Both the position numbers and the translations under genes were made by a program. DNA of 64,000 bases, taken from contig CANKZZ010000001.1 in NCBI GenBank assembly GCA_947488655.1, positions 620,001 to 684,000 on the forward strand. The letters run 5' to 3'. Source of the stretch: an uncultured Psychroserpens sp. GTDB taxonomy: Bacteria; Bacteroidota; Bacteroidia; Flavobacteriales; Flavobacteriaceae. Shown here piece after piece: positions 1-64,000 of this stretch; the stretch's first letter is position 1; every line of letters begins with the position of its first letter. The notes beneath the pieces were generated by a model. It worked only from the letters and a program-made list of their open reading frames with translations, was not told the DNA's origin and did no database searches.

Positions 1-1
1 A

Positions 2-1378
2 ACTTTATCCCAAGAAATAAAAAATAGTGCAGAAACTACATTAAGAATTATTGCAGGCCTACAAAATCTTGATAGTCTAACAACGACCTTTATAAATAAA
101 TTTTTCGTAAGTTTTTTAGGAGATGAACTAACTAGTCTAAACGGAATCTTATTTGATGAACATGCAGAGGCATGGAGTAATATAGATCAAGACAACAATT
201 TAAATTTAGGAGATTGGACTATAATCTCAGCCAAAAGTTATGTCATATATATAGACTATAAGTTAAACGGTAATGAATTTGATCAAGCCAGAGCAGAAAA
301 AGACTCTGCTTTTATAGCATTATTATCTAATGTGAAATCATTAATAGGAGAACATTGGCCTCAAAACGCAGAACAATGGGAAGCTTTAGGGCAAATATTA
401 TTACAGTTTTTAGGAGAAATTGGGATAGCATTTATACCTGGTAGTGATATCATTGGTGTAGTTGAAGGATTAGATGAAGGAGATTATGTCGCAGTTACTT
501 TTGGTATTGCGGGATTATTAGTAGATGCTTTTGGTGGTACAATTTTGAAAGTAATAGGAAAAGTAGCTAAGTTTGGCTATAAATCTTTTAAAATATTTAA
601 AATTGTATTTCGTTATTTAGATGAAGTTGTAGATTTTATTGCCTTAGGGCATAAAGTAGAGTTATTTGAAGGTACTGTTAGAATTTTGGGTGATTTTAAT
701 CAAGCTATAGCAAGTATCCAAGACAATGTACTTAAGCTTTTAAAAAATAGTGCTAAGAGCATCATTAAGGTTGCAGATTTAAAACTATTAGATAATATTG
801 TACCAACAGGTGCTGGACATATTAATGCAAATAAAATTAATAATAAGGCATTGAGAATTGATCCTCAAAATAGTGATTATAAGTCGATAGTTGATGATAT
901 AAAATTAAATGGAGATCCTCAAGGCAATTTATCTGAAGATATAATGGATGATTTATTGGAACAGGATGGTTTTAAAAAACCTATTCAAAGCGTTGAATAC
1001 CCGAATCTTGATACGGTACAGCTTAATGGTGGTCAGAGATTTGATAATGTTTTGATAAAGCGTGATATAAGTGGGAATATTACTGAGATTATCATTAACG
1101 AAAGTAAACAAGTTTCTAATACAGGAACCATAGATTTAAGTAGTGGTGTTTCTGGTACATTAGATTCTTTATGTTTTAATTGTACTCAAATGTCAACACA
1201 ATGGATTGATGATGTCTTAGTAAGAATGCAAATTCAAGGTGGAGATTTAGGAAATCTTGCTAATGATATTTCTAGTTTTATTGATAGTGGAAATGAAGTG
1301 ACTCAATTAGTGTCAGGAGTCAGCAAAAATACAGGAGAATTGGTCATTTTAAATATAACAGGTTTTTCGACACCATAA
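2..1378 (+). CDS. C-terminal part of a large polymorphic toxin with a nuclease-like end (partial)
   Basis: The frame is open from base 2, so this is the last 458 residues of a gene starting before the window; an internal GTG at 332 is not needed as a start. A glycine-rich hydrophobic stretch (about residues 139-185) resembles the pre-toxin segment in front of the toxic tip of polymorphic toxins. The last 120 residues carry a PD-(D/E)xK-like pattern: D348, then E367-S-K369, then a QMS..W motif at 396-401, as seen in restriction-endonuclease-fold toxin tips. No Rhs-core signature is visible in this part. A likely immunity gene follows after 12 bp. The nuclease role is inferred from the motif, and the secretion route cannot be judged. 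Confidence 0.6.
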   Translation, partial: TLSQEIKNSAETTLRIIAGLQNLDSLTTTFINKFFVSFLGDELTSLNGILFDEHAEAWSNIDQDNNLNLGDWTIISAKSYVIYIDYKLNGNEFDQARAEKDSAFIALLSNVKSLIGEHWPQNAEQWEALGQILLQFLGEIGIAFIPGSDIIGVVEGLDEGDYVAVTFGIAGLLVDAFGGTILKVIGKVAKFGYKSFKIFKIVFRYLDEVVDFIALGHKVELFEGTVRILGDFNQAIASIQDNVLKLLKNSAKSIIKVADLKLLDNIVPTGAGHINANKINNKALRIDPQNSDYKSIVDDIKLNGDPQGNLSEDIMDDLLEQDGFKKPIQSVEYPNLDTVQLNGGQRFDNVLIKRDISGNITEIIINESKQVSNTGTIDLSSGVSGTLDSLCFNCTQMSTQWIDDVLVRMQIQGGDLGNLANDISSFIDSGNEVTQLVSGVSKNTGELVILNITGFSTP

Positions 1379-1390
1379 ATACATAATTAG

Positions 1391-2608
1391 ATGTTATCAT
1401 TAGAAGAATATTACCAAAATAGTTTAGTTAGAGAAAAGCAAAAAATAAATATTATTAAAACTAATCCTAATCACAATATCTTAAATATTGCATCAGGTTT
1501 ACGTGAAATAACAGGAACTAAATTTTTGTACCAATATTATATCAATAATAATTTAATAGGAGGAAAACAAGAATTATTTAACTCAGGAAAGTTATTAGAG
1601 TTTATAAATAAACACTCCGGTTTTAAATATTTCCCAACACAAATAAACAGTTTCTTTTTTATTTTGTCTGATAGTCGAGAAGTTTTGGAAAATTTTAAAG
1701 CAATAATTCTTGATGAATTAGGTTCTAACTCATTTAGGATAACTAATGGTCACTGTTTAGGGTATGTAATTCATCAAATATTAAGTAACAATAGTCAAGA
1801 AGCACTAAAGTATTTAGATATTTTTGAAAAAAAACACAAAAATTATGCACTAAAAAGTAAACATATTTTAATATTAAAAGCAATTATAAATAGCAATAAG
1901 CAAGAAGTAGAAGAACTCCTAGAGTTCTTCCTACTTCCTGTTAATCATAATAAGTCTCCAGATAAAGGCATGATTAGCCATAAATTCATCTCTATAGAAG
2001 CTACTGTACTTGCCAAACTAGCATGGATAAAAGGCATAGAAGTAGATATAGACCATCCATTGTTGCCAAAACAATTATTACCTATCCAACCTAATGATAC
2101 TTATGAGATTGAATATGAGTTTTTAAAAGCAGATTATGAGCCTAACATTAAAACCAAAAAAGAAGTACCAAAACCAAATGCCAAGTATAAAAAGCACCCA
2201 CCAAAAAATAAAATAGAGGTTACCAAGGCTATCATAGAACAGTTGATTATTGATAATTGGGATGCCACCTATACCCAAAAAGAACTTAAGGACAATGTAG
2301 ATTTAATTTATCTTGCATTTACAAACCCCCAAGAATTTGATAAAACACATTACGATTTTGCAAAGTTGGGTAATTATCATATCTCACATCAAAACAAAGA
2401 CAAAATTTATATAGAAAAACAACCATTTACCAATATGTTTACAAACTTTAAAGATGAAATAGATTATTTTTTTGATATGGTTAATGTTTGTTTTGATATT
2501 ATGGGCATACAACTTTTGGATGGCAAACAATATGAAGTTCTCAAAAACCAATTAGAACAAAATAGAGATAATAATAGGGGTTTCTTCGGAAAGCTTTTTA
2601 AAAATTAA
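1391..2608 (+). CDS. Imm49-like immunity protein
   Basis: 405 residues, 12 bp after the toxin gene and 3 bp before the next, so in the same operon. The central part (about residues 120-240) looks like the Imm49 immunity family: an alpha-helical region, then a stretch with SPDKG, HKFISIEATVLAKLAW and IDHPLLP. The last 150 residues are charged (lysine-rich linker near 255-275) and may be a separate domain. There is no signal peptide, so it would act in the cytoplasm by binding the toxin tip. The family call is from recognition of the sequence pattern only. Confidence 0.6.
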   Translation: MLSLEEYYQNSLVREKQKINIIKTNPNHNILNIASGLREITGTKFLYQYYINNNLIGGKQELFNSGKLLEFINKHSGFKYFPTQINSFFFILSDSREVLENFKAIILDELGSNSFRITNGHCLGYVIHQILSNNSQEALKYLDIFEKKHKNYALKSKHILILKAIINSNKQEVEELLEFFLLPVNHNKSPDKGMISHKFISIEATVLAKLAWIKGIEVDIDHPLLPKQLLPIQPNDTYEIEYEFLKADYEPNIKTKKEVPKPNAKYKKHPPKNKIEVTKAIIEQLIIDNWDATYTQKELKDNVDLIYLAFTNPQEFDKTHYDFAKLGNYHISHQNKDKIYIEKQPFTNMFTNFKDEIDYFFDMVNVCFDIMGIQLLDGKQYEVLKNQLEQNRDNNRGFFGKLFKN

Positions 2609-2611
2609 AAA

Positions 2612-3238
2612 ATGTTTAAAAAAATATTTGGAAATGCTTCCAAAAAAGAGCAACAAAAAATTGAGAAATCTGTTAAGCAGGTAAAACAGGGAGAATTCAA
2701 TAAAATATTCCCAATTTTAAAACCAGGAAATTGGATTGGTATCAAACAAGGGGCTTTGGTTCAAACATTTTTGGGTACTACAGAGAGCCCAAAAGTAGTT
2801 ATTGCTTATGGTTATGATACACCAGATAATTTTATTTTTCTAACTCAAATGGATTTAGAGAAAAAATCATCAGATGACATCATTAAAGAGGCATATTCTA
2901 ATTTAGAGAACTACAATACAGAATTTATTCCCTCAAAGGAATTAAATAACCAAGTATTAACCTCTAGTGGTCAAGATTTTTCTAGCGAGCGTATTCTATC
3001 TTCAAAGCATATGCAAAAAGCACATGAGCTTTTAAATGCTGAAGAATTAATAGTATCTATTCCTAGACGTCGTTGTATGATGGTGATGCCAAAAATTCCT
3101 AATAAAGAGTTGTTACAAACATTTATAAATTTACATAAAAATGCTTGGGCAGATGATAGTTTTGGCAATCCTCAAATTACAGATTCATTTTTCTTCATCA
3201 AAGGCGGAAAAATTGTTGGTAGTAAGCCAATGAAATAA
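2612..3238 (+). CDS. DUF1444-like protein in the immunity operon
   Basis: 208 residues, starting 3 bp after the Imm49-like gene. The middle resembles DUF1444/UPF0354 proteins: an AYSNLENY helix near residue 90, then a SS.HM.KA helix and a strand EELIVSIPRRR near 143-153. The N-terminus is basic and not a signal peptide. The position suggests a second protective or accessory protein for the toxin locus, but function is unknown. The gene ends 2 bp from the convergent rpoN stop. Confidence 0.45.
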   Translation: MFKKIFGNASKKEQQKIEKSVKQVKQGEFNKIFPILKPGNWIGIKQGALVQTFLGTTESPKVVIAYGYDTPDNFIFLTQMDLEKKSSDDIIKEAYSNLENYNTEFIPSKELNNQVLTSSGQDFSSERILSSKHMQKAHELLNAEELIVSIPRRRCMMVMPKIPNKELLQTFINLHKNAWADDSFGNPQITDSFFFIKGGKIVGSKPMK

Positions 3239-3240
3239 TC

Positions 3241-4701
3241 TTATATTTTCTTCCTCAACCTAGCCACAGAAATATCCAACTGCTCACGATATTTGGCAAC
3301 AGTTCTCCTAGCAATAGGATAGCCTTTTTCTTTTAATATTTTGGCTAGTTTTTCATCGGTAAGCGGTTTTTTCTTATCCTCTTCCTCAATAACAGTTTCT
3401 AGTATTTTCTTAATCTCACGAGTAGATACCTCTTCTCCTTGATCGTTAGTCATAGACTCGCTAAAGAACTCTTTAATGAGTTTTGTACCATAAGGCGTAT
3501 CTACATATTTACTGTTTGCTACGCGAGATACCGTAGATACATCCATGTCAATCTCATCTGCAATATCCTTTAAAATCATAGGTTTGAGATTACGCTCATC
3601 ACCAGTTAAGAAATATTCTTTTTGATAATGCATAATTGAACTCATCGTTACAAACAATGTTTGTTGACGTTGTCTAATCGCCTCTATAAACCATTTTGCA
3701 GCATCTAACTTTTGTTTGATGAACATCACAGCATCCTTTTGAGATTTACTTTTGTCTTTGGATTCTTTATAGCCTTTCATCATATTGCTATACTCTCTAG
3801 AGACATGAAGTTCTGGTGCATTTCTACCGTTTAAAGTGAGCTCTAATTCGCCATCAACAATTTTTATTGCAAAATCTGGCACAACATGCTCAACTCTTTT
3901 ATTATTACCAGCGTAAGAACCTCCTGGTTTTGGATTTAAGCGCTCAATTTCTTCAATGGCATCTTTAAGCTGTACCTCAGTAATATCAAATTTTTGAAGT
4001 AATTTTTTGTAGTGTTTCTTCGTGAATTGATCAAAAGCTTTGTCAATAATATCACAAGCCAATTCTATATCTGGTTGTTTTTCTTTACGGTGTAATTGTA
4101 TACTTAAACATTCTTGTAAACTTCTAGCACCTACTCCAGCAGGATCTAGTTGATGGACTTTATGGAGTACCTTTTCAATTTTTTCTTCCGTAGTAAAGAT
4201 ATTTTGTGTGAAAGCCAGATCATCCATAATATCACTCAAAGCACGTCGTATATAACCGCTTTCATCAACACTACCAACTAGAAACTCTGCAATTTCTCTC
4301 TCTTCGTCATTGAGTCTAAAAGTATTTAATTGATTACGTAAATGTTGCGTAAATGACGTTCCTGCAGCATAAGGCATCACTTTTTCTTCGTCGTCACTAC
4401 TGTAGTTACTTACTTGAGTTCTATAATCTGGCACGTCATCGTCACTTAAATACTCGTCTATGTTTATATCTTCGGTATTTATTTCTTCGTTATCGTTGTA
4501 GTCATCCTCAGAGTTGTCAAATTCGTCAAATTGATCGTCGATCTTTTCTTCTTTACCAGTATCTAATGCAGGGTTTTCTTCTAATTCTTGTTTAATACGT
4601 TGCTCAAATGCTTGTGTAGGCAACTGTATCAACTTCATAAGCTGAATTTGTTGCGGTGACAACTTTTGCGATAATTTAAATTGTAGGTATTGTTTGAGCA
4701 T
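3241..4701 (-). CDS. rpoN: RNA polymerase sigma-54 factor
   Basis: 486 residues, normal length for RpoN. The glutamine/leucine-rich region I at the N-terminus (SQKLSPQQIQLMKLIQLP) binds activators; a very acidic region II follows at about residues 50-105; then the core-binding domain; and the C-terminal RpoN box ARRTVAKYRE that reads the -24 element. Sigma-54 directs core polymerase to -24/-12 promoters and needs an AAA+ activator, none of which is in this window. It stands alone on the minus strand, with 178 bp to the asnS stop. Confidence 0.95.
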   Translation of the reverse strand: MLKQYLQFKLSQKLSPQQIQLMKLIQLPTQAFEQRIKQELEENPALDTGKEEKIDDQFDEFDNSEDDYNDNEEINTEDINIDEYLSDDDVPDYRTQVSNYSSDDEEKVMPYAAGTSFTQHLRNQLNTFRLNDEEREIAEFLVGSVDESGYIRRALSDIMDDLAFTQNIFTTEEKIEKVLHKVHQLDPAGVGARSLQECLSIQLHRKEKQPDIELACDIIDKAFDQFTKKHYKKLLQKFDITEVQLKDAIEEIERLNPKPGGSYAGNNKRVEHVVPDFAIKIVDGELELTLNGRNAPELHVSREYSNMMKGYKESKDKSKSQKDAVMFIKQKLDAAKWFIEAIRQRQQTLFVTMSSIMHYQKEYFLTGDERNLKPMILKDIADEIDMDVSTVSRVANSKYVDTPYGTKLIKEFFSESMTNDQGEEVSTREIKKILETVIEEEDKKKPLTDEKLAKILKEKGYPIARRTVAKYREQLDISVARLRKKI

Positions 4702-4813
4702 GCTTTGTGTTGGTTTTAAGTAAAGTTAGAAAAAACTATTTACAATTGCTTACAAATATTATGCCTTTTAACTATAATTTAGAAGTTGTTCTTTTCTTCT
4801 TAAAACGTCTATC

Positions 4814-4854
4814 AATTAAAAAGACCAATCTATTTTTGAATTTAGATTGGTCTT
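4814..4854 (-). terminator. Rho-independent terminator of asnS
   Basis: A 12-bp perfect stem pairs 4821-4832 with 4843-4854 around a 10-base loop. On the minus strand it is followed by a run of Ts (complement of 4816-4820). It lies 25 bp after the asnS stop codon. Confidence 0.85.
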
Positions 4855-4879
4855 ATATTACTTCTATAATTTTAATGAA

Positions 4880-6310
4880 TTAAAACTCTGCATTTTGAGG
4901 TGTACGAGGATAAGGAATTACATCTCTAATATTGCCCATACCAGTAGCAAACATCACTAAACGCTCAAAACCTAGTCCAAAGCCTGAGTGAACAGCAGTA
5001 CCATATTTTCGTAAATCTAAATACCACCATAATTCTTCTTCAGAGATATCTAAAGCTTTCATTTTCTCTTTTAGAACTTCTAAGCGCTCCTCACGTTGAG
5101 AACCTCCAACCATTTCTCCAATACCAGGAAATAAAATATCCATTGCTCTAACCGTTTTTCCGTCTTCATTTAAACGCATATAAAAGGCTTTAATATTTGC
5201 TGGGTAATCAAATAATATCACAGGAGATTTAAAATGTTTTTCTACTAAGAACCGCTCATGTTCACTTTGTAAATCGGCTCCCCATTCTTCAATTATATAA
5301 TTAAATTTCTTCTTTTTATTGGGCTTAGAGTTCTTTAAAATATCAATGGCTTCGGTATAACTAACGCGTTTAAAGTTATTGTCTACAACAAACTTTATTT
5401 TTTCAATCAAACTCATCTCAGAGCGTTCTGCTTGAGGTTTCGTTTTTTCTTCATCTAACAAACGCTGATTTAAAAACTCGAGGTCTTCTAAATTATGCTC
5501 TAAAATATAGTTTAACACAGATTTCATAAAATCTTCTGCTAAATCCATGTTACCAGCCAAATCCATAAATGCCACTTCTGGTTCTATCATCCAAAATTCA
5601 GATAAGTGACGTGTTGTGTTAGAATTTTCTGCTCTAAACGTTGGTCCAAAAGTGTATACTTTCCCTAAAGACATCGCATAGGTTTCTGCTTCTAATTGAC
5701 CCGATACGGTTAGATTAGATTCTTTTCCGAAGAAATCTTTTTTATAATCAATTTTTCCGTCGTCACTTAAAGGAGGATTCTTAATATCTAAAGTGCTAAC
5801 TCTAAATGTTTCTCCTGCACCTTCGGCATCACTTCCAGTAATAATAGGAGTGTGCATATAGTAAAATCCATTGTCATTAAAATACTTATGTACAGCAAAC
5901 GATAATGAAGAGCGTAAACGCATTACTGCGCTAAACGTACTGGTTCTAGTGCGTAAATGTGCGTTTTCTCGTAAAAATTCAAACGTGTGTTTTTTAGGTT
6001 GAATAGGGTATTCTTCTGGATCAGAGTCTCCAAGAATTTCTACAGAGGTTACCTGTATTTCTACTTTTTGACCTTTACCTTGGCTTTCTACCAACTCACC
6101 TTTAATATGCACTGCAGCACCTGTGGTAATACGCTTTAGAATTGATTCGTCTGTGTTTTCAAAATCAACCACACATTGTATATTATTTATCGTAGAACCG
6201 TCATTTAAAGCAATGAAACGATTAGACCTAAATCGTCTTACCCAACCCTTAATCTCTATAGGCTGAAAATTAATATCTTCTGTTAATAATTGTGAAACTG
6301 TATAGCTCAT
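4880..6310 (-). CDS. asnS: Asparaginyl-tRNA synthetase
   Basis: 476 residues, a class IIb aminoacyl-tRNA synthetase that charges tRNA-Asn. The OB-fold anticodon-binding domain occupies about residues 1-110 (IEIKGWVRRFRSNRFIALNDGS). The catalytic domain has motif 2 (TFRAENSNTTRHLSEFWMIEPE) and a C-terminal motif 3 (GFGLGFERLVMFATG). A -7-like TATATTTG lies at 6328-6335 just upstream, inside the end of the exporter gene spacing, so it may have its own promoter. Confidence 0.96.
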   Translation of the reverse strand: MSYTVSQLLTEDINFQPIEIKGWVRRFRSNRFIALNDGSTINNIQCVVDFENTDESILKRITTGAAVHIKGELVESQGKGQKVEIQVTSVEILGDSDPEEYPIQPKKHTFEFLRENAHLRTRTSTFSAVMRLRSSLSFAVHKYFNDNGFYYMHTPIITGSDAEGAGETFRVSTLDIKNPPLSDDGKIDYKKDFFGKESNLTVSGQLEAETYAMSLGKVYTFGPTFRAENSNTTRHLSEFWMIEPEVAFMDLAGNMDLAEDFMKSVLNYILEHNLEDLEFLNQRLLDEEKTKPQAERSEMSLIEKIKFVVDNNFKRVSYTEAIDILKNSKPNKKKKFNYIIEEWGADLQSEHERFLVEKHFKSPVILFDYPANIKAFYMRLNEDGKTVRAMDILFPGIGEMVGGSQREERLEVLKEKMKALDISEEELWWYLDLRKYGTAVHSGFGLGFERLVMFATGMGNIRDVIPYPRTPQNAEF

Positions 6311-6340
6311 TATTTTGAAATTTTATGCAAATATAAATGT

Positions 6341-8752
6341 TTAAGAAATATGATTTTCATCTGTATCCTCATCGTCGTCCACAGGAATAATATTTATGGA
6401 AGGCTCACGCATAACCTCTTTGTTAGCGATACTGCGCTCTAATGATAATAATAATGATGGTAATAAAAGTAAATTAGAAAGCATAGCAAATACTAATGTA
6501 ATAGAAACTAAGGCTCCTAATGCAACTGTGCCTCCAAAACTAGAGGTTGTAAATACAATAAAACCAAAAAACAGTACGATTGATGTATAAAACATACTTA
6601 CACCTGTTTCGCGCAATGCAGCGTACACAGATTTGCGTATTTTCCAGTGGTTAGCTTGTAGTTCTTGTCGGTATTTTGCTAAAAAATGAATAGTATCATC
6701 TACAGATATCCCAAAGGCGATACTAAAAACTAAAATTGTAGAAGGCTTAATTGGTACGCCTAAATATCCCATTAAGCCAGCAGTTATAACTAATGGCAGT
6801 AAATTAGGGATAAGAGAAACTATTATCATTCTAAAAGACCTAAACATATAAGCCATAAATAATGAGATTAAAAAAATAGCCAATGATAAAGATATTGCCA
6901 GATTTTTAACTAAATATTTTGTTCCCTTTTGAAAAACTAAAGCTTTACCAGTCATCGTTACATTATAACGGTCTTCTGGTTGAAATACTTTATTTATTTT
7001 TTTCTGAAGGTCCTCCTCAATACGTTCCATTTTATCTGTGCCAATATCTTTCATAAATGTTGTTATACGAGCATATTGACCAGTACTGTCTACAAAATTT
7101 TGAAGTAAATCTACATCTGAAGATGAGTTTTTTGCATATGATAGAATAAAACTATTCTCTTGGCTTGTTGGTAATTGATAATATTTAGGGTTGCCATTGT
7201 AGTAGGCTTGCTTACTGTATTTAACTAAACTTACTACAGAAATAGGACGTGATAACTCTGGAATGTCATCAATAAGATCTTCTAATTCTTGCATTTTCTT
7301 GAGCGTGCTCAATTTCATGACACCTTTTTTTCGTTTGGTGTCTACCATGATTTCCATTGGCATAATCCCATTAAACTCTTCTTCAAAAAAACGTATATCT
7401 TTAAAGAACGCTTCTTCTTTAGGCATATCTTCTATAAGACTTCCTGAGATTTTTATTTGGTACATACCTATAATACTACCAATTATAAGTATTAATGACG
7501 AGGCATAGATTGCTATTTTTTGCTCCCTTACCATACGCTCTGTCCAATCAACAAAACCACCAATCCAACGCTTATTGAGGTGTTCTAAATGTCTATCTTG
7601 AGGGTAAGGCAAAAATGTATAAATAATTGGTATTACTAATAGGCATAATATAAAAATAGCAAGTATGCTTAACGATGCCACGATACCAAATTCTTTTAAA
7701 AGGGTGCTCTCTGTTAATATAAATGTAGCAAAACCAGATGCAGTTGTAACATTTGTCATTAAAGTAGCATTACCTACTTTGGTAATTACACGTTGTAAAG
7801 ATTTTACTTTATTACCATGCAGCTTTACTTCATGTTGATATTTGTTTATTAAGAAAATACAGTTTGGTATACCAATAACAATTATTAATGGTGGTATTAA
7901 TGCAGTAAGTACTGTAATCTCATAATTGAGTAAACCTATTATACCAAAGGTCCACATTACACCAACGCAAACCACAATAAGAGAAATAAATGTAGCTCTA
8001 AAAGATCTAAAAAATAAAAAGAAAATTAGTGAGGTTACACCAAGTGCTAAACCTATAAAAACTCCAATTTCATCAACAATGTTTTGAGCATTTAATGTTC
8101 TAATATATGGCATGCCAGATATTCTTACATCTAATTCATTATTCTCTTCAAACTCCTCAATTTTTACATTAAGGATATTCATAATAAAATCTTTTCTAGC
8201 AGATGTGTTTACAATATCTTTATTAAGATAAATCGCGGTTCTTATTGTTCTTGTATCCTTATTAAATAAGAAATTATCATAAAATGGATATTGTTTAAAT
8301 AACTCGTCTTGTAGAGTATCTATTTGTTCTATAGATGTGAGTGAGTCTTTAATAAATGGGACAAGGTCAAATTTCTCTTCTTCTTTATTTTTTACAAGCT
8401 TTTGAAGGTCGCTAAGTGAGACCACTGTTTCTACTTCGTCAAAAGACTTGAAATCTTCAGATAATTTATTCCAGGCATTTAATTTATCTACAGTAAATAA
8501 AGTAGAATCTTTTACGCCTAGAACGATAAGGTTACCTTCTTCCCCAAAAATATCTAAAAACTCATTGTACGTAACATTTACTTCATGATCATCTGGTAGG
8601 AGGTTAGCCTCAGTGTAAGTAAAACGCATGTGTTGCCACTGTGAACTAAAGAAAATAGTTGCCAAAATTATGACGACTAAAATACCAATCTTGTTGCGCA
8701 AAATTAATCGTGCAATAACTTCCCAAAAATTTTTAGTAAACAGTTTAAACAT
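6341..8752 (-). CDS. RND/MMPL-family exporter with sterol-sensing-like domain
   Basis: 803 residues with the layout of the hydrophobe/amphiphile efflux-3 RND group. One N-terminal membrane helix is followed by a large periplasmic domain and a bundle of five or six helices (about 225-385), and this unit is repeated (helices about 410-430 and 625-780). Charged residues inside the helices (for example GISVDDTIHFLAKY near 690) are typical of proton-driven RND pumps. Members export lipids or hydrophobic compounds; the substrate here is unknown. A TAACTTTG -7 element lies at 8772-8779, 20 bp before the start. Confidence 0.85.
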   Translation of the reverse strand: MFKLFTKNFWEVIARLILRNKIGILVVIILATIFFSSQWQHMRFTYTEANLLPDDHEVNVTYNEFLDIFGEEGNLIVLGVKDSTLFTVDKLNAWNKLSEDFKSFDEVETVVSLSDLQKLVKNKEEEKFDLVPFIKDSLTSIEQIDTLQDELFKQYPFYDNFLFNKDTRTIRTAIYLNKDIVNTSARKDFIMNILNVKIEEFEENNELDVRISGMPYIRTLNAQNIVDEIGVFIGLALGVTSLIFFLFFRSFRATFISLIVVCVGVMWTFGIIGLLNYEITVLTALIPPLIIVIGIPNCIFLINKYQHEVKLHGNKVKSLQRVITKVGNATLMTNVTTASGFATFILTESTLLKEFGIVASLSILAIFILCLLVIPIIYTFLPYPQDRHLEHLNKRWIGGFVDWTERMVREQKIAIYASSLILIIGSIIGMYQIKISGSLIEDMPKEEAFFKDIRFFEEEFNGIMPMEIMVDTKRKKGVMKLSTLKKMQELEDLIDDIPELSRPISVVSLVKYSKQAYYNGNPKYYQLPTSQENSFILSYAKNSSSDVDLLQNFVDSTGQYARITTFMKDIGTDKMERIEEDLQKKINKVFQPEDRYNVTMTGKALVFQKGTKYLVKNLAISLSLAIFLISLFMAYMFRSFRMIIVSLIPNLLPLVITAGLMGYLGVPIKPSTILVFSIAFGISVDDTIHFLAKYRQELQANHWKIRKSVYAALRETGVSMFYTSIVLFFGFIVFTTSSFGGTVALGALVSITLVFAMLSNLLLLPSLLLSLERSIANKEVMREPSINIIPVDDDEDTDENHIS

Positions 8753-8771
8753 GTGAGTTCTAAAAGAAGCG

Positions 8772-8779
8772 CAAAGTTA
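8772..8779 (-). promoter_or_regulatory. Promoter -7 element of the MMPL exporter
   Basis: The minus strand reads TAACTTTG, matching the Bacteroidota -7 consensus TAnnTTTG, 20 bp before the start codon. No clear -33 element was found. Confidence 0.5.
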
Positions 8780-8826
8780 GAAAAAACCTAGGGATTACAT
8801 ACACTAATTACCGATATATTATCGAC

Positions 8827-10104
8827 CTATAAACTAACATTAAATGTAAATTTTACAGCAACGTTATCTGCAAGTGATGGTAAATGATAACCACCATAAC
8901 GGTATGCAAAACTTAACCCAAATCCAAATAGTAGTTTGTTAATTTCAAAACCAGCTTCTGAATATCCTTTCTCTAGTGTACCAAATTCTATATTTTCATG
9001 ACGTTCTATATTATTCATGTCACCAATAGCCATTCTAGAAATAAGCACTAATTGAGGTCTATATCGCTCAGTAATTTTAAATGGTTTAATAAAATGTTTT
9101 ATTTGTAACGTTGTAAATCTATCTGAGAAAAACTCATTAAAATACATCGTTTCAAAACTATTAATACCAGCTACAGAGAACCTTTGAAAAATGGTTTCCT
9201 TGGTAATATTGTTAGGGTATGCATGATACAAATGGGTAAGAGGTGTGTTGCCTAAGGCCAAACCTGTGGTAACTGTCGCTTCTGTATAAGATTGTTTATT
9301 ATGTATAAATCTATGTATGGTTCTAAAATCTGTCTTGAAAAAATTAAAATCTCCAGTAATTTCATTTTTAAAGCTTTGCGAGAGCTGTAAAGTAAATTTA
9401 GGATAACCTTCTTTAACTTCTAACACTCCTTTTTCATTGGTCTCATTTTTGCTAAATGGATTCCATTGTAATGCTAATTTAGCGCTTGTAATATCAAAAC
9501 TTCTATATGAGGTGTCGTCTATATTAAAATTATAATTATAAGTGGGTTCTATTTTACTAGTAGCAATTTCTAGTTCAGATAGCAGATTATTTGAAAATTT
9601 GTGCTCTATAGAAACTGCTTTAGTAATGTGTTTGTGAAACAAATCTATATTTAGTAGTCGTGGTTCAAAAAAAGAAAAAAAGCGTTTATCTGTTAAAAAA
9701 GTAGAACTACCAGTTTCTTGTAAATCATCTGTATAAGAAAGGTTTATCCACGTATTTGTAGCCTCATTTACTCTAAACCCTCCACCAATTTTATATTTAA
9801 ATCTATGATCTCTAAACCCATAAACCACATAACTATTTATTCTATAGGTCTTTGAAAAGTCATTATTTGTTACACCTCCAAGACCTGTTCTCAACCCTTC
9901 ATATTGGTTATATTTCACAAGATATTTTAAGTCAACATTTATAAATTTTGTTGGAAAGAAACCATTGCCTAATTGCTTTATAAATTCTTTTTTACTTAAT
10001 GAATCTTGTTTAACCGTAGTTGAATCTTTTTCTGTATTTGGGGTCTGAGAATATAGTACAGAGGTGCATAGCATAATTATAATTAAGCAAATAGACTTGT
10101 GCAT
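8827..10104 (-). CDS. DUF5686-type outer-membrane beta-barrel protein
   Basis: 425 residues with a signal peptide (cleavage probably after SVLYSQ, residue 20). The rest is made of alternating aromatic/polar strands ending in a phenylalanine-containing C-terminal strand (VKFTFNVSL), as in outer-membrane barrels. The sequence (QLGNGFFPTKFINVDLKYL, then GLRTGLGG) is like the C-terminal barrel half of Bacteroidota DUF5686 proteins; it lacks the N-terminal carboxypeptidase-regulatory-like domain that many relatives have, so it is a short form. Function is unknown. Confidence 0.65.
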   Translation of the reverse strand: MHKSICLIIIMLCTSVLYSQTPNTEKDSTTVKQDSLSKKEFIKQLGNGFFPTKFINVDLKYLVKYNQYEGLRTGLGGVTNNDFSKTYRINSYVVYGFRDHRFKYKIGGGFRVNEATNTWINLSYTDDLQETGSSTFLTDKRFFSFFEPRLLNIDLFHKHITKAVSIEHKFSNNLLSELEIATSKIEPTYNYNFNIDDTSYRSFDITSAKLALQWNPFSKNETNEKGVLEVKEGYPKFTLQLSQSFKNEITGDFNFFKTDFRTIHRFIHNKQSYTEATVTTGLALGNTPLTHLYHAYPNNITKETIFQRFSVAGINSFETMYFNEFFSDRFTTLQIKHFIKPFKITERYRPQLVLISRMAIGDMNNIERHENIEFGTLEKGYSEAGFEINKLLFGFGLSFAYRYGGYHLPSLADNVAVKFTFNVSL

Positions 10105-10130
10105 ATATTTTTAAATAATAAGATTAATTA

Positions 10131-10159
10131 AAAAAAGCGACATTAAGTAAGTCGCTTTT
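10131..10159 (-). terminator. Terminator of frr
   Basis: The stem pairs 10133-10141 with 10151-10159 around a 9-base loop; on the minus strand it runs into a T stretch. It sits at the frr stop codon, separating the pyrH-frr operon from the DUF5686 gene. Confidence 0.8.
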
Positions 10160-10163
10160 GTTT

Positions 10164-10721
10164 TTATACGGTCATAATTTCTTTCTCTTTGACCTCAAAT
10201 AGTTCATCTATTTTCTTAACGTACTTATCGGTCATTTGTTGTACATCAATTTCGGCATTTTTTTGTTGATCTTCAGACGCCTCATCAAGATTTTTAATAT
10301 CATTGTTAGCCTCTTTACGAGCATTTCTTACACCAATTTTTGCGTCTTCGGCTTCTGCTTTAGCTTGCTTAGAAAGATCACGTCTACGTTCTTCTGTTAA
10401 AGGCGGAACGTTTATAATAATAGTTTCTCCATTATTCATTGGATTAAAACCTAAGTTAGCATAAGCTATTCCACGCTCAATTTCTTGTAGCATATTTTTT
10501 TCCCAAGGTTGTACTGTTATAGTTCTACCATCTGGAGTATTAACATTAGCAACTTGAGAAAGAGGTGTTTGAGAACCATAATAGTCTACCATTACACTTC
10601 CTAACATTGCAGGACTTGCTTTACCAGCTCTAATATTAATAAATTGCTTTTCTAGATGCTTTATTGCATCATGCATAGCTTCTTTTGTTGAATCTAATAT
10701 AAATTTTATGTCTTCGTTCAT
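10164..10721 (-). CDS. frr: Ribosome recycling factor
   Basis: 185 residues, the usual length. RRF with EF-G splits post-termination ribosomes. Visible hallmarks are the N-terminal helix with HLEKQFINIRAGKASPAML, the PWEKNML segment and the basic helix LTEERRRDLSKQAK. It follows pyrH by 50 bp, the common bacterial order tsf-pyrH-frr. Confidence 0.97.
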   Translation of the reverse strand: MNEDIKFILDSTKEAMHDAIKHLEKQFINIRAGKASPAMLGSVMVDYYGSQTPLSQVANVNTPDGRTITVQPWEKNMLQEIERGIAYANLGFNPMNNGETIIINVPPLTEERRRDLSKQAKAEAEDAKIGVRNARKEANNDIKNLDEASEDQQKNAEIDVQQMTDKYVKKIDELFEVKEKEIMTV

Positions 10722-10771
10722 TTTTAAATAACTTTAATTACTAAAATACCTACCAAAAAATAAGCCAACTT

Positions 10772-11491
10772 TTACAAGTTAACCATTGTGCCAATATTTT
10801 CTCCGGAAACTACCTTCATTAAATTTCCTCTTTTATTCATATCAAACACTATAATTGGTAATTTGTTTTCTTGACTTAATGTAAAAGCGGTTGTATCCAT
10901 TACTTTAAGGCCTTTTCTTAAAACATCATCAAAAGTAATGTGGTCAAATTTCACAGCGTTTAAATCTTTTTCAGGATCTGCATTATATATTCCATCTACA
11001 CGTGTTCCTTTTAAAATTACATCAGCCTCAATTTCTATAGCTCTCAAAACTGCTGCAGAGTCTGTAGTAAAATAAGGATTACCAGTACCACCACCAAATA
11101 TTACAACTCGACCTTTTCTTAAGTGACTCATCGCTTTACGTCTTATGAAAGGCTCAGCAACTTCATTAATTTTAATAGCAGTTTGTAAACGTGTTTTAAC
11201 ATCAGCATCTTCTAATGCGTTTTGTAAAGCCAAACCGTTAATTACTGTAGCGAGCATTCCCATATGATCACCTTGAACTCGATCCATACCAGCCATTGCT
11301 CCAGCAACACCTCTAAAAATGTTTCCTCCACCAATTACTATGGCAACTTCAACACCTAAATTAGTAATTTCTTTGATATCCTGAGCATATTCTGCAAGAC
11401 GTTCTGGGTCAATTCCATATTGGCGAGATCCCATTAGTGCTTCACCAGATAATTTGAGTAGGATTCTTTTATATTTCATAGTTGAATTCAT
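10772..11491 (-). CDS. pyrH: Uridylate kinase (UMP kinase)
   Basis: 239 residues of the amino-acid-kinase fold, making UDP from UMP with ATP. Motifs seen: KLSGEALMG at the N-terminus, [11 protein letters not shown] for phosphate binding, and [14 protein letters not shown] with [15 protein letters not shown] near the C-terminus. The start could also be the Met at residue 5 (four codons later), which many relatives match. It is co-oriented with frr and probably co-transcribed. Confidence 0.96.
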
Positions 11492-11586
11492 CGATTTTTA
11501 AAGATTCCTATATTATGCAGGAATTATGGTTTAGCAAATATAATCATTATTGTAATTTAGAAAAGTAGAATTTAAAATGAGTTCAT

Positions 11587-11612
11587 AAAAAAACCTCTCA
11601 CATTGTGAGAGG
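11587..11612 (-). terminator. Terminator of tsf
   Basis: An 8-bp stem pairs 11594-11601 with 11605-11612 around a 3-base loop, then seven Ts on the minus strand. It sits 30 bp after the tsf stop, so pyrH-frr probably has its own promoter. Confidence 0.85.
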
Positions 11613-11641
11613 CTTATTTATTTCTTAGATAATAAATTAAA

Positions 11642-12607
11642 TTATCCTACTGTAGCACGTTTAAAACCTGTAACATGAACATCTCCAAAAGAGTCTACAT
11701 ATTGAGCAACAGTTTGCTTTTCGTCTTTAATAAACTTTTGATCTAATAAACATTGTTCTTGATCTAAAGTTGTATTATCAGAGATAAAACGCTCCATTTT
11801 ACCAGGTAAAATTCTGTCCCATATTTGTTCTGGCTTACCTTCTGCTTTTAATTCTGCTTTTGCATCCTCTTCGGCTTTGGTAATAACTTCTGGAGTTAAC
11901 TGAGCCATAGAAATATAACTAGGTACATTTTTTAATGTTTTACCTAAACGTCCTAACTCTATATTGTCTTTTTCAATTACAGCAATTCTAGCTTCAGTTT
12001 CTGAGGCAACGTATGCTGCATCAAAATCTTTGTAAGATAACGTTGTTGCTCCCATAGAAGCTACTTGCATTGCTACGTCTTTTACTAAAGTTTCTGCATT
12101 GTCAACTTTTGCAGATAATCCTACTAAAGCAGCAATTTTATTAATGTGTACATATTGCCCAACGTAAGGAGCATCTAACTTTTCAAAAGCTGTTATGTCT
12201 AATTTTTCACCAATAACTCCAGTTTGTTCAACTAGTTTATCTGCTACTGACATACCACCAAAATCGGCAGCTAAGAATTCTTCTTTTGTATTGCAAGTAA
12301 GTGCGATATCTGCTAAGTCATTAGCTAATGTTACAAACGAGTCATTTTTACCAACGAAATCTGTTTCACATCCTAATACAATAGCAACACCAGAGGTGTT
12401 GTCTGCATTAATTTTTGCTACTGCTGCACCTTCAGATGAATCTCTATCGGCTCTTTTTTCTGCAACTTTTTGTCCTTTTTTACGAAGTACATCAATTGCT
12501 TTGTCAAAATCCCCTTCGGCTTCAACTAATGCTTTTTTGCAGTCCATCATACCTGCACCTGTAGCTTGTCTTAATTTATTTACTTCTGCTGCTGTTACTT
12601 TTACCAT
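11642..12607 (-). CDS. tsf: Elongation factor Ts
   Basis: 321 residues. EF-Ts exchanges GDP on EF-Tu. The N-terminal UBA-like helix bundle (VNKLRQATGAGMMDCKKALVEAEGD) and the TDFVGKND contact motif near residue 83 are intact; the C-terminal dimerisation region ends in VAQYVDSFGDVHVTGFKRATVG-type sequence typical of the family. It follows rpsB by 95 bp, with a terminator-like hairpin between them. Confidence 0.97.
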   Translation of the reverse strand: MVKVTAAEVNKLRQATGAGMMDCKKALVEAEGDFDKAIDVLRKKGQKVAEKRADRDSSEGAAVAKINADNTSGVAIVLGCETDFVGKNDSFVTLANDLADIALTCNTKEEFLAADFGGMSVADKLVEQTGVIGEKLDITAFEKLDAPYVGQYVHINKIAALVGLSAKVDNAETLVKDVAMQVASMGATTLSYKDFDAAYVASETEARIAVIEKDNIELGRLGKTLKNVPSYISMAQLTPEVITKAEEDAKAELKAEGKPEQIWDRILPGKMERFISDNTTLDQEQCLLDQKFIKDEKQTVAQYVDSFGDVHVTGFKRATVG

Positions 12608-12630
12608 AACTTCAAATTGTTTTAAAATTT

Positions 12631-12679
12631 AAAAAAGTCGTTTAATTTAAACTTTCCGAAGAAAACAACTAAACGACTT
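12631..12679 (-). terminator. Long-loop terminator-like hairpin between rpsB and tsf
   Basis: A 10-bp stem pairs 12635-12644 with 12670-12679 around a 25-base loop and is followed by six Ts on the minus strand. It would end or reduce transcription from rpsB before tsf. The loop carries one copy of the dispersed octamer (12654-12661). Confidence 0.6.
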
Positions 12680-12702
12680 ATTTGTATTGTGTAATTGTTA
12701 AT

Positions 12703-13506
12703 TTATTCTTCTTCGTTTGCTGCAACTGCTGCTTTTGGTTTAGCTTTAGTTTCTGCCTTTGCTTCTTTTTTAGCTGCAGTTGATTTCTCACTTTTAGCGT
12801 CTTTTTCGGCTTTGTCAGATTTTCTTTCTGCTAATCCACCAGCTACTGCAGATTCTACAGCTGCCATAATGCACTCAATTGACTTAGATGCATCATCATT
12901 AGAAGGGATTAAATAATCTACTTCGCGAGGGTCAGAGTTAGTATCTACCATTGCAAAGATTGGAATTTTTAATTTTTGAGCTTCTTTAATAGCAATATGC
13001 TCACGTTTAATATCTACAACAAATAATGCTCCAGGTAAACGTGTCATATCAGAAATAGAACCTAAATTCTTTTCTAATTTTGCTCTTTGACGATCTACTT
13101 GTAAACGTTCTTTTTTAGAAAGAGAGTTAAATGTACCATCTTTTTTCATACGATCAATCATAGCCATTTTCTTAACAGCTTTTCTAATTGTAATGAAGTT
13201 GGTTAACATTCCACCAGGCCATCTTTCTGTAATGTAAGGCATGTTTACATTTCCTGCTTTTTCAGCAACGATGTCTTTAGCTTGTTTTTTTGTAGCAACA
13301 AATAAGATTTTCTTTCCAGAGGCTGCTATTTTATGTAGCGCTTCTCCAGTTTCTTGAATTTTTGCTTGAGTTTTGTAAAGGTTGATAATATGGATACCGT
13401 TACGCTCCATATAAATGTAAGGAGCCATGTTTGGATCCCATTTTCTTGTCAAGTGACCAAAGTGTACACCTGCTTCTAGTAAGTCTTTAACTTCTACTTG
13501 TTTCAT
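12703..13506 (-). CDS. rpsB: 30S ribosomal protein S2
   Basis: 267 residues. The S2 core is complete: EVKDLLEAGVHFGHLTRKWDP at the N-terminus, ERWPGGMLTNF in the middle and MVDTNSDPREVDYLIPSNDDA later. The last 40 residues are an alanine/lysine/glutamate-rich tail (about 228-267), a variable extension common in Bacteroidota S2. It binds late to the 30S head-platform boundary. An upstream leader contains hairpins that may regulate it. Confidence 0.97.
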   Translation of the reverse strand: MKQVEVKDLLEAGVHFGHLTRKWDPNMAPYIYMERNGIHIINLYKTQAKIQETGEALHKIAASGKKILFVATKKQAKDIVAEKAGNVNMPYITERWPGGMLTNFITIRKAVKKMAMIDRMKKDGTFNSLSKKERLQVDRQRAKLEKNLGSISDMTRLPGALFVVDIKREHIAIKEAQKLKIPIFAMVDTNSDPREVDYLIPSNDDASKSIECIMAAVESAVAGGLAERKSDKAEKDAKSEKSTAAKKEAKAETKAKPKAAVAANEEE

Positions 13507-13538
13507 TTTGTAATTGTTTACGTTCTATTAAATTAGCA

Positions 13539-13573
13539 ATGATTAAGTGGTTGCTTTTGCTCGCCTTAATCAT
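13539..13573 (-). promoter_or_regulatory. Hairpin in the rpsB leader
   Basis: A perfect 9-bp inverted repeat (13539-13547 with 13565-13573, 17-base loop) lies 33 bp before the rpsB start on the minus strand. A second, 6-bp hairpin (13591-13596 with 13602-13607) lies just upstream. Position in the untranslated leader suggests a protein-binding or folding element; this is inference. Confidence 0.4.
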
Positions 13574-13659
13574 TTAGATGCTAAACTGTACCTGAACTCG
13601 TTTCAGGATTTTTTAATGTTTTGCTGAAATGTAAAAACTCACAATTCAGGCTTTTAATA

Positions 13660-13692
13660 AAAGCTGTTCTGATGGTTGACCAGAACAGCTTT
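13660..13692 (-). terminator. Terminator-like hairpin after rpsI
   Basis: A 12-bp perfect stem pairs 13660-13671 with 13681-13692 around a 9-base loop. The following T run on the minus strand is short (CTTTTATT), so termination may be incomplete. It lies 51 bp after the rpsI stop. Confidence 0.65.
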
Positions 13693-13743
13693 GAAATTTT
13701 TTTATATTCCGAAGAAAAATCAGAATAATAAAAAAGAATAGGA

Positions 13744-14130
13744 TTAACGTTTCGAGAACTGGAATTTTTTCCTTGCTTTCTTTTGACCGAACTTTTTACG
13801 TTCAACCATACGTGGATCTCTAGTTAATAATCCTTCTGGCTTTAATATTAGTCTGTTTTCTGGATCTAACTCACACATTGCGCGAGATAATCCTAAACGA
13901 ATCGCTTCTGCTTGGCCTGTAATACCACCACCAAAAACGTTTACTGTAATATCAAAGTTGCCATCGTTGTTAGTCATGACTAAAGGTTGGTTTACTTTAT
14001 ACTGCAATGTAGCAGTAGTAAAATAATCCGTCATGTCTTTTTTGTTTACCGTGATCTTGCCTTTTCCTTCAGCAAGGTACACACGAGCAACAGCCGTCTT
14101 TCTACGACCGATTTTGTGAATTACTTCCAT
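13744..14130 (-). CDS. rpsI: 30S ribosomal protein S9
   Basis: 128 residues, normal length. The N-terminal IGRRKTAVARVYL, the GGGITGQAEAIRLGLSRA core and the basic tail ending in FQFSKR, which reaches the P-site tRNA, are all present. Its ATG overlaps the rplM stop by one base (TAATG), so the two are translationally coupled. Confidence 0.98.
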   Translation of the reverse strand: MEVIHKIGRRKTAVARVYLAEGKGKITVNKKDMTDYFTTATLQYKVNQPLVMTNNDGNFDITVNVFGGGITGQAEAIRLGLSRAMCELDPENRLILKPEGLLTRDPRMVERKKFGQKKARKKFQFSKR

Positions 14131-14585
14131 TAGTTAACTTTGTTTAAGTCTATTGTTTTTGGTTTTTGAGCCTCGTGAGAGTGCGCCGAACCAACAACAA
14201 CATTTAAATTACGGAATAAAGCTGCACCTAGTTTGTTTTTAGGGAGCATTCCTTTTACTGATTTTTCTACGATTCTTGCTGGATCTTTTCCAAACAATTC
14301 AGTCGCAGTTAAACTTCTTTGACCACCTGGATAACCTGTGTGACGAATGTACGTTTTGTCATTCCACTTGTTACCTGATAAGTTGATTTTTTCTGCGTTG
14401 ATAACAATTACGTTATCTCCACAATCAACATGTGGTGTGAAGTTAGTCTTGTGTTTACCTCTTAAAAGTATTGCTACTTTAGAGCATAAACGACCTAGCG
14501 TTTGATCTGCAGCATCAACTAAAACCCACTCTTTATTAACAGTAGCTTTGTTGGCTGAAATCGTTTTGTAGCTTAATGTGTCCAC
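14130..14585 (-). CDS. rplM: 50S ribosomal protein L13 (GTG start)
   Basis: 151 residues from a GTG at 14583-14585, giving VDTLSYKTISANKAT, the usual flavobacterial L13 N-terminus. A longer frame opens at 14612 but would run through a leader hairpin (14603-14619), so the GTG is preferred. Core motifs TPHVDCGDNVIVINAEK, RHTGYPGG and VKGMLPKNKLG are intact. L13 is an early 23S assembly protein. It is first in the rplM-rpsI operon, under a near-perfect promoter at 14650-14680. Confidence 0.95.
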   Translation of the reverse strand: MDTLSYKTISANKATVNKEWVLVDAADQTLGRLCSKVAILLRGKHKTNFTPHVDCGDNVIVINAEKINLSGNKWNDKTYIRHTGYPGGQRSLTATELFGKDPARIVEKSVKGMLPKNKLGAALFRNLNVVVGSAHSHEAQKPKTIDLNKVN

Positions 14586-14602
14586 ACTTATTAATATTAG
14601 TT

Positions 14603-14619
14603 GCCTGTGCACGACAGGC
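14603..14619 (-). promoter_or_regulatory. Hairpin in the rplM-rpsI leader
   Basis: A 6-bp GC-rich stem (14603-14608 with 14614-14619) with a 5-base loop lies 17 bp before the GTG start, inside an untranslated leader of about 58 bases. It is a candidate site for feedback by L13, as L13 leaders are known in other phyla. Confidence 0.45.
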
Positions 14620-14649
14620 TGTTAAACTTTCTCTCTCGAAAAGAGTTTG

Positions 14650-14680
14650 CAAATTTACGATTATATATTTGATTACCAAA
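14650..14680 (-). promoter_or_regulatory. Promoter of rplM-rpsI
   Basis: The minus strand reads TTTG (14677-14680), 19 bp, then TAAATTTG (14650-14657). This is an exact match to the Bacteroidota housekeeping promoter TTTG-N19-TAnnTTTG. Confidence 0.85.
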
Positions 14681-14835
14681 TACTGTGAACATATATTTTA
14701 TAACATAATTTAGATTAGAATATCCTGTATGTTTAAAATGTTGTTAACGGGTTATTAACTAATTTAAATACGACAAATTTTTTAAGCCTGTTTATTGATA
14801 TTCTAGACTTAAATTAACTTTGAAGTAACAGTTAT

Positions 14836-14988
14836 TTAAGCATTGAGTTGCTTCTGTTTTCTTTTTTCGGATTTTTGTTTAGCTACTGCATACGTAAGTA
14901 TTGCTATTTCTAAACCTAAAATTGCAATTTTTGCTTTTTTACTTTTTGTTAGTGCGCTTGTTAAGCCTAGTACTTTTGTAAGTATCAT
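14836..14988 (-). CDS. Small membrane protein, 50 aa
   Basis: A 50-codon frame starting MILTKVLGLTSALTKSKK and ending KQKQLNA. Residues about 20-36 (IAILGLEIAILTYAVA) form one likely membrane helix, followed by a strongly basic tail. It lies 26 bp after another 50-codon frame in the same direction. I do not recognise a family. The opposite-strand frame here is cysteine/phenylalanine-rich and implausible, which favours this reading. Confidence 0.5.
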   Translation of the reverse strand: MILTKVLGLTSALTKSKKAKIAILGLEIAILTYAVAKQKSEKRKQKQLNA

Positions 14989-15014
14989 AATTTATTTGTT
15001 TTTGTCGTTATTAT

Positions 15015-15167
15015 TTAAGCGTTATCTCTTGGTTGATGCGTTTCGCTTTTATTTTTTTGTTGCTTATTTAAGTCTCTGCCATCAACTTCTTTTTTATTAA
15101 TAGCACTTTCTTTGATGCTAGTTTTATTTTTTTGTTGGTCACTGTTTTGTTTTGAATTCGTATCCAT
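15015..15167 (-). CDS. Small hydrophilic protein, 50 aa
   Basis: A 50-codon frame starting MDTNSKQNSDQQKNK and ending HQPRDNA, rich in Lys, Asn, Gln and Asp and without hydrophobic residues in runs, so probably disordered. It is directly followed by the small membrane protein gene, and the two may form an operon. No family recognised; coding status rests on the start context (ATTATG after an A/T-rich leader), sensible composition and pairing. Confidence 0.4.
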   Translation of the reverse strand: MDTNSKQNSDQQKNKTSIKESAINKKEVDGRDLNKQQKNKSETHQPRDNA

Positions 15168-15296
15168 AATATTTTAATTTTAAAGTTATAGTCTAATAAT
15201 AGGCTGTTTTTTAGAAAAGAATTAACGCCATTGAATCAAAAATTACCTTTATAAAATAATCCTCTAACTGTTGAAGTTAGAATCTCTCACTTTTAC

Positions 15297-15304
15297 TAGT
15301 TTTG
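15297..15304 (+). promoter_or_regulatory. Promoter -7 element of the ABC-F gene
   Basis: TAGTTTTG at 15297-15304 matches TAnnTTTG; a TTG lies at 15271-15273, 23 bp upstream. The start of transcription would fall near 15311, which decides for the ATG at 15323 over the upstream TTG at 15302. Confidence 0.55.
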
Positions 15305-15322
15305 CAATTCAAAATTTGGAAT

Positions 15323-16954
15323 ATGATTTCAGTAGATAATTTAGCAGTAGAATTAAGTGGTCACACCCTTTTTAGTGACGTGTCTTTTACCATAAATGCA
15401 GATGATAAGATTGCACTAATGGGTAAAAATGGTGCGGGAAAATCTACAATGATGAAAATTATTGCAGGCGAACAAAATGCCACTCGTGGCCATGTGAGAA
15501 CACCAAAAGATGCTGTAATTGCTTATTTGCCTCAACATTTATTAACCGAAGACGATACTACTGTTTTTGAAGAAGCCTCTAAAGCTTTTAGACATGTGTT
15601 TGAAATGCGTGATGAAATGGAGGGTTTAAATAAACAGCTCGAAACCCGAACAGATTATGAGAGCGATGAGTATATGAAAATAATTGAGCGCGTATCTGAT
15701 TTGGGAGAGAAATATTATGCATTAGAAGATGTGAATTATGATGCCGAAGTTGAAAAAGCATTAAAAGGGCTTGGTTTTAAACAAACCGATTTTACTAGAC
15801 AAACCAATGAGTTTTCTGGTGGTTATCGTATGCGCATTGAACTTGCAAAAATTTTGCTTCAAAAACCAGATTTAATTTTATTAGATGAGCCTACAAATCA
15901 TATTGATATAGAATCTGTTATTTGGTTAGAAGATTTTTTGGTCAATAAGGCTAAAGCTGTAGTTGTTATTTCTCACGATAGAGCATTTATTGATAATATA
16001 ACTAATAGGACTATAGAGGTAACTATGGGTCGTATTTATGACTATAAAGCTAAATATACGCATTACTTGCAGTTGCGAGAAGATAGAAGAGTGCATCAAA
16101 TTAAAGCCTACCAAGAACAACAGAAATTTATAGCAGACAATCAATTATTTATAGATCGTTTTAAGGGAACTTATTCTAAAACAAACCAAGTTTCATCTCG
16201 AGAGCGTATGCTTGAAAAGCTACAAATTATTGAAATAGATGATATTGATACTTCTGCTTTAAAGTTGAGATTTCCGCCAACACAACGATCGGGTGATTAT
16301 CCTATAACGGTAAAAGATGTTTCTAAATCTTATGGAGATCATACTGTTTTTAAAAATGCAAATATGTCTATCGCAAGAGGGGAGAAAGTTTGTTTTGTTG
16401 GACGAAATGGTGAGGGTAAGTCTACCATGATAAAAGCCATATTGGGCGAAATTGACGTTGAGGGTACTTGTGCGCTTGGGCATAATGCTAAAGTTGGTTA
16501 CTTTGCTCAAAATCAAGCTGCATTGCTAGATGAAAGCTTAACAGTATTTCAAACTGTTGATGAAGTTGCTAAAGGAGATGTGAGAACTCAAATTAAGAGC
16601 ATTTTGGGTGGTTTTATGTTTAGAGGTGATGATATTGATAAAAAAGTTAGCGTACTTTCTGGTGGTGAGAAAACGAGATTGGCTATGGTGAAATTGTTGT
16701 TAGAACCTGTTAATTTATTGATTCTCGATGAGCCAACCAATCATTTAGATTTAAAATCTAAGGATGTTTTAAAAGAGGCATTACAAAATTTTGACGGAAC
16801 GCTTGTGCTTGTATCTCATGATAGAGATTTTTTACAAGGATTATCTAAAAAGGTTTTTGAGTTTAAAGATCAGCGCGTGATTGAGCATTTTGAAACTGTT
16901 GATGCGTTTTTAGAACGTAATAGGGTGGAGAGTATTAGAGCTCTTGATTTGTAG
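15323..16954 (+). CDS. ABC-F family ATP-binding protein
   Basis: 543 residues with two ABC ATPase domains and no membrane segments, the ABC-F pattern of ribosome-acting proteins. Domain 1 has Walker A GKNGAGKS, signature SGGYRMR and Walker B LILLDEPTNHID. A charged linker with an arm-like segment follows (about 235-310). Domain 2 has GRNGEGKS, LSGGEKTRL and LLILDEPTNHLD. It resembles EttA/YbiT-like housekeeping translation factors more than antibiotic-resistance members, but the subgroup is uncertain. Confidence 0.9.
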   Translation: MISVDNLAVELSGHTLFSDVSFTINADDKIALMGKNGAGKSTMMKIIAGEQNATRGHVRTPKDAVIAYLPQHLLTEDDTTVFEEASKAFRHVFEMRDEMEGLNKQLETRTDYESDEYMKIIERVSDLGEKYYALEDVNYDAEVEKALKGLGFKQTDFTRQTNEFSGGYRMRIELAKILLQKPDLILLDEPTNHIDIESVIWLEDFLVNKAKAVVVISHDRAFIDNITNRTIEVTMGRIYDYKAKYTHYLQLREDRRVHQIKAYQEQQKFIADNQLFIDRFKGTYSKTNQVSSRERMLEKLQIIEIDDIDTSALKLRFPPTQRSGDYPITVKDVSKSYGDHTVFKNANMSIARGEKVCFVGRNGEGKSTMIKAILGEIDVEGTCALGHNAKVGYFAQNQAALLDESLTVFQTVDEVAKGDVRTQIKSILGGFMFRGDDIDKKVSVLSGGEKTRLAMVKLLLEPVNLLILDEPTNHLDLKSKDVLKEALQNFDGTLVLVSHDRDFLQGLSKKVFEFKDQRVIEHFETVDAFLERNRVESIRALDL

Positions 16955-17298
16955 ATTTTATTTATTTCTATTTCTGGTCATTTTGGATTGATGTAAACTG
17001 GAAGCCTATTTTGAGTTTCATAAAATAGGTGCAGGCGCATAAACGAACTAAAAGTATAAATCAATATAATTATTTTCTCGCAGAACATTCTATTTTTTGC
17101 CCAGCGACAGCTGGCTCATTTGCTACATATATGCACCCTAAATTTTTTTAACGCTTGGCTCTGTGCTTAAGCTTCGCCTTGTATATCTAATATTCTAATA
17201 CATTCTAAGATTTGACATTTTCAATTTTCTGAACTGATTTGGGACTAGAACTTTTACTAGGTTTAATTTTTTTTCAATGTTTTTTTAATTACTGCTCT

Positions 17299-17372
17299 GC
17301 GTTAGGGATTGAGCAATTGTGGGAGCACATCTTTGATTGCGACTTGCGAAAGCGCGACCCTTGTGGTAACGC
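17299..17372. repeat. Inverted-repeat-bounded element
   Basis: The element starts GCGTTAGGGATTG (from 17299) and ends CGACCCTTGTGGTAACGC (to 17372), so its ends are the inverted repeat GCGTTA/TAACGC. It is richer in G and C than its surroundings. Short elements with the same ends (GCGTTAGGGATTG and GACCCTT-GGTAACGCCC) recur between genes in flavobacterial genomes as I remember them; a second copy is not in this window. Confidence 0.45.
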
Positions 17373-17414
17373 CCAAAAAATTAACACTTTAATGATAGGA
17401 CGCTCAATTTTGCG

Positions 17415-17422
17415 TATTTTTG
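17415..17422 (+). promoter_or_regulatory. Promoter -7 element of ygiQ-like gene
   Basis: TATTTTTG at 17415-17422 matches TAnnTTTG and ends only 7 bp before the ATG at 17430, so the messenger would have almost no leader. The -33 element is weak. Confidence 0.45.
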
Positions 17423-17429
17423 CAAAGTT

Positions 17430-19406
17430 ATGCAAGAAGAATTAAGACTTTCTAGTTGGTTACCTACCACAAATAAAGAGGTGAAAATTCGAGGTTGGGA
17501 ATACCTCGATGTAATCCTATTTAGTGGAGATGCTTATGTGGATCATCCTACATTTGGTCCTGCAGTTATTGGTCGTTTGTTAGAAAGTTTTGGATTGCGA
17601 GTAGCAATTGTGCCTCAACCGAGTGTGACAGATAATCGCCAGGATTTTGTCAAATTAGGAAAGCCTAGATTGTTTTTTGGTGTAACTGGAGGTTGTATGG
17701 ACCCAATGATTAGTAATTATAACGCGAATAAAAAGCGTCGTGATAAAGATGCGTACACACCAAATGGAGATATTGGGTTTAGACCAGATTATGCCTCTAC
17801 TGTTTATTCTAATATTTTAAAAGAAAAATGGCCAGATACTCCTGTTTTAATTGGTGGTATTGAAGGCTCTCTACGTAGGGTAACTCATTATGATTATTGG
17901 AGCGACAAACTTATGCCAACAATTTTAGAGACTTCTAAAGCTGATATGTTAGTGTATGGAATGGGTGAGCAGCCAATTCGTGAAATTGTAAGATTATTAC
18001 AAAAAGGTGTGCCTTTTAGGAGTATTAATACGGTTAATCAAACTGCTGTATTATTAAATAAAGAAGATAAAATCCCGAAGAATAGTAATTGGGAAGATGT
18101 TGAAATTGCATCGCACGAAATATGTTTAAGCGATAAGAAAAAATACGCGTCTAACTTTAAGGTGATAGAGCAGGAATCTAATAAATTGGCTGCTAGACGA
18201 ATTTTTCAGAAGGTTGGAGAAAAGACTTTGATGATTAATCCGCCTTATCCAACGATGACAGAGGCCGAAATTGATGCGTCTTTTGATTTGCCTTACACAC
18301 GATTACCACACCCAAAATATAATAAGCGTGGACCAATACCAGCTTATGAGATGATTAAAACGTCTATAAATATACATCGTGGTTGTTTTGGTGGTTGTAG
18401 TTTTTGTACGATTTCTGCACATCAAGGAAAATTTATAGCTAGTCGTAGTAAGGAGTCTATTTTAAAAGAGGTTGATAAAGTGGCAAATATGCCAGACTTT
18501 AAAGGCTATTTAAGTGACATTGGTGGACCAAGTGCCAATATGTATCAAATGAAAGGTAAGGTGCAATCTATTTGTGATAAATGTGTGGCGCCAAGTTGTA
18601 TTTCGCCAGTGATTTGTAGTAATTTAGATACGTCTCATAAGCCTTTAACCGAATTATACCAAGCTGTAGATAGTCACCCAAAAGTGAAAAAGTCATTTAT
18701 TGGTTCTGGAATTAGACATGATATGTTAGTGCCTGAGTTTAATAAAAATGCAGACCCTAAGGAGCTTGATGATTATACTGAAGAGGTGATGACTAAACAT
18801 GTATCTGGACGATTAAAAGTGGCTCCAGAACATACGAGTGATCCTGTGTTGAAATTGATGCGAAAACCGTCGTTTAAATATTTTCATAAGTTTAAAGAAC
18901 GTTTTGATAAGATTAATATTAAGAAAGGGTTGAAGCTTCAATTAATTCCTTATTTTATTTCTAATCATCCTGCTTGTGAGGTAGAAGACATGGCAAACCT
19001 TGCTGCCGAAACTAAAGACATGGGTTTTCAGTTAGAACAAGTACAAGGATTTACACCAACACCAATGACGGTTGCTACTGTGATTTATTATAGTGGTTAC
19101 CATCCTTACACGCTTAAAAAGGTAAACACACCTATTACTAGAAAAGAGAAAGATGAGCAACATCGTTTTTTCTTTTGGTATAAGGATGAAAATAAAGCGT
19201 GGATTAAAAAGACACTTAACAAATTAGGTCGTACAGATTTACTTAAAGTACTCCTTCCTGAAAAAGAAGAAAAATGGCGTAAGAATAAACCAACTGGAGA
19301 CGCTAAAGATACATTTAATGATGCTGTGCCTTTTAACCAGAGGAATCCAGAGGATGCGGTTAGGTTTAAAGGAAAGAAGAAGCGGAATAAGAAAAAGCGT
19401 AGGTGA
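17430..19406 (+). CDS. YgiQ family radical SAM protein
   Basis: 658 residues of the UPF0313/YgiQ family. A cobalamin-binding-like N-terminal region (SGDAYVDHPTFGPAVIGRLLE) precedes the radical SAM core, whose CxxxCxxC cluster motif is RGCFGGCSFC around residue 320. A cysteine-containing insert follows (CDKCVAPSCISPVIC, near 390), and the tail is very lysine/arginine-rich. Members bind a 4Fe-4S cluster and S-adenosylmethionine; the reaction is unknown. Confidence 0.9.
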   Translation: MQEELRLSSWLPTTNKEVKIRGWEYLDVILFSGDAYVDHPTFGPAVIGRLLESFGLRVAIVPQPSVTDNRQDFVKLGKPRLFFGVTGGCMDPMISNYNANKKRRDKDAYTPNGDIGFRPDYASTVYSNILKEKWPDTPVLIGGIEGSLRRVTHYDYWSDKLMPTILETSKADMLVYGMGEQPIREIVRLLQKGVPFRSINTVNQTAVLLNKEDKIPKNSNWEDVEIASHEICLSDKKKYASNFKVIEQESNKLAARRIFQKVGEKTLMINPPYPTMTEAEIDASFDLPYTRLPHPKYNKRGPIPAYEMIKTSINIHRGCFGGCSFCTISAHQGKFIASRSKESILKEVDKVANMPDFKGYLSDIGGPSANMYQMKGKVQSICDKCVAPSCISPVICSNLDTSHKPLTELYQAVDSHPKVKKSFIGSGIRHDMLVPEFNKNADPKELDDYTEEVMTKHVSGRLKVAPEHTSDPVLKLMRKPSFKYFHKFKERFDKINIKKGLKLQLIPYFISNHPACEVEDMANLAAETKDMGFQLEQVQGFTPTPMTVATVIYYSGYHPYTLKKVNTPITRKEKDEQHRFFFWYKDENKAWIKKTLNKLGRTDLLKVLLPEKEEKWRKNKPTGDAKDTFNDAVPFNQRNPEDAVRFKGKKKRNKKKRR

Positions 19407-19418
19407 TAGTGTCAAATT

Positions 19419-19685
19419 TTATCCTAACTCGATATAATCAAAAATAAAATCATTAATAGACTCTGTTTCTTTATCAAACTTCATTACAATTCTTGAAGTT
19501 AATTTTTCTATCCAGGTTATTATTTCTTCTTTGGAATTTAGATCTGTCAAGAAACCTAAGGATTGATTTGATGAATTGAAATTTCCAATTAGAATATAGA
19601 AATCGGCCTTCAAACTTTCTGCGTAATTATCTCCTATAACCGTTAACTGCTTCTCAAAAATTATAATTTTTTCGTTTAAGGTCAT
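19419..19685 (-). CDS. Unknown 88-aa protein next to a divergent XRE regulator
   Basis: 88 residues from the ATG at 19683-19685 (MTLNEKIIIFEKQL). A longer frame from 19712 would overlap the -7 element TATATTTG at 19710-19717 (minus), so the inner Met is preferred. It is acidic, with a predicted mix of helices and one hydrophobic strand, and has no recognised motif. It ends 12 bp from the ygiQ-like stop and is transcribed away from the XRE gene, sharing the operator region. It may be part of the neighbouring module. Confidence 0.55.
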   Translation of the reverse strand: MTLNEKIIIFEKQLTVIGDNYAESLKADFYILIGNFNSSNQSLGFLTDLNSKEEIITWIEKLTSRIVMKFDKETESINDFIFDYIELG

Positions 19686-19709
19686 TAGTCTTCTGTTTTG
19701 ATTATATGT

Positions 19710-19717
19710 CAAATATA
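19710..19717 (-). promoter_or_regulatory. Promoter -7 element of the 88-aa gene
   Basis: The minus strand reads TATATTTG, matching TAnnTTTG, 24 bp before the ATG at 19685. The upstream half of this promoter overlaps the operator-like inverted repeat. Confidence 0.45.
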
Positions 19718-19724
19718 AAGAATT

Positions 19725-19764
19725 GATACTAATTGTATGTTGATTTTAGTATACAATAAGTATA
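19725..19764. promoter_or_regulatory. Operator-like inverted repeat before the XRE gene
   Basis: Two 14-bp arms, GATACTAATTGTAT (19725-19738) and ATACAATAAGTATA (19751-19764), are inverted copies with 12 of 14 matches and a 12-bp spacer. The right arm ends 10 bp before the XRE start. Position and symmetry suit binding of the XRE dimer for self-control and control of the divergent gene. Confidence 0.55.
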
Positions 19765-19774
19765 GTTTCGACTA

Positions 19775-20053
19775 ATGGTAAATAAATTCATTCTAAAAGA
19801 ATTTGGGCTTAGAATTCGTGAATTAAGAATTAAAGACAATCTAAGTCAAGAAAAACTTTCTTTCAAAACAGGTTTTCACCGAACATACATTGGTATGATT
19901 GAACGTGGAGAACGAAATATATCACTAACTAATATTGCAGTTTTTTCAAAAGCTTTTGAAATGGAGATTTCTGATTTATTGAACTTTAAAAATCAGAATC
20001 AAGAATTAAGTTATCGGAATTATGAATTTAAAACCGATAAATTAGATGAATAG
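19775..20053 (+). CDS. XRE/Cro-type transcriptional regulator
   Basis: 92 residues. The helix-turn-helix covers about residues 9-66 (LRIRELRIKDNLSQEKLSFKTG, then YIGMIERGERNISLTN), very like small controller proteins of restriction-modification systems. A short charged tail follows. Its last 8 bases overlap the start of the helicase gene, so the two are coupled. It likely represses or tunes the module through the inverted repeat at 19725-19764. Confidence 0.85.
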   Translation: MVNKFILKEFGLRIRELRIKDNLSQEKLSFKTGFHRTYIGMIERGERNISLTNIAVFSKAFEMEISDLLNFKNQNQELSYRNYEFKTDKLDE

Positions 20054-22010
20054 AGCTTATTATAATAATTCCATTTCCAACTTTTTAACTGAAGATTCGA
20101 ATTCAATTTTAGGACAATTAAGTTTAAATCATACGAATCGCCATCTAGAAGACTTACAAAAAAATGCATGGGTTAAACAAATTGTAATTTTAAAAAATGA
20201 ATTGATAGGATTTGAAGGTAAAATTTATTTTGAATTTTCAATACCTAGAATGGGAAAACGAGTTGACAATATTATAATTATAAACGATTGTATTTTCGTT
20301 GTTGAATTTAAAGTTGGTGATGATACATATGGAAAACATGCTGAATTACAAGTAATGGATTATAGTTTGGATTTGCAAAATTTTCATGAAGGTAGTCATA
20401 ATGCAAAACTTATTCCTGTACTCGTTGCAACAAACGCTAAAGCTGTATCATTTCAAATTAATGAAGTATTAGAATTAAATGAAGTCGCTAAATGTAACAA
20501 AGTTACAATCAAAGAAACTTTGAACAAATTTTATTTAAAATCAAACGACGCTATCGATACCTTCATTTGGGAGAATTCAAAATATAAACCAACTCCAACA
20601 ATAATAGAGTTTGCTCAATCATTGTATAAAGGACATGATGTTGAAGAGATATCAAGGCATGATTCTGATAAAATTAATTTAACTAAAACTTCAGATTGTA
20701 TCAATAGAGTTATAGATTATTCAAAAAAGAATAATAAAAAATCTATATGTTTTATTACAGGAGTTCCTGGAGCAGGAAAGACTTTGGCAGGATTGAATAT
20801 AGCTAACGAAAGAATGAAGGTAGATGAAGATGAACATGCAGTATTTTTGTCAGGAAATGGACCTTTAGTTGATGTTCTTAGAGAAGCTTTAGCACTAGAT
20901 TTATTTGCTACTTCAAAAGAAAAAGGAGATAAAATAACAAAAGGAGAAGCTCGTAGGAGAACGAGTGCTTTTATTCAAAATATTCATCATTTTAGAGATG
21001 AGTATTTAAAGAATAAAACAGAGCCTACAGAAAAAGTAGTTGTATTTGATGAAGCACAACGAGCTTGGACTAAGAAACAAGCAAGCTCTTTCATGAAGCG
21101 AAAAAAAGGTATTGAAGATTTTTCAATGTCTGAACCTGAGTTTTTAATTGATGTCATGAATCGACATGAAGATTGGTGTACGATTGTATGCCTAATCGGT
21201 GGAGGTCAAGAAATAAATACTGGTGAAGCTGGCTTGGAAGAATGGATTAATGCTTTTGAAAATAATTACCAAGACTGGAATATTCATTATTCTAATTCGA
21301 TTGTAGATAGTCCAAATTATATTAAAACTATTAAGCATAAAGATTGGTTGAAACATAATGCAATTCCTGAGTCAGAATTGCACTTATCTGCATCTATAAG
21401 GTCTTTTAGGTCAGAATTAGTTTCTGAATTTGTTCATGAACTTTTAGAATTAAATTTTGAGAAAACTAGAAATCTATACATGAAAGTTAATAAAACTTTT
21501 CCAATAGTTTTAACGAGAGATTTAGATAAAGCAAAAAATTGGTTAAGAACCAATAGTAAAGGAACAGAGAGAATTGGACTCGTCGCATCTTCTGGAGCAA
21601 GAAGATTAAAAGCTATAGGTTTAGATGTGAAAAATGAAATTTCAGCTCCAAATTGGTTTCTTAACGATAGTAATGATATTAGATCTTCATATTTCCTTGA
21701 AGATATTTCAACAGAATTCGATATTCAAGGTTTAGAAATTGATAGAACTTGCTTAATTTGGGGAGCAAATTTTCATTTAAAAAACGGAACATGGCACTTT
21801 CAGAGTTTCAAAGGAAGTAAATGGATGAATATTAATCAGGAAATCAGTAAAGATTATTTAAAAAACACTTATCGTGTTTTATTAACACGAGCTAGGCAAG
21901 GAATGGTTATTTTTATTCCAGAAGGTTCAGAAATTGACCGTACAAGACCAAACAAATTTTATGATGAAACTTATAATTACTTTAAAGAAATTGGTTTTGA
22001 TGAATTATAA
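20046..22010 (+). CDS. RecB-type nuclease domain fused to DUF2075 helicase
   Basis: 654 residues. The N-terminal 135 residues show a PD-(D/E)xK nuclease pattern of the RecB/Cas4 kind: D74, E87-F-K89, and Q102-x3-Y106. A DUF2075 superfamily-1-type ATPase follows: Walker A GVPGAGKT (239-246), Walker B VVFDEAQ (332-338), and a motif-VI-like LLTRARQGM near residue 620. It would use ATP to act on nucleic acid and may cut it. DUF2075 proteins occur in defence islands. The operon is XRE-nuclease/helicase, and the 3' end overlaps the convergent NUDIX gene by 29 bp. The DUF2075 call is firm; the defence role is inferred. Confidence 0.8.
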   Translation: MNRAYYNNSISNFLTEDSNSILGQLSLNHTNRHLEDLQKNAWVKQIVILKNELIGFEGKIYFEFSIPRMGKRVDNIIIINDCIFVVEFKVGDDTYGKHAELQVMDYSLDLQNFHEGSHNAKLIPVLVATNAKAVSFQINEVLELNEVAKCNKVTIKETLNKFYLKSNDAIDTFIWENSKYKPTPTIIEFAQSLYKGHDVEEISRHDSDKINLTKTSDCINRVIDYSKKNNKKSICFITGVPGAGKTLAGLNIANERMKVDEDEHAVFLSGNGPLVDVLREALALDLFATSKEKGDKITKGEARRRTSAFIQNIHHFRDEYLKNKTEPTEKVVVFDEAQRAWTKKQASSFMKRKKGIEDFSMSEPEFLIDVMNRHEDWCTIVCLIGGGQEINTGEAGLEEWINAFENNYQDWNIHYSNSIVDSPNYIKTIKHKDWLKHNAIPESELHLSASIRSFRSELVSEFVHELLELNFEKTRNLYMKVNKTFPIVLTRDLDKAKNWLRTNSKGTERIGLVASSGARRLKAIGLDVKNEISAPNWFLNDSNDIRSSYFLEDISTEFDIQGLEIDRTCLIWGANFHLKNGTWHFQSFKGSKWMNINQEISKDYLKNTYRVLLTRARQGMVIFIPEGSEIDRTRPNKFYDETYNYFKEIGFDEL

Positions 22011-22383
22011 ATTCTTTTAAAATTGGCAAATCAGCTTCAGCCCAATCTAAATTAATCAATTCATCCTTATTTGCGAGTAGAAAGCTACAATGTTCTTTAA
22101 GTTTTAATTCACCTGAAAGATATTCAGCAACAAAAGGAATTAATTCAATGTTAAAATTTGGGTATTGATGAATGACTGGAGTCAACCTTTCTTTGACTTT
22201 AATATGGATATTTAATTCCTCTAAGATTTCTCTTTTAATGCAATCAATTTCAGTCTCACCTTCTTCAATTTTCCCTCCTGCAAATTCCCATTTCAATGGA
22301 AGCTTCATCTTTTCGCTTCTTTGAACTACAAGAATTTTATCATCAAATTGAATGATAGCACAAGTTACAGGAATGATTTTCAT
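21982..22383 (-). CDS. NUDIX hydrolase, MutT-like
   Basis: 133 residues with a full Nudix box (GGKIEEGETEIDCIKREILEEL, residues about 36-57): the pattern G-x5-E-x7-RE-x2-EE is intact. N-terminal IIPVTCAIIQFDDKILVVQR fits MutT-like (8-oxo-)dGTP pyrophosphohydrolases that clean the nucleotide pool. It lies 10 bp before polA in the same direction on the minus strand, downstream of it, so it may be the second gene of a polA operon rather than part of the helicase module. Confidence 0.8.
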   Translation of the reverse strand: MKIIPVTCAIIQFDDKILVVQRSEKMKLPLKWEFAGGKIEEGETEIDCIKREILEELNIHIKVKERLTPVIHQYPNFNIELIPFVAEYLSGELKLKEHCSFLLANKDELINLDWAEADLPILKEFIIHQNQFL

Positions 22384-22393
22384 CGATAAAAAT

Positions 22394-25249
22394 TTAATGC
22401 GCCTCCAACCAATTCAAACCCGTATCCACCTCAACATCCAATGGCACATCCATTTTAAAAGCATTTTCCATTTCGGTTTTAATTAAAGAAGTCATTTCTT
22501 CAAGTTCTGGTTTATAGACATCAAAGACCAATTCATCATGAACCTGTAAGAGCATTTTAGTTTTAAAATTTCCGTGGGTTAATTTATTGTAAATATTAAT
22601 CATGGCAATTTTAATAATATCTGCTGCGCTACCTTGTATTGGTGCATTTACAGCATTACGCTCTGCAGCACCACGAACTACTGCATTACGAGAATTAATA
22701 TCTTTTAAATAACGACGTCGACCCAAAACTGTTTGCACATAACCGTTGTCTCTGGCAAAATCAACCTGCTTGCTCATATAAGCTTTTAATTTTGGATAGG
22801 TTTCATAGTAAGTGTCGATAAGCTCTTTAGCTTCACCACGAGATAAATCGGTTTGGTTGCTCAGCCCAAAGGCTGACACGCCATAAATAATCCCAAAATT
22901 AACTGTTTTTGCATTGCTACGTTGCTCTCTCGTAACTTCGTTTATTGAAACACCAAAAACTTTAGAAGCAGTAGAGGCATGAATATCTTCACCATTTTTA
23001 AAAGCCTCAATCATAGTTTCTTCTTCACTTAAGGCAGCGATAATTCGTAATTCTATCTGAGAGTAATCGGCAGCAAGTAGGGTGTAGTCATCATTTCTTG
23101 GTACAAATGCTTTACGCACTTGACGACCACGCTCTGTACGAATAGGTATGTTTTGTAAATTGGGATTGTTACTACTCAAACGACCTGTAGCAGCTACGGT
23201 TTGCATATAATCTGTGTGTACGCGTCCTGTTGCTTCTTCCACTTGTAATGGTAATGCATCTACATACGTACTTTTTAGTTTTGCCAAACCACGATACTCT
23301 AAAATGTTTCTAATAATTTCATGGTCTTTTGCTAAGTATGATAAGATGTCTTCTCCTGTTTTATACTGTCCAGTTTTTGTTTTTTTAGGCTTATCTACCA
23401 ATTTTAATTTATCAAATAAAATTATACCTAATTGTTTTGGTGAAGCAATATTAAATTCTTCTCCTGCAACTTCGTAGATTTTTGCTTCTAATGCAGCAAT
23501 GTCTTTTTCTAAATCTATAGATAATGATTGTAAAAAGGCCTTATCTAAATTAATACCTTCTAATTCCATTGCAGCTAAAACACGAAGTAAAGGCACTTCT
23601 ATATCATCAAATAATTTTTGAGTGTTAGCTTCACCTAATTCCGTTGTAAAATGTTCTTTTAGTTGTAACGTAATGTCGGCATCTTCAACTGCATATTCGG
23701 TTTGTTTCTCTAATGGTACATCTCGCATTGAGAGTTGATTTTTTCCTTTTTTACCAATTAATTCTGTAATAGAAACTGGTGTATAGTTGAGATAGGTCTC
23801 TGCCAAAACATCCATATTATGACGCATATCTGCATTAATAAGATAGTGCGCCAACATAGTGTCAAAGAGTTTTCCTTTAACCTCAACATCGTACTTTGCT
23901 AAGACTTTAATGTCGTATTTTAAATTCTGACCAATCTTTTCAATAGATTCATTTTCAAAAAATGGTCTTAAAACCTCAATGAGATTTTGTGCGTCTTCCT
24001 TTTCCTTCGGAAATGGAACATAAAACCCTTTACCAGCTTCCCATGAAAAGGCGATACCAACGATTTCTGCTGTCAACGGGTTTAAACCAGTTGTTTCTGT
24101 ATCAAAACAAACTGAAGATTGATTTAATAAATTTTTGACAAATAAGGTGGTTGCCATACCTGGAGTAACACTCTGGTAAAAGTGAGATGTTGTCTCTATA
24201 GTTTTTCTGGTAAATTCATTTGTCGTTTCGGATTGTGACGTATCTGAAGGTGCGCCTCCAAACAAAGAAAACTGACCTTCTCCTGCCGATTTTTGCTCTG
24301 TAGGTGTTACCGTAGTTTTGGGTTTAGTATTAGACGATTCTGTAGCTAAAGAAGTAGCCTCATTTCCTGAAGTAAAAGTTTTAATAAAATTATCTGTTAG
24401 ACGTCTAAACTCTAATTCTTGAAAAATTTCTTTTACCTTTTCTACATCTGGATGATCGAGTTCAAAATCTTTAGCGTTAAAGGTCACAGGAACATCTAGC
24501 ATAATAGTTGCTAATTGCTTAGAAAGTAGACCTAATTCTTTATTAGCCTCAATTTTCTCTTTCATTTTACCTTTCAACTCATGTGTGTTTGCCAAAAGGT
24601 TTTCCATACTACCATAAGCTGCCAAAAACTTTTTAGCAGTTTTCTCTCCAACACCTGGTAACCCAGGAATATTATCTGATGAATCTCCCATCATACCCAA
24701 AAAGTCAATCACCTGCATTGGTGTCTCAACTTCAAATTTTTTCTGAACCTCTGGAATTCCCCAAGTTTCATAACCTCCACCAAAAACAGGTCTGTACATA
24801 AAAATATTCTCGGTCACGAGTTGAGCAAAATCTTTATCTGGTGTAACCATAAATACTTTATAACCTTCTGTTTCTGCCTGACGAGAAAGTGTACCGATAA
24901 CATCATCTGCTTCAAATCCTTCTTTCACCATTATAGGAATATGCATGGCTTCTAAAATATTGCAAATGTGTGGTATGGCAGTTTTAATACCTTCTGGAGT
25001 TTCATCTCTGTTAGCTTTATACGCCTCAAATAACTCTACTCTATCTGCACTACCACCTTTGTCAAAACAAACAGCGAGATGATCTGGTCGTTCACGTTTT
25101 ATAACATCTAAAAGTGAGTTCATAAAACCCATAATTGCAGAGGTGTCTTCTCCTTTAGAGTTAATACGAGGATTTTTTATAAAAGCATAATATCCTCTAA
25201 AAATTAGGGCATAGGCATCGACTAGAAATAGGCGTTTTTGGTCTGACAT
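22394..25249 (-). CDS. polA: DNA polymerase I
   Basis: 951 residues with all three activities. The 5' nuclease spans about 1-290 (KEGFEADDVIGT, GDSSDNIPGLPGVGEKTA). The 3'-5' exonuclease begins near 360 and keeps its catalytic DTE (FDTETTGLNP). The polymerase domain has DYSQIELR, the O-helix RSNAKTVNFGIIYG and QVHDELVFDV. The linker between the nuclease and exonuclease (about 296-355) is disordered and contains QFSLF (326-330), close to the beta-clamp-binding consensus. It replaces RNA primers and fills repair gaps. Confidence 0.97.
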   Translation of the reverse strand: MSDQKRLFLVDAYALIFRGYYAFIKNPRINSKGEDTSAIMGFMNSLLDVIKRERPDHLAVCFDKGGSADRVELFEAYKANRDETPEGIKTAIPHICNILEAMHIPIMVKEGFEADDVIGTLSRQAETEGYKVFMVTPDKDFAQLVTENIFMYRPVFGGGYETWGIPEVQKKFEVETPMQVIDFLGMMGDSSDNIPGLPGVGEKTAKKFLAAYGSMENLLANTHELKGKMKEKIEANKELGLLSKQLATIMLDVPVTFNAKDFELDHPDVEKVKEIFQELEFRRLTDNFIKTFTSGNEATSLATESSNTKPKTTVTPTEQKSAGEGQFSLFGGAPSDTSQSETTNEFTRKTIETTSHFYQSVTPGMATTLFVKNLLNQSSVCFDTETTGLNPLTAEIVGIAFSWEAGKGFYVPFPKEKEDAQNLIEVLRPFFENESIEKIGQNLKYDIKVLAKYDVEVKGKLFDTMLAHYLINADMRHNMDVLAETYLNYTPVSITELIGKKGKNQLSMRDVPLEKQTEYAVEDADITLQLKEHFTTELGEANTQKLFDDIEVPLLRVLAAMELEGINLDKAFLQSLSIDLEKDIAALEAKIYEVAGEEFNIASPKQLGIILFDKLKLVDKPKKTKTGQYKTGEDILSYLAKDHEIIRNILEYRGLAKLKSTYVDALPLQVEEATGRVHTDYMQTVAATGRLSSNNPNLQNIPIRTERGRQVRKAFVPRNDDYTLLAADYSQIELRIIAALSEEETMIEAFKNGEDIHASTASKVFGVSINEVTREQRSNAKTVNFGIIYGVSAFGLSNQTDLSRGEAKELIDTYYETYPKLKAYMSKQVDFARDNGYVQTVLGRRRYLKDINSRNAVVRGAAERNAVNAPIQGSAADIIKIAMINIYNKLTHGNFKTKMLLQVHDELVFDVYKPELEEMTSLIKTEMENAFKMDVPLDVEVDTGLNWLEAH

Positions 25250-25437
25250 ATTGAAATTTAAATTGAAGTTTATGTTTTCTTTGATATAAACTGAAAGTTT
25301 TCTATGCGATTAAAATCTTAAGAAAGACGCTTTCAACCTTGCTCAAATAGACAGTTTGCAAATTACAAAAACTTATGCGTTTATTTAGAACATTTTAAAG
25401 TACAATTTGTAATTTTCCGAAGTTAAAAAACAATACA

Positions 25438-26367
25438 ATGAAAACATTTTCAATTGCCATTCATGGTGGAGCAGGAACTTTAGTAAAAGGAATGATGACG
25501 CCAGAGTTGGAAGCTAAATATAGAGCAGACTTAAAAAATGCTTTGGACCAAGGATACAAAATTTTAGAAAATAACGGGTCTGCTATTGACGCAGTTGAAA
25601 AGGCAGTACAAGTATTAGAGGATTCTCCATTATTTAATGCAGGAAAAGGTTCGGTATTTACAGCTACAGGATCTCACGAAATGGATGCAAGTATTATGGA
25701 TGGTAAAACGCTTAATGCAGGTGGAGTAAGCTTAATTACTGGCATCAAAAACCCTGTAAGCCTTGCCAGAGATGTTATGGAAAAAAGTGAACACGTCTTT
25801 CTTGCTGGTGAAGGAGCCATGCAATTTGCAAAAGAACATAATTACAAACTAGAGGATAACAGTTATTTTTATGATGAATTTCGCCATAAACAGTGGTTAG
25901 AAATTAAAGATACAGATAGCTTTCAATTAGATCATTCTATAAAAAAAGATTCAAAATTTGGTACTGTTGGAGCAGTAGCTTGCGATCAAGATGGTAATAT
26001 TGCTGCAGCTACATCAACTGGTGGTATGACGAATAAAAAATGGGGTCGTGTAGGTGATAGTCCTATGATTGGTGCAGGAAATTATGCCAATAATAAAACG
26101 TGTGCTATCTCTTGTACAGGAAGCGGTGAGTTTTTTATAAGAGGTGTTGTGGCTTACGATGTAGCTTGCTTAATTGAGCACAAAAACATGAGCTTAAATG
26201 ATGCTTCAAATGAGGTAATAAATAAGCGTATTTTAGAAATTGGTGGTGATGGTGGTTTAATCGCTGTTGATGCTAAAGGAAATATTGCAATGCCTTTTAA
26301 TACCGAAGGGATGTATCGTGCAAGTAAAACTTCAAATGCAGACGAAATTATTGCTATTTACAAATAA
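25438..26367 (+). CDS. Isoaspartyl peptidase / L-asparaginase (Ntn hydrolase)
   Basis: 309 residues of the plant-type asparaginase family, which cleaves itself to expose a Thr nucleophile. The processing site is FGTVGAVA, so Thr176 is the likely nucleophile; IHGGAGT at the N-terminus and GRVGDSPMIGAG after the Thr are typical. No signal peptide, so cytoplasmic. Enzymes of this kind split beta-aspartyl dipeptides, including beta-Asp-Arg from cyanophycin; the cyanophycinase and synthetase genes lie 1.5 kb away, which suggests this role. Confidence 0.88.
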   Translation: MKTFSIAIHGGAGTLVKGMMTPELEAKYRADLKNALDQGYKILENNGSAIDAVEKAVQVLEDSPLFNAGKGSVFTATGSHEMDASIMDGKTLNAGGVSLITGIKNPVSLARDVMEKSEHVFLAGEGAMQFAKEHNYKLEDNSYFYDEFRHKQWLEIKDTDSFQLDHSIKKDSKFGTVGAVACDQDGNIAAATSTGGMTNKKWGRVGDSPMIGAGNYANNKTCAISCTGSGEFFIRGVVAYDVACLIEHKNMSLNDASNEVINKRILEIGGDGGLIAVDAKGNIAMPFNTEGMYRASKTSNADEIIAIYK

Positions 26368-26375
26368 TATAAAAG

Positions 26376-27464
26376 TTATTGGGATTTTTTATTAAATGGT
26401 AAAAAGTAAAATATCATTGTCCAAACAAAAACTGCGTTAACTATAAATAGTGTGGTTCTATAATTGTATAGTACAATATAGATAGCAATATCTAATACCA
26501 TGAGTAGCATGAAAAAATTGGGTGTGTTTAGCAGTAGCCCTCTCAATGCGGTATGATTATAAACTGTTTTATCTTCTAATTTTAATGTTAGCCAATGCTT
26601 AGTCTCCACAGATAAAGGTATCCAGTTTTGTTTATGATCTTGGTCTAATATTTTAAAGAATCGTTTTAACAGTGTTAAGCTTTTAGCTTTAAAGTGAACC
26701 ATTAATTTATTCTTCGGAAAGTTTAAAAATGCCAACAAAATTAGCACCAATGATTCTAGAAAGTGACCAAATCTAAACGATGTTAGGGTAAATAATGTGG
26801 TATGAAAAATGATTATAAACCATAGTGTTGTAGAGCGAGTTCTTTTAAAAAGTATCATTACAGCTATAGCAAACTCTGTAAACATACCTATGTAAGATAA
26901 TATTTTAGCTAATACCATGTTTGGTAGTAACTCAGAAACATAAAGGTAAACCGGGTTTTCTCTACCACTACCTAACCATGTATCCATAAATGCGCCAGAC
27001 CACCAGTCTGCATCCAAAAATTTGTTAATAGAAGCCCCAAAATACACTAAACTTAGTTGTAATATTAAGAGATATGGTGGTTGTTTGTTATTAGATAAAC
27101 CTGCCAAAATAAGAGCACAAGCACAAATAAAAGTGTGATTAAAAAAAAGAGGTTTAGAGCCTAAGGTGTTTACTATAATTACCAATCCTATTGCAATACT
27201 TGCGGTTCTAACTTTAATATTAAAAAACAGGCAAAAAACGCCAAGTAATAATATCGCTTTTAAAGCGTAGTTAAAAAGATTAGGGTAGTTATGAAAATAG
27301 TCTAAAGCAGGAATAAACGGAATAAATGGGTCTGCAATTTTAAAGAAAATATGATGGGTCACTAATAGAATAACTAATAATTTACACATTAATAATACAT
27401 TTGCATGCATTTTTGTGCCTTCAAATTGAAACGGTCTAATTAAAAATGTTTTTAAATTGCTCAT
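26376..27464 (-). CDS. HTTM-like multi-spanning membrane protein
   Basis: 362 residues with about nine or ten hydrophobic helices. The segment LVYFGASINKFLDADWWSGAFMDTWLG near residue 140 resembles the HTTM / vitamin-K-dependent-carboxylase-like membrane family. The catalytic residues of true carboxylases cannot be confirmed. Its start overlaps the end of the upstream 113-aa gene by 4 bp (ATGA), so both are made together. Confidence 0.6.
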   Translation of the reverse strand: MSNLKTFLIRPFQFEGTKMHANVLLMCKLLVILLVTHHIFFKIADPFIPFIPALDYFHNYPNLFNYALKAILLLGVFCLFFNIKVRTASIAIGLVIIVNTLGSKPLFFNHTFICACALILAGLSNNKQPPYLLILQLSLVYFGASINKFLDADWWSGAFMDTWLGSGRENPVYLYVSELLPNMVLAKILSYIGMFTEFAIAVMILFKRTRSTTLWFIIIFHTTLFTLTSFRFGHFLESLVLILLAFLNFPKNKLMVHFKAKSLTLLKRFFKILDQDHKQNWIPLSVETKHWLTLKLEDKTVYNHTALRGLLLNTPNFFMLLMVLDIAIYIVLYNYRTTLFIVNAVFVWTMIFYFLPFNKKSQ

Positions 27465-27802
27465 CGTTTATAAATCCATTCTTTTTGTTGGTGACCATTG
27501 GTTTCATATTTAACGACGACTTGGGCATTGTCAGATTTTCCGTAGGTATCTTCATACTGAGAAATTAATGAAAATACATTATCAATAGATCGTTGTTCCC
27601 ATCCTTTCATTTTGTATTTGTAACGCGCTTCGGCTTCTTGTTGAGTTAAAGTTGTTCCGTCAATGGTTACAAAAGTTTCAAATAAAGTATGACTATCATA
27701 TGGAGCCCAACAGAAAAAACGCTCTGGTACAAAACGAGCATACACAATACCTCCTACTTGTAGCAAGAGAAAAGCAATTCCGAAGTAAAACCTAATTTTC
27801 AT
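27461..27802 (-). CDS. Unknown membrane-anchored 113-aa protein
   Basis: One N-terminal membrane helix or uncleaved signal (FYFGIAFLLLQVGGIVYARF) is followed by a polar outer domain of about 90 residues with several tryptophans and tyrosines and no cysteine pair. It overlaps the HTTM-like gene by 4 bp and probably works with it. Small partners like this are common next to HTTM proteins in Flavobacteriaceae, but I cannot name a family. Confidence 0.65.
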   Translation of the reverse strand: MKIRFYFGIAFLLLQVGGIVYARFVPERFFCWAPYDSHTLFETFVTIDGTTLTQQEAEARYKYKMKGWEQRSIDNVFSLISQYEDTYGKSDNAQVVVKYETNGHQQKEWIYKR

Positions 27803-27844
27803 AGGGTTTAAATCTACATGAAATAGAAATGAATATCAAGAAAA

Positions 27845-28705
27845 CTAGATAAAAGGCGCTTCTATAGGTAGTACTTTCACTTTTTTCTTGTCTATGTGAA
27901 AACGATCTCCATTAGATAAAATGTGAGTGCGCATATTAGTAAGAGACATTGGAGTCCCTTCTTTTAATACTTTATGATTATTATGTTTTATACGTCTGCC
28001 ATCAAAAATAATTACCATGCCAGAGCCTATGACGCGACATTTTTTGTCTTTGATAATCATACCAGTATCTTCGGCTAAACCAATACCAATTAAATTTGGA
28101 AACTGTGCAACAGCTTCAGATATTCTACCAAATCGTCCACGTTTAATAAAATGAGTGTCTATAATTAAACCAGGAACTAATCCTAAGCCTTTATACATGT
28201 TTACTGCTCCTTTAATAAAAGATTCTGCAGCACTACCACCTGCTATCATTTCTTGAGACATCATCATCGCGCCAGCACTTGTGCCAGCTACTACAAATCC
28301 TTTTTCGTTTTTGTAGCGGTCTTTAATGATTTCATGAATTTTAGTGCCACCAATTTTATTAGTAATCTTAGATTGATCACCTCCAGAAAACATGATACAG
28401 TTAGCAGCTTTTATTAATTCTATAGATTCTTTTTTTTCAGAATCTTTCTTGCTTCTAATATCTAAAACAGTAACATTTTTACAGCCTAAAGTAGAAAACG
28501 CTTCTAAGTAATTCTCGCCAACTTCTACAGGAATACTTGATGCTGTGGGTATTACAACAATGTTTGCATCTGTTCCTCCTGCTTCTCTTACAACATGAAA
28601 TAAAATCCCTTCATCAATAAACTCTAAAGTGTATTGTTCACTGTCCTCTATTCCTTTATCTTCATTTCCACCAATGGGTATTAGTGTTCCTTTATTCTTC
28701 AGCAT
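27845..28705 (-). CDS. cphB: Cyanophycinase
   Basis: 286 residues of the S51-like serine exopeptidase family that trims cyanophycin to beta-Asp-Arg dipeptides. The nucleophile elbow is GTSAGAMMMS (Ser143), preceded by MFSGGDQSKI; GLAEDTGMII near residue 210 is also typical. No signal peptide, so it is the intracellular form. It is divergent from cphA with 107 bp between the two starts. A -7-like TATTTTTG lies at 28734-28741 on the minus strand. Confidence 0.92.
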   Translation of the reverse strand: MLKNKGTLIPIGGNEDKGIEDSEQYTLEFIDEGILFHVVREAGGTDANIVVIPTASSIPVEVGENYLEAFSTLGCKNVTVLDIRSKKDSEKKESIELIKAANCIMFSGGDQSKITNKIGGTKIHEIIKDRYKNEKGFVVAGTSAGAMMMSQEMIAGGSAAESFIKGAVNMYKGLGLVPGLIIDTHFIKRGRFGRISEAVAQFPNLIGIGLAEDTGMIIKDKKCRVIGSGMVIIFDGRRIKHNNHKVLKEGTPMSLTNMRTHILSNGDRFHIDKKKVKVLPIEAPFI

Positions 28706-28733
28706 AAAATCTTTCTGTTGTTATAATATTGGG

Positions 28734-28741
28734 CAAAAATA
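28734..28741 (-). promoter_or_regulatory. Candidate -7 element of cphB
   Basis: The minus strand reads TATTTTTG, 28 bp before the cphB start, in the cphA-cphB divergent region. No good -33 element is seen. Confidence 0.4.
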
Positions 28742-28812
28742 AACTAAATTTTCTATTGAAAAATGCTATATTTATAATCTTTCACTTTAAACTAGAATTA
28801 AAACCAACCAAT

Positions 28813-31452
28813 ATGAAAATACGCGAAATAAATGCAATGAGAGGGCCAAATTATTGGTCTGTAAGACGACATAAACTTATTGTAATGGTTTTGGATTTAG
28901 AAGAAATGGAAGAGCGACCGTCCAATAAAGTAGATGGTTTTTCTGAGCGATTAAAAGCAATGTTTCCGTCTATGTTTTCTCATCGTTGTTCTGAAGGCTG
29001 TGAAGGTGGCTTTTTTATGCGTGTTGATGAAGGTACTTGGATGGGTCACGTTATTGAGCATATTGCATTAGAAATACAAACTCTAGCAGGAATGGATACT
29101 GGTTTTGGGAGAACACGTGGTTATGGCGAAGAAGGTGTTTACAATGTTGTATTCTCATATATGGAAGAAAGCGTTGGACGTTATGCAGCAAAATCTGCTG
29201 TTAGAATTTGTGAGGCATTAATAAGTGGAGATACGTATGATTTGGAAGAAGATATTCAAGAAATGCGAGAACTTCGGGAAGCTGACCGATTAGGACCAAG
29301 TACGGGATCTATAGTAGAAGAGGCTGAGGCTAGAGGTATACCTTGGATTAGACTTAATAAATATTCCTTATGCCAATTAGGCTATGGTGCCAATCAAAAA
29401 CGTATTCAAGCTACAGTTACAAGTGAGACAAGTAGTATTGGAGTTGAGTTAGCATGTGATAAAGAAGATACTAAATATCTATTAGAGCAAGCTGAGGTAG
29501 AAGTGCCAAGAGGAGATATTATTAGACGTGAGCGTAGTTTAGAAGACGCTTGCAGGTATGTTGGTTATCCGTTGGTAATTAAACCTATTGATGGCAATCA
29601 TGGTCGTGGTATAACGGTAGACATTCAAAATTACGAAGATGCTTTAACAGCATTTCATCACGCAAAAGAGAGCTCTCGAAGTGGCGCAATTATAGTAGAA
29701 AAATTTATTGTTGGACAAGATTATAGATTATTAGTAATTAATAATGTTTTAGTTGCAGGCGCAATTAGAACACCTGCTCATGTTATAGGAGATGGGAAAT
29801 CTACAGTGCAAGAATTAATTGATAAAGTTAACAGTGACCCTCGTCGTGGATTTGGTCACGAAAATGTTTTAACTAAGATAACCGTTAACGAATTAACGCA
29901 AACTATAATAAAAGATGCAGGTTATACTCTCGAGTCTGTAATTGCAGATAGAGAACAACTAATTTTAAAAGATACAGCAAATTTAAGTACAGGCGGAACA
30001 GCAGAAGATATTACAGATATAATTCATCCTGCAAATGTGAGTATGGCAGAACGAATTTCTAAAATTATCGATTTAGATATCTGCGGAATTGATATAATGA
30101 CCACAGATATTTCTAAACCGCTTTCTGAAACAGGAGGAGCTGTTCTCGAGGTAAATGCAGGTCCAGGATTTAGAATGCATTTAGCACCAACATCTGGATT
30201 GCCTAGAAACGTGGCAGCTCCAGTTATAGATAAGCTATTTCCACAAAAAGGAGATACAGGTCGTATACCAATTATTGCAACCTCTGGAACAAACGGAAAA
30301 ACTACAACAACCCGTTTAATTGCTCATATAGCCAAAATGAAAGGTTATCGTGTTGGGTATACTACAAGTGATGGAGTATATATTCAAAATAGATTATTAA
30401 TGACTGGAGATTGTACAGGTCCTGCAAGTGCAGAGTTTGTGCTTAAAGATCCAACTGTAAATTTTGCAGTATTAGAGTGTGCAAGAGGTGGATTATTACG
30501 TGCAGGTCTAGGTTTTAAAAAATGTGATGTTGCAGTAGTCACTAATGTGGCAGAAGATCATTTGGGTCTAAAAGGTATTCATACCATAGAGCAATTGGCC
30601 AAAGTAAAAGCGGTTGTTCCAGAAACTGTCTTGCCAGATGGTTATGCTATTTTAAATGCCGATGATGATTTGGTATACGATATGCGTCGCAATGTAGAGT
30701 GTAATGTTGCCTTATTTTCTATGGATGAGAATAACCCTAGAATTAAAGCATTACAACGCTTAAATGGTATAACTGCGGTTTATGAAAATGGATGGGTAAC
30801 AATTTGCAGAGGCGAATGGAAAATGCGATTAATGAAAGCAGAGAGTATCCCACTTACGTACGGAGGAAAAGCTAAATTTATGATTCAAAATGTACTTGCT
30901 GCTGTACTTGCTGCGCATGTACAAGGCATTAGTATAGAAGATATGAAAGCAGGTTTAGAAACCTTTATACCTTCGGCAGCTCAAACACCAGGTCGTTTAA
31001 ATATGTTTGAATTTAACGACTTTACGATTCTATTAGATTATGCTCATAACCCAGCAGGAATGAGAGCGCTCCAAAAATTTACAGATGAGTTAGATTATAC
31101 TGTTAAAGTTGGTATCATAGCAGGAATTGGAGATAGAAGAGTAGAAGATAATAATGAGATGGGTTCTATTGCAGCCGAAATGTTTGACGAAATTATTATA
31201 CGACAAGACAAACGTCTTCGTGGTAAAACAGAAGAGGAGCTTATTAAAATGTTAGATGATGGTATTAAGATGAAGGATCCTAATAAGAAAACAACTATTA
31301 TTCCTTCAGAAAAAGAAGCTATTACATTTGCAGTTAAAAATGCGGTTAAAGGTTCTTTAATTATATTATGCAGTGACGTTATTCCTGATGCTTTAGATTT
31401 AGTCAAGAAATTTAAAGAGCAAGAAGCTACTGGAGAATTGAAATTTGATTAG
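28813..31452 (+). CDS. cphA: Cyanophycin synthetase
   Basis: 879 residues from the ATG at 28813 (MKIREINAMRGPNYWSV), the conserved CphA N-terminus; the frame is open for 28 more codons upstream but that part is not CphA-like. The N-domain is followed by an ATP-grasp domain (about 220-480: PLVIKPIDGNHGRGI, IVEKFIVGQDYRLL) that adds Asp, and a Mur-ligase-like domain (P-loop TSGTNGKTTTT near 490) that adds Arg. Together they build the nitrogen store multi-L-arginyl-poly-L-aspartate from ATP, Asp and Arg. Confidence 0.95.
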   Translation: MKIREINAMRGPNYWSVRRHKLIVMVLDLEEMEERPSNKVDGFSERLKAMFPSMFSHRCSEGCEGGFFMRVDEGTWMGHVIEHIALEIQTLAGMDTGFGRTRGYGEEGVYNVVFSYMEESVGRYAAKSAVRICEALISGDTYDLEEDIQEMRELREADRLGPSTGSIVEEAEARGIPWIRLNKYSLCQLGYGANQKRIQATVTSETSSIGVELACDKEDTKYLLEQAEVEVPRGDIIRRERSLEDACRYVGYPLVIKPIDGNHGRGITVDIQNYEDALTAFHHAKESSRSGAIIVEKFIVGQDYRLLVINNVLVAGAIRTPAHVIGDGKSTVQELIDKVNSDPRRGFGHENVLTKITVNELTQTIIKDAGYTLESVIADREQLILKDTANLSTGGTAEDITDIIHPANVSMAERISKIIDLDICGIDIMTTDISKPLSETGGAVLEVNAGPGFRMHLAPTSGLPRNVAAPVIDKLFPQKGDTGRIPIIATSGTNGKTTTTRLIAHIAKMKGYRVGYTTSDGVYIQNRLLMTGDCTGPASAEFVLKDPTVNFAVLECARGGLLRAGLGFKKCDVAVVTNVAEDHLGLKGIHTIEQLAKVKAVVPETVLPDGYAILNADDDLVYDMRRNVECNVALFSMDENNPRIKALQRLNGITAVYENGWVTICRGEWKMRLMKAESIPLTYGGKAKFMIQNVLAAVLAAHVQGISIEDMKAGLETFIPSAAQTPGRLNMFEFNDFTILLDYAHNPAGMRALQKFTDELDYTVKVGIIAGIGDRRVEDNNEMGSIAAEMFDEIIIRQDKRLRGKTEEELIKMLDDGIKMKDPNKKTTIIPSEKEAITFAVKNAVKGSLIILCSDVIPDALDLVKKFKEQEATGELKFD

Positions 31453-31466
31453 TGTAAATATTAACC

Positions 31467-31505
31467 AAAAAAAATCCGAAACTTGCGTTTCGGATTTTTT
31501 TTTTT
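31467..31505 (+). terminator. Terminator of cphA
   Basis: A 12-bp perfect stem (31471-31482 with 31487-31498), 4-base loop and a run of Ts reaching 31505. It lies 15 bp after the cphA stop and could also serve the convergent small gene. Confidence 0.9.
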
Positions 31506-31521
31506 ATGCTTTATAAATTGA

Positions 31522-31794
31522 TTAGCAAAGTTTAACAGTCTTAAGTTTAATTTGTAAACTCTTTCTGTAAGCTTTAATACTAATGATTTCGGTACTTTTT
31601 TTTCTGTTTATTTTTAAAACCTTTGCTTTCATTGCAGAACTTGCTGCAGTTTCTACTTTTATAGTTTGAGATTCAACTGTTATTTCAGTTATAATCTCTG
31701 TAGTATTAGCATTTTTATTACTCTCATTAACTACCTGTCCAAATGAAAGAATAGGTAATAATGTAAAGGCTAAAATTGTTAATACTTTTTTCAT
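31522..31794 (-). CDS. Small exported protein, paralogue A
   Basis: 90 residues with a signal peptide (MKKVLTILAFTLLPILSFGQ). The mature part begins variable and acidic, then becomes strongly basic: TAASSAMKAKVLKINRKKST, IISIKAYRKSLQIK, and ends KTVKLC. The next gene on the same strand encodes a close paralogue with an almost identical C-terminal 40 residues and the same final cysteine. Function unknown. Confidence 0.7.
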   Translation of the reverse strand: MKKVLTILAFTLLPILSFGQVVNESNKNANTTEIITEITVESQTIKVETAASSAMKAKVLKINRKKSTEIISIKAYRKSLQIKLKTVKLC

Positions 31795-32093
31795 AATAAT
31801 TGTGCATTTGTTTTAAACTCATGGCAAAGAAACACCACATTGCTTCTCACAATTAATATTTTGGCTAAAACGATAGATTTTTAGTTAAGTGGAATGTTAA
31901 TGTAAAAAATGACGATGAAATACATAATAATTGCTTAAGAACCAGCAATTAAACTAAAGGTTAACTACATATTAATTTTATAATATGTGTTCTAACCTCA
32001 ATTTTCTTGCAGCGTCAACAATTAGTTGTAGCACATAATATTTAATATTGGATAGTAATGTATAATTTAATCCAAAATATTAAAATTGAAATA
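31795..32093. other. 299-bp spacer between the small paralogues
   Basis: AT-rich, no coding frame. It holds the presumed promoter of paralogue A (minus strand TTTCTTTG just before its leader, shared with paralogue B) and a weak hairpin (31928-31935 with 31944-31951). Confidence 0.4.
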
Positions 32094-32357
32094 TTAGCAA
32101 AGTTTAACTGTCTTTACTTTTATCTGTAAACTTTTTCTATAAGCTTTGATACTTATAATTTCAGTACTTTTTTTTCTGTCTATTTTCAAAACTTTAGCTC
32201 TCATAGATGTGCTAGCTGCAGTTTCTTTCTTAATGTCTTTACTTTCTAGTGTTTTTTCGATTACAGTATCATTATTTTTGATAACTTCATTGTTTTCCTG
32301 TCCCATAGAAAGGATAGGTAATAATGTCAAGGCTAAAATTGTTAATACTTTTTTCAT
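32094..32357 (-). CDS. Small exported protein, paralogue B
   Basis: 87 residues from the ATG at 32355-32357, which gives a signal peptide (MKKVLTILALTLLPILSMGQ) matching paralogue A; the frame is open 16 codons further but those are not signal-like. After a variable acidic stretch, the basic C-terminus (MRAKVLKIDRKKSTEIIS and onwards to KTVKLC) is nearly the same as in A. Both leaders share GTTTCTTTG upstream, so they are likely co-regulated. Confidence 0.7.
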   Translation of the reverse strand: MKKVLTILALTLLPILSMGQENNEVIKNNDTVIEKTLESKDIKKETAASTSMRAKVLKIDRKKSTEIISIKAYRKSLQIKVKTVKLC

Positions 32358-32530
32358 AATCGTCGAGGGATTTGTTGTTATAATCATTTCAAAGAAACGT
32401 AACATTACGGTTGATGATGAATATAATAGTTGAAACTGGTAGATTACTAGATGAGTTGAAATCGTTAGTAGAAAACATCGACGAAATACATAAATGTGGC
32501 TCGCAGCCCAATAAAACTGTTAAGGATTAA

Positions 32531-33943
32531 ATGACAAATTATACAGATAACACGTATTTAGAACTTTTTAAATCACAAAAAGCTAATCAATTTAAAATTG
32601 GTAAAATGACCTATAAGCAGCGTTTAAAAAAACTCAAATCGCTACAAATTGCTTTAGAGAAAACATATAAACAACAACTTAGAGATGCATTATATAAGGA
32701 TTTTAAAAAACCACAGTTAGAGGTCGATCTTACCGAAATCTATCCAGTAATAGACGAAATTAGGTTTATAAGAAAACATTTAAAATCATGGTTAAAAAAT
32801 CAAAAGGTAGACACGCCAATTTCTTTATTAGGTAGCTCTTCTTGGATAAAAAATGAACCTAAAGGTGTTTGTTTAATTATATCACCATGGAATTTTCCTG
32901 TAAATTTAACCTTTGGCCCATTAGTCTCTGCAATCGCAGCAGGTAATACAGTTATTTTAAAACCCAGTGAAATGACACCTCACACATCTAAAGTGATGTC
33001 AAATATTGTGAGTCACCTTTTTTCAAATGATGAAGTTGCACTTATTGAGGGAGAAGTTGAGGTGTCTACAGAGTTGCTCAAATTGCCATTTAATCATATC
33101 TTTTTTACAGGCTCACCTCAAGTTGGTAAGATTGTTATGAAAGCAGCTTCTGCTCATCTAACATCTGTAACTTTAGAATTGGGTGGGAAGTCACCTGTAA
33201 TTATTGATGATAATTCAAATCTTGATAATGCGGTTAAGAAAATTATCTTCGGAAAATTTCTAAACGCAGGTCAAACTTGCATCGCACCAGATTATGTACT
33301 TATTCACGAATCGCTGACATCTAATTTTGTTGCTGCATTTAAAAAACATTTAAAAGATTTTTATTCTGAAGACCCTTCACAATCAAATTCCTTCGGAAGG
33401 ATTGTAAATCAAAAACATTTTAAGAGATTACAAAACTATCTGGATGATGCAAGAAATAGACATGCAGATATTGCTATTGGCGGAATTTCCGAAGAAAATG
33501 AAAATTATATAGAACCTACTGTTGTATTTGATGCTCCCGAAGAAAGCGAATTAATGCAGAATGAAATTTTCGGACCCATACTTCCTGTAAAGACTTACAG
33601 CTCAATTTCTGAAGTTTTAGATTACATTAATTCAAAAGAAAAACCTTTGGCACTTTACATTTTTAGTAATGATAATAAACGAGTTACTGAGATTATAAAT
33701 AATACACGAGCAGGAAGTACATGTGTTAATCATAATCTGCTCCAGTTCTTAAATCATAATTTACCATTTGGAGGTTCTAATAATAGCGGTATAGGAAAAT
33801 CTCATGGCTATTTTGGGTTTTTAGAATTCACCAATCAACGTTCTGTATTAAAACAACATACTTTAGGAGCTGTTGATTTATTAAAACCGCCTTATACCAA
33901 TTTTAAACAAAAGCTAGTAGATTTAACGATTAAGTGGTTTTAA
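32531..33943 (+). CDS. Aldehyde dehydrogenase (ALDH3-like)
   Basis: 470 residues. NAD(P)-dependent oxidation of aldehydes to acids. The nucleotide-binding motif (SPWNFPVNL and FTGSPQVGK), general-base Glu in LELGGKSP and catalytic Cys in GQTCIAPDY are present. Length and the C-terminal hydrophobic-basic tail fit class-3 aldehyde dehydrogenases acting on fatty or aromatic aldehydes. Its stop overlaps the convergent glycosylasparaginase stop by 4 bp. Confidence 0.9.
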   Translation: MTNYTDNTYLELFKSQKANQFKIGKMTYKQRLKKLKSLQIALEKTYKQQLRDALYKDFKKPQLEVDLTEIYPVIDEIRFIRKHLKSWLKNQKVDTPISLLGSSSWIKNEPKGVCLIISPWNFPVNLTFGPLVSAIAAGNTVILKPSEMTPHTSKVMSNIVSHLFSNDEVALIEGEVEVSTELLKLPFNHIFFTGSPQVGKIVMKAASAHLTSVTLELGGKSPVIIDDNSNLDNAVKKIIFGKFLNAGQTCIAPDYVLIHESLTSNFVAAFKKHLKDFYSEDPSQSNSFGRIVNQKHFKRLQNYLDDARNRHADIAIGGISEENENYIEPTVVFDAPEESELMQNEIFGPILPVKTYSSISEVLDYINSKEKPLALYIFSNDNKRVTEIINNTRAGSTCVNHNLLQFLNHNLPFGGSNNSGIGKSHGYFGFLEFTNQRSVLKQHTLGAVDLLKPPYTNFKQKLVDLTIKWF

Positions 33944-34941
33944 GCTTTATCAAAATAATCTGAATGTACGTTTTCATTTTTTCCATCCTGATATTTCATA
34001 TAGGTGAAACCTTTATGTATGCAATAAGAACCAGTTTCACCAGCTTTATTAATAGCAATATAGGCGATTTGAAAATCTTTATAACGATCATTTTTGCTCG
34101 TAATACGATTTACAGCTTCAACACAGGCATCTTGAGGTGACATGCCATTTCTCATTAATTCAACAATTAGAAAACTTCCAACAGTCTTTAAAACCTCTTC
34201 ACCCATTCCTGTAGCAACTGCACCTCCTATTTCGTTATCAATAAATAAACCAGAGCCAATTATAGGAGAGTCACCTACACGACCTTTCATTTTATATGAT
34301 AATCCAGAAGTGGTACATGCACCAGCAATATCCCCATCCTTATCCATACAAAGCATACCAATAGTGTCATGGTTTTCAATATTAATTAGAGGTTTGTATT
34401 CTGGCGATTCTAACCACTTTTCCCATGCTTTTTTTGAGGCATCGGTTAAAAGTTGATCTTTTTCAAACCCTTGTCTATAGGCAAATTCTTCGGCACCTTT
34501 GGAAGCCAAAATAACATGCGGAGTTTCTGTCATAACGCGTTTGGCTAATTCTGCTACATTTGTGATGTTCTCCACACATAACACAGATCCGCAATCACCA
34601 TTACTATCCATAACGCAGGCATCTAATGTGACGTTGCCTTCTCTATCTGGCGCGCCACCTTTGCCAACTGTTGTGTTTTTTAAATTCTCCTCTTCAACCT
34701 CAACGCCAGAAATCGCTGCATCAAGTGCTTTTACACCTTTGCTCAACTCTTCTCCTGCTTTAGCATTGGCATTTGCAAAACCCCAAGTACATATTGCAAT
34801 AGGAGTATTTTGAGTTTTAGTTTTCATTGTCGCTTCTTTTTTTTCTTCGGAAGGCGTATCTGCACAACCCGTTAATGTTTTGCCTATAGCCAGTCCAGCA
34901 CCAGTTAGAGCTGCATTTCTAATAAATTGTCGTCTTTTCAT
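33940..34941 (-). CDS. N4-(beta-N-acetylglucosaminyl)-L-asparaginase, exported
   Basis: 333 residues of the glycosylasparaginase (Ntn) family, which removes Asn from the GlcNAc stub left by N-glycan digestion. The predicted self-cleavage site is NHDTIGML with Thr193 as nucleophile; GRVGDSPIIGSG follows. The N-terminus has a twin-arginine motif (KRRQFIRN) and a lipobox-like TLTGC (Cys26), so it is exported through Tat, perhaps as a lipoprotein. It is next to a sugar transporter and GH92 on the same strand. Confidence 0.88.
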   Translation of the reverse strand: MKRRQFIRNAALTGAGLAIGKTLTGCADTPSEEKKEATMKTKTQNTPIAICTWGFANANAKAGEELSKGVKALDAAISGVEVEEENLKNTTVGKGGAPDREGNVTLDACVMDSNGDCGSVLCVENITNVAELAKRVMTETPHVILASKGAEEFAYRQGFEKDQLLTDASKKAWEKWLESPEYKPLINIENHDTIGMLCMDKDGDIAGACTTSGLSYKMKGRVGDSPIIGSGLFIDNEIGGAVATGMGEEVLKTVGSFLIVELMRNGMSPQDACVEAVNRITSKNDRYKDFQIAYIAINKAGETGSYCIHKGFTYMKYQDGKNENVHSDYFDKA

Positions 34942-34978
34942 CTAAAACATTTTTACAATTTTGACACCTAAATTATAA

Positions 34979-36649
34979 TTAATAAGTCACGCCTTGTTTG
35001 TCTAAAACAGTTTTAGTTCTAAACGCATAGAATAAGAGATACACAAAACAGGCAACAGCAATCCAATACGAAGATTGAATATTAAATACATCGGCTAATT
35101 TTCCTTGAACTGGCGGAATAATTGCACCTCCTAAAATCATCATAATTAAAAAAGCAGAGCCTTGAGAGGTATATTTTCCTAATCCAGCAATACTTAATGT
35201 AAAAATACATGGCCACATAATAGAACAGAATAATCCACCAGATAAAAATGCAAATAAAGCGACGTTTCCTGATGCAAATAAACCAACCAACATTGCAAGA
35301 ACTCCTAATAAACTAAAAATTTTGAGTGTTTTAACAGGTCTATCTTTAGCTAAAAAGAAACCTCCAATTTGAAAGGCAATACAAATCCCAAAAAATAATA
35401 TTTCATCTGCAGTAAAATTATATTTAACAGAGTTTGCTGCTATTATAACTGCGAAAGCAATATAAGGCACTATAATAAGTAGCACTTTTTTTAAACCTTT
35501 ACTAGGATTAAAAACTGCAATAGCTCCAACCCAACGACCAATCATTAATCCTCCCCAATATAAAGAGACATAAGGTGCAATTTGAGCATCATTAAGGGTT
35601 GGTAAACCTAATTCATTTAATCCTGTCCCATCTACTGCTTTTTTTAGTAATTCACCTAAATTACTACCTACTGTAACTTCAACACCTACATATGTAAATA
35701 TGGCAAGCATCCCTAAAACCAACTGTGGGTATTTCATTGCTCCCCAACCTTCAGGTTTTTTAGAAGCGCTAGAATAGGCTATAAATACAGCAGATACTAC
35801 TGCAAAAAGAGCAATAAATAAGAGTATTAAGCGTGTTTGCTCTAAACTTTCGTTAGCAGTTACGTCTCCAGAATATGTGCTAAATATATACCCGAAGCAA
35901 CCCATAATAACTAGTGTTAAAACAATGAGTAGATTTCGTGCTTTATTTGCTGGCTCAAATGGAGTGTCAGATTTTAACGCAGGTAATTTTTTAGAAAAAC
36001 GAAAAAGAGCTGCTGCAATTAAAAACAGCACACCAACTCCAGCATATAAGCCTTGAACTGTAACTAAGGTAATATCATTGTTAGCAATCATAGAAGCTAA
36101 CTCATCAGTACCTCTAGTGGCAGATCCAAAAATGACTAAACCAACTACAATTGGTCCAATCGTAGTTCCAAAAGAATTAACACCTCCAGCTAAATTTAAA
36201 CGATGAGATCCTGTTTTAGGGTCGCCTAATGCTATAGCAAATGGATTGGCTCCAGTTTGTTGTAGTGAGAATCCTAAGCCAACTATAAATAAAGCAATAA
36301 GCACTAAATAAAATACACTTGTATCGCCTTGTTCAGCACCTGCAGTTGCAGGAAACATCGCAAATGCACCAATCGCAGATAATAATAGGCCATAAATAAT
36401 TCCATTTTTATAACCCCAATTATTGTAAATATCCTTTTTTAAAGAACCAGAAAGAATAAACAATATTAAAGCGCCAAAATAATAAGCACCATAAAAAGCA
36501 AAGTCAACCAGCTGAGATTGAAACTGGTCAATATTAAAATAGGTTTTACAAAATGGAATAAAAACACCATTAGATGCTGCAATAAATCCCCAGAAAAAGA
36601 AGACGGTCACTAAAGTAGTTAATGCCGATTTGTTGTTTTGATTTGTCAT
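34979..36649 (-). CDS. Sugar MFS transporter (FucP/glucose-galactose type)
   Basis: 556 residues, longer than typical FucP (about 430-440), with twelve or more membrane helices. The N-terminus ([22 protein letters not shown]) and [16 protein letters not shown] are typical of the FucP-like sugar:proton symporters of Bacteroidota. The extra length lies in the middle, with additional hydrophobic segments near 230-300. It lies between GH92 and glycosylasparaginase, so it probably takes up the released monosaccharide. Confidence 0.85.
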
Positions 36650-36688
36650 GTGTAAATTAGTTAGTGGTCTAAATGTAGTGTAATAAGT

Positions 36689-39637
36689 TTATTTAATTGA
36701 AATCTCATCTGCAAAAATCCAACTTCTACCATCATGAGGATATCCCAAATGCCAGGTTGGTAATTCTCCCATTTTTTTAGCAATGATTTTAACGTAACGA
36801 TACTCTTCCGCAGTTAAAGTAAAAAGTATTTCTTTTATTATTCTGTCTTCATTTCGTTTTGCAGCATCTATTTTAATGGTTTCGATAGACGTAAATTGAT
36901 TTCCGTCTTTAGAAACGAGACACTCTACTTCGGTTGGGTAGAAAATCCATGCACCTTGATCTTGTAGAAAATTGATGCTAATGTTTTCTATAGGTTTTAA
37001 GCTTCCCAAATCTACTGTGGCAATGACGTCTTTATCTGAGTAACCTTGCCAAGTGCCAGTTCTAAAATCTTGCGTACCCATAATGCCATCAATTAACGCA
37101 TTGTTACCTCCAGCATTATATTGATTGGCATATTCTGTATCTAATTTAATAGAGAGATTTGGGTCTATTTTGTAGAAATTGGTTTCTACAGTAGCGCTTT
37201 TATTTCCAAATTCATCAATTGCATAAATGTTCAATGGCATTGCTTCGGAAATTTTAAATGGTGCACTATATAGCTTAAATTCAGAATCGTTCATGCTGTA
37301 AAAAATTTCTGTTTTAGAGTTTACAATTCCTAAGCTTACTTCGGTTTCATCTTTAAATGCAACATCGCCTTTAGCAATAAAAGGAACTGGAACTATAAGA
37401 TGTTCATTAATTTCAGTTTTAGGTTCTTGACCTTCTTGACTTCCCCAAATTGCAGGATTATCGGTCATTTTAAATTCTAATGTTCCGCCAGCCATGATAT
37501 CTTCATGAGATATAAATGATTGATTTAGCGCTTTTCCGTTAAGGTAAACATGTTCGATATAAATGTTTGTGTCACTTAAATTATGAGCTGCAATAGTAAA
37601 TTGTTTTCCGCTTTCTAAATTAATTGTAGCCTTTTCAAAAAGAGGTGTTCCTATGATATACTGATTACTTCCTGGTGTTACAGGATAAAATCCCATAGAT
37701 GAAAACACGTACCATGCGCTCATTTGTCCGCAATCTTCATTACCAGAAATTCCGTCAGGTTCATTGGTATATAACTCGGTTAAAATTTGATGAACTTTCT
37801 CTTGTGTTTTGTGAGGCTTGTTGACGAAATTATACAAATAAGCCATGTGGTGGCTTGGCTCATTTCCGTGAGCGTATTGTCCAATTAAACCTGTAATATC
37901 TGCTTGATTGCGACCAGAAGTTTCGGCTTGCGCAGTAAATAATTCATCTAATTGCGCTTCTAGTTTATCTTTTCCGCCGAGAAGATTCATAAAGCCAGAC
38001 ACATCTTGAGGTACGTAAAAACTATATTGCCATGAGTTGGCTTCGGTATAATTAAAATTGACTTCATACGGATCAAAAGGTGCAAACCATGTGTTTCTAA
38101 ATCGTCCTCGCATAAATTTAGTTTCAGGATCGTAAATATTCTTGTAAAATTGAGCTCTTTCTGAGTATAATTTATAATCGTCATCCTTTCCCATTGCTTT
38201 TGCCATTTGAGCAATCGTCCAATCGTCATACGCATATTCTAGTGTTTTAGAAACCGATTCGCTTTCTTCTTCCACGGGAATAAAGCCAAATTCCTTATAA
38301 GATTTGAGTCCGAGTTTGTCTCTCGTAGCCGAATGTTTCATAGCATGTAAAGCCTTTTCTACATCATAACCTCTAATGCCTTTCATGTAAGCATCTGAAA
38401 TTACGGGAACTGCATGATAGCCAATCATACAGCCTGTGTAATTAGCACTTAAATCCCAAATTGGCATAATACCACCTTCATCATGTTTTGCTAGAAATGT
38501 ATTGATAAAATCATTAGTGCGATCTTGTTCTATAATCGTATAGAGTGGGTGAGCAGCACGATAAGTGTCCCAAAGTGAAAAGACGGTGTAATATTCAAAA
38601 TCTTTTGTTTCGTGGATTTCTAAATCCATACCTCGATAGCGACCATCAACATCTTGATATAAGTTTGGAGCTAACATAGTGTGATATAATGAAGTGTAAA
38701 AGTTTGTTTTATAATCGTCATTTTGAGATTCTATAACAATCTTATCAAGTTGCGTTTCCCAAGAATCTTGGGCTTCTTTTTTTACTGCTTCAAATGTTTT
38801 GTTGCCTATCTCTTGCTGTAGGTTTTTTGTTGCTCCTGCTTGATCAACTGCAGAAATTCCTACTTTAACAAAAACAGGATTGTTGTTTGGGTTATTAAAT
38901 TCTATGGCTGCTTTTTTGCTTTGGTATTTGTAATTTTTAGAAATAGGCGTTTCATCTTCAACGTAAGTGATGTTTTTTATGGATTTTGAAAATTGAATGG
39001 TATAAAACAAACGTTGGTCTGTAGCCCACGCTTTAGAATGTCTATAACCCGAAATTGTTGAGTCATTGACTTTTTGAATTTTATAATCTAAAACTTGATC
39101 ACGATGCTCTAAATCTAGGATTACGAACTGATTTTCTTCCGTAGGAAATTGATATTTATGAACTCCACTACGTTTTGATACGGTTAGTTCTACATCAATA
39201 TTTGTGTCGTCTAAATGCACTTTGTAATAACCAGGTTGTGCAATTTCGTTATTGTGAGAAAAATGAGCGCGATAGCCTGATTTATTATCGCTCCCATTAT
39301 TAAAATTAATACTATTAGTTGGCATTAGCAAAATGTCTCCATAATCACTAACACCTGTTCCGCTGAGGTGTGTGTGCGAAAATCCATAAATATACTCATC
39401 ACTATAATGATAGCCAGAGCAACCATCCCAACCTTCTAGTCGAGTATCTGGACTAAGTTGCATCATGCCAAAAGGCATTGTAGCTCCAGGATAGGTGTGC
39501 CCATGGCCTCCAGTACCTATGAAAGGATTTACATACTCAATAAGTGGTTTGTCTTTTTTTGAGATTTCTATTTGTGATTCTGCTTTACAACTTATTAGAA
39601 GTAAAGCTGTTAAAACAATAGAAAAAAGAGATTTCAT
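36689..39637 (-). CDS. GH92 family alpha-mannosidase lipoprotein
   Basis: 982 residues with a lipoprotein signal (LLLISC, Cys17). The GH92 fold is clear from VNPFIGTGGHGHTYPGA near residue 36 and GNEDCGQMSAWYVFSSMGFYP in the C-terminal half. GH92 are calcium-dependent exo-alpha-mannosidases. The last 150 residues look like a discoidin/F5-8C-type carbohydrate-binding domain (TVDLGSLKPIENISI). It would trim mannose from N-glycans at the cell surface or in the periplasm. Confidence 0.92.
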   Translation of the reverse strand: MKSLFSIVLTALLLISCKAESQIEISKKDKPLIEYVNPFIGTGGHGHTYPGATMPFGMMQLSPDTRLEGWDGCSGYHYSDEYIYGFSHTHLSGTGVSDYGDILLMPTNSINFNNGSDNKSGYRAHFSHNNEIAQPGYYKVHLDDTNIDVELTVSKRSGVHKYQFPTEENQFVILDLEHRDQVLDYKIQKVNDSTISGYRHSKAWATDQRLFYTIQFSKSIKNITYVEDETPISKNYKYQSKKAAIEFNNPNNNPVFVKVGISAVDQAGATKNLQQEIGNKTFEAVKKEAQDSWETQLDKIVIESQNDDYKTNFYTSLYHTMLAPNLYQDVDGRYRGMDLEIHETKDFEYYTVFSLWDTYRAAHPLYTIIEQDRTNDFINTFLAKHDEGGIMPIWDLSANYTGCMIGYHAVPVISDAYMKGIRGYDVEKALHAMKHSATRDKLGLKSYKEFGFIPVEEESESVSKTLEYAYDDWTIAQMAKAMGKDDDYKLYSERAQFYKNIYDPETKFMRGRFRNTWFAPFDPYEVNFNYTEANSWQYSFYVPQDVSGFMNLLGGKDKLEAQLDELFTAQAETSGRNQADITGLIGQYAHGNEPSHHMAYLYNFVNKPHKTQEKVHQILTELYTNEPDGISGNEDCGQMSAWYVFSSMGFYPVTPGSNQYIIGTPLFEKATINLESGKQFTIAAHNLSDTNIYIEHVYLNGKALNQSFISHEDIMAGGTLEFKMTDNPAIWGSQEGQEPKTEINEHLIVPVPFIAKGDVAFKDETEVSLGIVNSKTEIFYSMNDSEFKLYSAPFKISEAMPLNIYAIDEFGNKSATVETNFYKIDPNLSIKLDTEYANQYNAGGNNALIDGIMGTQDFRTGTWQGYSDKDVIATVDLGSLKPIENISINFLQDQGAWIFYPTEVECLVSKDGNQFTSIETIKIDAAKRNEDRIIKEILFTLTAEEYRYVKIIAKKMGELPTWHLGYPHDGRSWIFADEISIK

Positions 39638-39726
39638 AGAAGGTTGTTTAAATCGAATGAAAAGATACTAATTCTTAACGTATCGTTAAAAATTTTTTGA
39701 AATGTTAATTTGGGTTTTAATTCGTT

Positions 39727-39734
39727 TACCTTTG
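39727..39734 (+). promoter_or_regulatory. Promoter -7 element of the metallophosphoesterase gene
   Basis: TACCTTTG matches TAnnTTTG and lies 15 bp before the ATG at 39750. It argues against a start at 39702. Confidence 0.5.
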
Positions 39735-39749
39735 AAAAAACTTCATTTT

Positions 39750-40976
39750 ATGTTGCGTTGGGTTATTTTTATATTAATCTATTGTATTTTCTCAGTTTAC
39801 GGTTATCAAGCTATAAAAACAATTACCAAAGTTAGTTGGTTGCATTACTTATTTATTGTAGTTGCACTCATAATAGCAGGTAATTTTATATATCAATTTT
39901 CTATTGGTACAGAAGGGCGTGTTTTAAGTCCTGCTAAGAGTTATGCTTTTGGATTTCTATTGGCTTTTATGTCTTTAAATTTAGTCATAGTTCCTTTTCT
40001 ATTAGGAGAAGATATCATACGAAGTGCAATGGGATTATATGATAAATTGGTGACTAAAGAGCCTTTTCATATGCCATCTAGACGAAAGTTTATAAGTCAA
40101 GTTGCGCTAGGTTTAGCAGCAATTCCTTTTACGTCATTACTTTATGGGATGTATAAAGGTAAATATCGATTTAGAGTTTTAGAATATGTTTTACATTTTG
40201 AAGATTTACCAATAGCTTTTGATGGATATAAAATAACCCAAATTAGTGATATACATTCTGGTAGTTTTGATAATTATGACAAAATAAAATATGGTGTTGA
40301 TTTAATCAACGAGCAAAAGTCTGACGTTATCATGTTTACTGGAGACATGGTTAATAACAAAGCATCTGAGATGATACCTTGGGTAGAACTTTTTGGCTCT
40401 TTAAAAGCAAAAGATGGTGTGTTCTCAGTATTAGGAAATCATGATTATGGTGATTATATAGATTGGGCCACGCCAGATGCTAAAGCTCAAAACCTTGTTG
40501 ACTTAATAGACATTCAAAAAGCAATGGGTTATAAAGTGTTGCTTAACGAAAGTAGGTTTATTGAAAAAAACGGTGAGCGCATTGCAATTGTAGGCGTTGA
40601 AAATTGGGGAAAAGGTGGTTTTAAAAAAGCTGGTGATCTTAGAAAAGCTACAGAACAAGTAGATGCCACAGATTTTAAAATTTTATTAAGTCACGACCCT
40701 AGTCATTGGGAAGAATGTGTCATACATGACGATTATCATTATCATATTACCCTTAGTGGTCACACTCACGGTATGCAATTTGGTATTGAAATTCCTGGTT
40801 GGATAAAATGGAGTCCTGTGAAATGGCGTTATAAACAATGGGCAGGCATTTATGAAAAAATGGGTCAATATATAAATGTTAACAGAGGTTTTGGATACCT
40901 AGGATATCCTGGACGTGTAGGGATTTGGCCAGAGGTTACTGTTATAACGCTAAAAAAAGGCACAAATAATGCTTAA
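39750..40976 (+). CDS. Membrane-anchored metallophosphoesterase
   Basis: 408 residues from the ATG at 39750; an earlier start at 39702 would span a likely promoter. Three or four N-terminal membrane helices are followed by a calcineurin-like phosphoesterase domain with the metal-ligand blocks ISDIHSG, FTGDMVN, LGNHDY and LSGHTHGMQFG. Similar proteins are annotated as YaeI/YkuE-like phosphodiesterases acting outside the cytoplasm on lipids or cell-wall compounds; the substrate is unknown. Confidence 0.88.
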   Translation: MLRWVIFILIYCIFSVYGYQAIKTITKVSWLHYLFIVVALIIAGNFIYQFSIGTEGRVLSPAKSYAFGFLLAFMSLNLVIVPFLLGEDIIRSAMGLYDKLVTKEPFHMPSRRKFISQVALGLAAIPFTSLLYGMYKGKYRFRVLEYVLHFEDLPIAFDGYKITQISDIHSGSFDNYDKIKYGVDLINEQKSDVIMFTGDMVNNKASEMIPWVELFGSLKAKDGVFSVLGNHDYGDYIDWATPDAKAQNLVDLIDIQKAMGYKVLLNESRFIEKNGERIAIVGVENWGKGGFKKAGDLRKATEQVDATDFKILLSHDPSHWEECVIHDDYHYHITLSGHTHGMQFGIEIPGWIKWSPVKWRYKQWAGIYEKMGQYINVNRGFGYLGYPGRVGIWPEVTVITLKKGTNNA

Positions 40977-40990
40977 TATCGTGGAAATGT

Positions 40991-40998
40991 TATATTTG
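40991..40998 (+). promoter_or_regulatory. Promoter -7 element of the thioredoxin-like gene
   Basis: TATATTTG matches TAnnTTTG, 32 bp before the start codon; no clear -33 element. Confidence 0.45.
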
Positions 40999-41030
40999 TA
41001 TTAACATATTTGATTTAAAAGTTTAAACGT

Positions 41031-41327
41031 ATGTCAAAATTTGGAGAACTTATAGATGTAGACATTCCTGTTTTGTTAGATTTCTTTACAGAATGGAATG
41101 AGCAATCTACAGCAATGCATCCTGTAATGAGAGATGTCGCAGCTGCTCTTGGTGATAAAGCTAAAGTCATTAAAATAGATGTTGATAAAAACAAAGAATT
41201 AGCCGACGCACTGCGTGTTAAAGGTTTACCAACACTTATTATTTACAAAAATGGTGAGATGAAATGGCGTCATAGTGGTGAGCAAGATGCAAACACTCTT
41301 ATAGGTATTGTTCAAGAATATCTTTAG
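41031..41327 (+). CDS. Thioredoxin-fold protein lacking the active-site cysteines
   Basis: 98 residues with the whole thioredoxin fold: VLLDFFTEW before the active site, VIKIDVDKN, and the cis-proline loop VKGLPTLIIY. Where thioredoxin has WCGPC this protein has WNEQS, and it contains no cysteine at all. It cannot do dithiol exchange and more likely binds a partner or acts as a chaperone-like module. It ends 2 bp from the convergent deacetylase stop. Confidence 0.88.
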   Translation: MSKFGELIDVDIPVLLDFFTEWNEQSTAMHPVMRDVAAALGDKAKVIKIDVDKNKELADALRVKGLPTLIIYKNGEMKWRHSGEQDANTLIGIVQEYL

Positions 41328-41329
41328 AT

Positions 41330-41956
41330 TTAATTTAAAGATTTAAATTCATAGCCCTTCTCGCTAAAAAACTCTAATACTTTAGGTAACACAAACATCA
41401 TGTTTTTAGATGCCTTTACGCTATCGTGAAATACGATTATACTACCTGTTTTACTTTTTGAGATAACGTTTTCTAAACATTTTTCTGCGGAAATATCGTT
41501 GTCCCAATCAAATGATAAAACATCCCACATGATTATTTGATAACCCAAATTAATAAGTGCTTTGCCTTGTTTTGGACTAATTTGTCCATATGGAGGTCGA
41601 AATAGATTAATGTCTTTATTAATACTCAGTTGAGCCTCTTCAACCTCTCTTAGATAATCTTTAGTTTTGCTTTGCCAGCCTTTAATGTGGTTTTGCGTAT
41701 GATTGCCAATAGTATGACCATCATTAATTATATTTTTATAAATGTGTGGGTATTTTATAACATTAGCACCAATACAAAAAAAAGTGGCTTTTGCATTATA
41801 TTGTTTTAAGGTGGTTAAGGTCCAATTGGTAATTTCTGGAGTTGGACCATCATCAAAAGTTAAATATAGTTCCTTATTTGTAGTTGCAATGTCCCAAACA
41901 TAGTTTGGGAACATTTTTTTTGCAACTATAGGTGTTTTAACTGGAGCTATTTTCAC
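41330..41956 (-). CDS. Polysaccharide deacetylase (NodB domain)
   Basis: 208 residues, almost only the NodB homology domain (carbohydrate esterase 4). Motif 1 is LTFDDGPTP, motif 2 is GNHTQNH (metal-binding H-x3-H), motif 3 is FRPPYGQ, and SKTGSIIVFHDS near the end is the later motif. It removes N-acetyl groups from peptidoglycan or a chitin-like polymer. No clear signal peptide is seen. It lies 6 bp after the DUF2723 gene, so is probably co-transcribed with it. Confidence 0.88.
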   Translation of the reverse strand: MKIAPVKTPIVAKKMFPNYVWDIATTNKELYLTFDDGPTPEITNWTLTTLKQYNAKATFFCIGANVIKYPHIYKNIINDGHTIGNHTQNHIKGWQSKTKDYLREVEEAQLSINKDINLFRPPYGQISPKQGKALINLGYQIIMWDVLSFDWDNDISAEKCLENVISKSKTGSIIVFHDSVKASKNMMFVLPKVLEFFSEKGYEFKSLN

Positions 41957-41962
41957 AATCCC

Positions 41963-44900
41963 CTATTCTTGGATTCCTATAATTTGATCTATTGTATCTT
42001 TTGGGAAATCGCGCTCTTCTCTAGCTGGAGGTGTAGCTTCATCGACTTCGTCATCAGTAAAGTGCTTAAATAATTTTAGATACTTGTTAAACTTCTCAGT
42101 TTCTTGCATCGCAAATTCTTTATCATTGTAAATGACTAAAATGTCTACTAAACTTCTATAGCGTTCTATATCTGTTACAATTTCATCTATGTAACGTGTT
42201 TGATTTTCTATAGTCAACTCGCTCCAATACGTTAGATTCTCTTGATATTTTCTCGTTACATCTGTATAAAGTTGTCTTGCCTTATCTTTTTTGTCAATTT
42301 CATAATAAGCACTAATGTAAGGTTCTAATAATGTATAGAAGCCAAATTTATCAACAGGCATTTTTTTCATAGCTAAATCTGCAATTTTCTCTGCTTTATT
42401 TAGCTCACCTTCGTTTATCAACTGCTCTAAAAGTCTTGCAAGATTACCTCTGTATGTAATACCATTTTTTCGAGTTTCTACATCATGGTATATATTATCA
42501 CTACCACTATTTCCCCAATCCCAAGACATTACTTTATCATACATAAGGTCTGTATCTACACGTCCCATATCAAATGGATTTGCTCTATCCACAGGTGTTT
42601 TAATTGGTACTAGTTTGTAGCATAATCCATCAAGCTGAAGGTAATCTTTCATCCAGATATAATCTTCATCACCAAAGGCACCACCAGTAAAATAGATAGG
42701 TCGTTTCCAATCGTTATTTGCTATAATATCAAGCATTAATAATCTATTCTTATATAAAGCACCTCCAGATATTGTAATATCGATGAAAGGTTCAATTTTA
42801 TCAGCATCTTTTTGTTTTACGATACCATTTTTTAATACAGCATTTTTGTCTACCGGAACTCTAACATGGGACGTTGGTAGATAGTTTGAGTTTTGCAACT
42901 GTATAGGGTAACCATTAGGGTCTTCTCCTTTACGTTGCATAGCATACTTAAGGCTATATTTAGGATCATCATTAGATATGAAATTCATAAACTCCTTTAT
43001 CATCATGGTGTCCTTTGTAATTTCATACTTCATTATATAATCTCGTGTACCGTATTTATATTGGTCATGAGTTAATTGTGAAGGGATTGGGTCACTTTCA
43101 TACGCTTTGCGCTTCATTTGATCAATGTACCAATCTGTTTGAAATAAACTTGTATTTACAACACGAACGTCTGTTCTTACGCCTTCAATCTCTTGTAAAT
43201 ACCAAAGTGGGAAACTATCATTGTCTCCAATGGTAAATAGTATCGCATTTGGTGCGCAAGATTCTAGATACTTTCGAGCCATGGCTTGTGCTGTATATTT
43301 TTCAGATCTATCATGATCATCCCAATTTTCTGCAGCTAAAATTCCTGGAACTAGTAATAAAGCAACTATAGTTATAGCAGGTGCTAAAAATTTGGAACTC
43401 GTATATTTTCGAAGTACATCAAAAATTGCATAAACGCCAAAACCTATCCAAATAGCAAAAACATAGAAAGAACCTACAACAGAGTAATCTCTTTCTCGTG
43501 GTTCAAATGGTCTAACATTGGTGTAAAACTGTATGGCTAATCCTGTAAATAAAAAGAATACAAGTAAAACCCAAAAACGTTTTGGATCTCGTCCTAATAA
43601 GAATAAAAAACCTATAATTCCTAGAATTAAAGGCAACATATAATAAGTGTTTCTTGATTTATTATTGGCTACATCACTTGGAAGGTTGTCTTGTGACATG
43701 CCTAAACGAGCTTCGTCTATAAAATCTATACCACTAATCCAATTACCATGTAAGTCGTCATATCGTCCTTGGATGTCATCTTGACGTCCAGAGAAATTCC
43801 ACATAAAATAACGCCAATACATATATCCTAATTGATAGTCTACCATGTATGCAAGGTTATCTCCAAATGATGGTTTCTCTACAACAAGAAAATCTCTACC
43901 AAACTGTTTTAAGAACATATGGTAATCTTCGTAGTCAACTTTACCTTGAGCAACTTCATTTTTAAACTCATTAACCAATTGGCGCACCTGATTTTCCATT
44001 TGGTATTCTGGTTTAATTCTAAAATCTAACAAGCCTGTAAACATCATGTAATTTTCGGCATGCTCTGTACTCCACATTCGAGGTAATATCGACGCATGTT
44101 TAGAATTATAGCGTTGCTCAGCGTTTTTCCACTGGTTAACAATTACATATTCACCTTTGTCATAATCTTTTTCATACTTCGGTTTTGCATCTTTATATGG
44201 ATTGTTTTCATCTAAACCAGAATATTGATCTGTAAATAGTGGACCGTAAAATAAATGAGTTTCAGGATATTGCTCTAGATTATAATAAGCTAATAACTCT
44301 CTGGCACTAGAAGGATTATTTTCATTAATAATTACATTAGCATTAGCACGTATTGGCAACATAACCCACGATGAAAACCCAATAAATATAAAAATTAAGC
44401 AAAGTGTTAAGGTGTTGGCATATTTATAACCTTTATTGCGTGTATATTTTAAACCGAAATAGAATGCTACTACTAAAAGTAATCCGGTGATTATAGATCC
44501 TGAGTTAAAAGGTAAACCAATGGTGTTGACAAAGAAAATTTCCGAAGCACTAAAAAGTAAAAGCGCATTTGGAAGTAGTAATTTAAATATAAAAAGTAAG
44601 ATTGCTGCTGCCGATATGTTAGCAATAATGAAACTTATGACAGTAACTTTATAATTTTTGAAATAATAAATTAGACCTAAAGCAGGAATGGTTAATAATC
44701 CCATAAAATGAACTCCAAACGATAAGCCAATAACAAAAGCAATTAAGATTAACCATCTATGACCTCTAGGTTTGTGCATGTCTTCTTCCCATCGCAAGCC
44801 TAAATAAAATAAGATAGACATAATTAATGTTGCCATAGCATAAACCTCTGTTTCTACAGCATTAAACCAAAATGAATCTGTAAAAGTAAATGCCAAACTA

Positions 44901-45319
44901 CCAACTAAAGCACTACCCAAAATAGCGATATATTGATTTTTAGATAAACGCTCGTAAGAAGTGTTATTTAGGTTTTCTTGCTTAGGACTTGCCACTCTAG
45001 CCAATTTTGTTAATAATATGGTAACTGTCCAAAACATAAACAATATGGTAAAAGCACTTGACACTGCACTCATCATATTAAGCATCGCACCAATTTGTGC
45101 AGGTTCTAGAGCAAACATTGAAAAGAACGCACCTAACATTTGAAATAGTGGTGCTCCTGGTGGATGTCCAACTTGTAATTTTGATGAAGTTAGGATATAT
45201 TCTCCTGCATCCCAAAAGCTAACGGTTGGCTCAATGGTTAGTGCGTAGGTAATTAAAGCTACGGTAAAAGCAAACCATCCTAAAATGGTATTCCATTTCT
45301 TGAAGTTGAAATGTGTCAT
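41963..45319 (-). CDS. DUF2723 multi-spanning membrane protein (glycosyltransferase-like)
   Basis: 1118 residues. The N-terminal DUF2723 region (TVSFWDAGEYILTSSKLQVGHPPGAPLF) with about ten or more helices up to residue 700 resembles GT-C-fold protein O-mannosyltransferase-like proteins; the early acidic DxGE motif is where GT-C enzymes carry a catalytic acid. A large soluble part follows (about 700-1118), ending in helical repeats that look TPR-like. It probably transfers a lipid-linked sugar to exported proteins; this is inference from fold. Confidence 0.8.
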   Translation of the reverse strand: MTHFNFKKWNTILGWFAFTVALITYALTIEPTVSFWDAGEYILTSSKLQVGHPPGAPLFQMLGAFFSMFALEPAQIGAMLNMMSAVSSAFTILFMFWTVTILLTKLARVASPKQENLNNTSYERLSKNQYIAILGSALVGSLAFTFTDSFWFNAVETEVYAMATLIMSILFYLGLRWEEDMHKPRGHRWLILIAFVIGLSFGVHFMGLLTIPALGLIYYFKNYKVTVISFIIANISAAAILLFIFKLLLPNALLLFSASEIFFVNTIGLPFNSGSIITGLLLVVAFYFGLKYTRNKGYKYANTLTLCLIFIFIGFSSWVMLPIRANANVIINENNPSSARELLAYYNLEQYPETHLFYGPLFTDQYSGLDENNPYKDAKPKYEKDYDKGEYVIVNQWKNAEQRYNSKHASILPRMWSTEHAENYMMFTGLLDFRIKPEYQMENQVRQLVNEFKNEVAQGKVDYEDYHMFLKQFGRDFLVVEKPSFGDNLAYMVDYQLGYMYWRYFMWNFSGRQDDIQGRYDDLHGNWISGIDFIDEARLGMSQDNLPSDVANNKSRNTYYMLPLILGIIGFLFLLGRDPKRFWVLLVFFLFTGLAIQFYTNVRPFEPRERDYSVVGSFYVFAIWIGFGVYAIFDVLRKYTSSKFLAPAITIVALLLVPGILAAENWDDHDRSEKYTAQAMARKYLESCAPNAILFTIGDNDSFPLWYLQEIEGVRTDVRVVNTSLFQTDWYIDQMKRKAYESDPIPSQLTHDQYKYGTRDYIMKYEITKDTMMIKEFMNFISNDDPKYSLKYAMQRKGEDPNGYPIQLQNSNYLPTSHVRVPVDKNAVLKNGIVKQKDADKIEPFIDITISGGALYKNRLLMLDIIANNDWKRPIYFTGGAFGDEDYIWMKDYLQLDGLCYKLVPIKTPVDRANPFDMGRVDTDLMYDKVMSWDWGNSGSDNIYHDVETRKNGITYRGNLARLLEQLINEGELNKAEKIADLAMKKMPVDKFGFYTLLEPYISAYYEIDKKDKARQLYTDVTRKYQENLTYWSELTIENQTRYIDEIVTDIERYRSLVDILVIYNDKEFAMQETEKFNKYLKLFKHFTDDEVDEATPPAREERDFPKDTIDQIIGIQE

Positions 45320-45421
45320 AAAACAAGTCTATTTAATGCGAGCGAATTTAACAATAAATATCAAAAGCACTAGTCATTTTAAGTAAACGTTACCATTTTT
45401 TAATTTTTTTCTAAAAAATTG

Positions 45422-45452
45422 TTTGCACAAATAAAACTTTGTATTAAATTTG
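45422..45452 (+). promoter_or_regulatory. Promoter of tRNA-Gln
   Basis: TTTG at 45422-45425, exactly 19 bp, then TAAATTTG at 45445-45452: a perfect Bacteroidota housekeeping promoter, 17 bp before the tRNA. Confidence 0.85.
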
Positions 45453-45469
45453 CACCCTCTTAAAGAGAT

Positions 45470-45543
45470 TGGCCCATGGTGTAACTGGCTAACACATCGG
45501 TTTTTGGTACCGAAGAGTCTAGGTTCGAAACCTAGTGGGCCAA
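45470..45543 (+). tRNA. tRNA-Gln (anticodon TTG)
   Basis: 74 bases. The acceptor stem pairs TGGCCCA (45470-45476) with TGGGCCA (45536-45542), followed by discriminator A. The anticodon stem TCGGT/ACCGA encloses the loop TTTTGGT, giving anticodon TTG for CAA/CAG. The T arm CTAGG-TTCGAAA-CCTAG is perfect. CCA is not encoded. It is a single tRNA gene with its own promoter and terminator. Confidence 0.96.
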
Positions 45544-45551
45544 CTAAAAAC

Positions 45552-45588
45552 AAAAGTCCTTACTATATTTAGTAAGGACTTTTTTATT
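45552..45588 (+). terminator. Terminator of tRNA-Gln
   Basis: A 14-bp stem (45552-45565 with 45570-45583), 4-base loop and T run, 8 bp after the tRNA. The A run on the other side makes it usable by the convergent universal stress gene too. Confidence 0.9.
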
Positions 45589-45607
45589 GTTGTAATTTTT
45601 TTATTAC

Positions 45608-46432
45608 TTAAATTTTAAATGTTATAACGGGTCTATTGGCATGGTTTACAAGGTCTTCACTAATGCTTCCGTTGAAAAAATGGGCAATACCCTGTCTACC
45701 GTGAGTGCTTATTCCAATGAGATCTGCGTCTATATGTTTAGAAAAATTGAGTACGCCTTTCTCAACAGACTCATCATTATAGATATTTATACTAAAATTT
45801 TTAAAGCTATAATCTTTTATAAAATCGTTAATTCTATCATTAGCTTTTTGGGTCGTTGTAAAATTACTTGCGGTATTGACCATTAATAAATGAATTTGAG
45901 CGCCAAAAGCAGTAGCAAATTCTGTAGCTTGACGATAGGTTTCCTTGTTGTCATTTTTAAAGTCTGATGCAAATACGATGTCATCTATACTAAAGTTATC
46001 ATGATTGTTTTTAATAACCAGTACTGGTACGTCTGAGTTTCTTACCGCTTTTTCTGCGTTAGATCCTACAAACATCTCTTTGATGCCACTTGCGCCATGA
46101 GAACCCATGGTTATCATTGAAATGCCATGTTCTTTACAAATGTCTGAGATACCGTTAAAAGAGCCATCTGGTTTAACAATTTCATGTACAGTAATACCCT
46201 TTAAGTAATCACTATCCATGATTTCTTCAAATTTTTGATGGGCCATTTTCATAAAAAACATTACCTCTGGTACATCTGCCTGAGTGCTAATAGTATCAAT
46301 ATCTTGCATAGGAATTTCTAACATATGCAATAAATAAATTTCACTATTATGATTTTTTGCTATTTGCGCAGCCACTTTTAAAGCGTTTTCTGCTTCTTTC
46401 GAAAAATCGGTAGGAACTAATATTTTTTTCAT
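45608..46432 (-). CDS. Universal stress protein with two Usp domains
   Basis: 274 residues made of two UspA-like domains (about 1-145 and 150-274). Domain 1 starts MKKILVPTDFSKEAENALK and ends with the ATP-binding-type loop GSHGASGIKEMFVGSNAEKAV. Domain 2 ends GISTHGRQGIAHFFNGSISEDLV. Tandem Usp proteins of this length are common in Flavobacteriaceae. The role is general stress adaptation; ATP binding is suggested by the glycine loops. Confidence 0.92.
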   Translation of the reverse strand: MKKILVPTDFSKEAENALKVAAQIAKNHNSEIYLLHMLEIPMQDIDTISTQADVPEVMFFMKMAHQKFEEIMDSDYLKGITVHEIVKPDGSFNGISDICKEHGISMITMGSHGASGIKEMFVGSNAEKAVRNSDVPVLVIKNNHDNFSIDDIVFASDFKNDNKETYRQATEFATAFGAQIHLLMVNTASNFTTTQKANDRINDFIKDYSFKNFSINIYNDESVEKGVLNFSKHIDADLIGISTHGRQGIAHFFNGSISEDLVNHANRPVITFKI

Positions 46433-46490
46433 CTTACTTGAATTGATTATGTTACTATAAATTTAAGAATAAAAAACGAGACTTAATCAC

Positions 46491-46522
46491 TTGTGAGAAT
46501 CAATAAAAATGTTGTATATTTG
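46491..46522 (+). promoter_or_regulatory. Promoter of the rimP-nusA-infB operon
   Basis: TTG at 46491-46493, 21 bp, then TATATTTG at 46515-46522, followed by a leader of about 55-60 bases that contains a terminator-like hairpin. Confidence 0.65.
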
Positions 46523-46550
46523 CAGCGTTGTTTGAAGAAATAAGAATAAT

Positions 46551-46576
46551 GAGCGGACGAGAAGTCCGCTCTTTTT
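46551..46576 (+). terminator. Terminator-like hairpin in the rimP leader (possible attenuator)
   Basis: An 8-bp GC-rich perfect stem (GAGCGGAC at 46551-46558 with GTCCGCTC at 46564-46571), 5-base loop and five Ts, lying between the promoter and the rimP ATG at 46586. It has the form of an intrinsic terminator placed before the operon, so it may limit read-through. Confidence 0.6.
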
Positions 46577-46585
46577 ATACTAAGA

Positions 46586-47050
46586 ATGTTCAGAGATACC
46601 GTAAATAGTTTATTAAACGATGCATTAGAAGAGCGAGAAGATTTGTTTCTAATTAGCCTTGACGTGTTGCCTGATAATGCAATTAAAATCATTATTGATG
46701 GTGATAATGGAGTCCTAGTTGAAGACTGTATTTTTATAAGTCGTGCTATTGAACATAATTTAGATAGAGAAGAACAAGATTTTTCTTTAGAAGTATTGTC
46801 GGCTGGAGCAACAGAGCCTTTGGTAAATACCAGGCAGTATATGAAAAACATTGGTAGAACGCTTAGCGTTAAAACCAATGAGAACGAGACGGTAGAAGGG
46901 TTGTTAACTCAGGCAAATGACAAAACTATTCTTTTAGAGTGGAAAACAAGAGAGCCTAAACCTATTGGTAAGGGTAAAGTAACAGTAAAGAAACAAGCAG
47001 AAATAGCGTATGACGCTATTACAAAAGCTCAAGTGGTAATAAAATTTTAA
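46586..47050 (+). CDS. rimP: Ribosome maturation factor RimP
   Basis: 154 residues, standard length. RimP helps 30S assembly. Conserved parts are IIIDGDNGVLVEDCIFISRAIEH and LEVLSAGATEPLVNTRQY (commonly EVSSPGL.RPL), then the C-terminal SH3-like domain (GRTLSVKTNENETVEGLL). It is first in the rimP-nusA-infB operon, 9 bp before nusA. The family's usual SPG is SAG here, as often seen in Bacteroidota. Confidence 0.93.
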   Translation: MFRDTVNSLLNDALEEREDLFLISLDVLPDNAIKIIIDGDNGVLVEDCIFISRAIEHNLDREEQDFSLEVLSAGATEPLVNTRQYMKNIGRTLSVKTNENETVEGLLTQANDKTILLEWKTREPKPIGKGKVTVKKQAEIAYDAITKAQVVIKF

Positions 47051-47059
47051 TTCATAATT

Positions 47060-48292
47060 ATGGAAAATATTGCGTTAATTGACTCGTTTTCAGAATTTAA
47101 GGACGATAAATTAATTGATCGTGTAACGCTGATGGCTATTTTAGAAGATGTATTAAGAAATGCGTTAAAGAAAAAGTATGGCGATGACGATAATTTTGAT
47201 ATTATTATAAATCCAGATAAAGGAGATTTAGAAATTTGGAGAAATAGAATAGTTGTTGCAGATGATGAGGTTGAAGAACCAAATCAAGAGATAGCATTAT
47301 CTGAGGCACAAAAAATAGAACCAGATTTTGAAGTTGGCGAAGATGTAGCGGAAGAAGTTAAGTTAATAGATTTAGGTCGTCGTTCAATTTTAGCATTACG
47401 TCAAAATTTAATTTCTAAAATTCATGAACACGATAACACCAACATATATAAGCACTTTAAAGAATTAGAAGGAGAAATCTATTCTGCAGAGGTGCATCAT
47501 ATTCGTCATAGAGCAATAATCTTATTAGATGACGATGGTAATGAAATTATTCTTCCTAAAGACAAGCAAATACCTTCAGACTTTTTTAGAAAAGGAGAAA
47601 ATGTAAGAGGAGTTATTGAAAGTGTTGAATTAAAAGGAAATAAGCCAGCTATCATAATGTCTAGAACTTCACCTACATTTTTGGAGAAGTTATTTGAACA
47701 AGAAATTCCAGAAGTATTTGACGGTTTAATTACAATTAAACATGTTGTTAGAATACCTGGTGAGAAAGCAAAAGTAGCTGTAGATTCTTATGATGATAGA
47801 ATTGACCCAGTAGGAGCTTGTGTTGGTATGAAAGGCTCTAGAATACATGGTATTGTTAGAGAATTAGGTAATGAAAATATTGATGTTATTAATTATACAA
47901 ATAATATTCAATTGTTTATTACAAGAGCATTAAGTCCTGCAAGAGTTACATCTGTAAAATTAGATGAAGAAAACAAACGTGCTGAAGTTTTATTAAAACC
48001 AGAAGAGGTATCTAAAGCTATTGGTAGAGGAGGACATAATATTAGATTAGCTGGTAAGTTAACCGGTTATGAAATTGATGTATTTAGAGAAGGAGCAGAA
48101 GAAGATGTAGAGTTATCAGAATTCTCAGATGAAATCGAAGGATGGATTATTGCAGAGTTTAGCAAGGCAGGTTTAGATACTGCAAAAAGTGTTTTAGAGC
48201 AAGATGTAATTGATCTTGTAAAAAGAACAGATTTAGAAGAAGAAACAATTATTGATGTTATTAGAATTCTTAAAGAAGAATTCGAAGATTAA
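47060..48292 (+). CDS. nusA: Transcription termination/antitermination factor NusA
   Basis: 410 residues: the N-terminal polymerase-binding domain (1-130), S1 domain (about 135-200: GEIYSAEVHHIRHRAIILL), and two KH domains (CVGMKGSRIHGIVRELGNENIDV and AIGRGGHNIRLAGKLTGYEIDV). It ends soon after, lacking the C-terminal acidic repeats of E. coli NusA, as usual outside Proteobacteria. It controls pausing and termination. Confidence 0.97.
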   Translation: MENIALIDSFSEFKDDKLIDRVTLMAILEDVLRNALKKKYGDDDNFDIIINPDKGDLEIWRNRIVVADDEVEEPNQEIALSEAQKIEPDFEVGEDVAEEVKLIDLGRRSILALRQNLISKIHEHDNTNIYKHFKELEGEIYSAEVHHIRHRAIILLDDDGNEIILPKDKQIPSDFFRKGENVRGVIESVELKGNKPAIIMSRTSPTFLEKLFEQEIPEVFDGLITIKHVVRIPGEKAKVAVDSYDDRIDPVGACVGMKGSRIHGIVRELGNENIDVINYTNNIQLFITRALSPARVTSVKLDEENKRAEVLLKPEEVSKAIGRGGHNIRLAGKLTGYEIDVFREGAEEDVELSEFSDEIEGWIIAEFSKAGLDTAKSVLEQDVIDLVKRTDLEEETIIDVIRILKEEFED

Positions 48293-48355
48293 GCTAATTA
48301 GCCTCTAATGGCTATTTTGGTAGAATAGATTTTTAAGTTATATTATAAGCAATTT

Positions 48356-51163
48356 ATGGCTCAAACTAGATTAAATAAAGTACTAAGGGAATTAAATATC
48401 TCTATAGATCGCGCTGTTGATTTTTTAGAATCAAAAGGTGTCGAGATAGAGAAGAGCCCTAATACTAAAATATCAGAAGAGGTTTATGGCATCCTTTCAG
48501 ATGAATTCCAAACCGATGCTAATAAAAAAGTAGCTTCTTTAGAGGTTAGCGAAGCAAAGCTAAAAGAAAAAGAAGAACTGCGTGAGCAACGTGAGCGTGA
48601 ATTGGAAGAAAAAGCAGCAAAAGAAGCTAAGAGTCGTGAGGTTGTTAAAGCCAAAGCAGCACTTAGTGGACCTAAGCAAGTTGGAAAAATAGATCTTAAT
48701 AAGGATAAGTCTCCAAAAGCAGATACTCCTAAGGAAGAAACTCCAAAAGCAAAGGTTACTAAAGAGGAAACTTCTAAAGCAACCTCTTCAAAAGAAGAAG
48801 CTCCAGTTGTAGAAAAACCTACAGCAAAGGAAGAAACTTCTGTAAAAGAAAATAAGGTAAAAGAAATTCCTGCAAAAGAAGAAGCTAAAAAAGAAGATAA
48901 GCCAAAAGCTAAAGAGGAAGTTAAAAAAGAAGTTAAGGCAACTCCTAAAGCAGAAACTGAAACAAAAGATACAGAGCCTGCTGAAGAGACTTTAAAAACA
49001 CAATATAAAAAGCTTTCAGGTCCTAAAATTGCAGGTGATAAAATTGATTTATCTCAATTTAAAAAACCTAAAAAGAAGGATGATAAACAATCTTCAGACT
49101 CAGATAATAAAAAGAAGAGACGAAGAATAAGCAAAGGACCATCAACTGGTGGAGATAATAGATCAAACAATAGAAGTGGCGGAAACCAAAGAGGTGGTTA
49201 CAAAGGTAAAAACCAAGGAGGTAAGCGTACATCTACTGTAAAAGCTGAGCCAAGTGCAGAAGAAGTACAAAAACAAGTACGTGAAACACTAGAAAAACTT
49301 CAAGGTAAATCTAGTAAAGGTAAAGGCGCAAAATACAGAAGAGAAAAAAGAGAACAACATAGAGAGCAAACAGAAATTGATGCTCAAATTGAAGATGCAG
49401 AAAGCAAAATTCTTAAAGTTACAGAGTTTGTAACTGCAAATGAAGTTGCTACGATGATGAACGTTTCAGTAACCGAAATTATATCAGCATGTATGTCTCT
49501 TGGTATGATGGTTACAATGAATCAGCGTTTAGATGCCGAAACATTATCTGTTGTTGCCGAAGAATTTGGTTATAAAGTTGATTTTGTTACTTCAGATATT
49601 GAAGAATCTATAGAAGAAGTAGAAGATAAACCAGAAGATTTAGAACCTCGTGCGCCAATTATCACAGTAATGGGTCACGTAGATCACGGTAAAACATCAT
49701 TATTAGATTACATACGTAAAGCAAATGTTATTGCTGGAGAATCTGGAGGGATCACACAGCATATTGGCGCTTATGGAGTAACATTAGACAACGGACAAAA
49801 AATAGCATTCCTTGATACACCAGGTCACGAAGCCTTTACAGCAATGCGTGCGCGTGGTGCACAAGTAACTGATTTAGCAATTATTGTTGTTGCTGCCGAT
49901 GATTCTATAATGCCACAAACAAAAGAAGCAATTGCTCACGCTCAAGCAGCTGGAGTACCAATTGTATTTGCTATTAATAAGATTGATAAGCCTGGAGCAA
50001 ATCCTGAAAAAGTAAAAGAGGGATTAGCACAAATGAATTTATTAGTTGAAGATTGGGGAGGAAAAATTCAATCTCATGATATTTCGGCTAAAAACGGAAC
50101 AGGTATTAAAGAATTATTAGAAAAAGTATTACTGGAAGCTGAGTTATTAGAGCTTAAAGCAAATCCTAATAAACAAGCAAGCGGAACTGTTGTTGAAGCA
50201 TTTTTAGATAAAGGTCGTGGTTATGTATCAACTATATTGGTACAAGCAGGTACTCTAAAAATTGGAGATTATGTTTTAGCAGGTAAAAACAGTGGTAAAG
50301 TTAAAGCCATGCATGATGAACGTGGTCACGAAGTAAAATCTGCAGGACCATCAATTCCAGTATCTATATTAGGACTAGATGGAGCACCACAGGCTGGTGA
50401 TAAATTTAACGTCTTTGAAGATGAACGTGAAGCCAAGCAAATTGCAACTAAACGTATGCAATTACAACGTGAGCAAGATGTTCGTACAACTAAGACCTTA
50501 ACGTTAGCTGAAATTGGACGACGTATTGCTTTAGGTACTTTTAAAGAACTTAATATCATTATAAAGGGTGATGTTGATGGATCTGTAGAAGCATTAACAG
50601 ATTCGTTCCAAAAATTATCTACCGAAGAAATTCAGGTAAATATTATACACAAAGGTGTTGGTGCCATTACAGAGAGTGATGTGTTATTAGCAACAGCATC
50701 AGATGCTATAATTATTGGATTTAATGTGCGACCAATGGGTAATGCACGTCAAATTGCAGATAAAGAAGAAGTAGATATCCGTATGTACTCGATTATCTAT
50801 GATGCCATCAATGATCTTAAAGATGCTATGGAAGGTATGTTATCTCCAGAACTTAAAGAAGAGATCACTGGAACTGCCGAAATTAGAGAAACATTTAAAA
50901 TCTCTAAGATTGGTACGATTGCAGGATGTATGGTAACAAGTGGAAAAATCTATAGAAGTTCAGGAATACGTTTAATTAGAGATGGAGTAGTAATTCATAC
51001 AGGAGAGCTTACATCTTTAAAACGATTCAAGGATGATGCTAAAGAAGTATCAAAAGGATATGATTGTGGTATGCAACTTAAAAACTATAACGACATACAA
51101 GTTGGAGATGTATTAGAAGCATTCCAAGAGGTAGAAGTTAAGAAGAAACTTAAAACAAAATAG
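48356..51163 (+). CDS. infB: Translation initiation factor IF-2
   Basis: 935 residues. The N-terminal IF2N helix bundle is followed by a long Lys/Glu/Ala-rich and then Gly/Arg/Asn-rich disordered region (about 75-330). The GTPase domain has [17 protein letters not shown] and NKIDKP, then domains II-IV ending in [13 protein letters not shown]-like sequence typical of the family. It brings fMet-tRNA to the 30S P site. It follows nusA by 63 bp. Confidence 0.97.
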
Positions 51164-51222
51164 AAATTAAATAATTATTAATTTTTGTTTCTTCGGAATT
51201 TACTTTAGTAAAATATGAGCAT

Positions 51223-51258
51223 AAAAAATGCGACTCTTTTGAGTCGCATTTTTTTATT
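51223..51258. terminator. Two-way terminator between infB and the SPOR gene
   Basis: A perfect stem of 14 bp (51223-51236 with 51241-51254), TTTT loop, A run on one side and T run on the other. It can serve infB on the plus strand and the convergent SPOR gene on the minus strand. Confidence 0.9.
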
Positions 51259-51278
51259 TTAAATGTATTTAAAAAGAA

Positions 51279-51659
51279 TTAATCATCCTTCTTAGGCTCA
51301 AAAACCATTGCTTTTGAAAACTTCTTCTTTATTTCTAATAAAGCAATATCAGCTTCTAGTCGAGTGCTAAAATTCCCAACCCAAACTTTGTAGTTAGGCG
51401 TTTCATAAACCATCTCAGCTGGCCATTGCGCAAAAGTATTTTGAAATTTTCGCTTTAAAGATTCAGCTTCAGATCGAGATCCAAAGTCTAATTGAATTTT
51501 ATATAAGTCAACAGTTTTAACATCTTTCTTGTATTCTAACAGCTTAGTTATATCACTATCCTGCTCTATTTTAACTACTCCATCTTGAGCATTTATGTTA
51601 TTCGAAAAAAGCAATAAAGCTAGTAATGAGAGTGTTATTTTTAAAATATTTCGTTTCAT
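51279..51659 (-). CDS. SPOR domain-containing exported protein
   Basis: 126 residues with a signal peptide (cleavage after NNINAQ, about residue 25). Residues 48-122 form a SPOR domain (YKIQLDFGSRSEAESLKRKF, then YKVWVGNFSTRLEADIALLEIKKKF), which binds glycan strands stripped of peptides, usually at the division site. It sits between infB and the act operon, on the opposite strand to both. Confidence 0.9.
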   Translation of the reverse strand: MKRNILKITLSLLALLLFSNNINAQDGVVKIEQDSDITKLLEYKKDVKTVDLYKIQLDFGSRSEAESLKRKFQNTFAQWPAEMVYETPNYKVWVGNFSTRLEADIALLEIKKKFSKAMVFEPKKDD

Positions 51660-51791
51660 ATATTTTGAAATTTAGTACAAAGAAAACGTTTTTTTTTAAG
51701 TGTTGATTTATAACTTCAAAATAATAATTAAATTACAACCATAAATATTATTTAGAATCCGTATAAATTATCAATTAACAGTTCTGTAACA

Positions 51792-51822
51792 TTTCTAAAA
51801 TGGACTATAAGTATTATTTTTG
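51792..51822 (+). promoter_or_regulatory. Promoter of the act-cox operon
   Basis: TTTC at 51792-51795, 19 bp, then TATTTTTG at 51815-51822: one mismatch to the Bacteroidota consensus. Transcription would start near 51830, so the first possible start at 51820 cannot be used. Confidence 0.65.
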
Positions 51823-51858
51823 CATGAGATTTTATACACGTTTTTTTCAAGAGTAATA

Positions 51859-53205
51859 ATGAAAAAATCGTACCAAAGTTTAGAAGATAATTCAACTAAC
51901 AATATGATACAGGTGATTTACCGACATTTAGCCTCAAAGATTCCTTACTTAGGATTGGTTATTTTACTTACGTTTTCTACTTCACTTACTGCTCAAGAAG
52001 GCGATCCTGTTAAGGGAAAAACTTTATTTAACACTAATTGTGCATCATGTCATAATCTAGATAGGAAGATGACAGGACCAGCGCTTCGTAATGTGGAAAC
52101 ACGTTTAGAAGAAGAGCATGGTTTAGATCGAAATTGGTTAAATAAATGGATTCGTAACAGTGCTGGCATGGTTAAATCTGGAGACGCTTATGCAAACCAG
52201 ATATTTAACGAGTACAATGGTACTGCAATGACAGCGTTCCCGCAATTATCAGATCAAGATATTTCTGATATATTAGCGTATACAGCTCAAGAAAAAGTTG
52301 AGCCTCCAACGCCAACTGTAGGACCGAATGAAGGTGGCAATGGTTCATCAGGAGATGGTTCAACTAATAAGTTAATTCTTGGTGCGCTCGCACTATTGTT
52401 TGCTTTATTGGCAGTATCATTAATTCTTGTTAGGAGGACATTAAATCGTTTTGCAGACGAGAAAGGAATTGAAGCAGTAAAAAAAGATAAAGGTCTTCCT
52501 ATCTGGAAAGCATTTGTTCAAAACCAATTTTTAGTTTTGGTAACTGTAATTTTCTTTTTACTAGCCAGTGCATATTTTGTATATGGTTATCTTTCTCAAA
52601 TAGGAGTTGATCAAGGTTACGAACCTGTTCAGCCTATTCATTACTCACATAGAATTCATGCAGGAGAAAATGGTATAGATTGTAAATACTGTCACTCGTC
52701 AGCGAGAGTAAGTAAGCATTCTGGTATTCCATCTTTAAATATTTGTATGAATTGTCATAAATCTATTTATCAAGTAGCAGAGGAAACTCAGCAAGAAGGT
52801 ATAAATGAGTATGGAGTAGATTATAATGCAGAAATCCAAAAGCTCTACAAAGCAGTTGGTTGGGATGAAGCTGAGCAAAAATATACTGGAGTTACTGAGC
52901 CAGTGAAATGGATTAGAATTCATAATCTGCCAGATTTTGCCTATTTCAATCACTCACAACACGTAGAGGTTGCAGGTGTTCAATGTCAAACTTGTCATGG
53001 ACCAGTTGAAGAAATGGAAGTTATGTATCAACACGCTCCATTAACAATGGGATGGTGTATTAATTGTCATAGAGAAACAAATGTTAAGGTAGATGGTAAC
53101 GAGTATTACACTAAAATACACGAAGAGTTATCTAAAAAATATGGTGTAGACCAACTTACAGCTGCTCAGATGGGTGGATTAGAATGTGGTAAATGCCACT
53201 ACTAA
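51859..53205 (+). CDS. actA: Alternative Complex III subunit ActA with extra N-terminal cytochrome c domain
   Basis: 448 residues. An N-terminal hydrophobic signal/anchor (about 29-45) is followed by a monohaem class I cytochrome domain (CASCH, 61-65). A membrane helix near 173 and another near 220 lead to a c3-like part with five CxxCH sites: CKYCH, CMNCH, CQTCH, CINCH and CGKCH at the very C-terminus. That gives six haems in all. ActA carries electrons within the quinol:cytochrome c/oxidase complex. A start at Met16 (51904) is also possible. Confidence 0.9.
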   Translation: MKKSYQSLEDNSTNNMIQVIYRHLASKIPYLGLVILLTFSTSLTAQEGDPVKGKTLFNTNCASCHNLDRKMTGPALRNVETRLEEEHGLDRNWLNKWIRNSAGMVKSGDAYANQIFNEYNGTAMTAFPQLSDQDISDILAYTAQEKVEPPTPTVGPNEGGNGSSGDGSTNKLILGALALLFALLAVSLILVRRTLNRFADEKGIEAVKKDKGLPIWKAFVQNQFLVLVTVIFFLLASAYFVYGYLSQIGVDQGYEPVQPIHYSHRIHAGENGIDCKYCHSSARVSKHSGIPSLNICMNCHKSIYQVAEETQQEGINEYGVDYNAEIQKLYKAVGWDEAEQKYTGVTEPVKWIRIHNLPDFAYFNHSQHVEVAGVQCQTCHGPVEEMEVMYQHAPLTMGWCINCHRETNVKVDGNEYYTKIHEELSKKYGVDQLTAAQMGGLECGKCHY

Positions 53206-53292
53206 AACTAGTTTTGGTAGTATTTGTTAAGCAGAAATCTTTTAAAAAAGATTTAAACAAAAAATTAATAAGAAGTAATTCAATTAAATAAT

Positions 53293-56200
53293 ATGTCATC
53301 AAACAAGAAATACTGGAAAAGTGTTGAAGAGCTAAAAGATAATAGCTCTATTGTTGAGACGCTTAAACAAAATGAGTTCGTAAACGAAATACCTACGGAT
53401 GAATTTTTGGGAGATAAAAAGACTCTAGAGTCATCTTCTACAACGCGTCGTGACTTTTTAAAGTATGTTGGTTTTAGTACTGCAGCAGCTTCATTGGCTG
53501 CCTGTGAAGGACCGGTAATTAAATCAATTCCTTACATTGTTCAGCCAGAATCTATTATTCCTGGTGTTGCTAATTATTATGCAACAACAATTGCTAATGG
53601 ATTTGATTTTGCAAGTGTTTTAGTTAAAACACGTGAAGGTCGTCCTATCAAAATTGAAAACAACGACTTAGCAAAAACACATAATGGTGCTAATGCAAGA
53701 GTTAACGCTTCTGTTTTAGGATTATATGATAGTTTGAGAGTAAAAGGTCCAATGAAAGGCGAAAGCGCTATTACTTGGGAAACTTTTGATGCTGAAACGA
53801 ATCAAAAATTAACAGATCTTAAAAACGCTGGTAAACAAATTGTGTTATTGACGCAAACTTATGCCAGTCCGTCAACATCTAGATTAATTTCAGAATTTAA
53901 ATCTAAATACGGAAACGTGCGTCATGTAAATTATGATGCAGTTTCAGAGTCTGCAGCATTAGATGCTTTTGAAGGAAATTATGGCACTCGTGGGTTAGCG
54001 AGCTATGATTTTTCTAAAGCTATGACTATTGTGTCGGTAGGAGCAGATTTCTTAGGAGATTGGCAAGGTGGAGGATTTGATTCAGGATATGCTCAAGGAC
54101 GTGTTCCAAAGAATGGAAAAATGTCTAGGCACATTCAATTTGAATCAAATATGTCTTTATCTGGTGCAAATGCAGATAAGCGTGTGCCACTAACACCAAC
54201 ACAACAAAAACAAGTTTTAGCTAAATTATATAGTTTAGTGGTTGGTGGATCTGTATCTACAGAATTGCCTGAGCATATAAATAAAGCTGTTCAGAACGCT
54301 GCTTCAGAATTAAAGAAAGCAGGAAGTAACGGAGTTTTAGTAACAGGAATTCAAGATGTAAATGCGCAAACAGTTGCGTTATCAATCAACGAAAGACTAA
54401 ATAGTAAAGCATTTGATCCTTCTACACCTATATTAACCAGGCAAGGTAATAATAATGCTGTTACTAAATTAGTTGCAGATATGAAAGCTGGACGCGTTGG
54501 AGGTATCATCATGAGTGGTGTTAACCCAATGTATACATTGCCTAATGCATCAGAGTTCGCTGAAGGTCTGGAGAAAACAGAGCTATCAGTTTCGTTTTCA
54601 ATGAAAGCAGATGAAACAGCGTTAAATACAGATTATATTGCTGCTGCACCTCATTACCTAGAGTCTTGGGGAGACGTAGAAATCAAGAAAGGACATTTCA
54701 GTTTAATGCAGCCAACTATTCGTCCGTTGTTTGATACACGTCAATTCCAACAAGCATTATTAATGTGGATAGGAAGTGATGCAACATATAGAGAATATAT
54801 TAAATCGGGTTGGTCTGGTGGATCTTTCAATAAAGCATTGCAAGATGGAGTTTATGTTTCGGGTACTTTTTCTAGTGCGCCAAATGGATCATCAACCACC
54901 ACTACAGAAACATCAACTCAATTAAAAGATAAAAAAGATAGAACATTCTTAGGTGGCGTAATACATGACGTTGCTGTAGGCGTTGGTATTAAGGATGAAG
55001 ATAAAGATGAATTTGTAACAACAACATCATCTTCAACTTCGACCACAGGAGGTTCTAACAGTACTGCTGGAGTTGCTGCGATTAGTGCAGGAAGTGCAGC
55101 TAGAAATTTAGCATCTTCTGCTAAGTCAGAAGGTATGGAATTGTCATTATATACTAAAACAGGTATGGGTGACGGTCAGGATGCTAATAATCCTTGGTTA
55201 CAAGAATTTCCAGATCCTATTACTAGAACATCTTGGGATAACTATTTAACAGTTTCGGCAGCAGATGCTAAATCTTTAGGTTTAGAAAATAATCACGTTG
55301 CAACCGGAGCTTTAGATGGAAGTTATGCAGATGTTACTGTAAATGGAACAACTGTTAAGAATGTACCGGTAATTATTCAACCAGGTCAGGCTAAAGGTTC
55401 TGTTGGGTTATCATTTGGTTATGGTAGAACTGCAGGTTTAAAAGAAGAAATGATGACTGGTGTTAACGCTTACCCGTTATACCAAGATTTTAATACTACT
55501 CAAAACGTATCTATTAAGAAGGCAGTAGGTATGCATGAATTTGCATGTGTACAGTTGCAAAATACTTTAATGGGTCGTGGAGATATTATAAAGGAAACAA
55601 CGTTAGAAATCTTTAACACAAAAGATAGAAACGTATGGAATAAAGTGCCAACGGTATCTTTAAACCATGAAGAAGTTGAAGTAACATCTCCAGAAGTAGA
55701 TTTATGGGATGAGTTTGATCGTTCAATTGGGCATCACTTTAATTTATCTATCGACTTAAATTCTTGTACTGGATGTGGAGCTTGTGTTATTGCATGTCAT
55801 GCAGAAAACAATGTTCCTGTTGTAGGTAAGGAAGAAATTAGACGTAGTCGTGATATGCACTGGTTACGTATTGATAGATATTATTCTTCGGAAGATACTT
55901 TCGCAGAAGATGACACCAAAAAAGAAGAATTTTCTGGTCTTTGGGGTGATAAAGGGTCATTAGGAGGATTTGGAGAATTAGAAAATCCAGCTGATAATCC
56001 GCAAGTAGCATTTCAGCCAGTAATGTGTCAGCATTGTAATCATGCACCTTGTGAAACTGTTTGCCCTGTGGCAGCAACATCACATGGTCGTCAAGGCCAA
56101 AATCATATGGCGTATAACCGTTGTGTAGGTACACGTTACTGTGCAAACAACTGTCCATATAAAGTAAGACGTTTTAACTGGTTCTTGTACAATAAAAATG

Positions 56201-56550
56201 ATGAGTTTGATTATCATATGAATGATGATTTAGGTCGTATGGTATTAAATCCAGATGTAACAGTTCGTTCTCGTGGTGTAATGGAAAAATGTTCTATGTG
56301 TATTCAAATGACACAAAAAACTATTCTTGATGCCAAGCGTGATGGTAGAGCAATTAAAGATGGTGAATTCCAAACAGCATGTTCTGCAGCTTGTAGCAGT
56401 GGTGCAATGGTATTTGGTGACATCAATGATAAGGACAGTAAAGTTGCGAAACTTAAAGAAGATGATCGTATGTATCACTTATTAGAAAGTGTTGGTACTA
56501 AACCTAATGTTCAGTATCATACTAAAGTGAGAAATATTACAGAAGCATAG
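53293..56550 (+). CDS. actB: Alternative Complex III subunit ActB (molybdopterin-like/Fe-S protein)
   Basis: 1085 residues. A Tat-type motif TTRRDFLKYVG near residue 50 directs it across the membrane. The large B1 part resembles molybdopterin oxidoreductases but probably binds no cofactor, as in known ActB. The B2 part (about 790-1070) has ferredoxin-type clusters: CTGCGACVIAC, CQHCNHAPCETVCP, CVGTRYCANNCP and CSMC. A Ser/Thr/Gly-rich insertion lies at about 525-620. It relays electrons between the NrfD-like subunits and the haems. Confidence 0.93.
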   Translation: MSSNKKYWKSVEELKDNSSIVETLKQNEFVNEIPTDEFLGDKKTLESSSTTRRDFLKYVGFSTAAASLAACEGPVIKSIPYIVQPESIIPGVANYYATTIANGFDFASVLVKTREGRPIKIENNDLAKTHNGANARVNASVLGLYDSLRVKGPMKGESAITWETFDAETNQKLTDLKNAGKQIVLLTQTYASPSTSRLISEFKSKYGNVRHVNYDAVSESAALDAFEGNYGTRGLASYDFSKAMTIVSVGADFLGDWQGGGFDSGYAQGRVPKNGKMSRHIQFESNMSLSGANADKRVPLTPTQQKQVLAKLYSLVVGGSVSTELPEHINKAVQNAASELKKAGSNGVLVTGIQDVNAQTVALSINERLNSKAFDPSTPILTRQGNNNAVTKLVADMKAGRVGGIIMSGVNPMYTLPNASEFAEGLEKTELSVSFSMKADETALNTDYIAAAPHYLESWGDVEIKKGHFSLMQPTIRPLFDTRQFQQALLMWIGSDATYREYIKSGWSGGSFNKALQDGVYVSGTFSSAPNGSSTTTTETSTQLKDKKDRTFLGGVIHDVAVGVGIKDEDKDEFVTTTSSSTSTTGGSNSTAGVAAISAGSAARNLASSAKSEGMELSLYTKTGMGDGQDANNPWLQEFPDPITRTSWDNYLTVSAADAKSLGLENNHVATGALDGSYADVTVNGTTVKNVPVIIQPGQAKGSVGLSFGYGRTAGLKEEMMTGVNAYPLYQDFNTTQNVSIKKAVGMHEFACVQLQNTLMGRGDIIKETTLEIFNTKDRNVWNKVPTVSLNHEEVEVTSPEVDLWDEFDRSIGHHFNLSIDLNSCTGCGACVIACHAENNVPVVGKEEIRRSRDMHWLRIDRYYSSEDTFAEDDTKKEEFSGLWGDKGSLGGFGELENPADNPQVAFQPVMCQHCNHAPCETVCPVAATSHGRQGQNHMAYNRCVGTRYCANNCPYKVRRFNWFLYNKNDEFDYHMNDDLGRMVLNPDVTVRSRGVMEKCSMCIQMTQKTILDAKRDGRAIKDGEFQTACSAACSSGAMVFGDINDKDSKVAKLKEDDRMYHLLESVGTKPNVQYHTKVRNITEA

Positions 56551-56582
56551 AAAAATTAATTAAGAAACAATTATAATAGATT

Positions 56583-58313
56583 ATGGCGTCTCATTACGAA
56601 GCACCTATTAGAAGACCCTTAGTTACAGGAGAAAAATCATATCACGATGTATCGGTAGATGTGGCAGCACCTGTTGAAGGAAAAGCAAACAAAGCTTGGT
56701 GGATTGTGTTTTCAATATCACTTGTCGCATTCCTTTGGGGAATTGGGTGTATTATCTATACGATATCTACAGGTATTGGTACTTGGGGATTAAACAAGAC
56801 CGTTGGTTGGGCTTGGGATATTACTAACTTCGTTTGGTGGGTTGGTATTGGTCACGCAGGAACATTGATTTCTGCAGTACTATTACTCTTCCGTCAAAAA
56901 TGGAGAATGGCAATTAACCGTTCTGCAGAAGCAATGACAATTTTCTCAGTAGTTCAAGCAGGTTTATTTCCTTTAATCCACATGGGTAGACCATGGTTAG
57001 GATATTGGGTATTACCTATTCCAAATCAATTTGGATCGTTATGGGTAAACTTTAACTCGCCATTACTTTGGGATGTATTTGCAATTTCTACATATTTATC
57101 TGTATCACTAGTTTTCTGGTGGACAGGTTTATTACCTGATTTTGCTATGTTAAGGGATCGTGCTATTAAGCCTTTTCAGAAAAAAATATATTCATTATTA
57201 AGTTTTGGATGGTCTGGACGTGCTAAAGATTGGCAACGTTTTGAAGAAGTATCTTTAGTACTTGCTGGTTTAGCAACACCACTTGTATTATCAGTACATA
57301 CAATTGTATCTTTTGACTTTGCGACTTCTGTAATTCCAGGTTGGCATACAACGATTTTTCCTCCATATTTCGTTGCTGGGGCAATTTTCTCTGGATTTGC
57401 AATGGTGAATACACTTCTTATTATAATGAGAAAAGTTTGTAATCTCGAAGATTATATTACTGTGCAACACATAGAGTTAATGAATATTGTAATTATGCTT
57501 ACAGGTTCTATAGTAGGTGTAGCTTATATTACTGAGCTATTTATCGCTTGGTATTCTGGTGTTGAGTATGAGCAATATGCATTCTTAAATAGAGCAACAG
57601 GACCTTATGCTTGGGCATACTGGATGATGATGTCTTGTAACGTGTTTTCACCTCAGTTTATGTGGTTTAAAAAATTAAGAACAAGTATTATGTTTTCTTT
57701 CTTTATATCTATTGTGGTAAACGTAGGTATGTGGTTTGAGCGTTTTGTAATTATTGTTACCTCATTACATAGAGATTATTTACCATCATCATGGACGATG
57801 TTCTCACCTACTTTTGTTGATATAGGTATTTTCATAGGTACAATTGGATTTTTCTTCGTATTATTCTTATTATATGCAAGAACTTTCCCAGTGATTGCAC
57901 AAGCCGAAGTAAAAACAATATTGAAATCTTCGGGAGAGCGATACAAGAATATTAGAGAAAGAGGAGATAGTTTAGTTGGCACAGGAGCAGATGAGAGAAC
58001 TTCTAATTTAAAATTAGTTGAAGACACCACTGCAATTAAACCTGAGCAAGATAAAACAGAAAAGTTAGATAACTTACTAAAAGGTGTTGGTACATTTGAT
58101 CCTTCTATACAAACCGCAGATGATTTAAAAGTCATCAACGGTATTGGACCAAAAATGGAAGAGGTTCTAAATAGTATTGGAATCTTTACTTACGCACAGG
58201 TGAGTAAAATGTCAAAAAGAGAATATGACTTACTAGATGAAATCACAGAATCTTTCCCAGGAAGAGCAGAACGTGATGATTGGTCTGGTCAGGCTAAAAA
58301 ATTAATAAACTAA
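56583..58313 (+). CDS. actC: Alternative Complex III subunit ActC (NrfD-like) with C-terminal helix-hairpin-helix domain
   Basis: 576 residues. The first 450 form the NrfD/PsrC-like membrane part with ten helices (VGIGHAGTLISAVLLLF, then IHMGRPWLGYW) that oxidises menaquinol. A charged linker (about 450-518) leads to a small soluble domain at 519-576 (NGIGPKMEEVLNSIGIFTY, then FPGRAERDDW), which looks like the helix-hairpin-helix domain found at the C-terminus of some L21 proteins. That tail is not part of the classic ActC. Confidence 0.93.
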   Translation: MASHYEAPIRRPLVTGEKSYHDVSVDVAAPVEGKANKAWWIVFSISLVAFLWGIGCIIYTISTGIGTWGLNKTVGWAWDITNFVWWVGIGHAGTLISAVLLLFRQKWRMAINRSAEAMTIFSVVQAGLFPLIHMGRPWLGYWVLPIPNQFGSLWVNFNSPLLWDVFAISTYLSVSLVFWWTGLLPDFAMLRDRAIKPFQKKIYSLLSFGWSGRAKDWQRFEEVSLVLAGLATPLVLSVHTIVSFDFATSVIPGWHTTIFPPYFVAGAIFSGFAMVNTLLIIMRKVCNLEDYITVQHIELMNIVIMLTGSIVGVAYITELFIAWYSGVEYEQYAFLNRATGPYAWAYWMMMSCNVFSPQFMWFKKLRTSIMFSFFISIVVNVGMWFERFVIIVTSLHRDYLPSSWTMFSPTFVDIGIFIGTIGFFFVLFLLYARTFPVIAQAEVKTILKSSGERYKNIRERGDSLVGTGADERTSNLKLVEDTTAIKPEQDKTEKLDNLLKGVGTFDPSIQTADDLKVINGIGPKMEEVLNSIGIFTYAQVSKMSKREYDLLDEITESFPGRAERDDWSGQAKKLIN

Positions 58314-58321
58314 AATAGTAC

Positions 58322-58852
58322 ATGGAAGCTTCAAAAGTAATTCACGCTATTTATACCGATGACGATGTCTTAATGAATGCAGTTAAGAAAGTTAAAACTG
58401 CTAGACATCACATTGACGAGATATACACGCCTTTTCCAGTTCACGGACTAGACAAAGCGATGGGATTAGCACCAACAAGAATAGCAATTGCATCATTTAT
58501 GTATGGATGTGTTGGTTTAACTGTTGCTGTCGTAATGATGAATTTTATTATGATAGAAGATTGGCCTCAAAATATTGGTGGTAAACCAAGTTTTAGTTAT
58601 ATAGAAAATATGCCTGCGTTTGTGCCAATTATGTTTGAATTGACAGTGTTCTTTGCAGCACACTTGATGGTTATTACATTTTATTTGAGAAGTAGAATGT
58701 GGCCATTTAAAAAAGCAGAAAATCCAGATCCGAGAACAACAGATGATCATTTTTTAATGGAAATCGCAGTTCATGGTAATGAAAATGAATTGACAAATTT
58801 ATTGAAAGAAACTGGAGCAGTTGAAATTAATTTAATTGATAAAACGCATTAA
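58322..58852 (+). CDS. actD: Alternative Complex III subunit ActD (DUF3341)
   Basis: 176 residues, the usual DUF3341 length. Two membrane helices (about 55-80 and 98-120) with the typical HHIDEIYTPFPVHGLDKAMGL before the first. It starts 8 bp after actC and its stop is followed 9 bp later by the actE start. A structural membrane subunit. Confidence 0.93.
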   Translation: MEASKVIHAIYTDDDVLMNAVKKVKTARHHIDEIYTPFPVHGLDKAMGLAPTRIAIASFMYGCVGLTVAVVMMNFIMIEDWPQNIGGKPSFSYIENMPAFVPIMFELTVFFAAHLMVITFYLRSRMWPFKKAENPDPRTTDDHFLMEIAVHGNENELTNLLKETGAVEINLIDKTH

Positions 58853-58861
58853 TTGATACAG

Positions 58862-59443
58862 ATGAAAAGTGTTTTTAAAATAGTAGTGGTATTAATGGTA
58901 ATTGGAAGTGTAATTTCTTGTCAAAAGAATTCTAGACCAAATTATCAATTTATGCCTAATATGTATGAATCAGTAGGATATGAGGCTTATCAAGAAGCAG
59001 ATGTCGTAGTTGATGGTGAGCATATATTAGAAAATAATATGGAGGCTCAATTGCCTGCAGAAGGTTCAATACCTAGAGGTGGTCATATGCCATTTGAAAT
59101 CGAAAATTCTAATGCTGGATATGAACTTGCTAAAACAAGTTTAAATAATCCATTAGATTCTACTCAGTATGACAGGTTAAGAGCAGGACAGCTATATGAT
59201 ATTTACTGTGGAATTTGTCATGGTAAAAAAGGTAACGGTCAAGGCACATTAGTTAAAAGAGAGAAGATTTTAGGTGTGCCAAGTTATGATGATGCTGGTC
59301 GTGCAATTACTCCTGGTAGTATTTATCATACGATTTACTACGGAAAGAACGCAATGGGATCTTACGCTAATCAACTTAATGAAGAGGAGCGTTGGCAAGT
59401 TGTTGATTATGTAATGGAATTAAAAGCAGACCTAGAAAAATAA
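58862..59443 (+). CDS. actE: Alternative Complex III subunit ActE (cytochrome c lipoprotein)
   Basis: 193 residues from the ATG at 58862; an in-frame TTG at 58853 directly after the actD stop is less likely. A lipoprotein signal ends in GSVISC (Cys20). One haem site CGICH lies near residue 117, with an axial Met likely in the NAMGSYANQL segment. It passes electrons out of the complex. Confidence 0.92.
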   Translation: MKSVFKIVVVLMVIGSVISCQKNSRPNYQFMPNMYESVGYEAYQEADVVVDGEHILENNMEAQLPAEGSIPRGGHMPFEIENSNAGYELAKTSLNNPLDSTQYDRLRAGQLYDIYCGICHGKKGNGQGTLVKREKILGVPSYDDAGRAITPGSIYHTIYYGKNAMGSYANQLNEEERWQVVDYVMELKADLEK

Positions 59444-59467
59444 GATAGATAAAGATTATATATAGAT

Positions 59468-60859
59468 ATGTATACATTTTCAAGTAAATTAAAATCGGTT
59501 GCATTTGCCTTAATGATTATAGGCTTTATAGGTGTAACTTATGGTTTTTTAACATCTAACAAAAGCTTTACTGAAGTAGAGACGATGTTAGCTGCAGAAT
59601 CTCATCATGGAGAAGGTCACGGAGAAGACACTACGCATCATGTAGCAAATGCCGAAGATTCTCACGCTTCTGATACAGTTGTTGCTCATGACGATAAAGT
59701 TGGTCATGAAGCAGACGGTAGTCATAGTCATACAGAAGTAGATGAGCATACTAAACATGTTAATCATGTTATGCATGCTATGCATAAGAGACCTTGGGCA
59801 GCACTTTATGTAGCAGCATTTTTCTTTTTTATGATTGCACTTGGTGTTTTAGCATTTTATGCAGTTCAATATGCAGCACAAGCAGGTTGGTCTCCGTTAT
59901 TGCTAAGGGTAATGGAAGGTATTACAGCTTACATGCTTCCTGGTGCGATAATAGTTTTATTAATAGCAATTCTTTCTGGTTTAATAGGTCATTACGGTTT
60001 ATTTGTGTGGATGGATCCAGATGTAGTAGCCCATGATAAATTAATTCAAGGTAAAGCAGGATGGTTAAATATCACTTGGTTTGGGGTAAGAGGATTTTTG
60101 TATATAACTGGATGGTATCTTTATAGACATTTTTCTCGTAAATTTTCTATTGCTCAAGATGAAGCAGATGACAATAAAAACTTTGTTAAAACCTTCCGTA
60201 TTTCAGCAGCATTTTTAGTTTTCTTTTTATATACAGAATCTATGATGTCTTGGGATTGGATAATGAGTGTAGATCCTCACTGGTTCTCAACATTATTTGG
60301 ATGGTATGTATTAGCAGGAATGATGGTTTGCGGTATTACTGTAATTGCAATGATTACAATTTATCTTAAATCAATGGGACTGTTACCTAAAGTAAACGAT
60401 AGCCATATACATGATTTAGCAAAATTTATGTTTGGTTTCAGTATTTTCTGGACTTATTTATGGTTTTCACAATTTATGTTAATCTGGTATTCAAACATCC
60501 CAGAAGAGGTTACCTATTTTGTAACGCGTTTTCAGGATTACCAATTACCGTTTTTAGGAATGGTTGCAATGAACTTTATATTTCCATTGTTGGTATTAAT
60601 GAATAGTGATTATAAACGAATTCCTTGGTTTGTTATAATGGCAGGTATTGTTATTTTATGCGGTCACTATATTGATATTTTCAATATGATTATGCCAGCA
60701 ACAGTTGGAGATCAGTGGTCTATAGGTATTCCAGAAATTAGTTCAATATTCCTTTTTGCTGGGCTATTTATCTTTATCGTCTTTACTGCGTTGACAAAGC
60801 AACCTTTAGAGCCAAAACGTAATCCTTTCATAAAAGAAAGTGAACATTTCCATTATTAA
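59468..60859 (+). CDS. actF: Alternative Complex III subunit ActF with histidine-rich segment
   Basis: 463 residues, an NrfD-like ten-helix membrane protein, homologous in fold to ActC but without quinol-site certainty. After the first helix (about 10-30) comes an extra-membrane stretch of about 60 residues with some twenty histidines and many Asp/Glu (about 40-105), which could bind metal ions. Later helices (SMMSWDWIMSVDPHWFSTLFGWY) match the family. Confidence 0.92.
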   Translation: MYTFSSKLKSVAFALMIIGFIGVTYGFLTSNKSFTEVETMLAAESHHGEGHGEDTTHHVANAEDSHASDTVVAHDDKVGHEADGSHSHTEVDEHTKHVNHVMHAMHKRPWAALYVAAFFFFMIALGVLAFYAVQYAAQAGWSPLLLRVMEGITAYMLPGAIIVLLIAILSGLIGHYGLFVWMDPDVVAHDKLIQGKAGWLNITWFGVRGFLYITGWYLYRHFSRKFSIAQDEADDNKNFVKTFRISAAFLVFFLYTESMMSWDWIMSVDPHWFSTLFGWYVLAGMMVCGITVIAMITIYLKSMGLLPKVNDSHIHDLAKFMFGFSIFWTYLWFSQFMLIWYSNIPEEVTYFVTRFQDYQLPFLGMVAMNFIFPLLVLMNSDYKRIPWFVIMAGIVILCGHYIDIFNMIMPATVGDQWSIGIPEISSIFLFAGLFIFIVFTALTKQPLEPKRNPFIKESEHFHY

Positions 60860-60886
60860 TAAATTATATAAAGAACAGAAACGACA

Positions 60887-61951
60887 ATGACTGCTTTTTT
60901 AACACTTATAATAGTACTTTTTATAGCTATTGCGATTTGGCAAATGGTCAAAATATTTGATCTTGCTCAAGTAGGCTCTTCTAATAGCGTGGTAGCTACA
61001 GATAAAGACAACAAAATTAATGGTTATCTAATGATGGGGTTTTTAGTCTTCATCTATGCTATAACTATTGCTAGTTTTTGGTATTTAGGAGATTTACCAT
61101 TAACGTCTAATTCTGCTTCAGAACATGGACCAGAAGTTGATAACTTAATGGTTATTTCTATGACATTAATATTCATAGTTCAGACCATAACGCAATTCTT
61201 GCTCCACTATTTTGCTTTTAAATATAAAGGTGAAAAAGGACGTAAAGCTTTGTTTTATGCTGATAATAATACCCTAGAAGCGATTTGGACTTTTATTCCT
61301 GTAGTAGTTTTAGCAGGTTTGATTATATATGGTTTATTTACTTGGACTAGTATAATGAATGTTGAAGAAACTGAAGAAACTTTAGTTGTTGAGTTATATG
61401 CACAACAGTTTAACTGGAAAGCTCGTTATGCAGGCGAAGATAACACATTAGGTATGGCTAATGTGAGATTGATAGATATTGATCGTGCTAATATTTTAGG
61501 TCTTGACGAGTCAGATCCTAATGCACAAGATGATGTTATTACTACAGAATTACACCTACCAGTAGGAAAACCAGTATTATTTAAGATGCGTTCTCAGGAT
61601 GTATTACATTCTGCATATATGCCACATTTTAGAGCACAAATGAACTGCGTTCCTGGAATGATTACTCAGTTTGGATTTACTCCAACTGTTACAACCAAAG
61701 AAATGCGTCTTAATCCAGATATTCAAGAGAAAGTTGCTAATATAAATGCGCTTAGACTAGAAAAGAAAGATGAAATAGAAGCTAGAGGTCAAGACTTAAT
61801 GTATGAGTTTGATTACTTACTATTATGTAATAAGATTTGTGGTAAATCACATTACAACATGCAAATGAAGATTATAGTAGAAACTCAAGAAGAATATGAT
61901 GCTTGGATGAAAGAGCAAAAAATATTCAAGAATTCATTAACAAACAACTAA
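60887..61951 (+). CDS. coxB: Cytochrome c oxidase subunit II
   Basis: 354 residues. Two or three N-terminal membrane helices are followed by the cupredoxin domain with the complete binuclear CuA site: C314, C318, H322 and M325 (CNKICGKSHYNM), plus the upstream His in VLHSAYMPHF. It accepts electrons from Alternative Complex III. There is no fused cytochrome c domain at the C-terminus. It starts 27 bp after actF. Confidence 0.95.
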   Translation: MTAFLTLIIVLFIAIAIWQMVKIFDLAQVGSSNSVVATDKDNKINGYLMMGFLVFIYAITIASFWYLGDLPLTSNSASEHGPEVDNLMVISMTLIFIVQTITQFLLHYFAFKYKGEKGRKALFYADNNTLEAIWTFIPVVVLAGLIIYGLFTWTSIMNVEETEETLVVELYAQQFNWKARYAGEDNTLGMANVRLIDIDRANILGLDESDPNAQDDVITTELHLPVGKPVLFKMRSQDVLHSAYMPHFRAQMNCVPGMITQFGFTPTVTTKEMRLNPDIQEKVANINALRLEKKDEIEARGQDLMYEFDYLLLCNKICGKSHYNMQMKIIVETQEEYDAWMKEQKIFKNSLTNN

Positions 61952-61972
61952 GATTAAAAAAGAAAAAAGATT

Positions 61973-63766
61973 ATGTCAGCACACGCAGATACCCACGCAC
62001 ACGACGACGATCATGGACATCATCATAAAGAGACTTTTGTAACTAAATACATATTTAGTCAAGATCATAAAATGATTGCAAAACAGTATCTAATTACAGG
62101 TACAATTATGGGTGTTATTGGTGTTTTAATGTCAATAATGTTCCGTATGCAAATTGCTTGGCCAGAACAACCAAATGTTTTATTTGAAGCATTATTGGGT
62201 AAATGGGCTCCAGGTGGTGTTATGGATGCAGATATTTATTTGGCGTTAGTTACAATACATGGTACTATCATGGTATTCTTTGTACTAACAGCAGGTTTGA
62301 GTGGTACATTTAGTAACTTACTAATTCCATTGCAAATTGGAGCACGAGATATGGCATCAGGTTTTTTAAACATGGTATCATATTGGTTGTTTTTCTTATC
62401 AAGTGTTATAATGATTATTTCATTATTTGTAGAAGCAGGACCAGCAGCAGCAGGTTGGACTATTTATCCACCATTAAGTGCTTTGCCAATGGCACAAGGA
62501 GGTTCTGGTATGGGGATGACCTTATGGTTAGTTTCTATGGCAATATTTATTGCATCTTCTTTATTGGGATCACTTAACTACGTAGTTACTGTAATCAACT
62601 TAAGAACTAAAGGTATGTCTATGACGCGTTTACCTTTAACAATATGGGCTTTCTTTGTAACAGCAATTATTGGTATTGTATCGTTCCCAGTACTTTTATC
62701 TGCAGCATTATTACTTATAATGGATAGAAGTTTTGGTACATCATTCTTCTTATCAGATATTTTTATTCAAGGTGAAGTTTTACATTATCAAGGAGGTTCT
62801 CCTGTTTTATTTGAGCACTTATTTTGGTTCTTAGGTCACCCAGAGGTATATATAGTATTATTACCAGCATTAGGTATTACTTCAGAAATTATAGCAACCA
62901 ACTCACGTAAACCAATCTTTGGTTACAGAGCCATGGTTATGTCAATTCTTGCAATTGCTTTTCTCTCAACGATTGTTTGGGGACACCATATGTTTATATC
63001 AGGTATGAATCCATTTTTGGGATCTGTATTTACATTTACAACACTTTTAATCGCAATACCATCTGCAGTAAAAGCCTTTAACTATATTACTACCCTTTGG
63101 AAAGGTAATTTGCAAATGAATCCAGCTATGCTTTTCTCTATTGGATTAGTATCAACCTTCATTACAGGAGGTTTAACAGGAATTATTTTAGGTGATAGTG
63201 CATTAGATATTAACGTGCATGACACATACTTCGTAGTAGCGCATTTTCACTTAGTAATGGGTATATCTGCATTGTATGGTATGTTTGCAGGAATTTATCA
63301 CTGGTTCCCAAGAATGTTTGGTCGTATGCTTAATAAAAATCTTGGCTATTTACACTTTTGGGTAACAGCAATCTGTGCTTATGGTGTTTTCTTCCCAATG
63401 CACTTCATAGGTATGGCAGGTTTACCAAGACGTTATTATACAAATTCTAATTTCCCTTTATTTGATGATACAGCTAATGCTAACGTTGTAATTACAATGT
63501 TTGCAATAATAGGAGGTATCTTTCAATTAGTATATTTATGGAATTTCTTTTATTCTATTTTCTTCGGAAAAAAGGCAGAGAAAAATCCTTGGAGATCTAC
63601 AACATTAGAGTGGACTGCTCCAGTAGAGCATATTCATGGTAACTGGCCAGGAGAAATACCTCACGTACATCGTTGGGCTTATGATTATAGCAAACCTGGT
63701 CATGAAGATGATTTTGTACCGCAAGATGTACCATTATACGATGGTGAAGAAGAATTACAACATTAG
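61973..63766 (+). CDS. coxA: Cytochrome c oxidase subunit I
   Basis: 597 residues with about twelve helices. The active-site blocks are present: GHPEVYIVLLP (CuB His and the cross-linked Tyr), HHMFISGMNP (two CuB His), and HDTYFVVAHFHLVMG (haem ligands). The N-terminus starts with a histidine-rich tail (about residues 4-23). It reduces oxygen and pumps protons. A terminator follows, and subunits III and IV are not in the window. Confidence 0.97.
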   Translation: MSAHADTHAHDDDHGHHHKETFVTKYIFSQDHKMIAKQYLITGTIMGVIGVLMSIMFRMQIAWPEQPNVLFEALLGKWAPGGVMDADIYLALVTIHGTIMVFFVLTAGLSGTFSNLLIPLQIGARDMASGFLNMVSYWLFFLSSVIMIISLFVEAGPAAAGWTIYPPLSALPMAQGGSGMGMTLWLVSMAIFIASSLLGSLNYVVTVINLRTKGMSMTRLPLTIWAFFVTAIIGIVSFPVLLSAALLLIMDRSFGTSFFLSDIFIQGEVLHYQGGSPVLFEHLFWFLGHPEVYIVLLPALGITSEIIATNSRKPIFGYRAMVMSILAIAFLSTIVWGHHMFISGMNPFLGSVFTFTTLLIAIPSAVKAFNYITTLWKGNLQMNPAMLFSIGLVSTFITGGLTGIILGDSALDINVHDTYFVVAHFHLVMGISALYGMFAGIYHWFPRMFGRMLNKNLGYLHFWVTAICAYGVFFPMHFIGMAGLPRRYYTNSNFPLFDDTANANVVITMFAIIGGIFQLVYLWNFFYSIFFGKKAEKNPWRSTTLEWTAPVEHIHGNWPGEIPHVHRWAYDYSKPGHEDDFVPQDVPLYDGEEELQH

Positions 63767-63803
63767 ATTAATATCTACGTAAGTAGAAATCTTATAAAAA
63801 TTA

Positions 63804-63849
63804 AAAAAGGACCTTTAGAATCATAAAACATTCTAAAGGTCTTTTTTTT
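63804..63849 (+). terminator. Terminator of the act-cox operon
   Basis: A 12-bp perfect stem (63810-63821 with 63830-63841) with an 8-base loop and eight Ts, 37 bp after the coxA stop. Confidence 0.9.
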
Positions 63850-63859
63850 ATATTTGATT

Positions 63860-64000
63860 ATGCTGAAATATGAATTCTCAATTATCTTGCTTTTTGTTTT
63901 GTTCTCATGTAATATGCAATGGAGCAATCAAGGAGAGCGTCGAATTATTTATGAGTTAGAAGAAAAACATTCAAATCATATCATTAACTATTTCGAAGCT
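63860..64000 (+). CDS. Lipoprotein gene, 5' part only
   Basis: The first 47 codons are visible. They begin with a lipoprotein signal (MLKYEFSIILLFVLFSC, Cys17), followed by a polar stretch. The frame runs off the window end. It starts 11 bp after the T run of the act-cox terminator. No family can be assigned from this length. Confidence 0.6.
   Translation, partial: MLKYEFSIILLFVLFSCNMQWSNQGERRIIYELEEKHSNHIINYFEA

Follow-up and report, generated by a model that had tools for sequence, protein, structure and literature searches.

An over-represented octamer resembling an uptake-signal-type watermark in a Flavobacteriaceae genome

The octamer CTTCGGAA is over-represented throughout the genome from which the window (the whole 64-kb stretch of DNA analysed here) derives, and this excess is confirmed as real. 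It probably forms the core of an uptake-signal-like watermark of the DUS/USS type, a role to which we assign a probability of about 0.58. In this genome we observed the strength and spread of the word, its symmetry with respect to strand and gene sense, an extended flank, restriction to a part of the family, absence from one integrase island and the presence of Riemerella-type competence genes.

Results

The window contains 17 copies of CTTCGGAA (10 on the plus and 7 on the minus strand; Table 1), compared to a mean of 0.95 and a largest count of 6 in 100 dinucleotide shuffles, none of which reached 17; a maximal-order Markov model of the window gave 13. The initial annotation had reported an excess over about one or two expected copies, and both this excess and its description of the copies were borne out: each of the window's 17 TTCGGAA heptamers has a C before it, 10 of the 17 copies continue to TTCTTCGGAA, four lie outside called genes, and the remaining 13 are divided by their ORFs into 8 sense and 5 antisense copies.

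Table 1. Positions and contexts of the octamer in the 64-kb window
Word	Position	Strand	Context	Flank
CTTCGGAA	2584..2591	+	sense, close to 3' end of ORF 1391-2608	TTTCTTCGGAAA
CTTCGGAA	5725..5732	-	sense, ORF 4880-6310	
CTTCGGAA	12654..12661	-	intergenic, tandem genes	TTTTCTTCGGAAA
CTTCGGAA	13707..13714	-	intergenic, tandem genes	
CTTCGGAA	24005..24012	+	antisense, polA (ORF 22394-25249)	
CTTCGGAA	25415..25422	-	intergenic, divergent genes	
CTTCGGAA	26712..26719	+	antisense, ORF 26376-27464	
CTTCGGAA	27778..27785	-	sense, start of ORF 27461-27802	
CTTCGGAA	33247..33254	+	sense, ORF 32531-33943	
CTTCGGAA	33391..33398	+	sense, ORF 32531-33943	
CTTCGGAA	33487..33494	-	antisense, ORF 32531-33943	
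CTTCGGAA	34845..34852	+	antisense, ORF 33940-34941	
CTTCGGAA	37243..37250	+	antisense, glycoside hydrolase 92 gene (ORF 36689-39637)	
CTTCGGAA	44540..44547	-	sense, TMEM260-like gene (ORF 41963-45319)	
CTTCGGAA	51191..51198	+	intergenic, convergent genes	TTTCTTCGGAA
CTTCGGAA	55886..55893	+	sense, ferredoxin-domain gene (ORF 53293-56550)	
CTTCGGAA	63562..63569	+	sense, ORF 61973-63766	TTTTCTTCGGAAAA

Across the whole genome (3.6 Mb), 1194 copies were counted (614 and 580 on the two strands) versus 119 of the reversed word (62 and 57), which corresponds to about one copy per 3.0 kb, or 0.33 per kb, on both strands and both within and between genes. A genome sample of 784,636 bp held 268 copies where an order-3 Markov model expected 13.4, and CTTCGGAA was its top over-represented octamer (z 69.7), the next-ranked octamers overlapping it. 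An order-5 model of the same sample expected 134.4 copies (observed/expected 2.0); this figure is self-referential, because 268 of the 274 CTTCGGA and 268 of the 285 TTCGGAA heptamers are themselves part of CTTCGGAA, and the maximal-order figure of 13 for the window suffers from it likewise. The fair test of the excess is a codon-aware null. Genes in the 785 kb carried 221 copies, compared to 11.75 after synonymous-codon shuffling (40 shuffles) and 11.3, with a largest value of 19, in a second run of 60 shuffles (observed/expected 19.5). The earlier view that codon preference alone does not account for the word thus held, and in this sample the ratio near 1 that had been named as refuting the excess was seen neither with the codon-aware nor with the order-5 model.

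The full motif in this genome is longer than the octamer and polar, and consists of a T-tract, CTnCGGAA and a further A. The T-tract spans positions -1 to -8, directly 5' of the core; T was present at -3 in 79 % and A at +8 in 72 % of the 268 sites. This flank was strongest at intergenic sites, and weaker in other enriched genomes than in this one. Among the variants, only the third-base forms CTACGGAA and CTGCGGAA paired an excess over the codon null (5.2-fold and 8.0-fold) with a raised T-tract; the one-base relatives CTTCCGAA and CTTCGGCA also exceeded the null (4.2-fold and 4.1-fold). Near misses at the last base were scarce, with one genic CTTCGGA[CGT] compared to 14.1 expected from the codon null. 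The word is non-palindromic, its reverse complement being TTCCGAAG.

Genic copies were split evenly by gene sense (111 sense versus 110 antisense in 785 kb), and the strand split was approximately even in each large contig sampled. Strand bias relative to replication, one of the checks proposed initially, gave no polarity in any large stretch, with counts of 133 and 132 in this genome and 85 and 95 in genome G101, the direction being deduced from local GC skew only. The even spacing that had also been suggested was not found: the coefficient of variation was 1.08 over 142 sites, within the random range of 0.85-1.14. Gaps between convergent genes, which make up 10.4 kb of the 66.2 kb, were denser in copies and held 14 of the 39 intergenic sites that were classified. 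Of the 17 sites between tandem genes, 12 were on the same strand as the genes beside them, several of them directly past a stop codon. The longest of 141 motif-free gaps in 400 kb measured 25.5 kb (P ~0.017 for the longest gap) and holds an integrase island.

We then compared genomes, calling enriched those in which CTTCGGAA was more than 3 times as frequent as its reversed word and had at least 400 copies, the copy threshold being added because the ratio misleads when the reversed word is rare (up to 208 versus 4 outside the family). By this definition enrichment is present in 27 of 299 genomes of the Flavobacteriaceae, the highest count being 2678 copies in the 3.8 Mb of a relative. Four further members of the family that are not counted as enriched (G266, G096, G074 and G285) carry 606-833 copies at ratios of 1.4-2.5. 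Enriched and un-enriched sister genera both occur, and within genus g1 the word ranges from 707 to 1194 copies and from 3.0 to 10 times the reversed word. The named near relatives showed no enrichment as a group at 80 polA loci (110 copies versus 132 of the reversed word), and 4 of their 48 whole genomes are enriched. The culturable Psychroserpens burtonensis, an enriched species, has 1060 copies. Outside the Flavobacteriaceae, all sampled genomes had at most 0.12 copies per kb. Conservation of positions in relatives, also proposed at the outset, was seen in G045, where 9 of 17 aligned sites were conserved versus ~14 % for comparable octamers, and was not significant in a second relative, G267 (5 of 17, P 0.086).

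The genome encodes ComEC and a pair formed by a DUF5689 lipoprotein and a CarboxypepD_reg protein, putative competence genes of the Riemerella type. In Riemerella, a gene for a DUF5689 surface lipoprotein and the adjacent gene for an outer-membrane protein are both essential for transformation, and for this reason only the lipoprotein is the leading candidate reader. At a completeness of at least 90 %, ComEC was found in 23 of 23 enriched versus 215 of 226 other Flavobacteriaceae genomes; association with enrichment was not significant (P 0.61 in a Fisher test that used 24/24 and 214/225, a difference of one genome), nor was the finding that none of the 11 near-complete genomes out of 249 that miss ComEC is enriched. 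Nearly all members of the family have ComEC and DUF5689, so that neither predicts the motif. As a side observation, G030 carries neither gene nor the motif (91 copies versus 209 of the reversed word), and G256, of the same genus, has both genes and 516 copies versus 219, a single case whose ratio of 2.4 lies below the cut of 3.

Co-variation pointed to no receptor, as closeness of the lipoprotein sequence does not follow the motif and some un-enriched genomes have closer versions than many enriched ones. Outside its own genus, no enriched genome has a DUF5689 domain as close to that of the genome studied as Mesoflavibacter-type un-enriched genomes do (62-64 % identity), and the types of the C-terminal domain (~30 and 60 % identity) cross the divide between enriched and un-enriched genomes. 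Enriched genomes cluster both in the lipoprotein tree (50 rows) and in the partner tree (49 rows), with 5 and 4 label changes compared to ~17 after label shuffling (0 of 500 as low as observed), but common descent would be expected to produce such clustering. An apparent discordance, in which the partner tree placed the genus beside un-enriched genomes of the Mesoflavibacter type and the lipoprotein tree kept them apart, vanished on pairwise comparison. A lipoprotein alignment profile gave no significant match in the PDB (best E 0.094).

Discussion

An uptake-like role fits best because of the equal use of both strands, the lack of preference for the coding strand, the AT-tract flank and the absence from the integrase island. 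In such a scheme, the double-stranded T-tract, CTnCGGAA and A would be recognised at the cell surface in a sequence-preferring step of natural transformation, for which the DUF5689 surface lipoprotein beside the outer-membrane protein is the candidate reader. DNA bearing the motif would be taken up and recombined more often, and the motif would accumulate genome-wide on both strands, wherever proteins tolerate its letters.

The initial annotation had named Chi-like, DNA-uptake-like and protein-binding roles and chosen none of them. As a Chi-type word, the octamer would be read on a single strand by an AddAB helicase-nuclease, which would then stop degrading DNA and favour recombination while a break is repaired. 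Its 8-nt length and over-representation match this role, and AddAB-like pairs (PF12705, ~930 and 1,060 aa) gave two matches in 20 of 21 genomes, including the one studied, and one in G010. However, the expected leading-strand polarity, judged from local GC skew, is missing from every large stretch; AddAB occurs also in un-enriched genomes, whose 20-40 kb samples gave no comparable dispersed word; and a conserved double-stranded T-tract flank is not a known feature of Chi. We therefore consider a Chi role unlikely, and hold the same opinion of a binding site for a chromosome-organising or nucleoid protein that is abundant and requires sites at intervals of a few kb. A polar extended motif with an invariant core, spread genome-wide and denser between convergent genes, would suit such a protein, but the word is strong in only 27 of 299 genomes of the family, its several-fold differences within a genus are fast for an architectural site, and no known family of such proteins matched. 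The word may still be a protein-binding one in a broader sense.

Two further explanations have much less in their favour. One is that the word is a side effect of codon usage, of mutation or of modified bases, an origin that has been put forward for the palindromic cyanobacterial word HIP1; it would agree with an order-5 ratio of only 2.0 and with the excess of CTTCCGAA and CTTCGGCA over the codon null. This origin is nevertheless quite improbable given 221 genic copies versus 11 in codon-shuffled genes and the finding of the cleanest motif at intergenic copies, and a symmetric methylase site is unlikely because the word is non-palindromic. Least credible of all is an RNA element, either a UUCG-capped hairpin or a part of a terminator. 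The CUUCGG core, the TTT..AAA flanks on both sides and the position of tandem intergenic sites on the strand of their neighbours, several just past a stop codon, recall such elements, and the tolerated base 3 corresponds to the N of UNCG, which we treat as a coincidence that an RNA function must explain. Yet sense and antisense copies are equal in genes, the T-tract precedes the core whereas that of an intrinsic terminator follows it, and the UUCG hairpin is unlikely because no compensating stem changes were detected at the would-be pairs -1/+6 or -3/+8; the tetraloop lead of the initial annotation was thus not supported.

If the uptake-like reading is correct, the closest counterparts lie in Proteobacteria. 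According to a 2025 paper, uptake words are known in two families, Neisseriaceae and Pasteurellaceae, and in no others. Why some bacteria carry such words, and how the words originate, has been addressed in just two proteobacterial families (PMC12616744). Published counts are 1,465 in H. influenzae and 1,892 in N. meningitidis, the same order as the 1194 copies here and the up to 2678 in a relative. Among the literature matches listed, none described CTTCGGAA as a genomic motif or any uptake word in Bacteroidota, a phylum from which such words are not known. Tentatively, the word could be the third independent self-DNA watermark and the first outside Proteobacteria, gained or re-tuned several times in the Flavobacteriaceae and possibly read by the DUF5689 lipoprotein, its CarboxypepD_reg partner and a neighbouring secreted-looking nuclease, with no pilin.

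HIP1 (GCGATCGC) is likewise a single word that dominates a genome, but it is a palindrome, reported to be tied to methylases, and CTTCGGAA is not palindromic. Chi words of RecBCD/AddAB share the octamer size, the over-representation and AddAB-like genes, and differ in strand polarity and in the double-stranded flank. The Pasteurellaceae USS, with core AAGTGCGGT, has in common with the present motif one short non-palindromic core that recurs hundreds to thousands of times, on either strand and at genic and intergenic sites. An inner core with CpG, indispensable in the USS (GCGG) and represented here by CGG, and an AT-rich flank are shared as well. The USS differs in the core itself, in having two AT-tracts downstream of it versus one directly 5' here, and in phylum; the uptake role of the present motif is putative, and canonical type IV pilus parts were reported to be mostly missing in F. 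johnsoniae, a member of the family (PMC7965970). The Neisseriaceae DUS (GCCGTCTGAA) and its dialects, unrelated in sequence to CTTCGGAA, resemble it in how densely and how evenly over the two strands they occur, in being confined to a family and in hints of related versions. The receptors of the known uptake words are the pilin ComP or, as predicted, ComN/PpdA. One such version, CTTCAGAA, was raised in enriched genera (observed/expected 2.8-5.6 in 8 enriched versus 0.7-2.8 in 7 un-enriched samples); its dialect label is uncertain because the T-tract flank is missing, and in the genome studied its count is 0.97 times that of the codon null. Riemerella columbina prefers its own DNA, and a published k-mer count there gave A-rich words only. 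A watermark of the CTTCGGAA type would explain this preference only if a corresponding word exists in that species. Were a third instance established in a phylum that is unrelated and has other uptake genes, it would mean that the trait evolves repeatedly, and the span of 3.0 to 10 times within genus g1, together with the enriched and un-enriched sister genera, would offer many close marked and unmarked pairs for testing its origin.

Abundance, codon preference and shape of the octamer

The octamer CTTCGGAA occurs 17 times in the window, against 0.95 copies expected from dinucleotide shuffles. As the initial annotation had stated, every TTCGGAA there is preceded by C, and its remark that many copies extend to the longer form TTCTTCGGAA holds for 10 of the 17. 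The whole source genome contains 614+580 copies on the two strands, or one per 3.0 kb, versus 62+57 of the reversed word. In a 784,636-bp sample of this genome (40 stretches plus the window) we counted 268 copies. An order-3 Markov model predicts 13.4; the order-5 model predicts 134.4 and is circular, because nearly all copies of the sub-words sit within the octamer itself. Codon preference alone is insufficient, as had been argued: 221 copies are genic (646 genes called with a simple custom script, 87.6 % coding), compared with 11.75 after within-gene shuffling of synonymous codons (40 shuffles) and 11.3, at most 19, in a second series of 60 shuffles. The motif and these statistics are established. 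A different word, TCGGCAGC, was found 7 times in the window (0.33 expected, order 3) and, since it is also in excess in 80 polA loci (116 versus 23.5), is probably gene- or codon-linked; the same pooled loci (L001-L080) contain 71 copies of GAGGGGAC versus 4.4 expected.

Alignment of the 268 sites revealed T at positions -3 (79 %), -2 (71 %) and -1 (65 %), with excess T extending as far as roughly -8; 72 % of the sites have A at +8. Intergenic sites showed a cleaner pattern, typically a T run followed by CTTCGGAA and AT. Among the 24 one-base variants examined, the third-base variants CTACGGAA and CTGCGGAA had 45 and 39 genic copies (8.6 and 4.9 expected by codon shuffling) and upstream T fractions of 0.54 and 0.50, compared with 0.67 for the octamer and about 0.35 for most others. 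Variant CTCCGGAA has a T flank of 0.67, yet just 8 copies versus 4.6 expected, and CTTCCGAA and CTTCGGCA exceed codon expectation 4.2- and 4.1-fold without a T flank. Last-base variants were almost absent (1 versus 14.1). The possibility that the word forms a UUCG tetraloop hairpin found no backing, as compensating changes are absent at the positions that would pair.

Placement in the genome and competing explanations

Genic copies were equally divided between sense (111) and antisense (110), and 47 of the 268 copies fell in intergenic DNA, which makes up 12.4 % of the sequence (P = 0.015). The main rival, a Chi-type recombination word, is unlikely given the near-even strand use: contig 1 splits 75/67 over 400 kb, no strong strand bias was seen in the other large contigs of the source genome, and by local GC skew, a proxy for replication direction, the split was 133/132, and 85/95 over 460 kb of the 3.14-Mb main contig of G101, a relative. 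Spacing, for which evenness had been considered, did not differ from random. The binding site of an abundant chromosome-binding protein would be in keeping with the higher density between convergent genes, which hold 14 of the 39 sites located between adjacent called genes in 10.4 of 66.2 kb (P = 0.0016); we consider this explanation improbable, on a par with the Chi-type word. An uptake-signal-like word is our favoured reading (probability about 0.58); a role in uptake, a receptor and an evolutionary drive are all inferred.

The longest octamer-free gap in the 400 kb of contig 1 spans 25.5 kb (probability by chance about 0.017). Families were assigned to 9 of 10 scanned proteins, and its content comprises tyrosine-recombinase integrase, DUF3987, DUF3871, PAPS-reductase-domain, AAA, ResIII helicase and class-V aminotransferase proteins; it resembles an integrated phosphorothioation-type defence island.

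Coordinates of features in the source genome
Feature	Sequence	Position
Protein matching Imm49 immunity protein	window	1391-2605
Longest octamer-free gap	G000 (source genome), contig 1	306.7-332.2 kb (stretches L096 from 6743, L097 to 12218)
DUF5689 lipoprotein	stretch L204	6062-7492

Distribution in the family

The closest named polA genes, from Olleya aquimaris (89 %), Arcticiflavibacter luteus (88 %), then Winogradskyella and Algibacter, are all from Flavobacteriaceae, and we assign the source genome to this family from these matches. By our own tally, 27 of 299 family genomes, in 18 of 236 genera, are enriched, with no fewer than 400 copies and a count more than 3 times that of the reversed word. 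In a set of 48 named genomes, 4 reach these thresholds: two metagenome bins (600/147, 875/195), Psychroserpens burtonensis (1060/173) and Algibacter miyuki (847/256). Extremes among the 299 were G279 (2678 versus 245) and G010 (7 versus 54), and strength differs within genera (1194/119, 858/182 and 707/220 in that of the source genome). Density was 0.13-0.70 per kb in the enriched genomes (0.33 in the source genome) and at most 0.12 in the densest non-family genomes sampled. For eight other enriched genomes, the sampled stretches gave codon-aware ratios from 2.2 (G100, weak) to 10.8, and samples of seven un-enriched genomes contained 2 copies altogether. Conservation of positions within the genus was evident in G045 (9 of 17 aligned sites exact, P = 0.00017) and not significant in G267 (5 of 17, P = 0.086), with a baseline of 5-17 % for octamers of similar composition.

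No comparable dispersed word was found in 20-40 kb samples from eight un-enriched genomes; longer words were repeated locally in G010 and G164. In G010, where CTTCGGAA is depleted genome-wide, 40 kb (L135-L136) hold 16 copies of a 13-base word built around TTTCGCGAAAGCG. CTTCAGAA is also over-represented, without a T-tract flank, in CTTCGGAA-rich genomes such as G039, G279 and G100, an excess that the source genome does not share.

Competence genes and comparison with known uptake signals

Transformation of Riemerella anatipestifer is described as requiring ComEC, DprA, ComF and RecA together with four proteins that have no known counterparts; two of these four are a DUF5689/DUF5017 protein and its neighbour, which carries a CarboxypepD_reg domain (PMC8459023). 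The source genome encodes ComEC as well as a lipoprotein that matches DUF5689 (177 bits) and, below threshold, DUF5017 (26.3 of 28.8 bits); in NCBIfam this lipoprotein falls near Riemerella family M949_1556 (200.8 bits, under the model cut of 475). Its gene adjoins that of an outer-membrane-type protein with CarboxypepD_reg, and beside the pair lies an Exo_endo_phos_3 nuclease-family gene with an apparent signal peptide. The C-terminal domain of the lipoprotein and its homologues exists in two or more types, with identities of about 30 or 60 %, which cut across the tree of the lipoprotein's neighbours, as if swapped. Of the 299 genomes, 266 have ComEC and 271 have DUF5689, and the presence of these genes is therefore no predictor of the motif; nor does lipoprotein similarity predict enrichment among family genomes, and AddAB-like genes occur in enriched and un-enriched genomes alike. 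Near-complete G030 is without ComEC, DUF5689 and motif enrichment; G256, of the same genus, has both genes and a motif ratio of 2.4.

Among known kinds of word, uptake signals fit best, because the octamer is a strong single word on both strands, genic and intergenic, with an indispensable core and an AT-tract, low in imported DNA and with competence genes at hand. Riemerella columbina is described as favouring its own DNA, and its authors' raw k-mer count as giving A-rich words only (PMC7965970). The uptake word of H. influenzae is reported to combine a crucial GCGG core with AT-rich segments, its 9-bp core being present in 1,465 copies and the 10-bp word of N. meningitidis in 1,892 (PMC7811141), compared with 614+580 copies of the octamer here.
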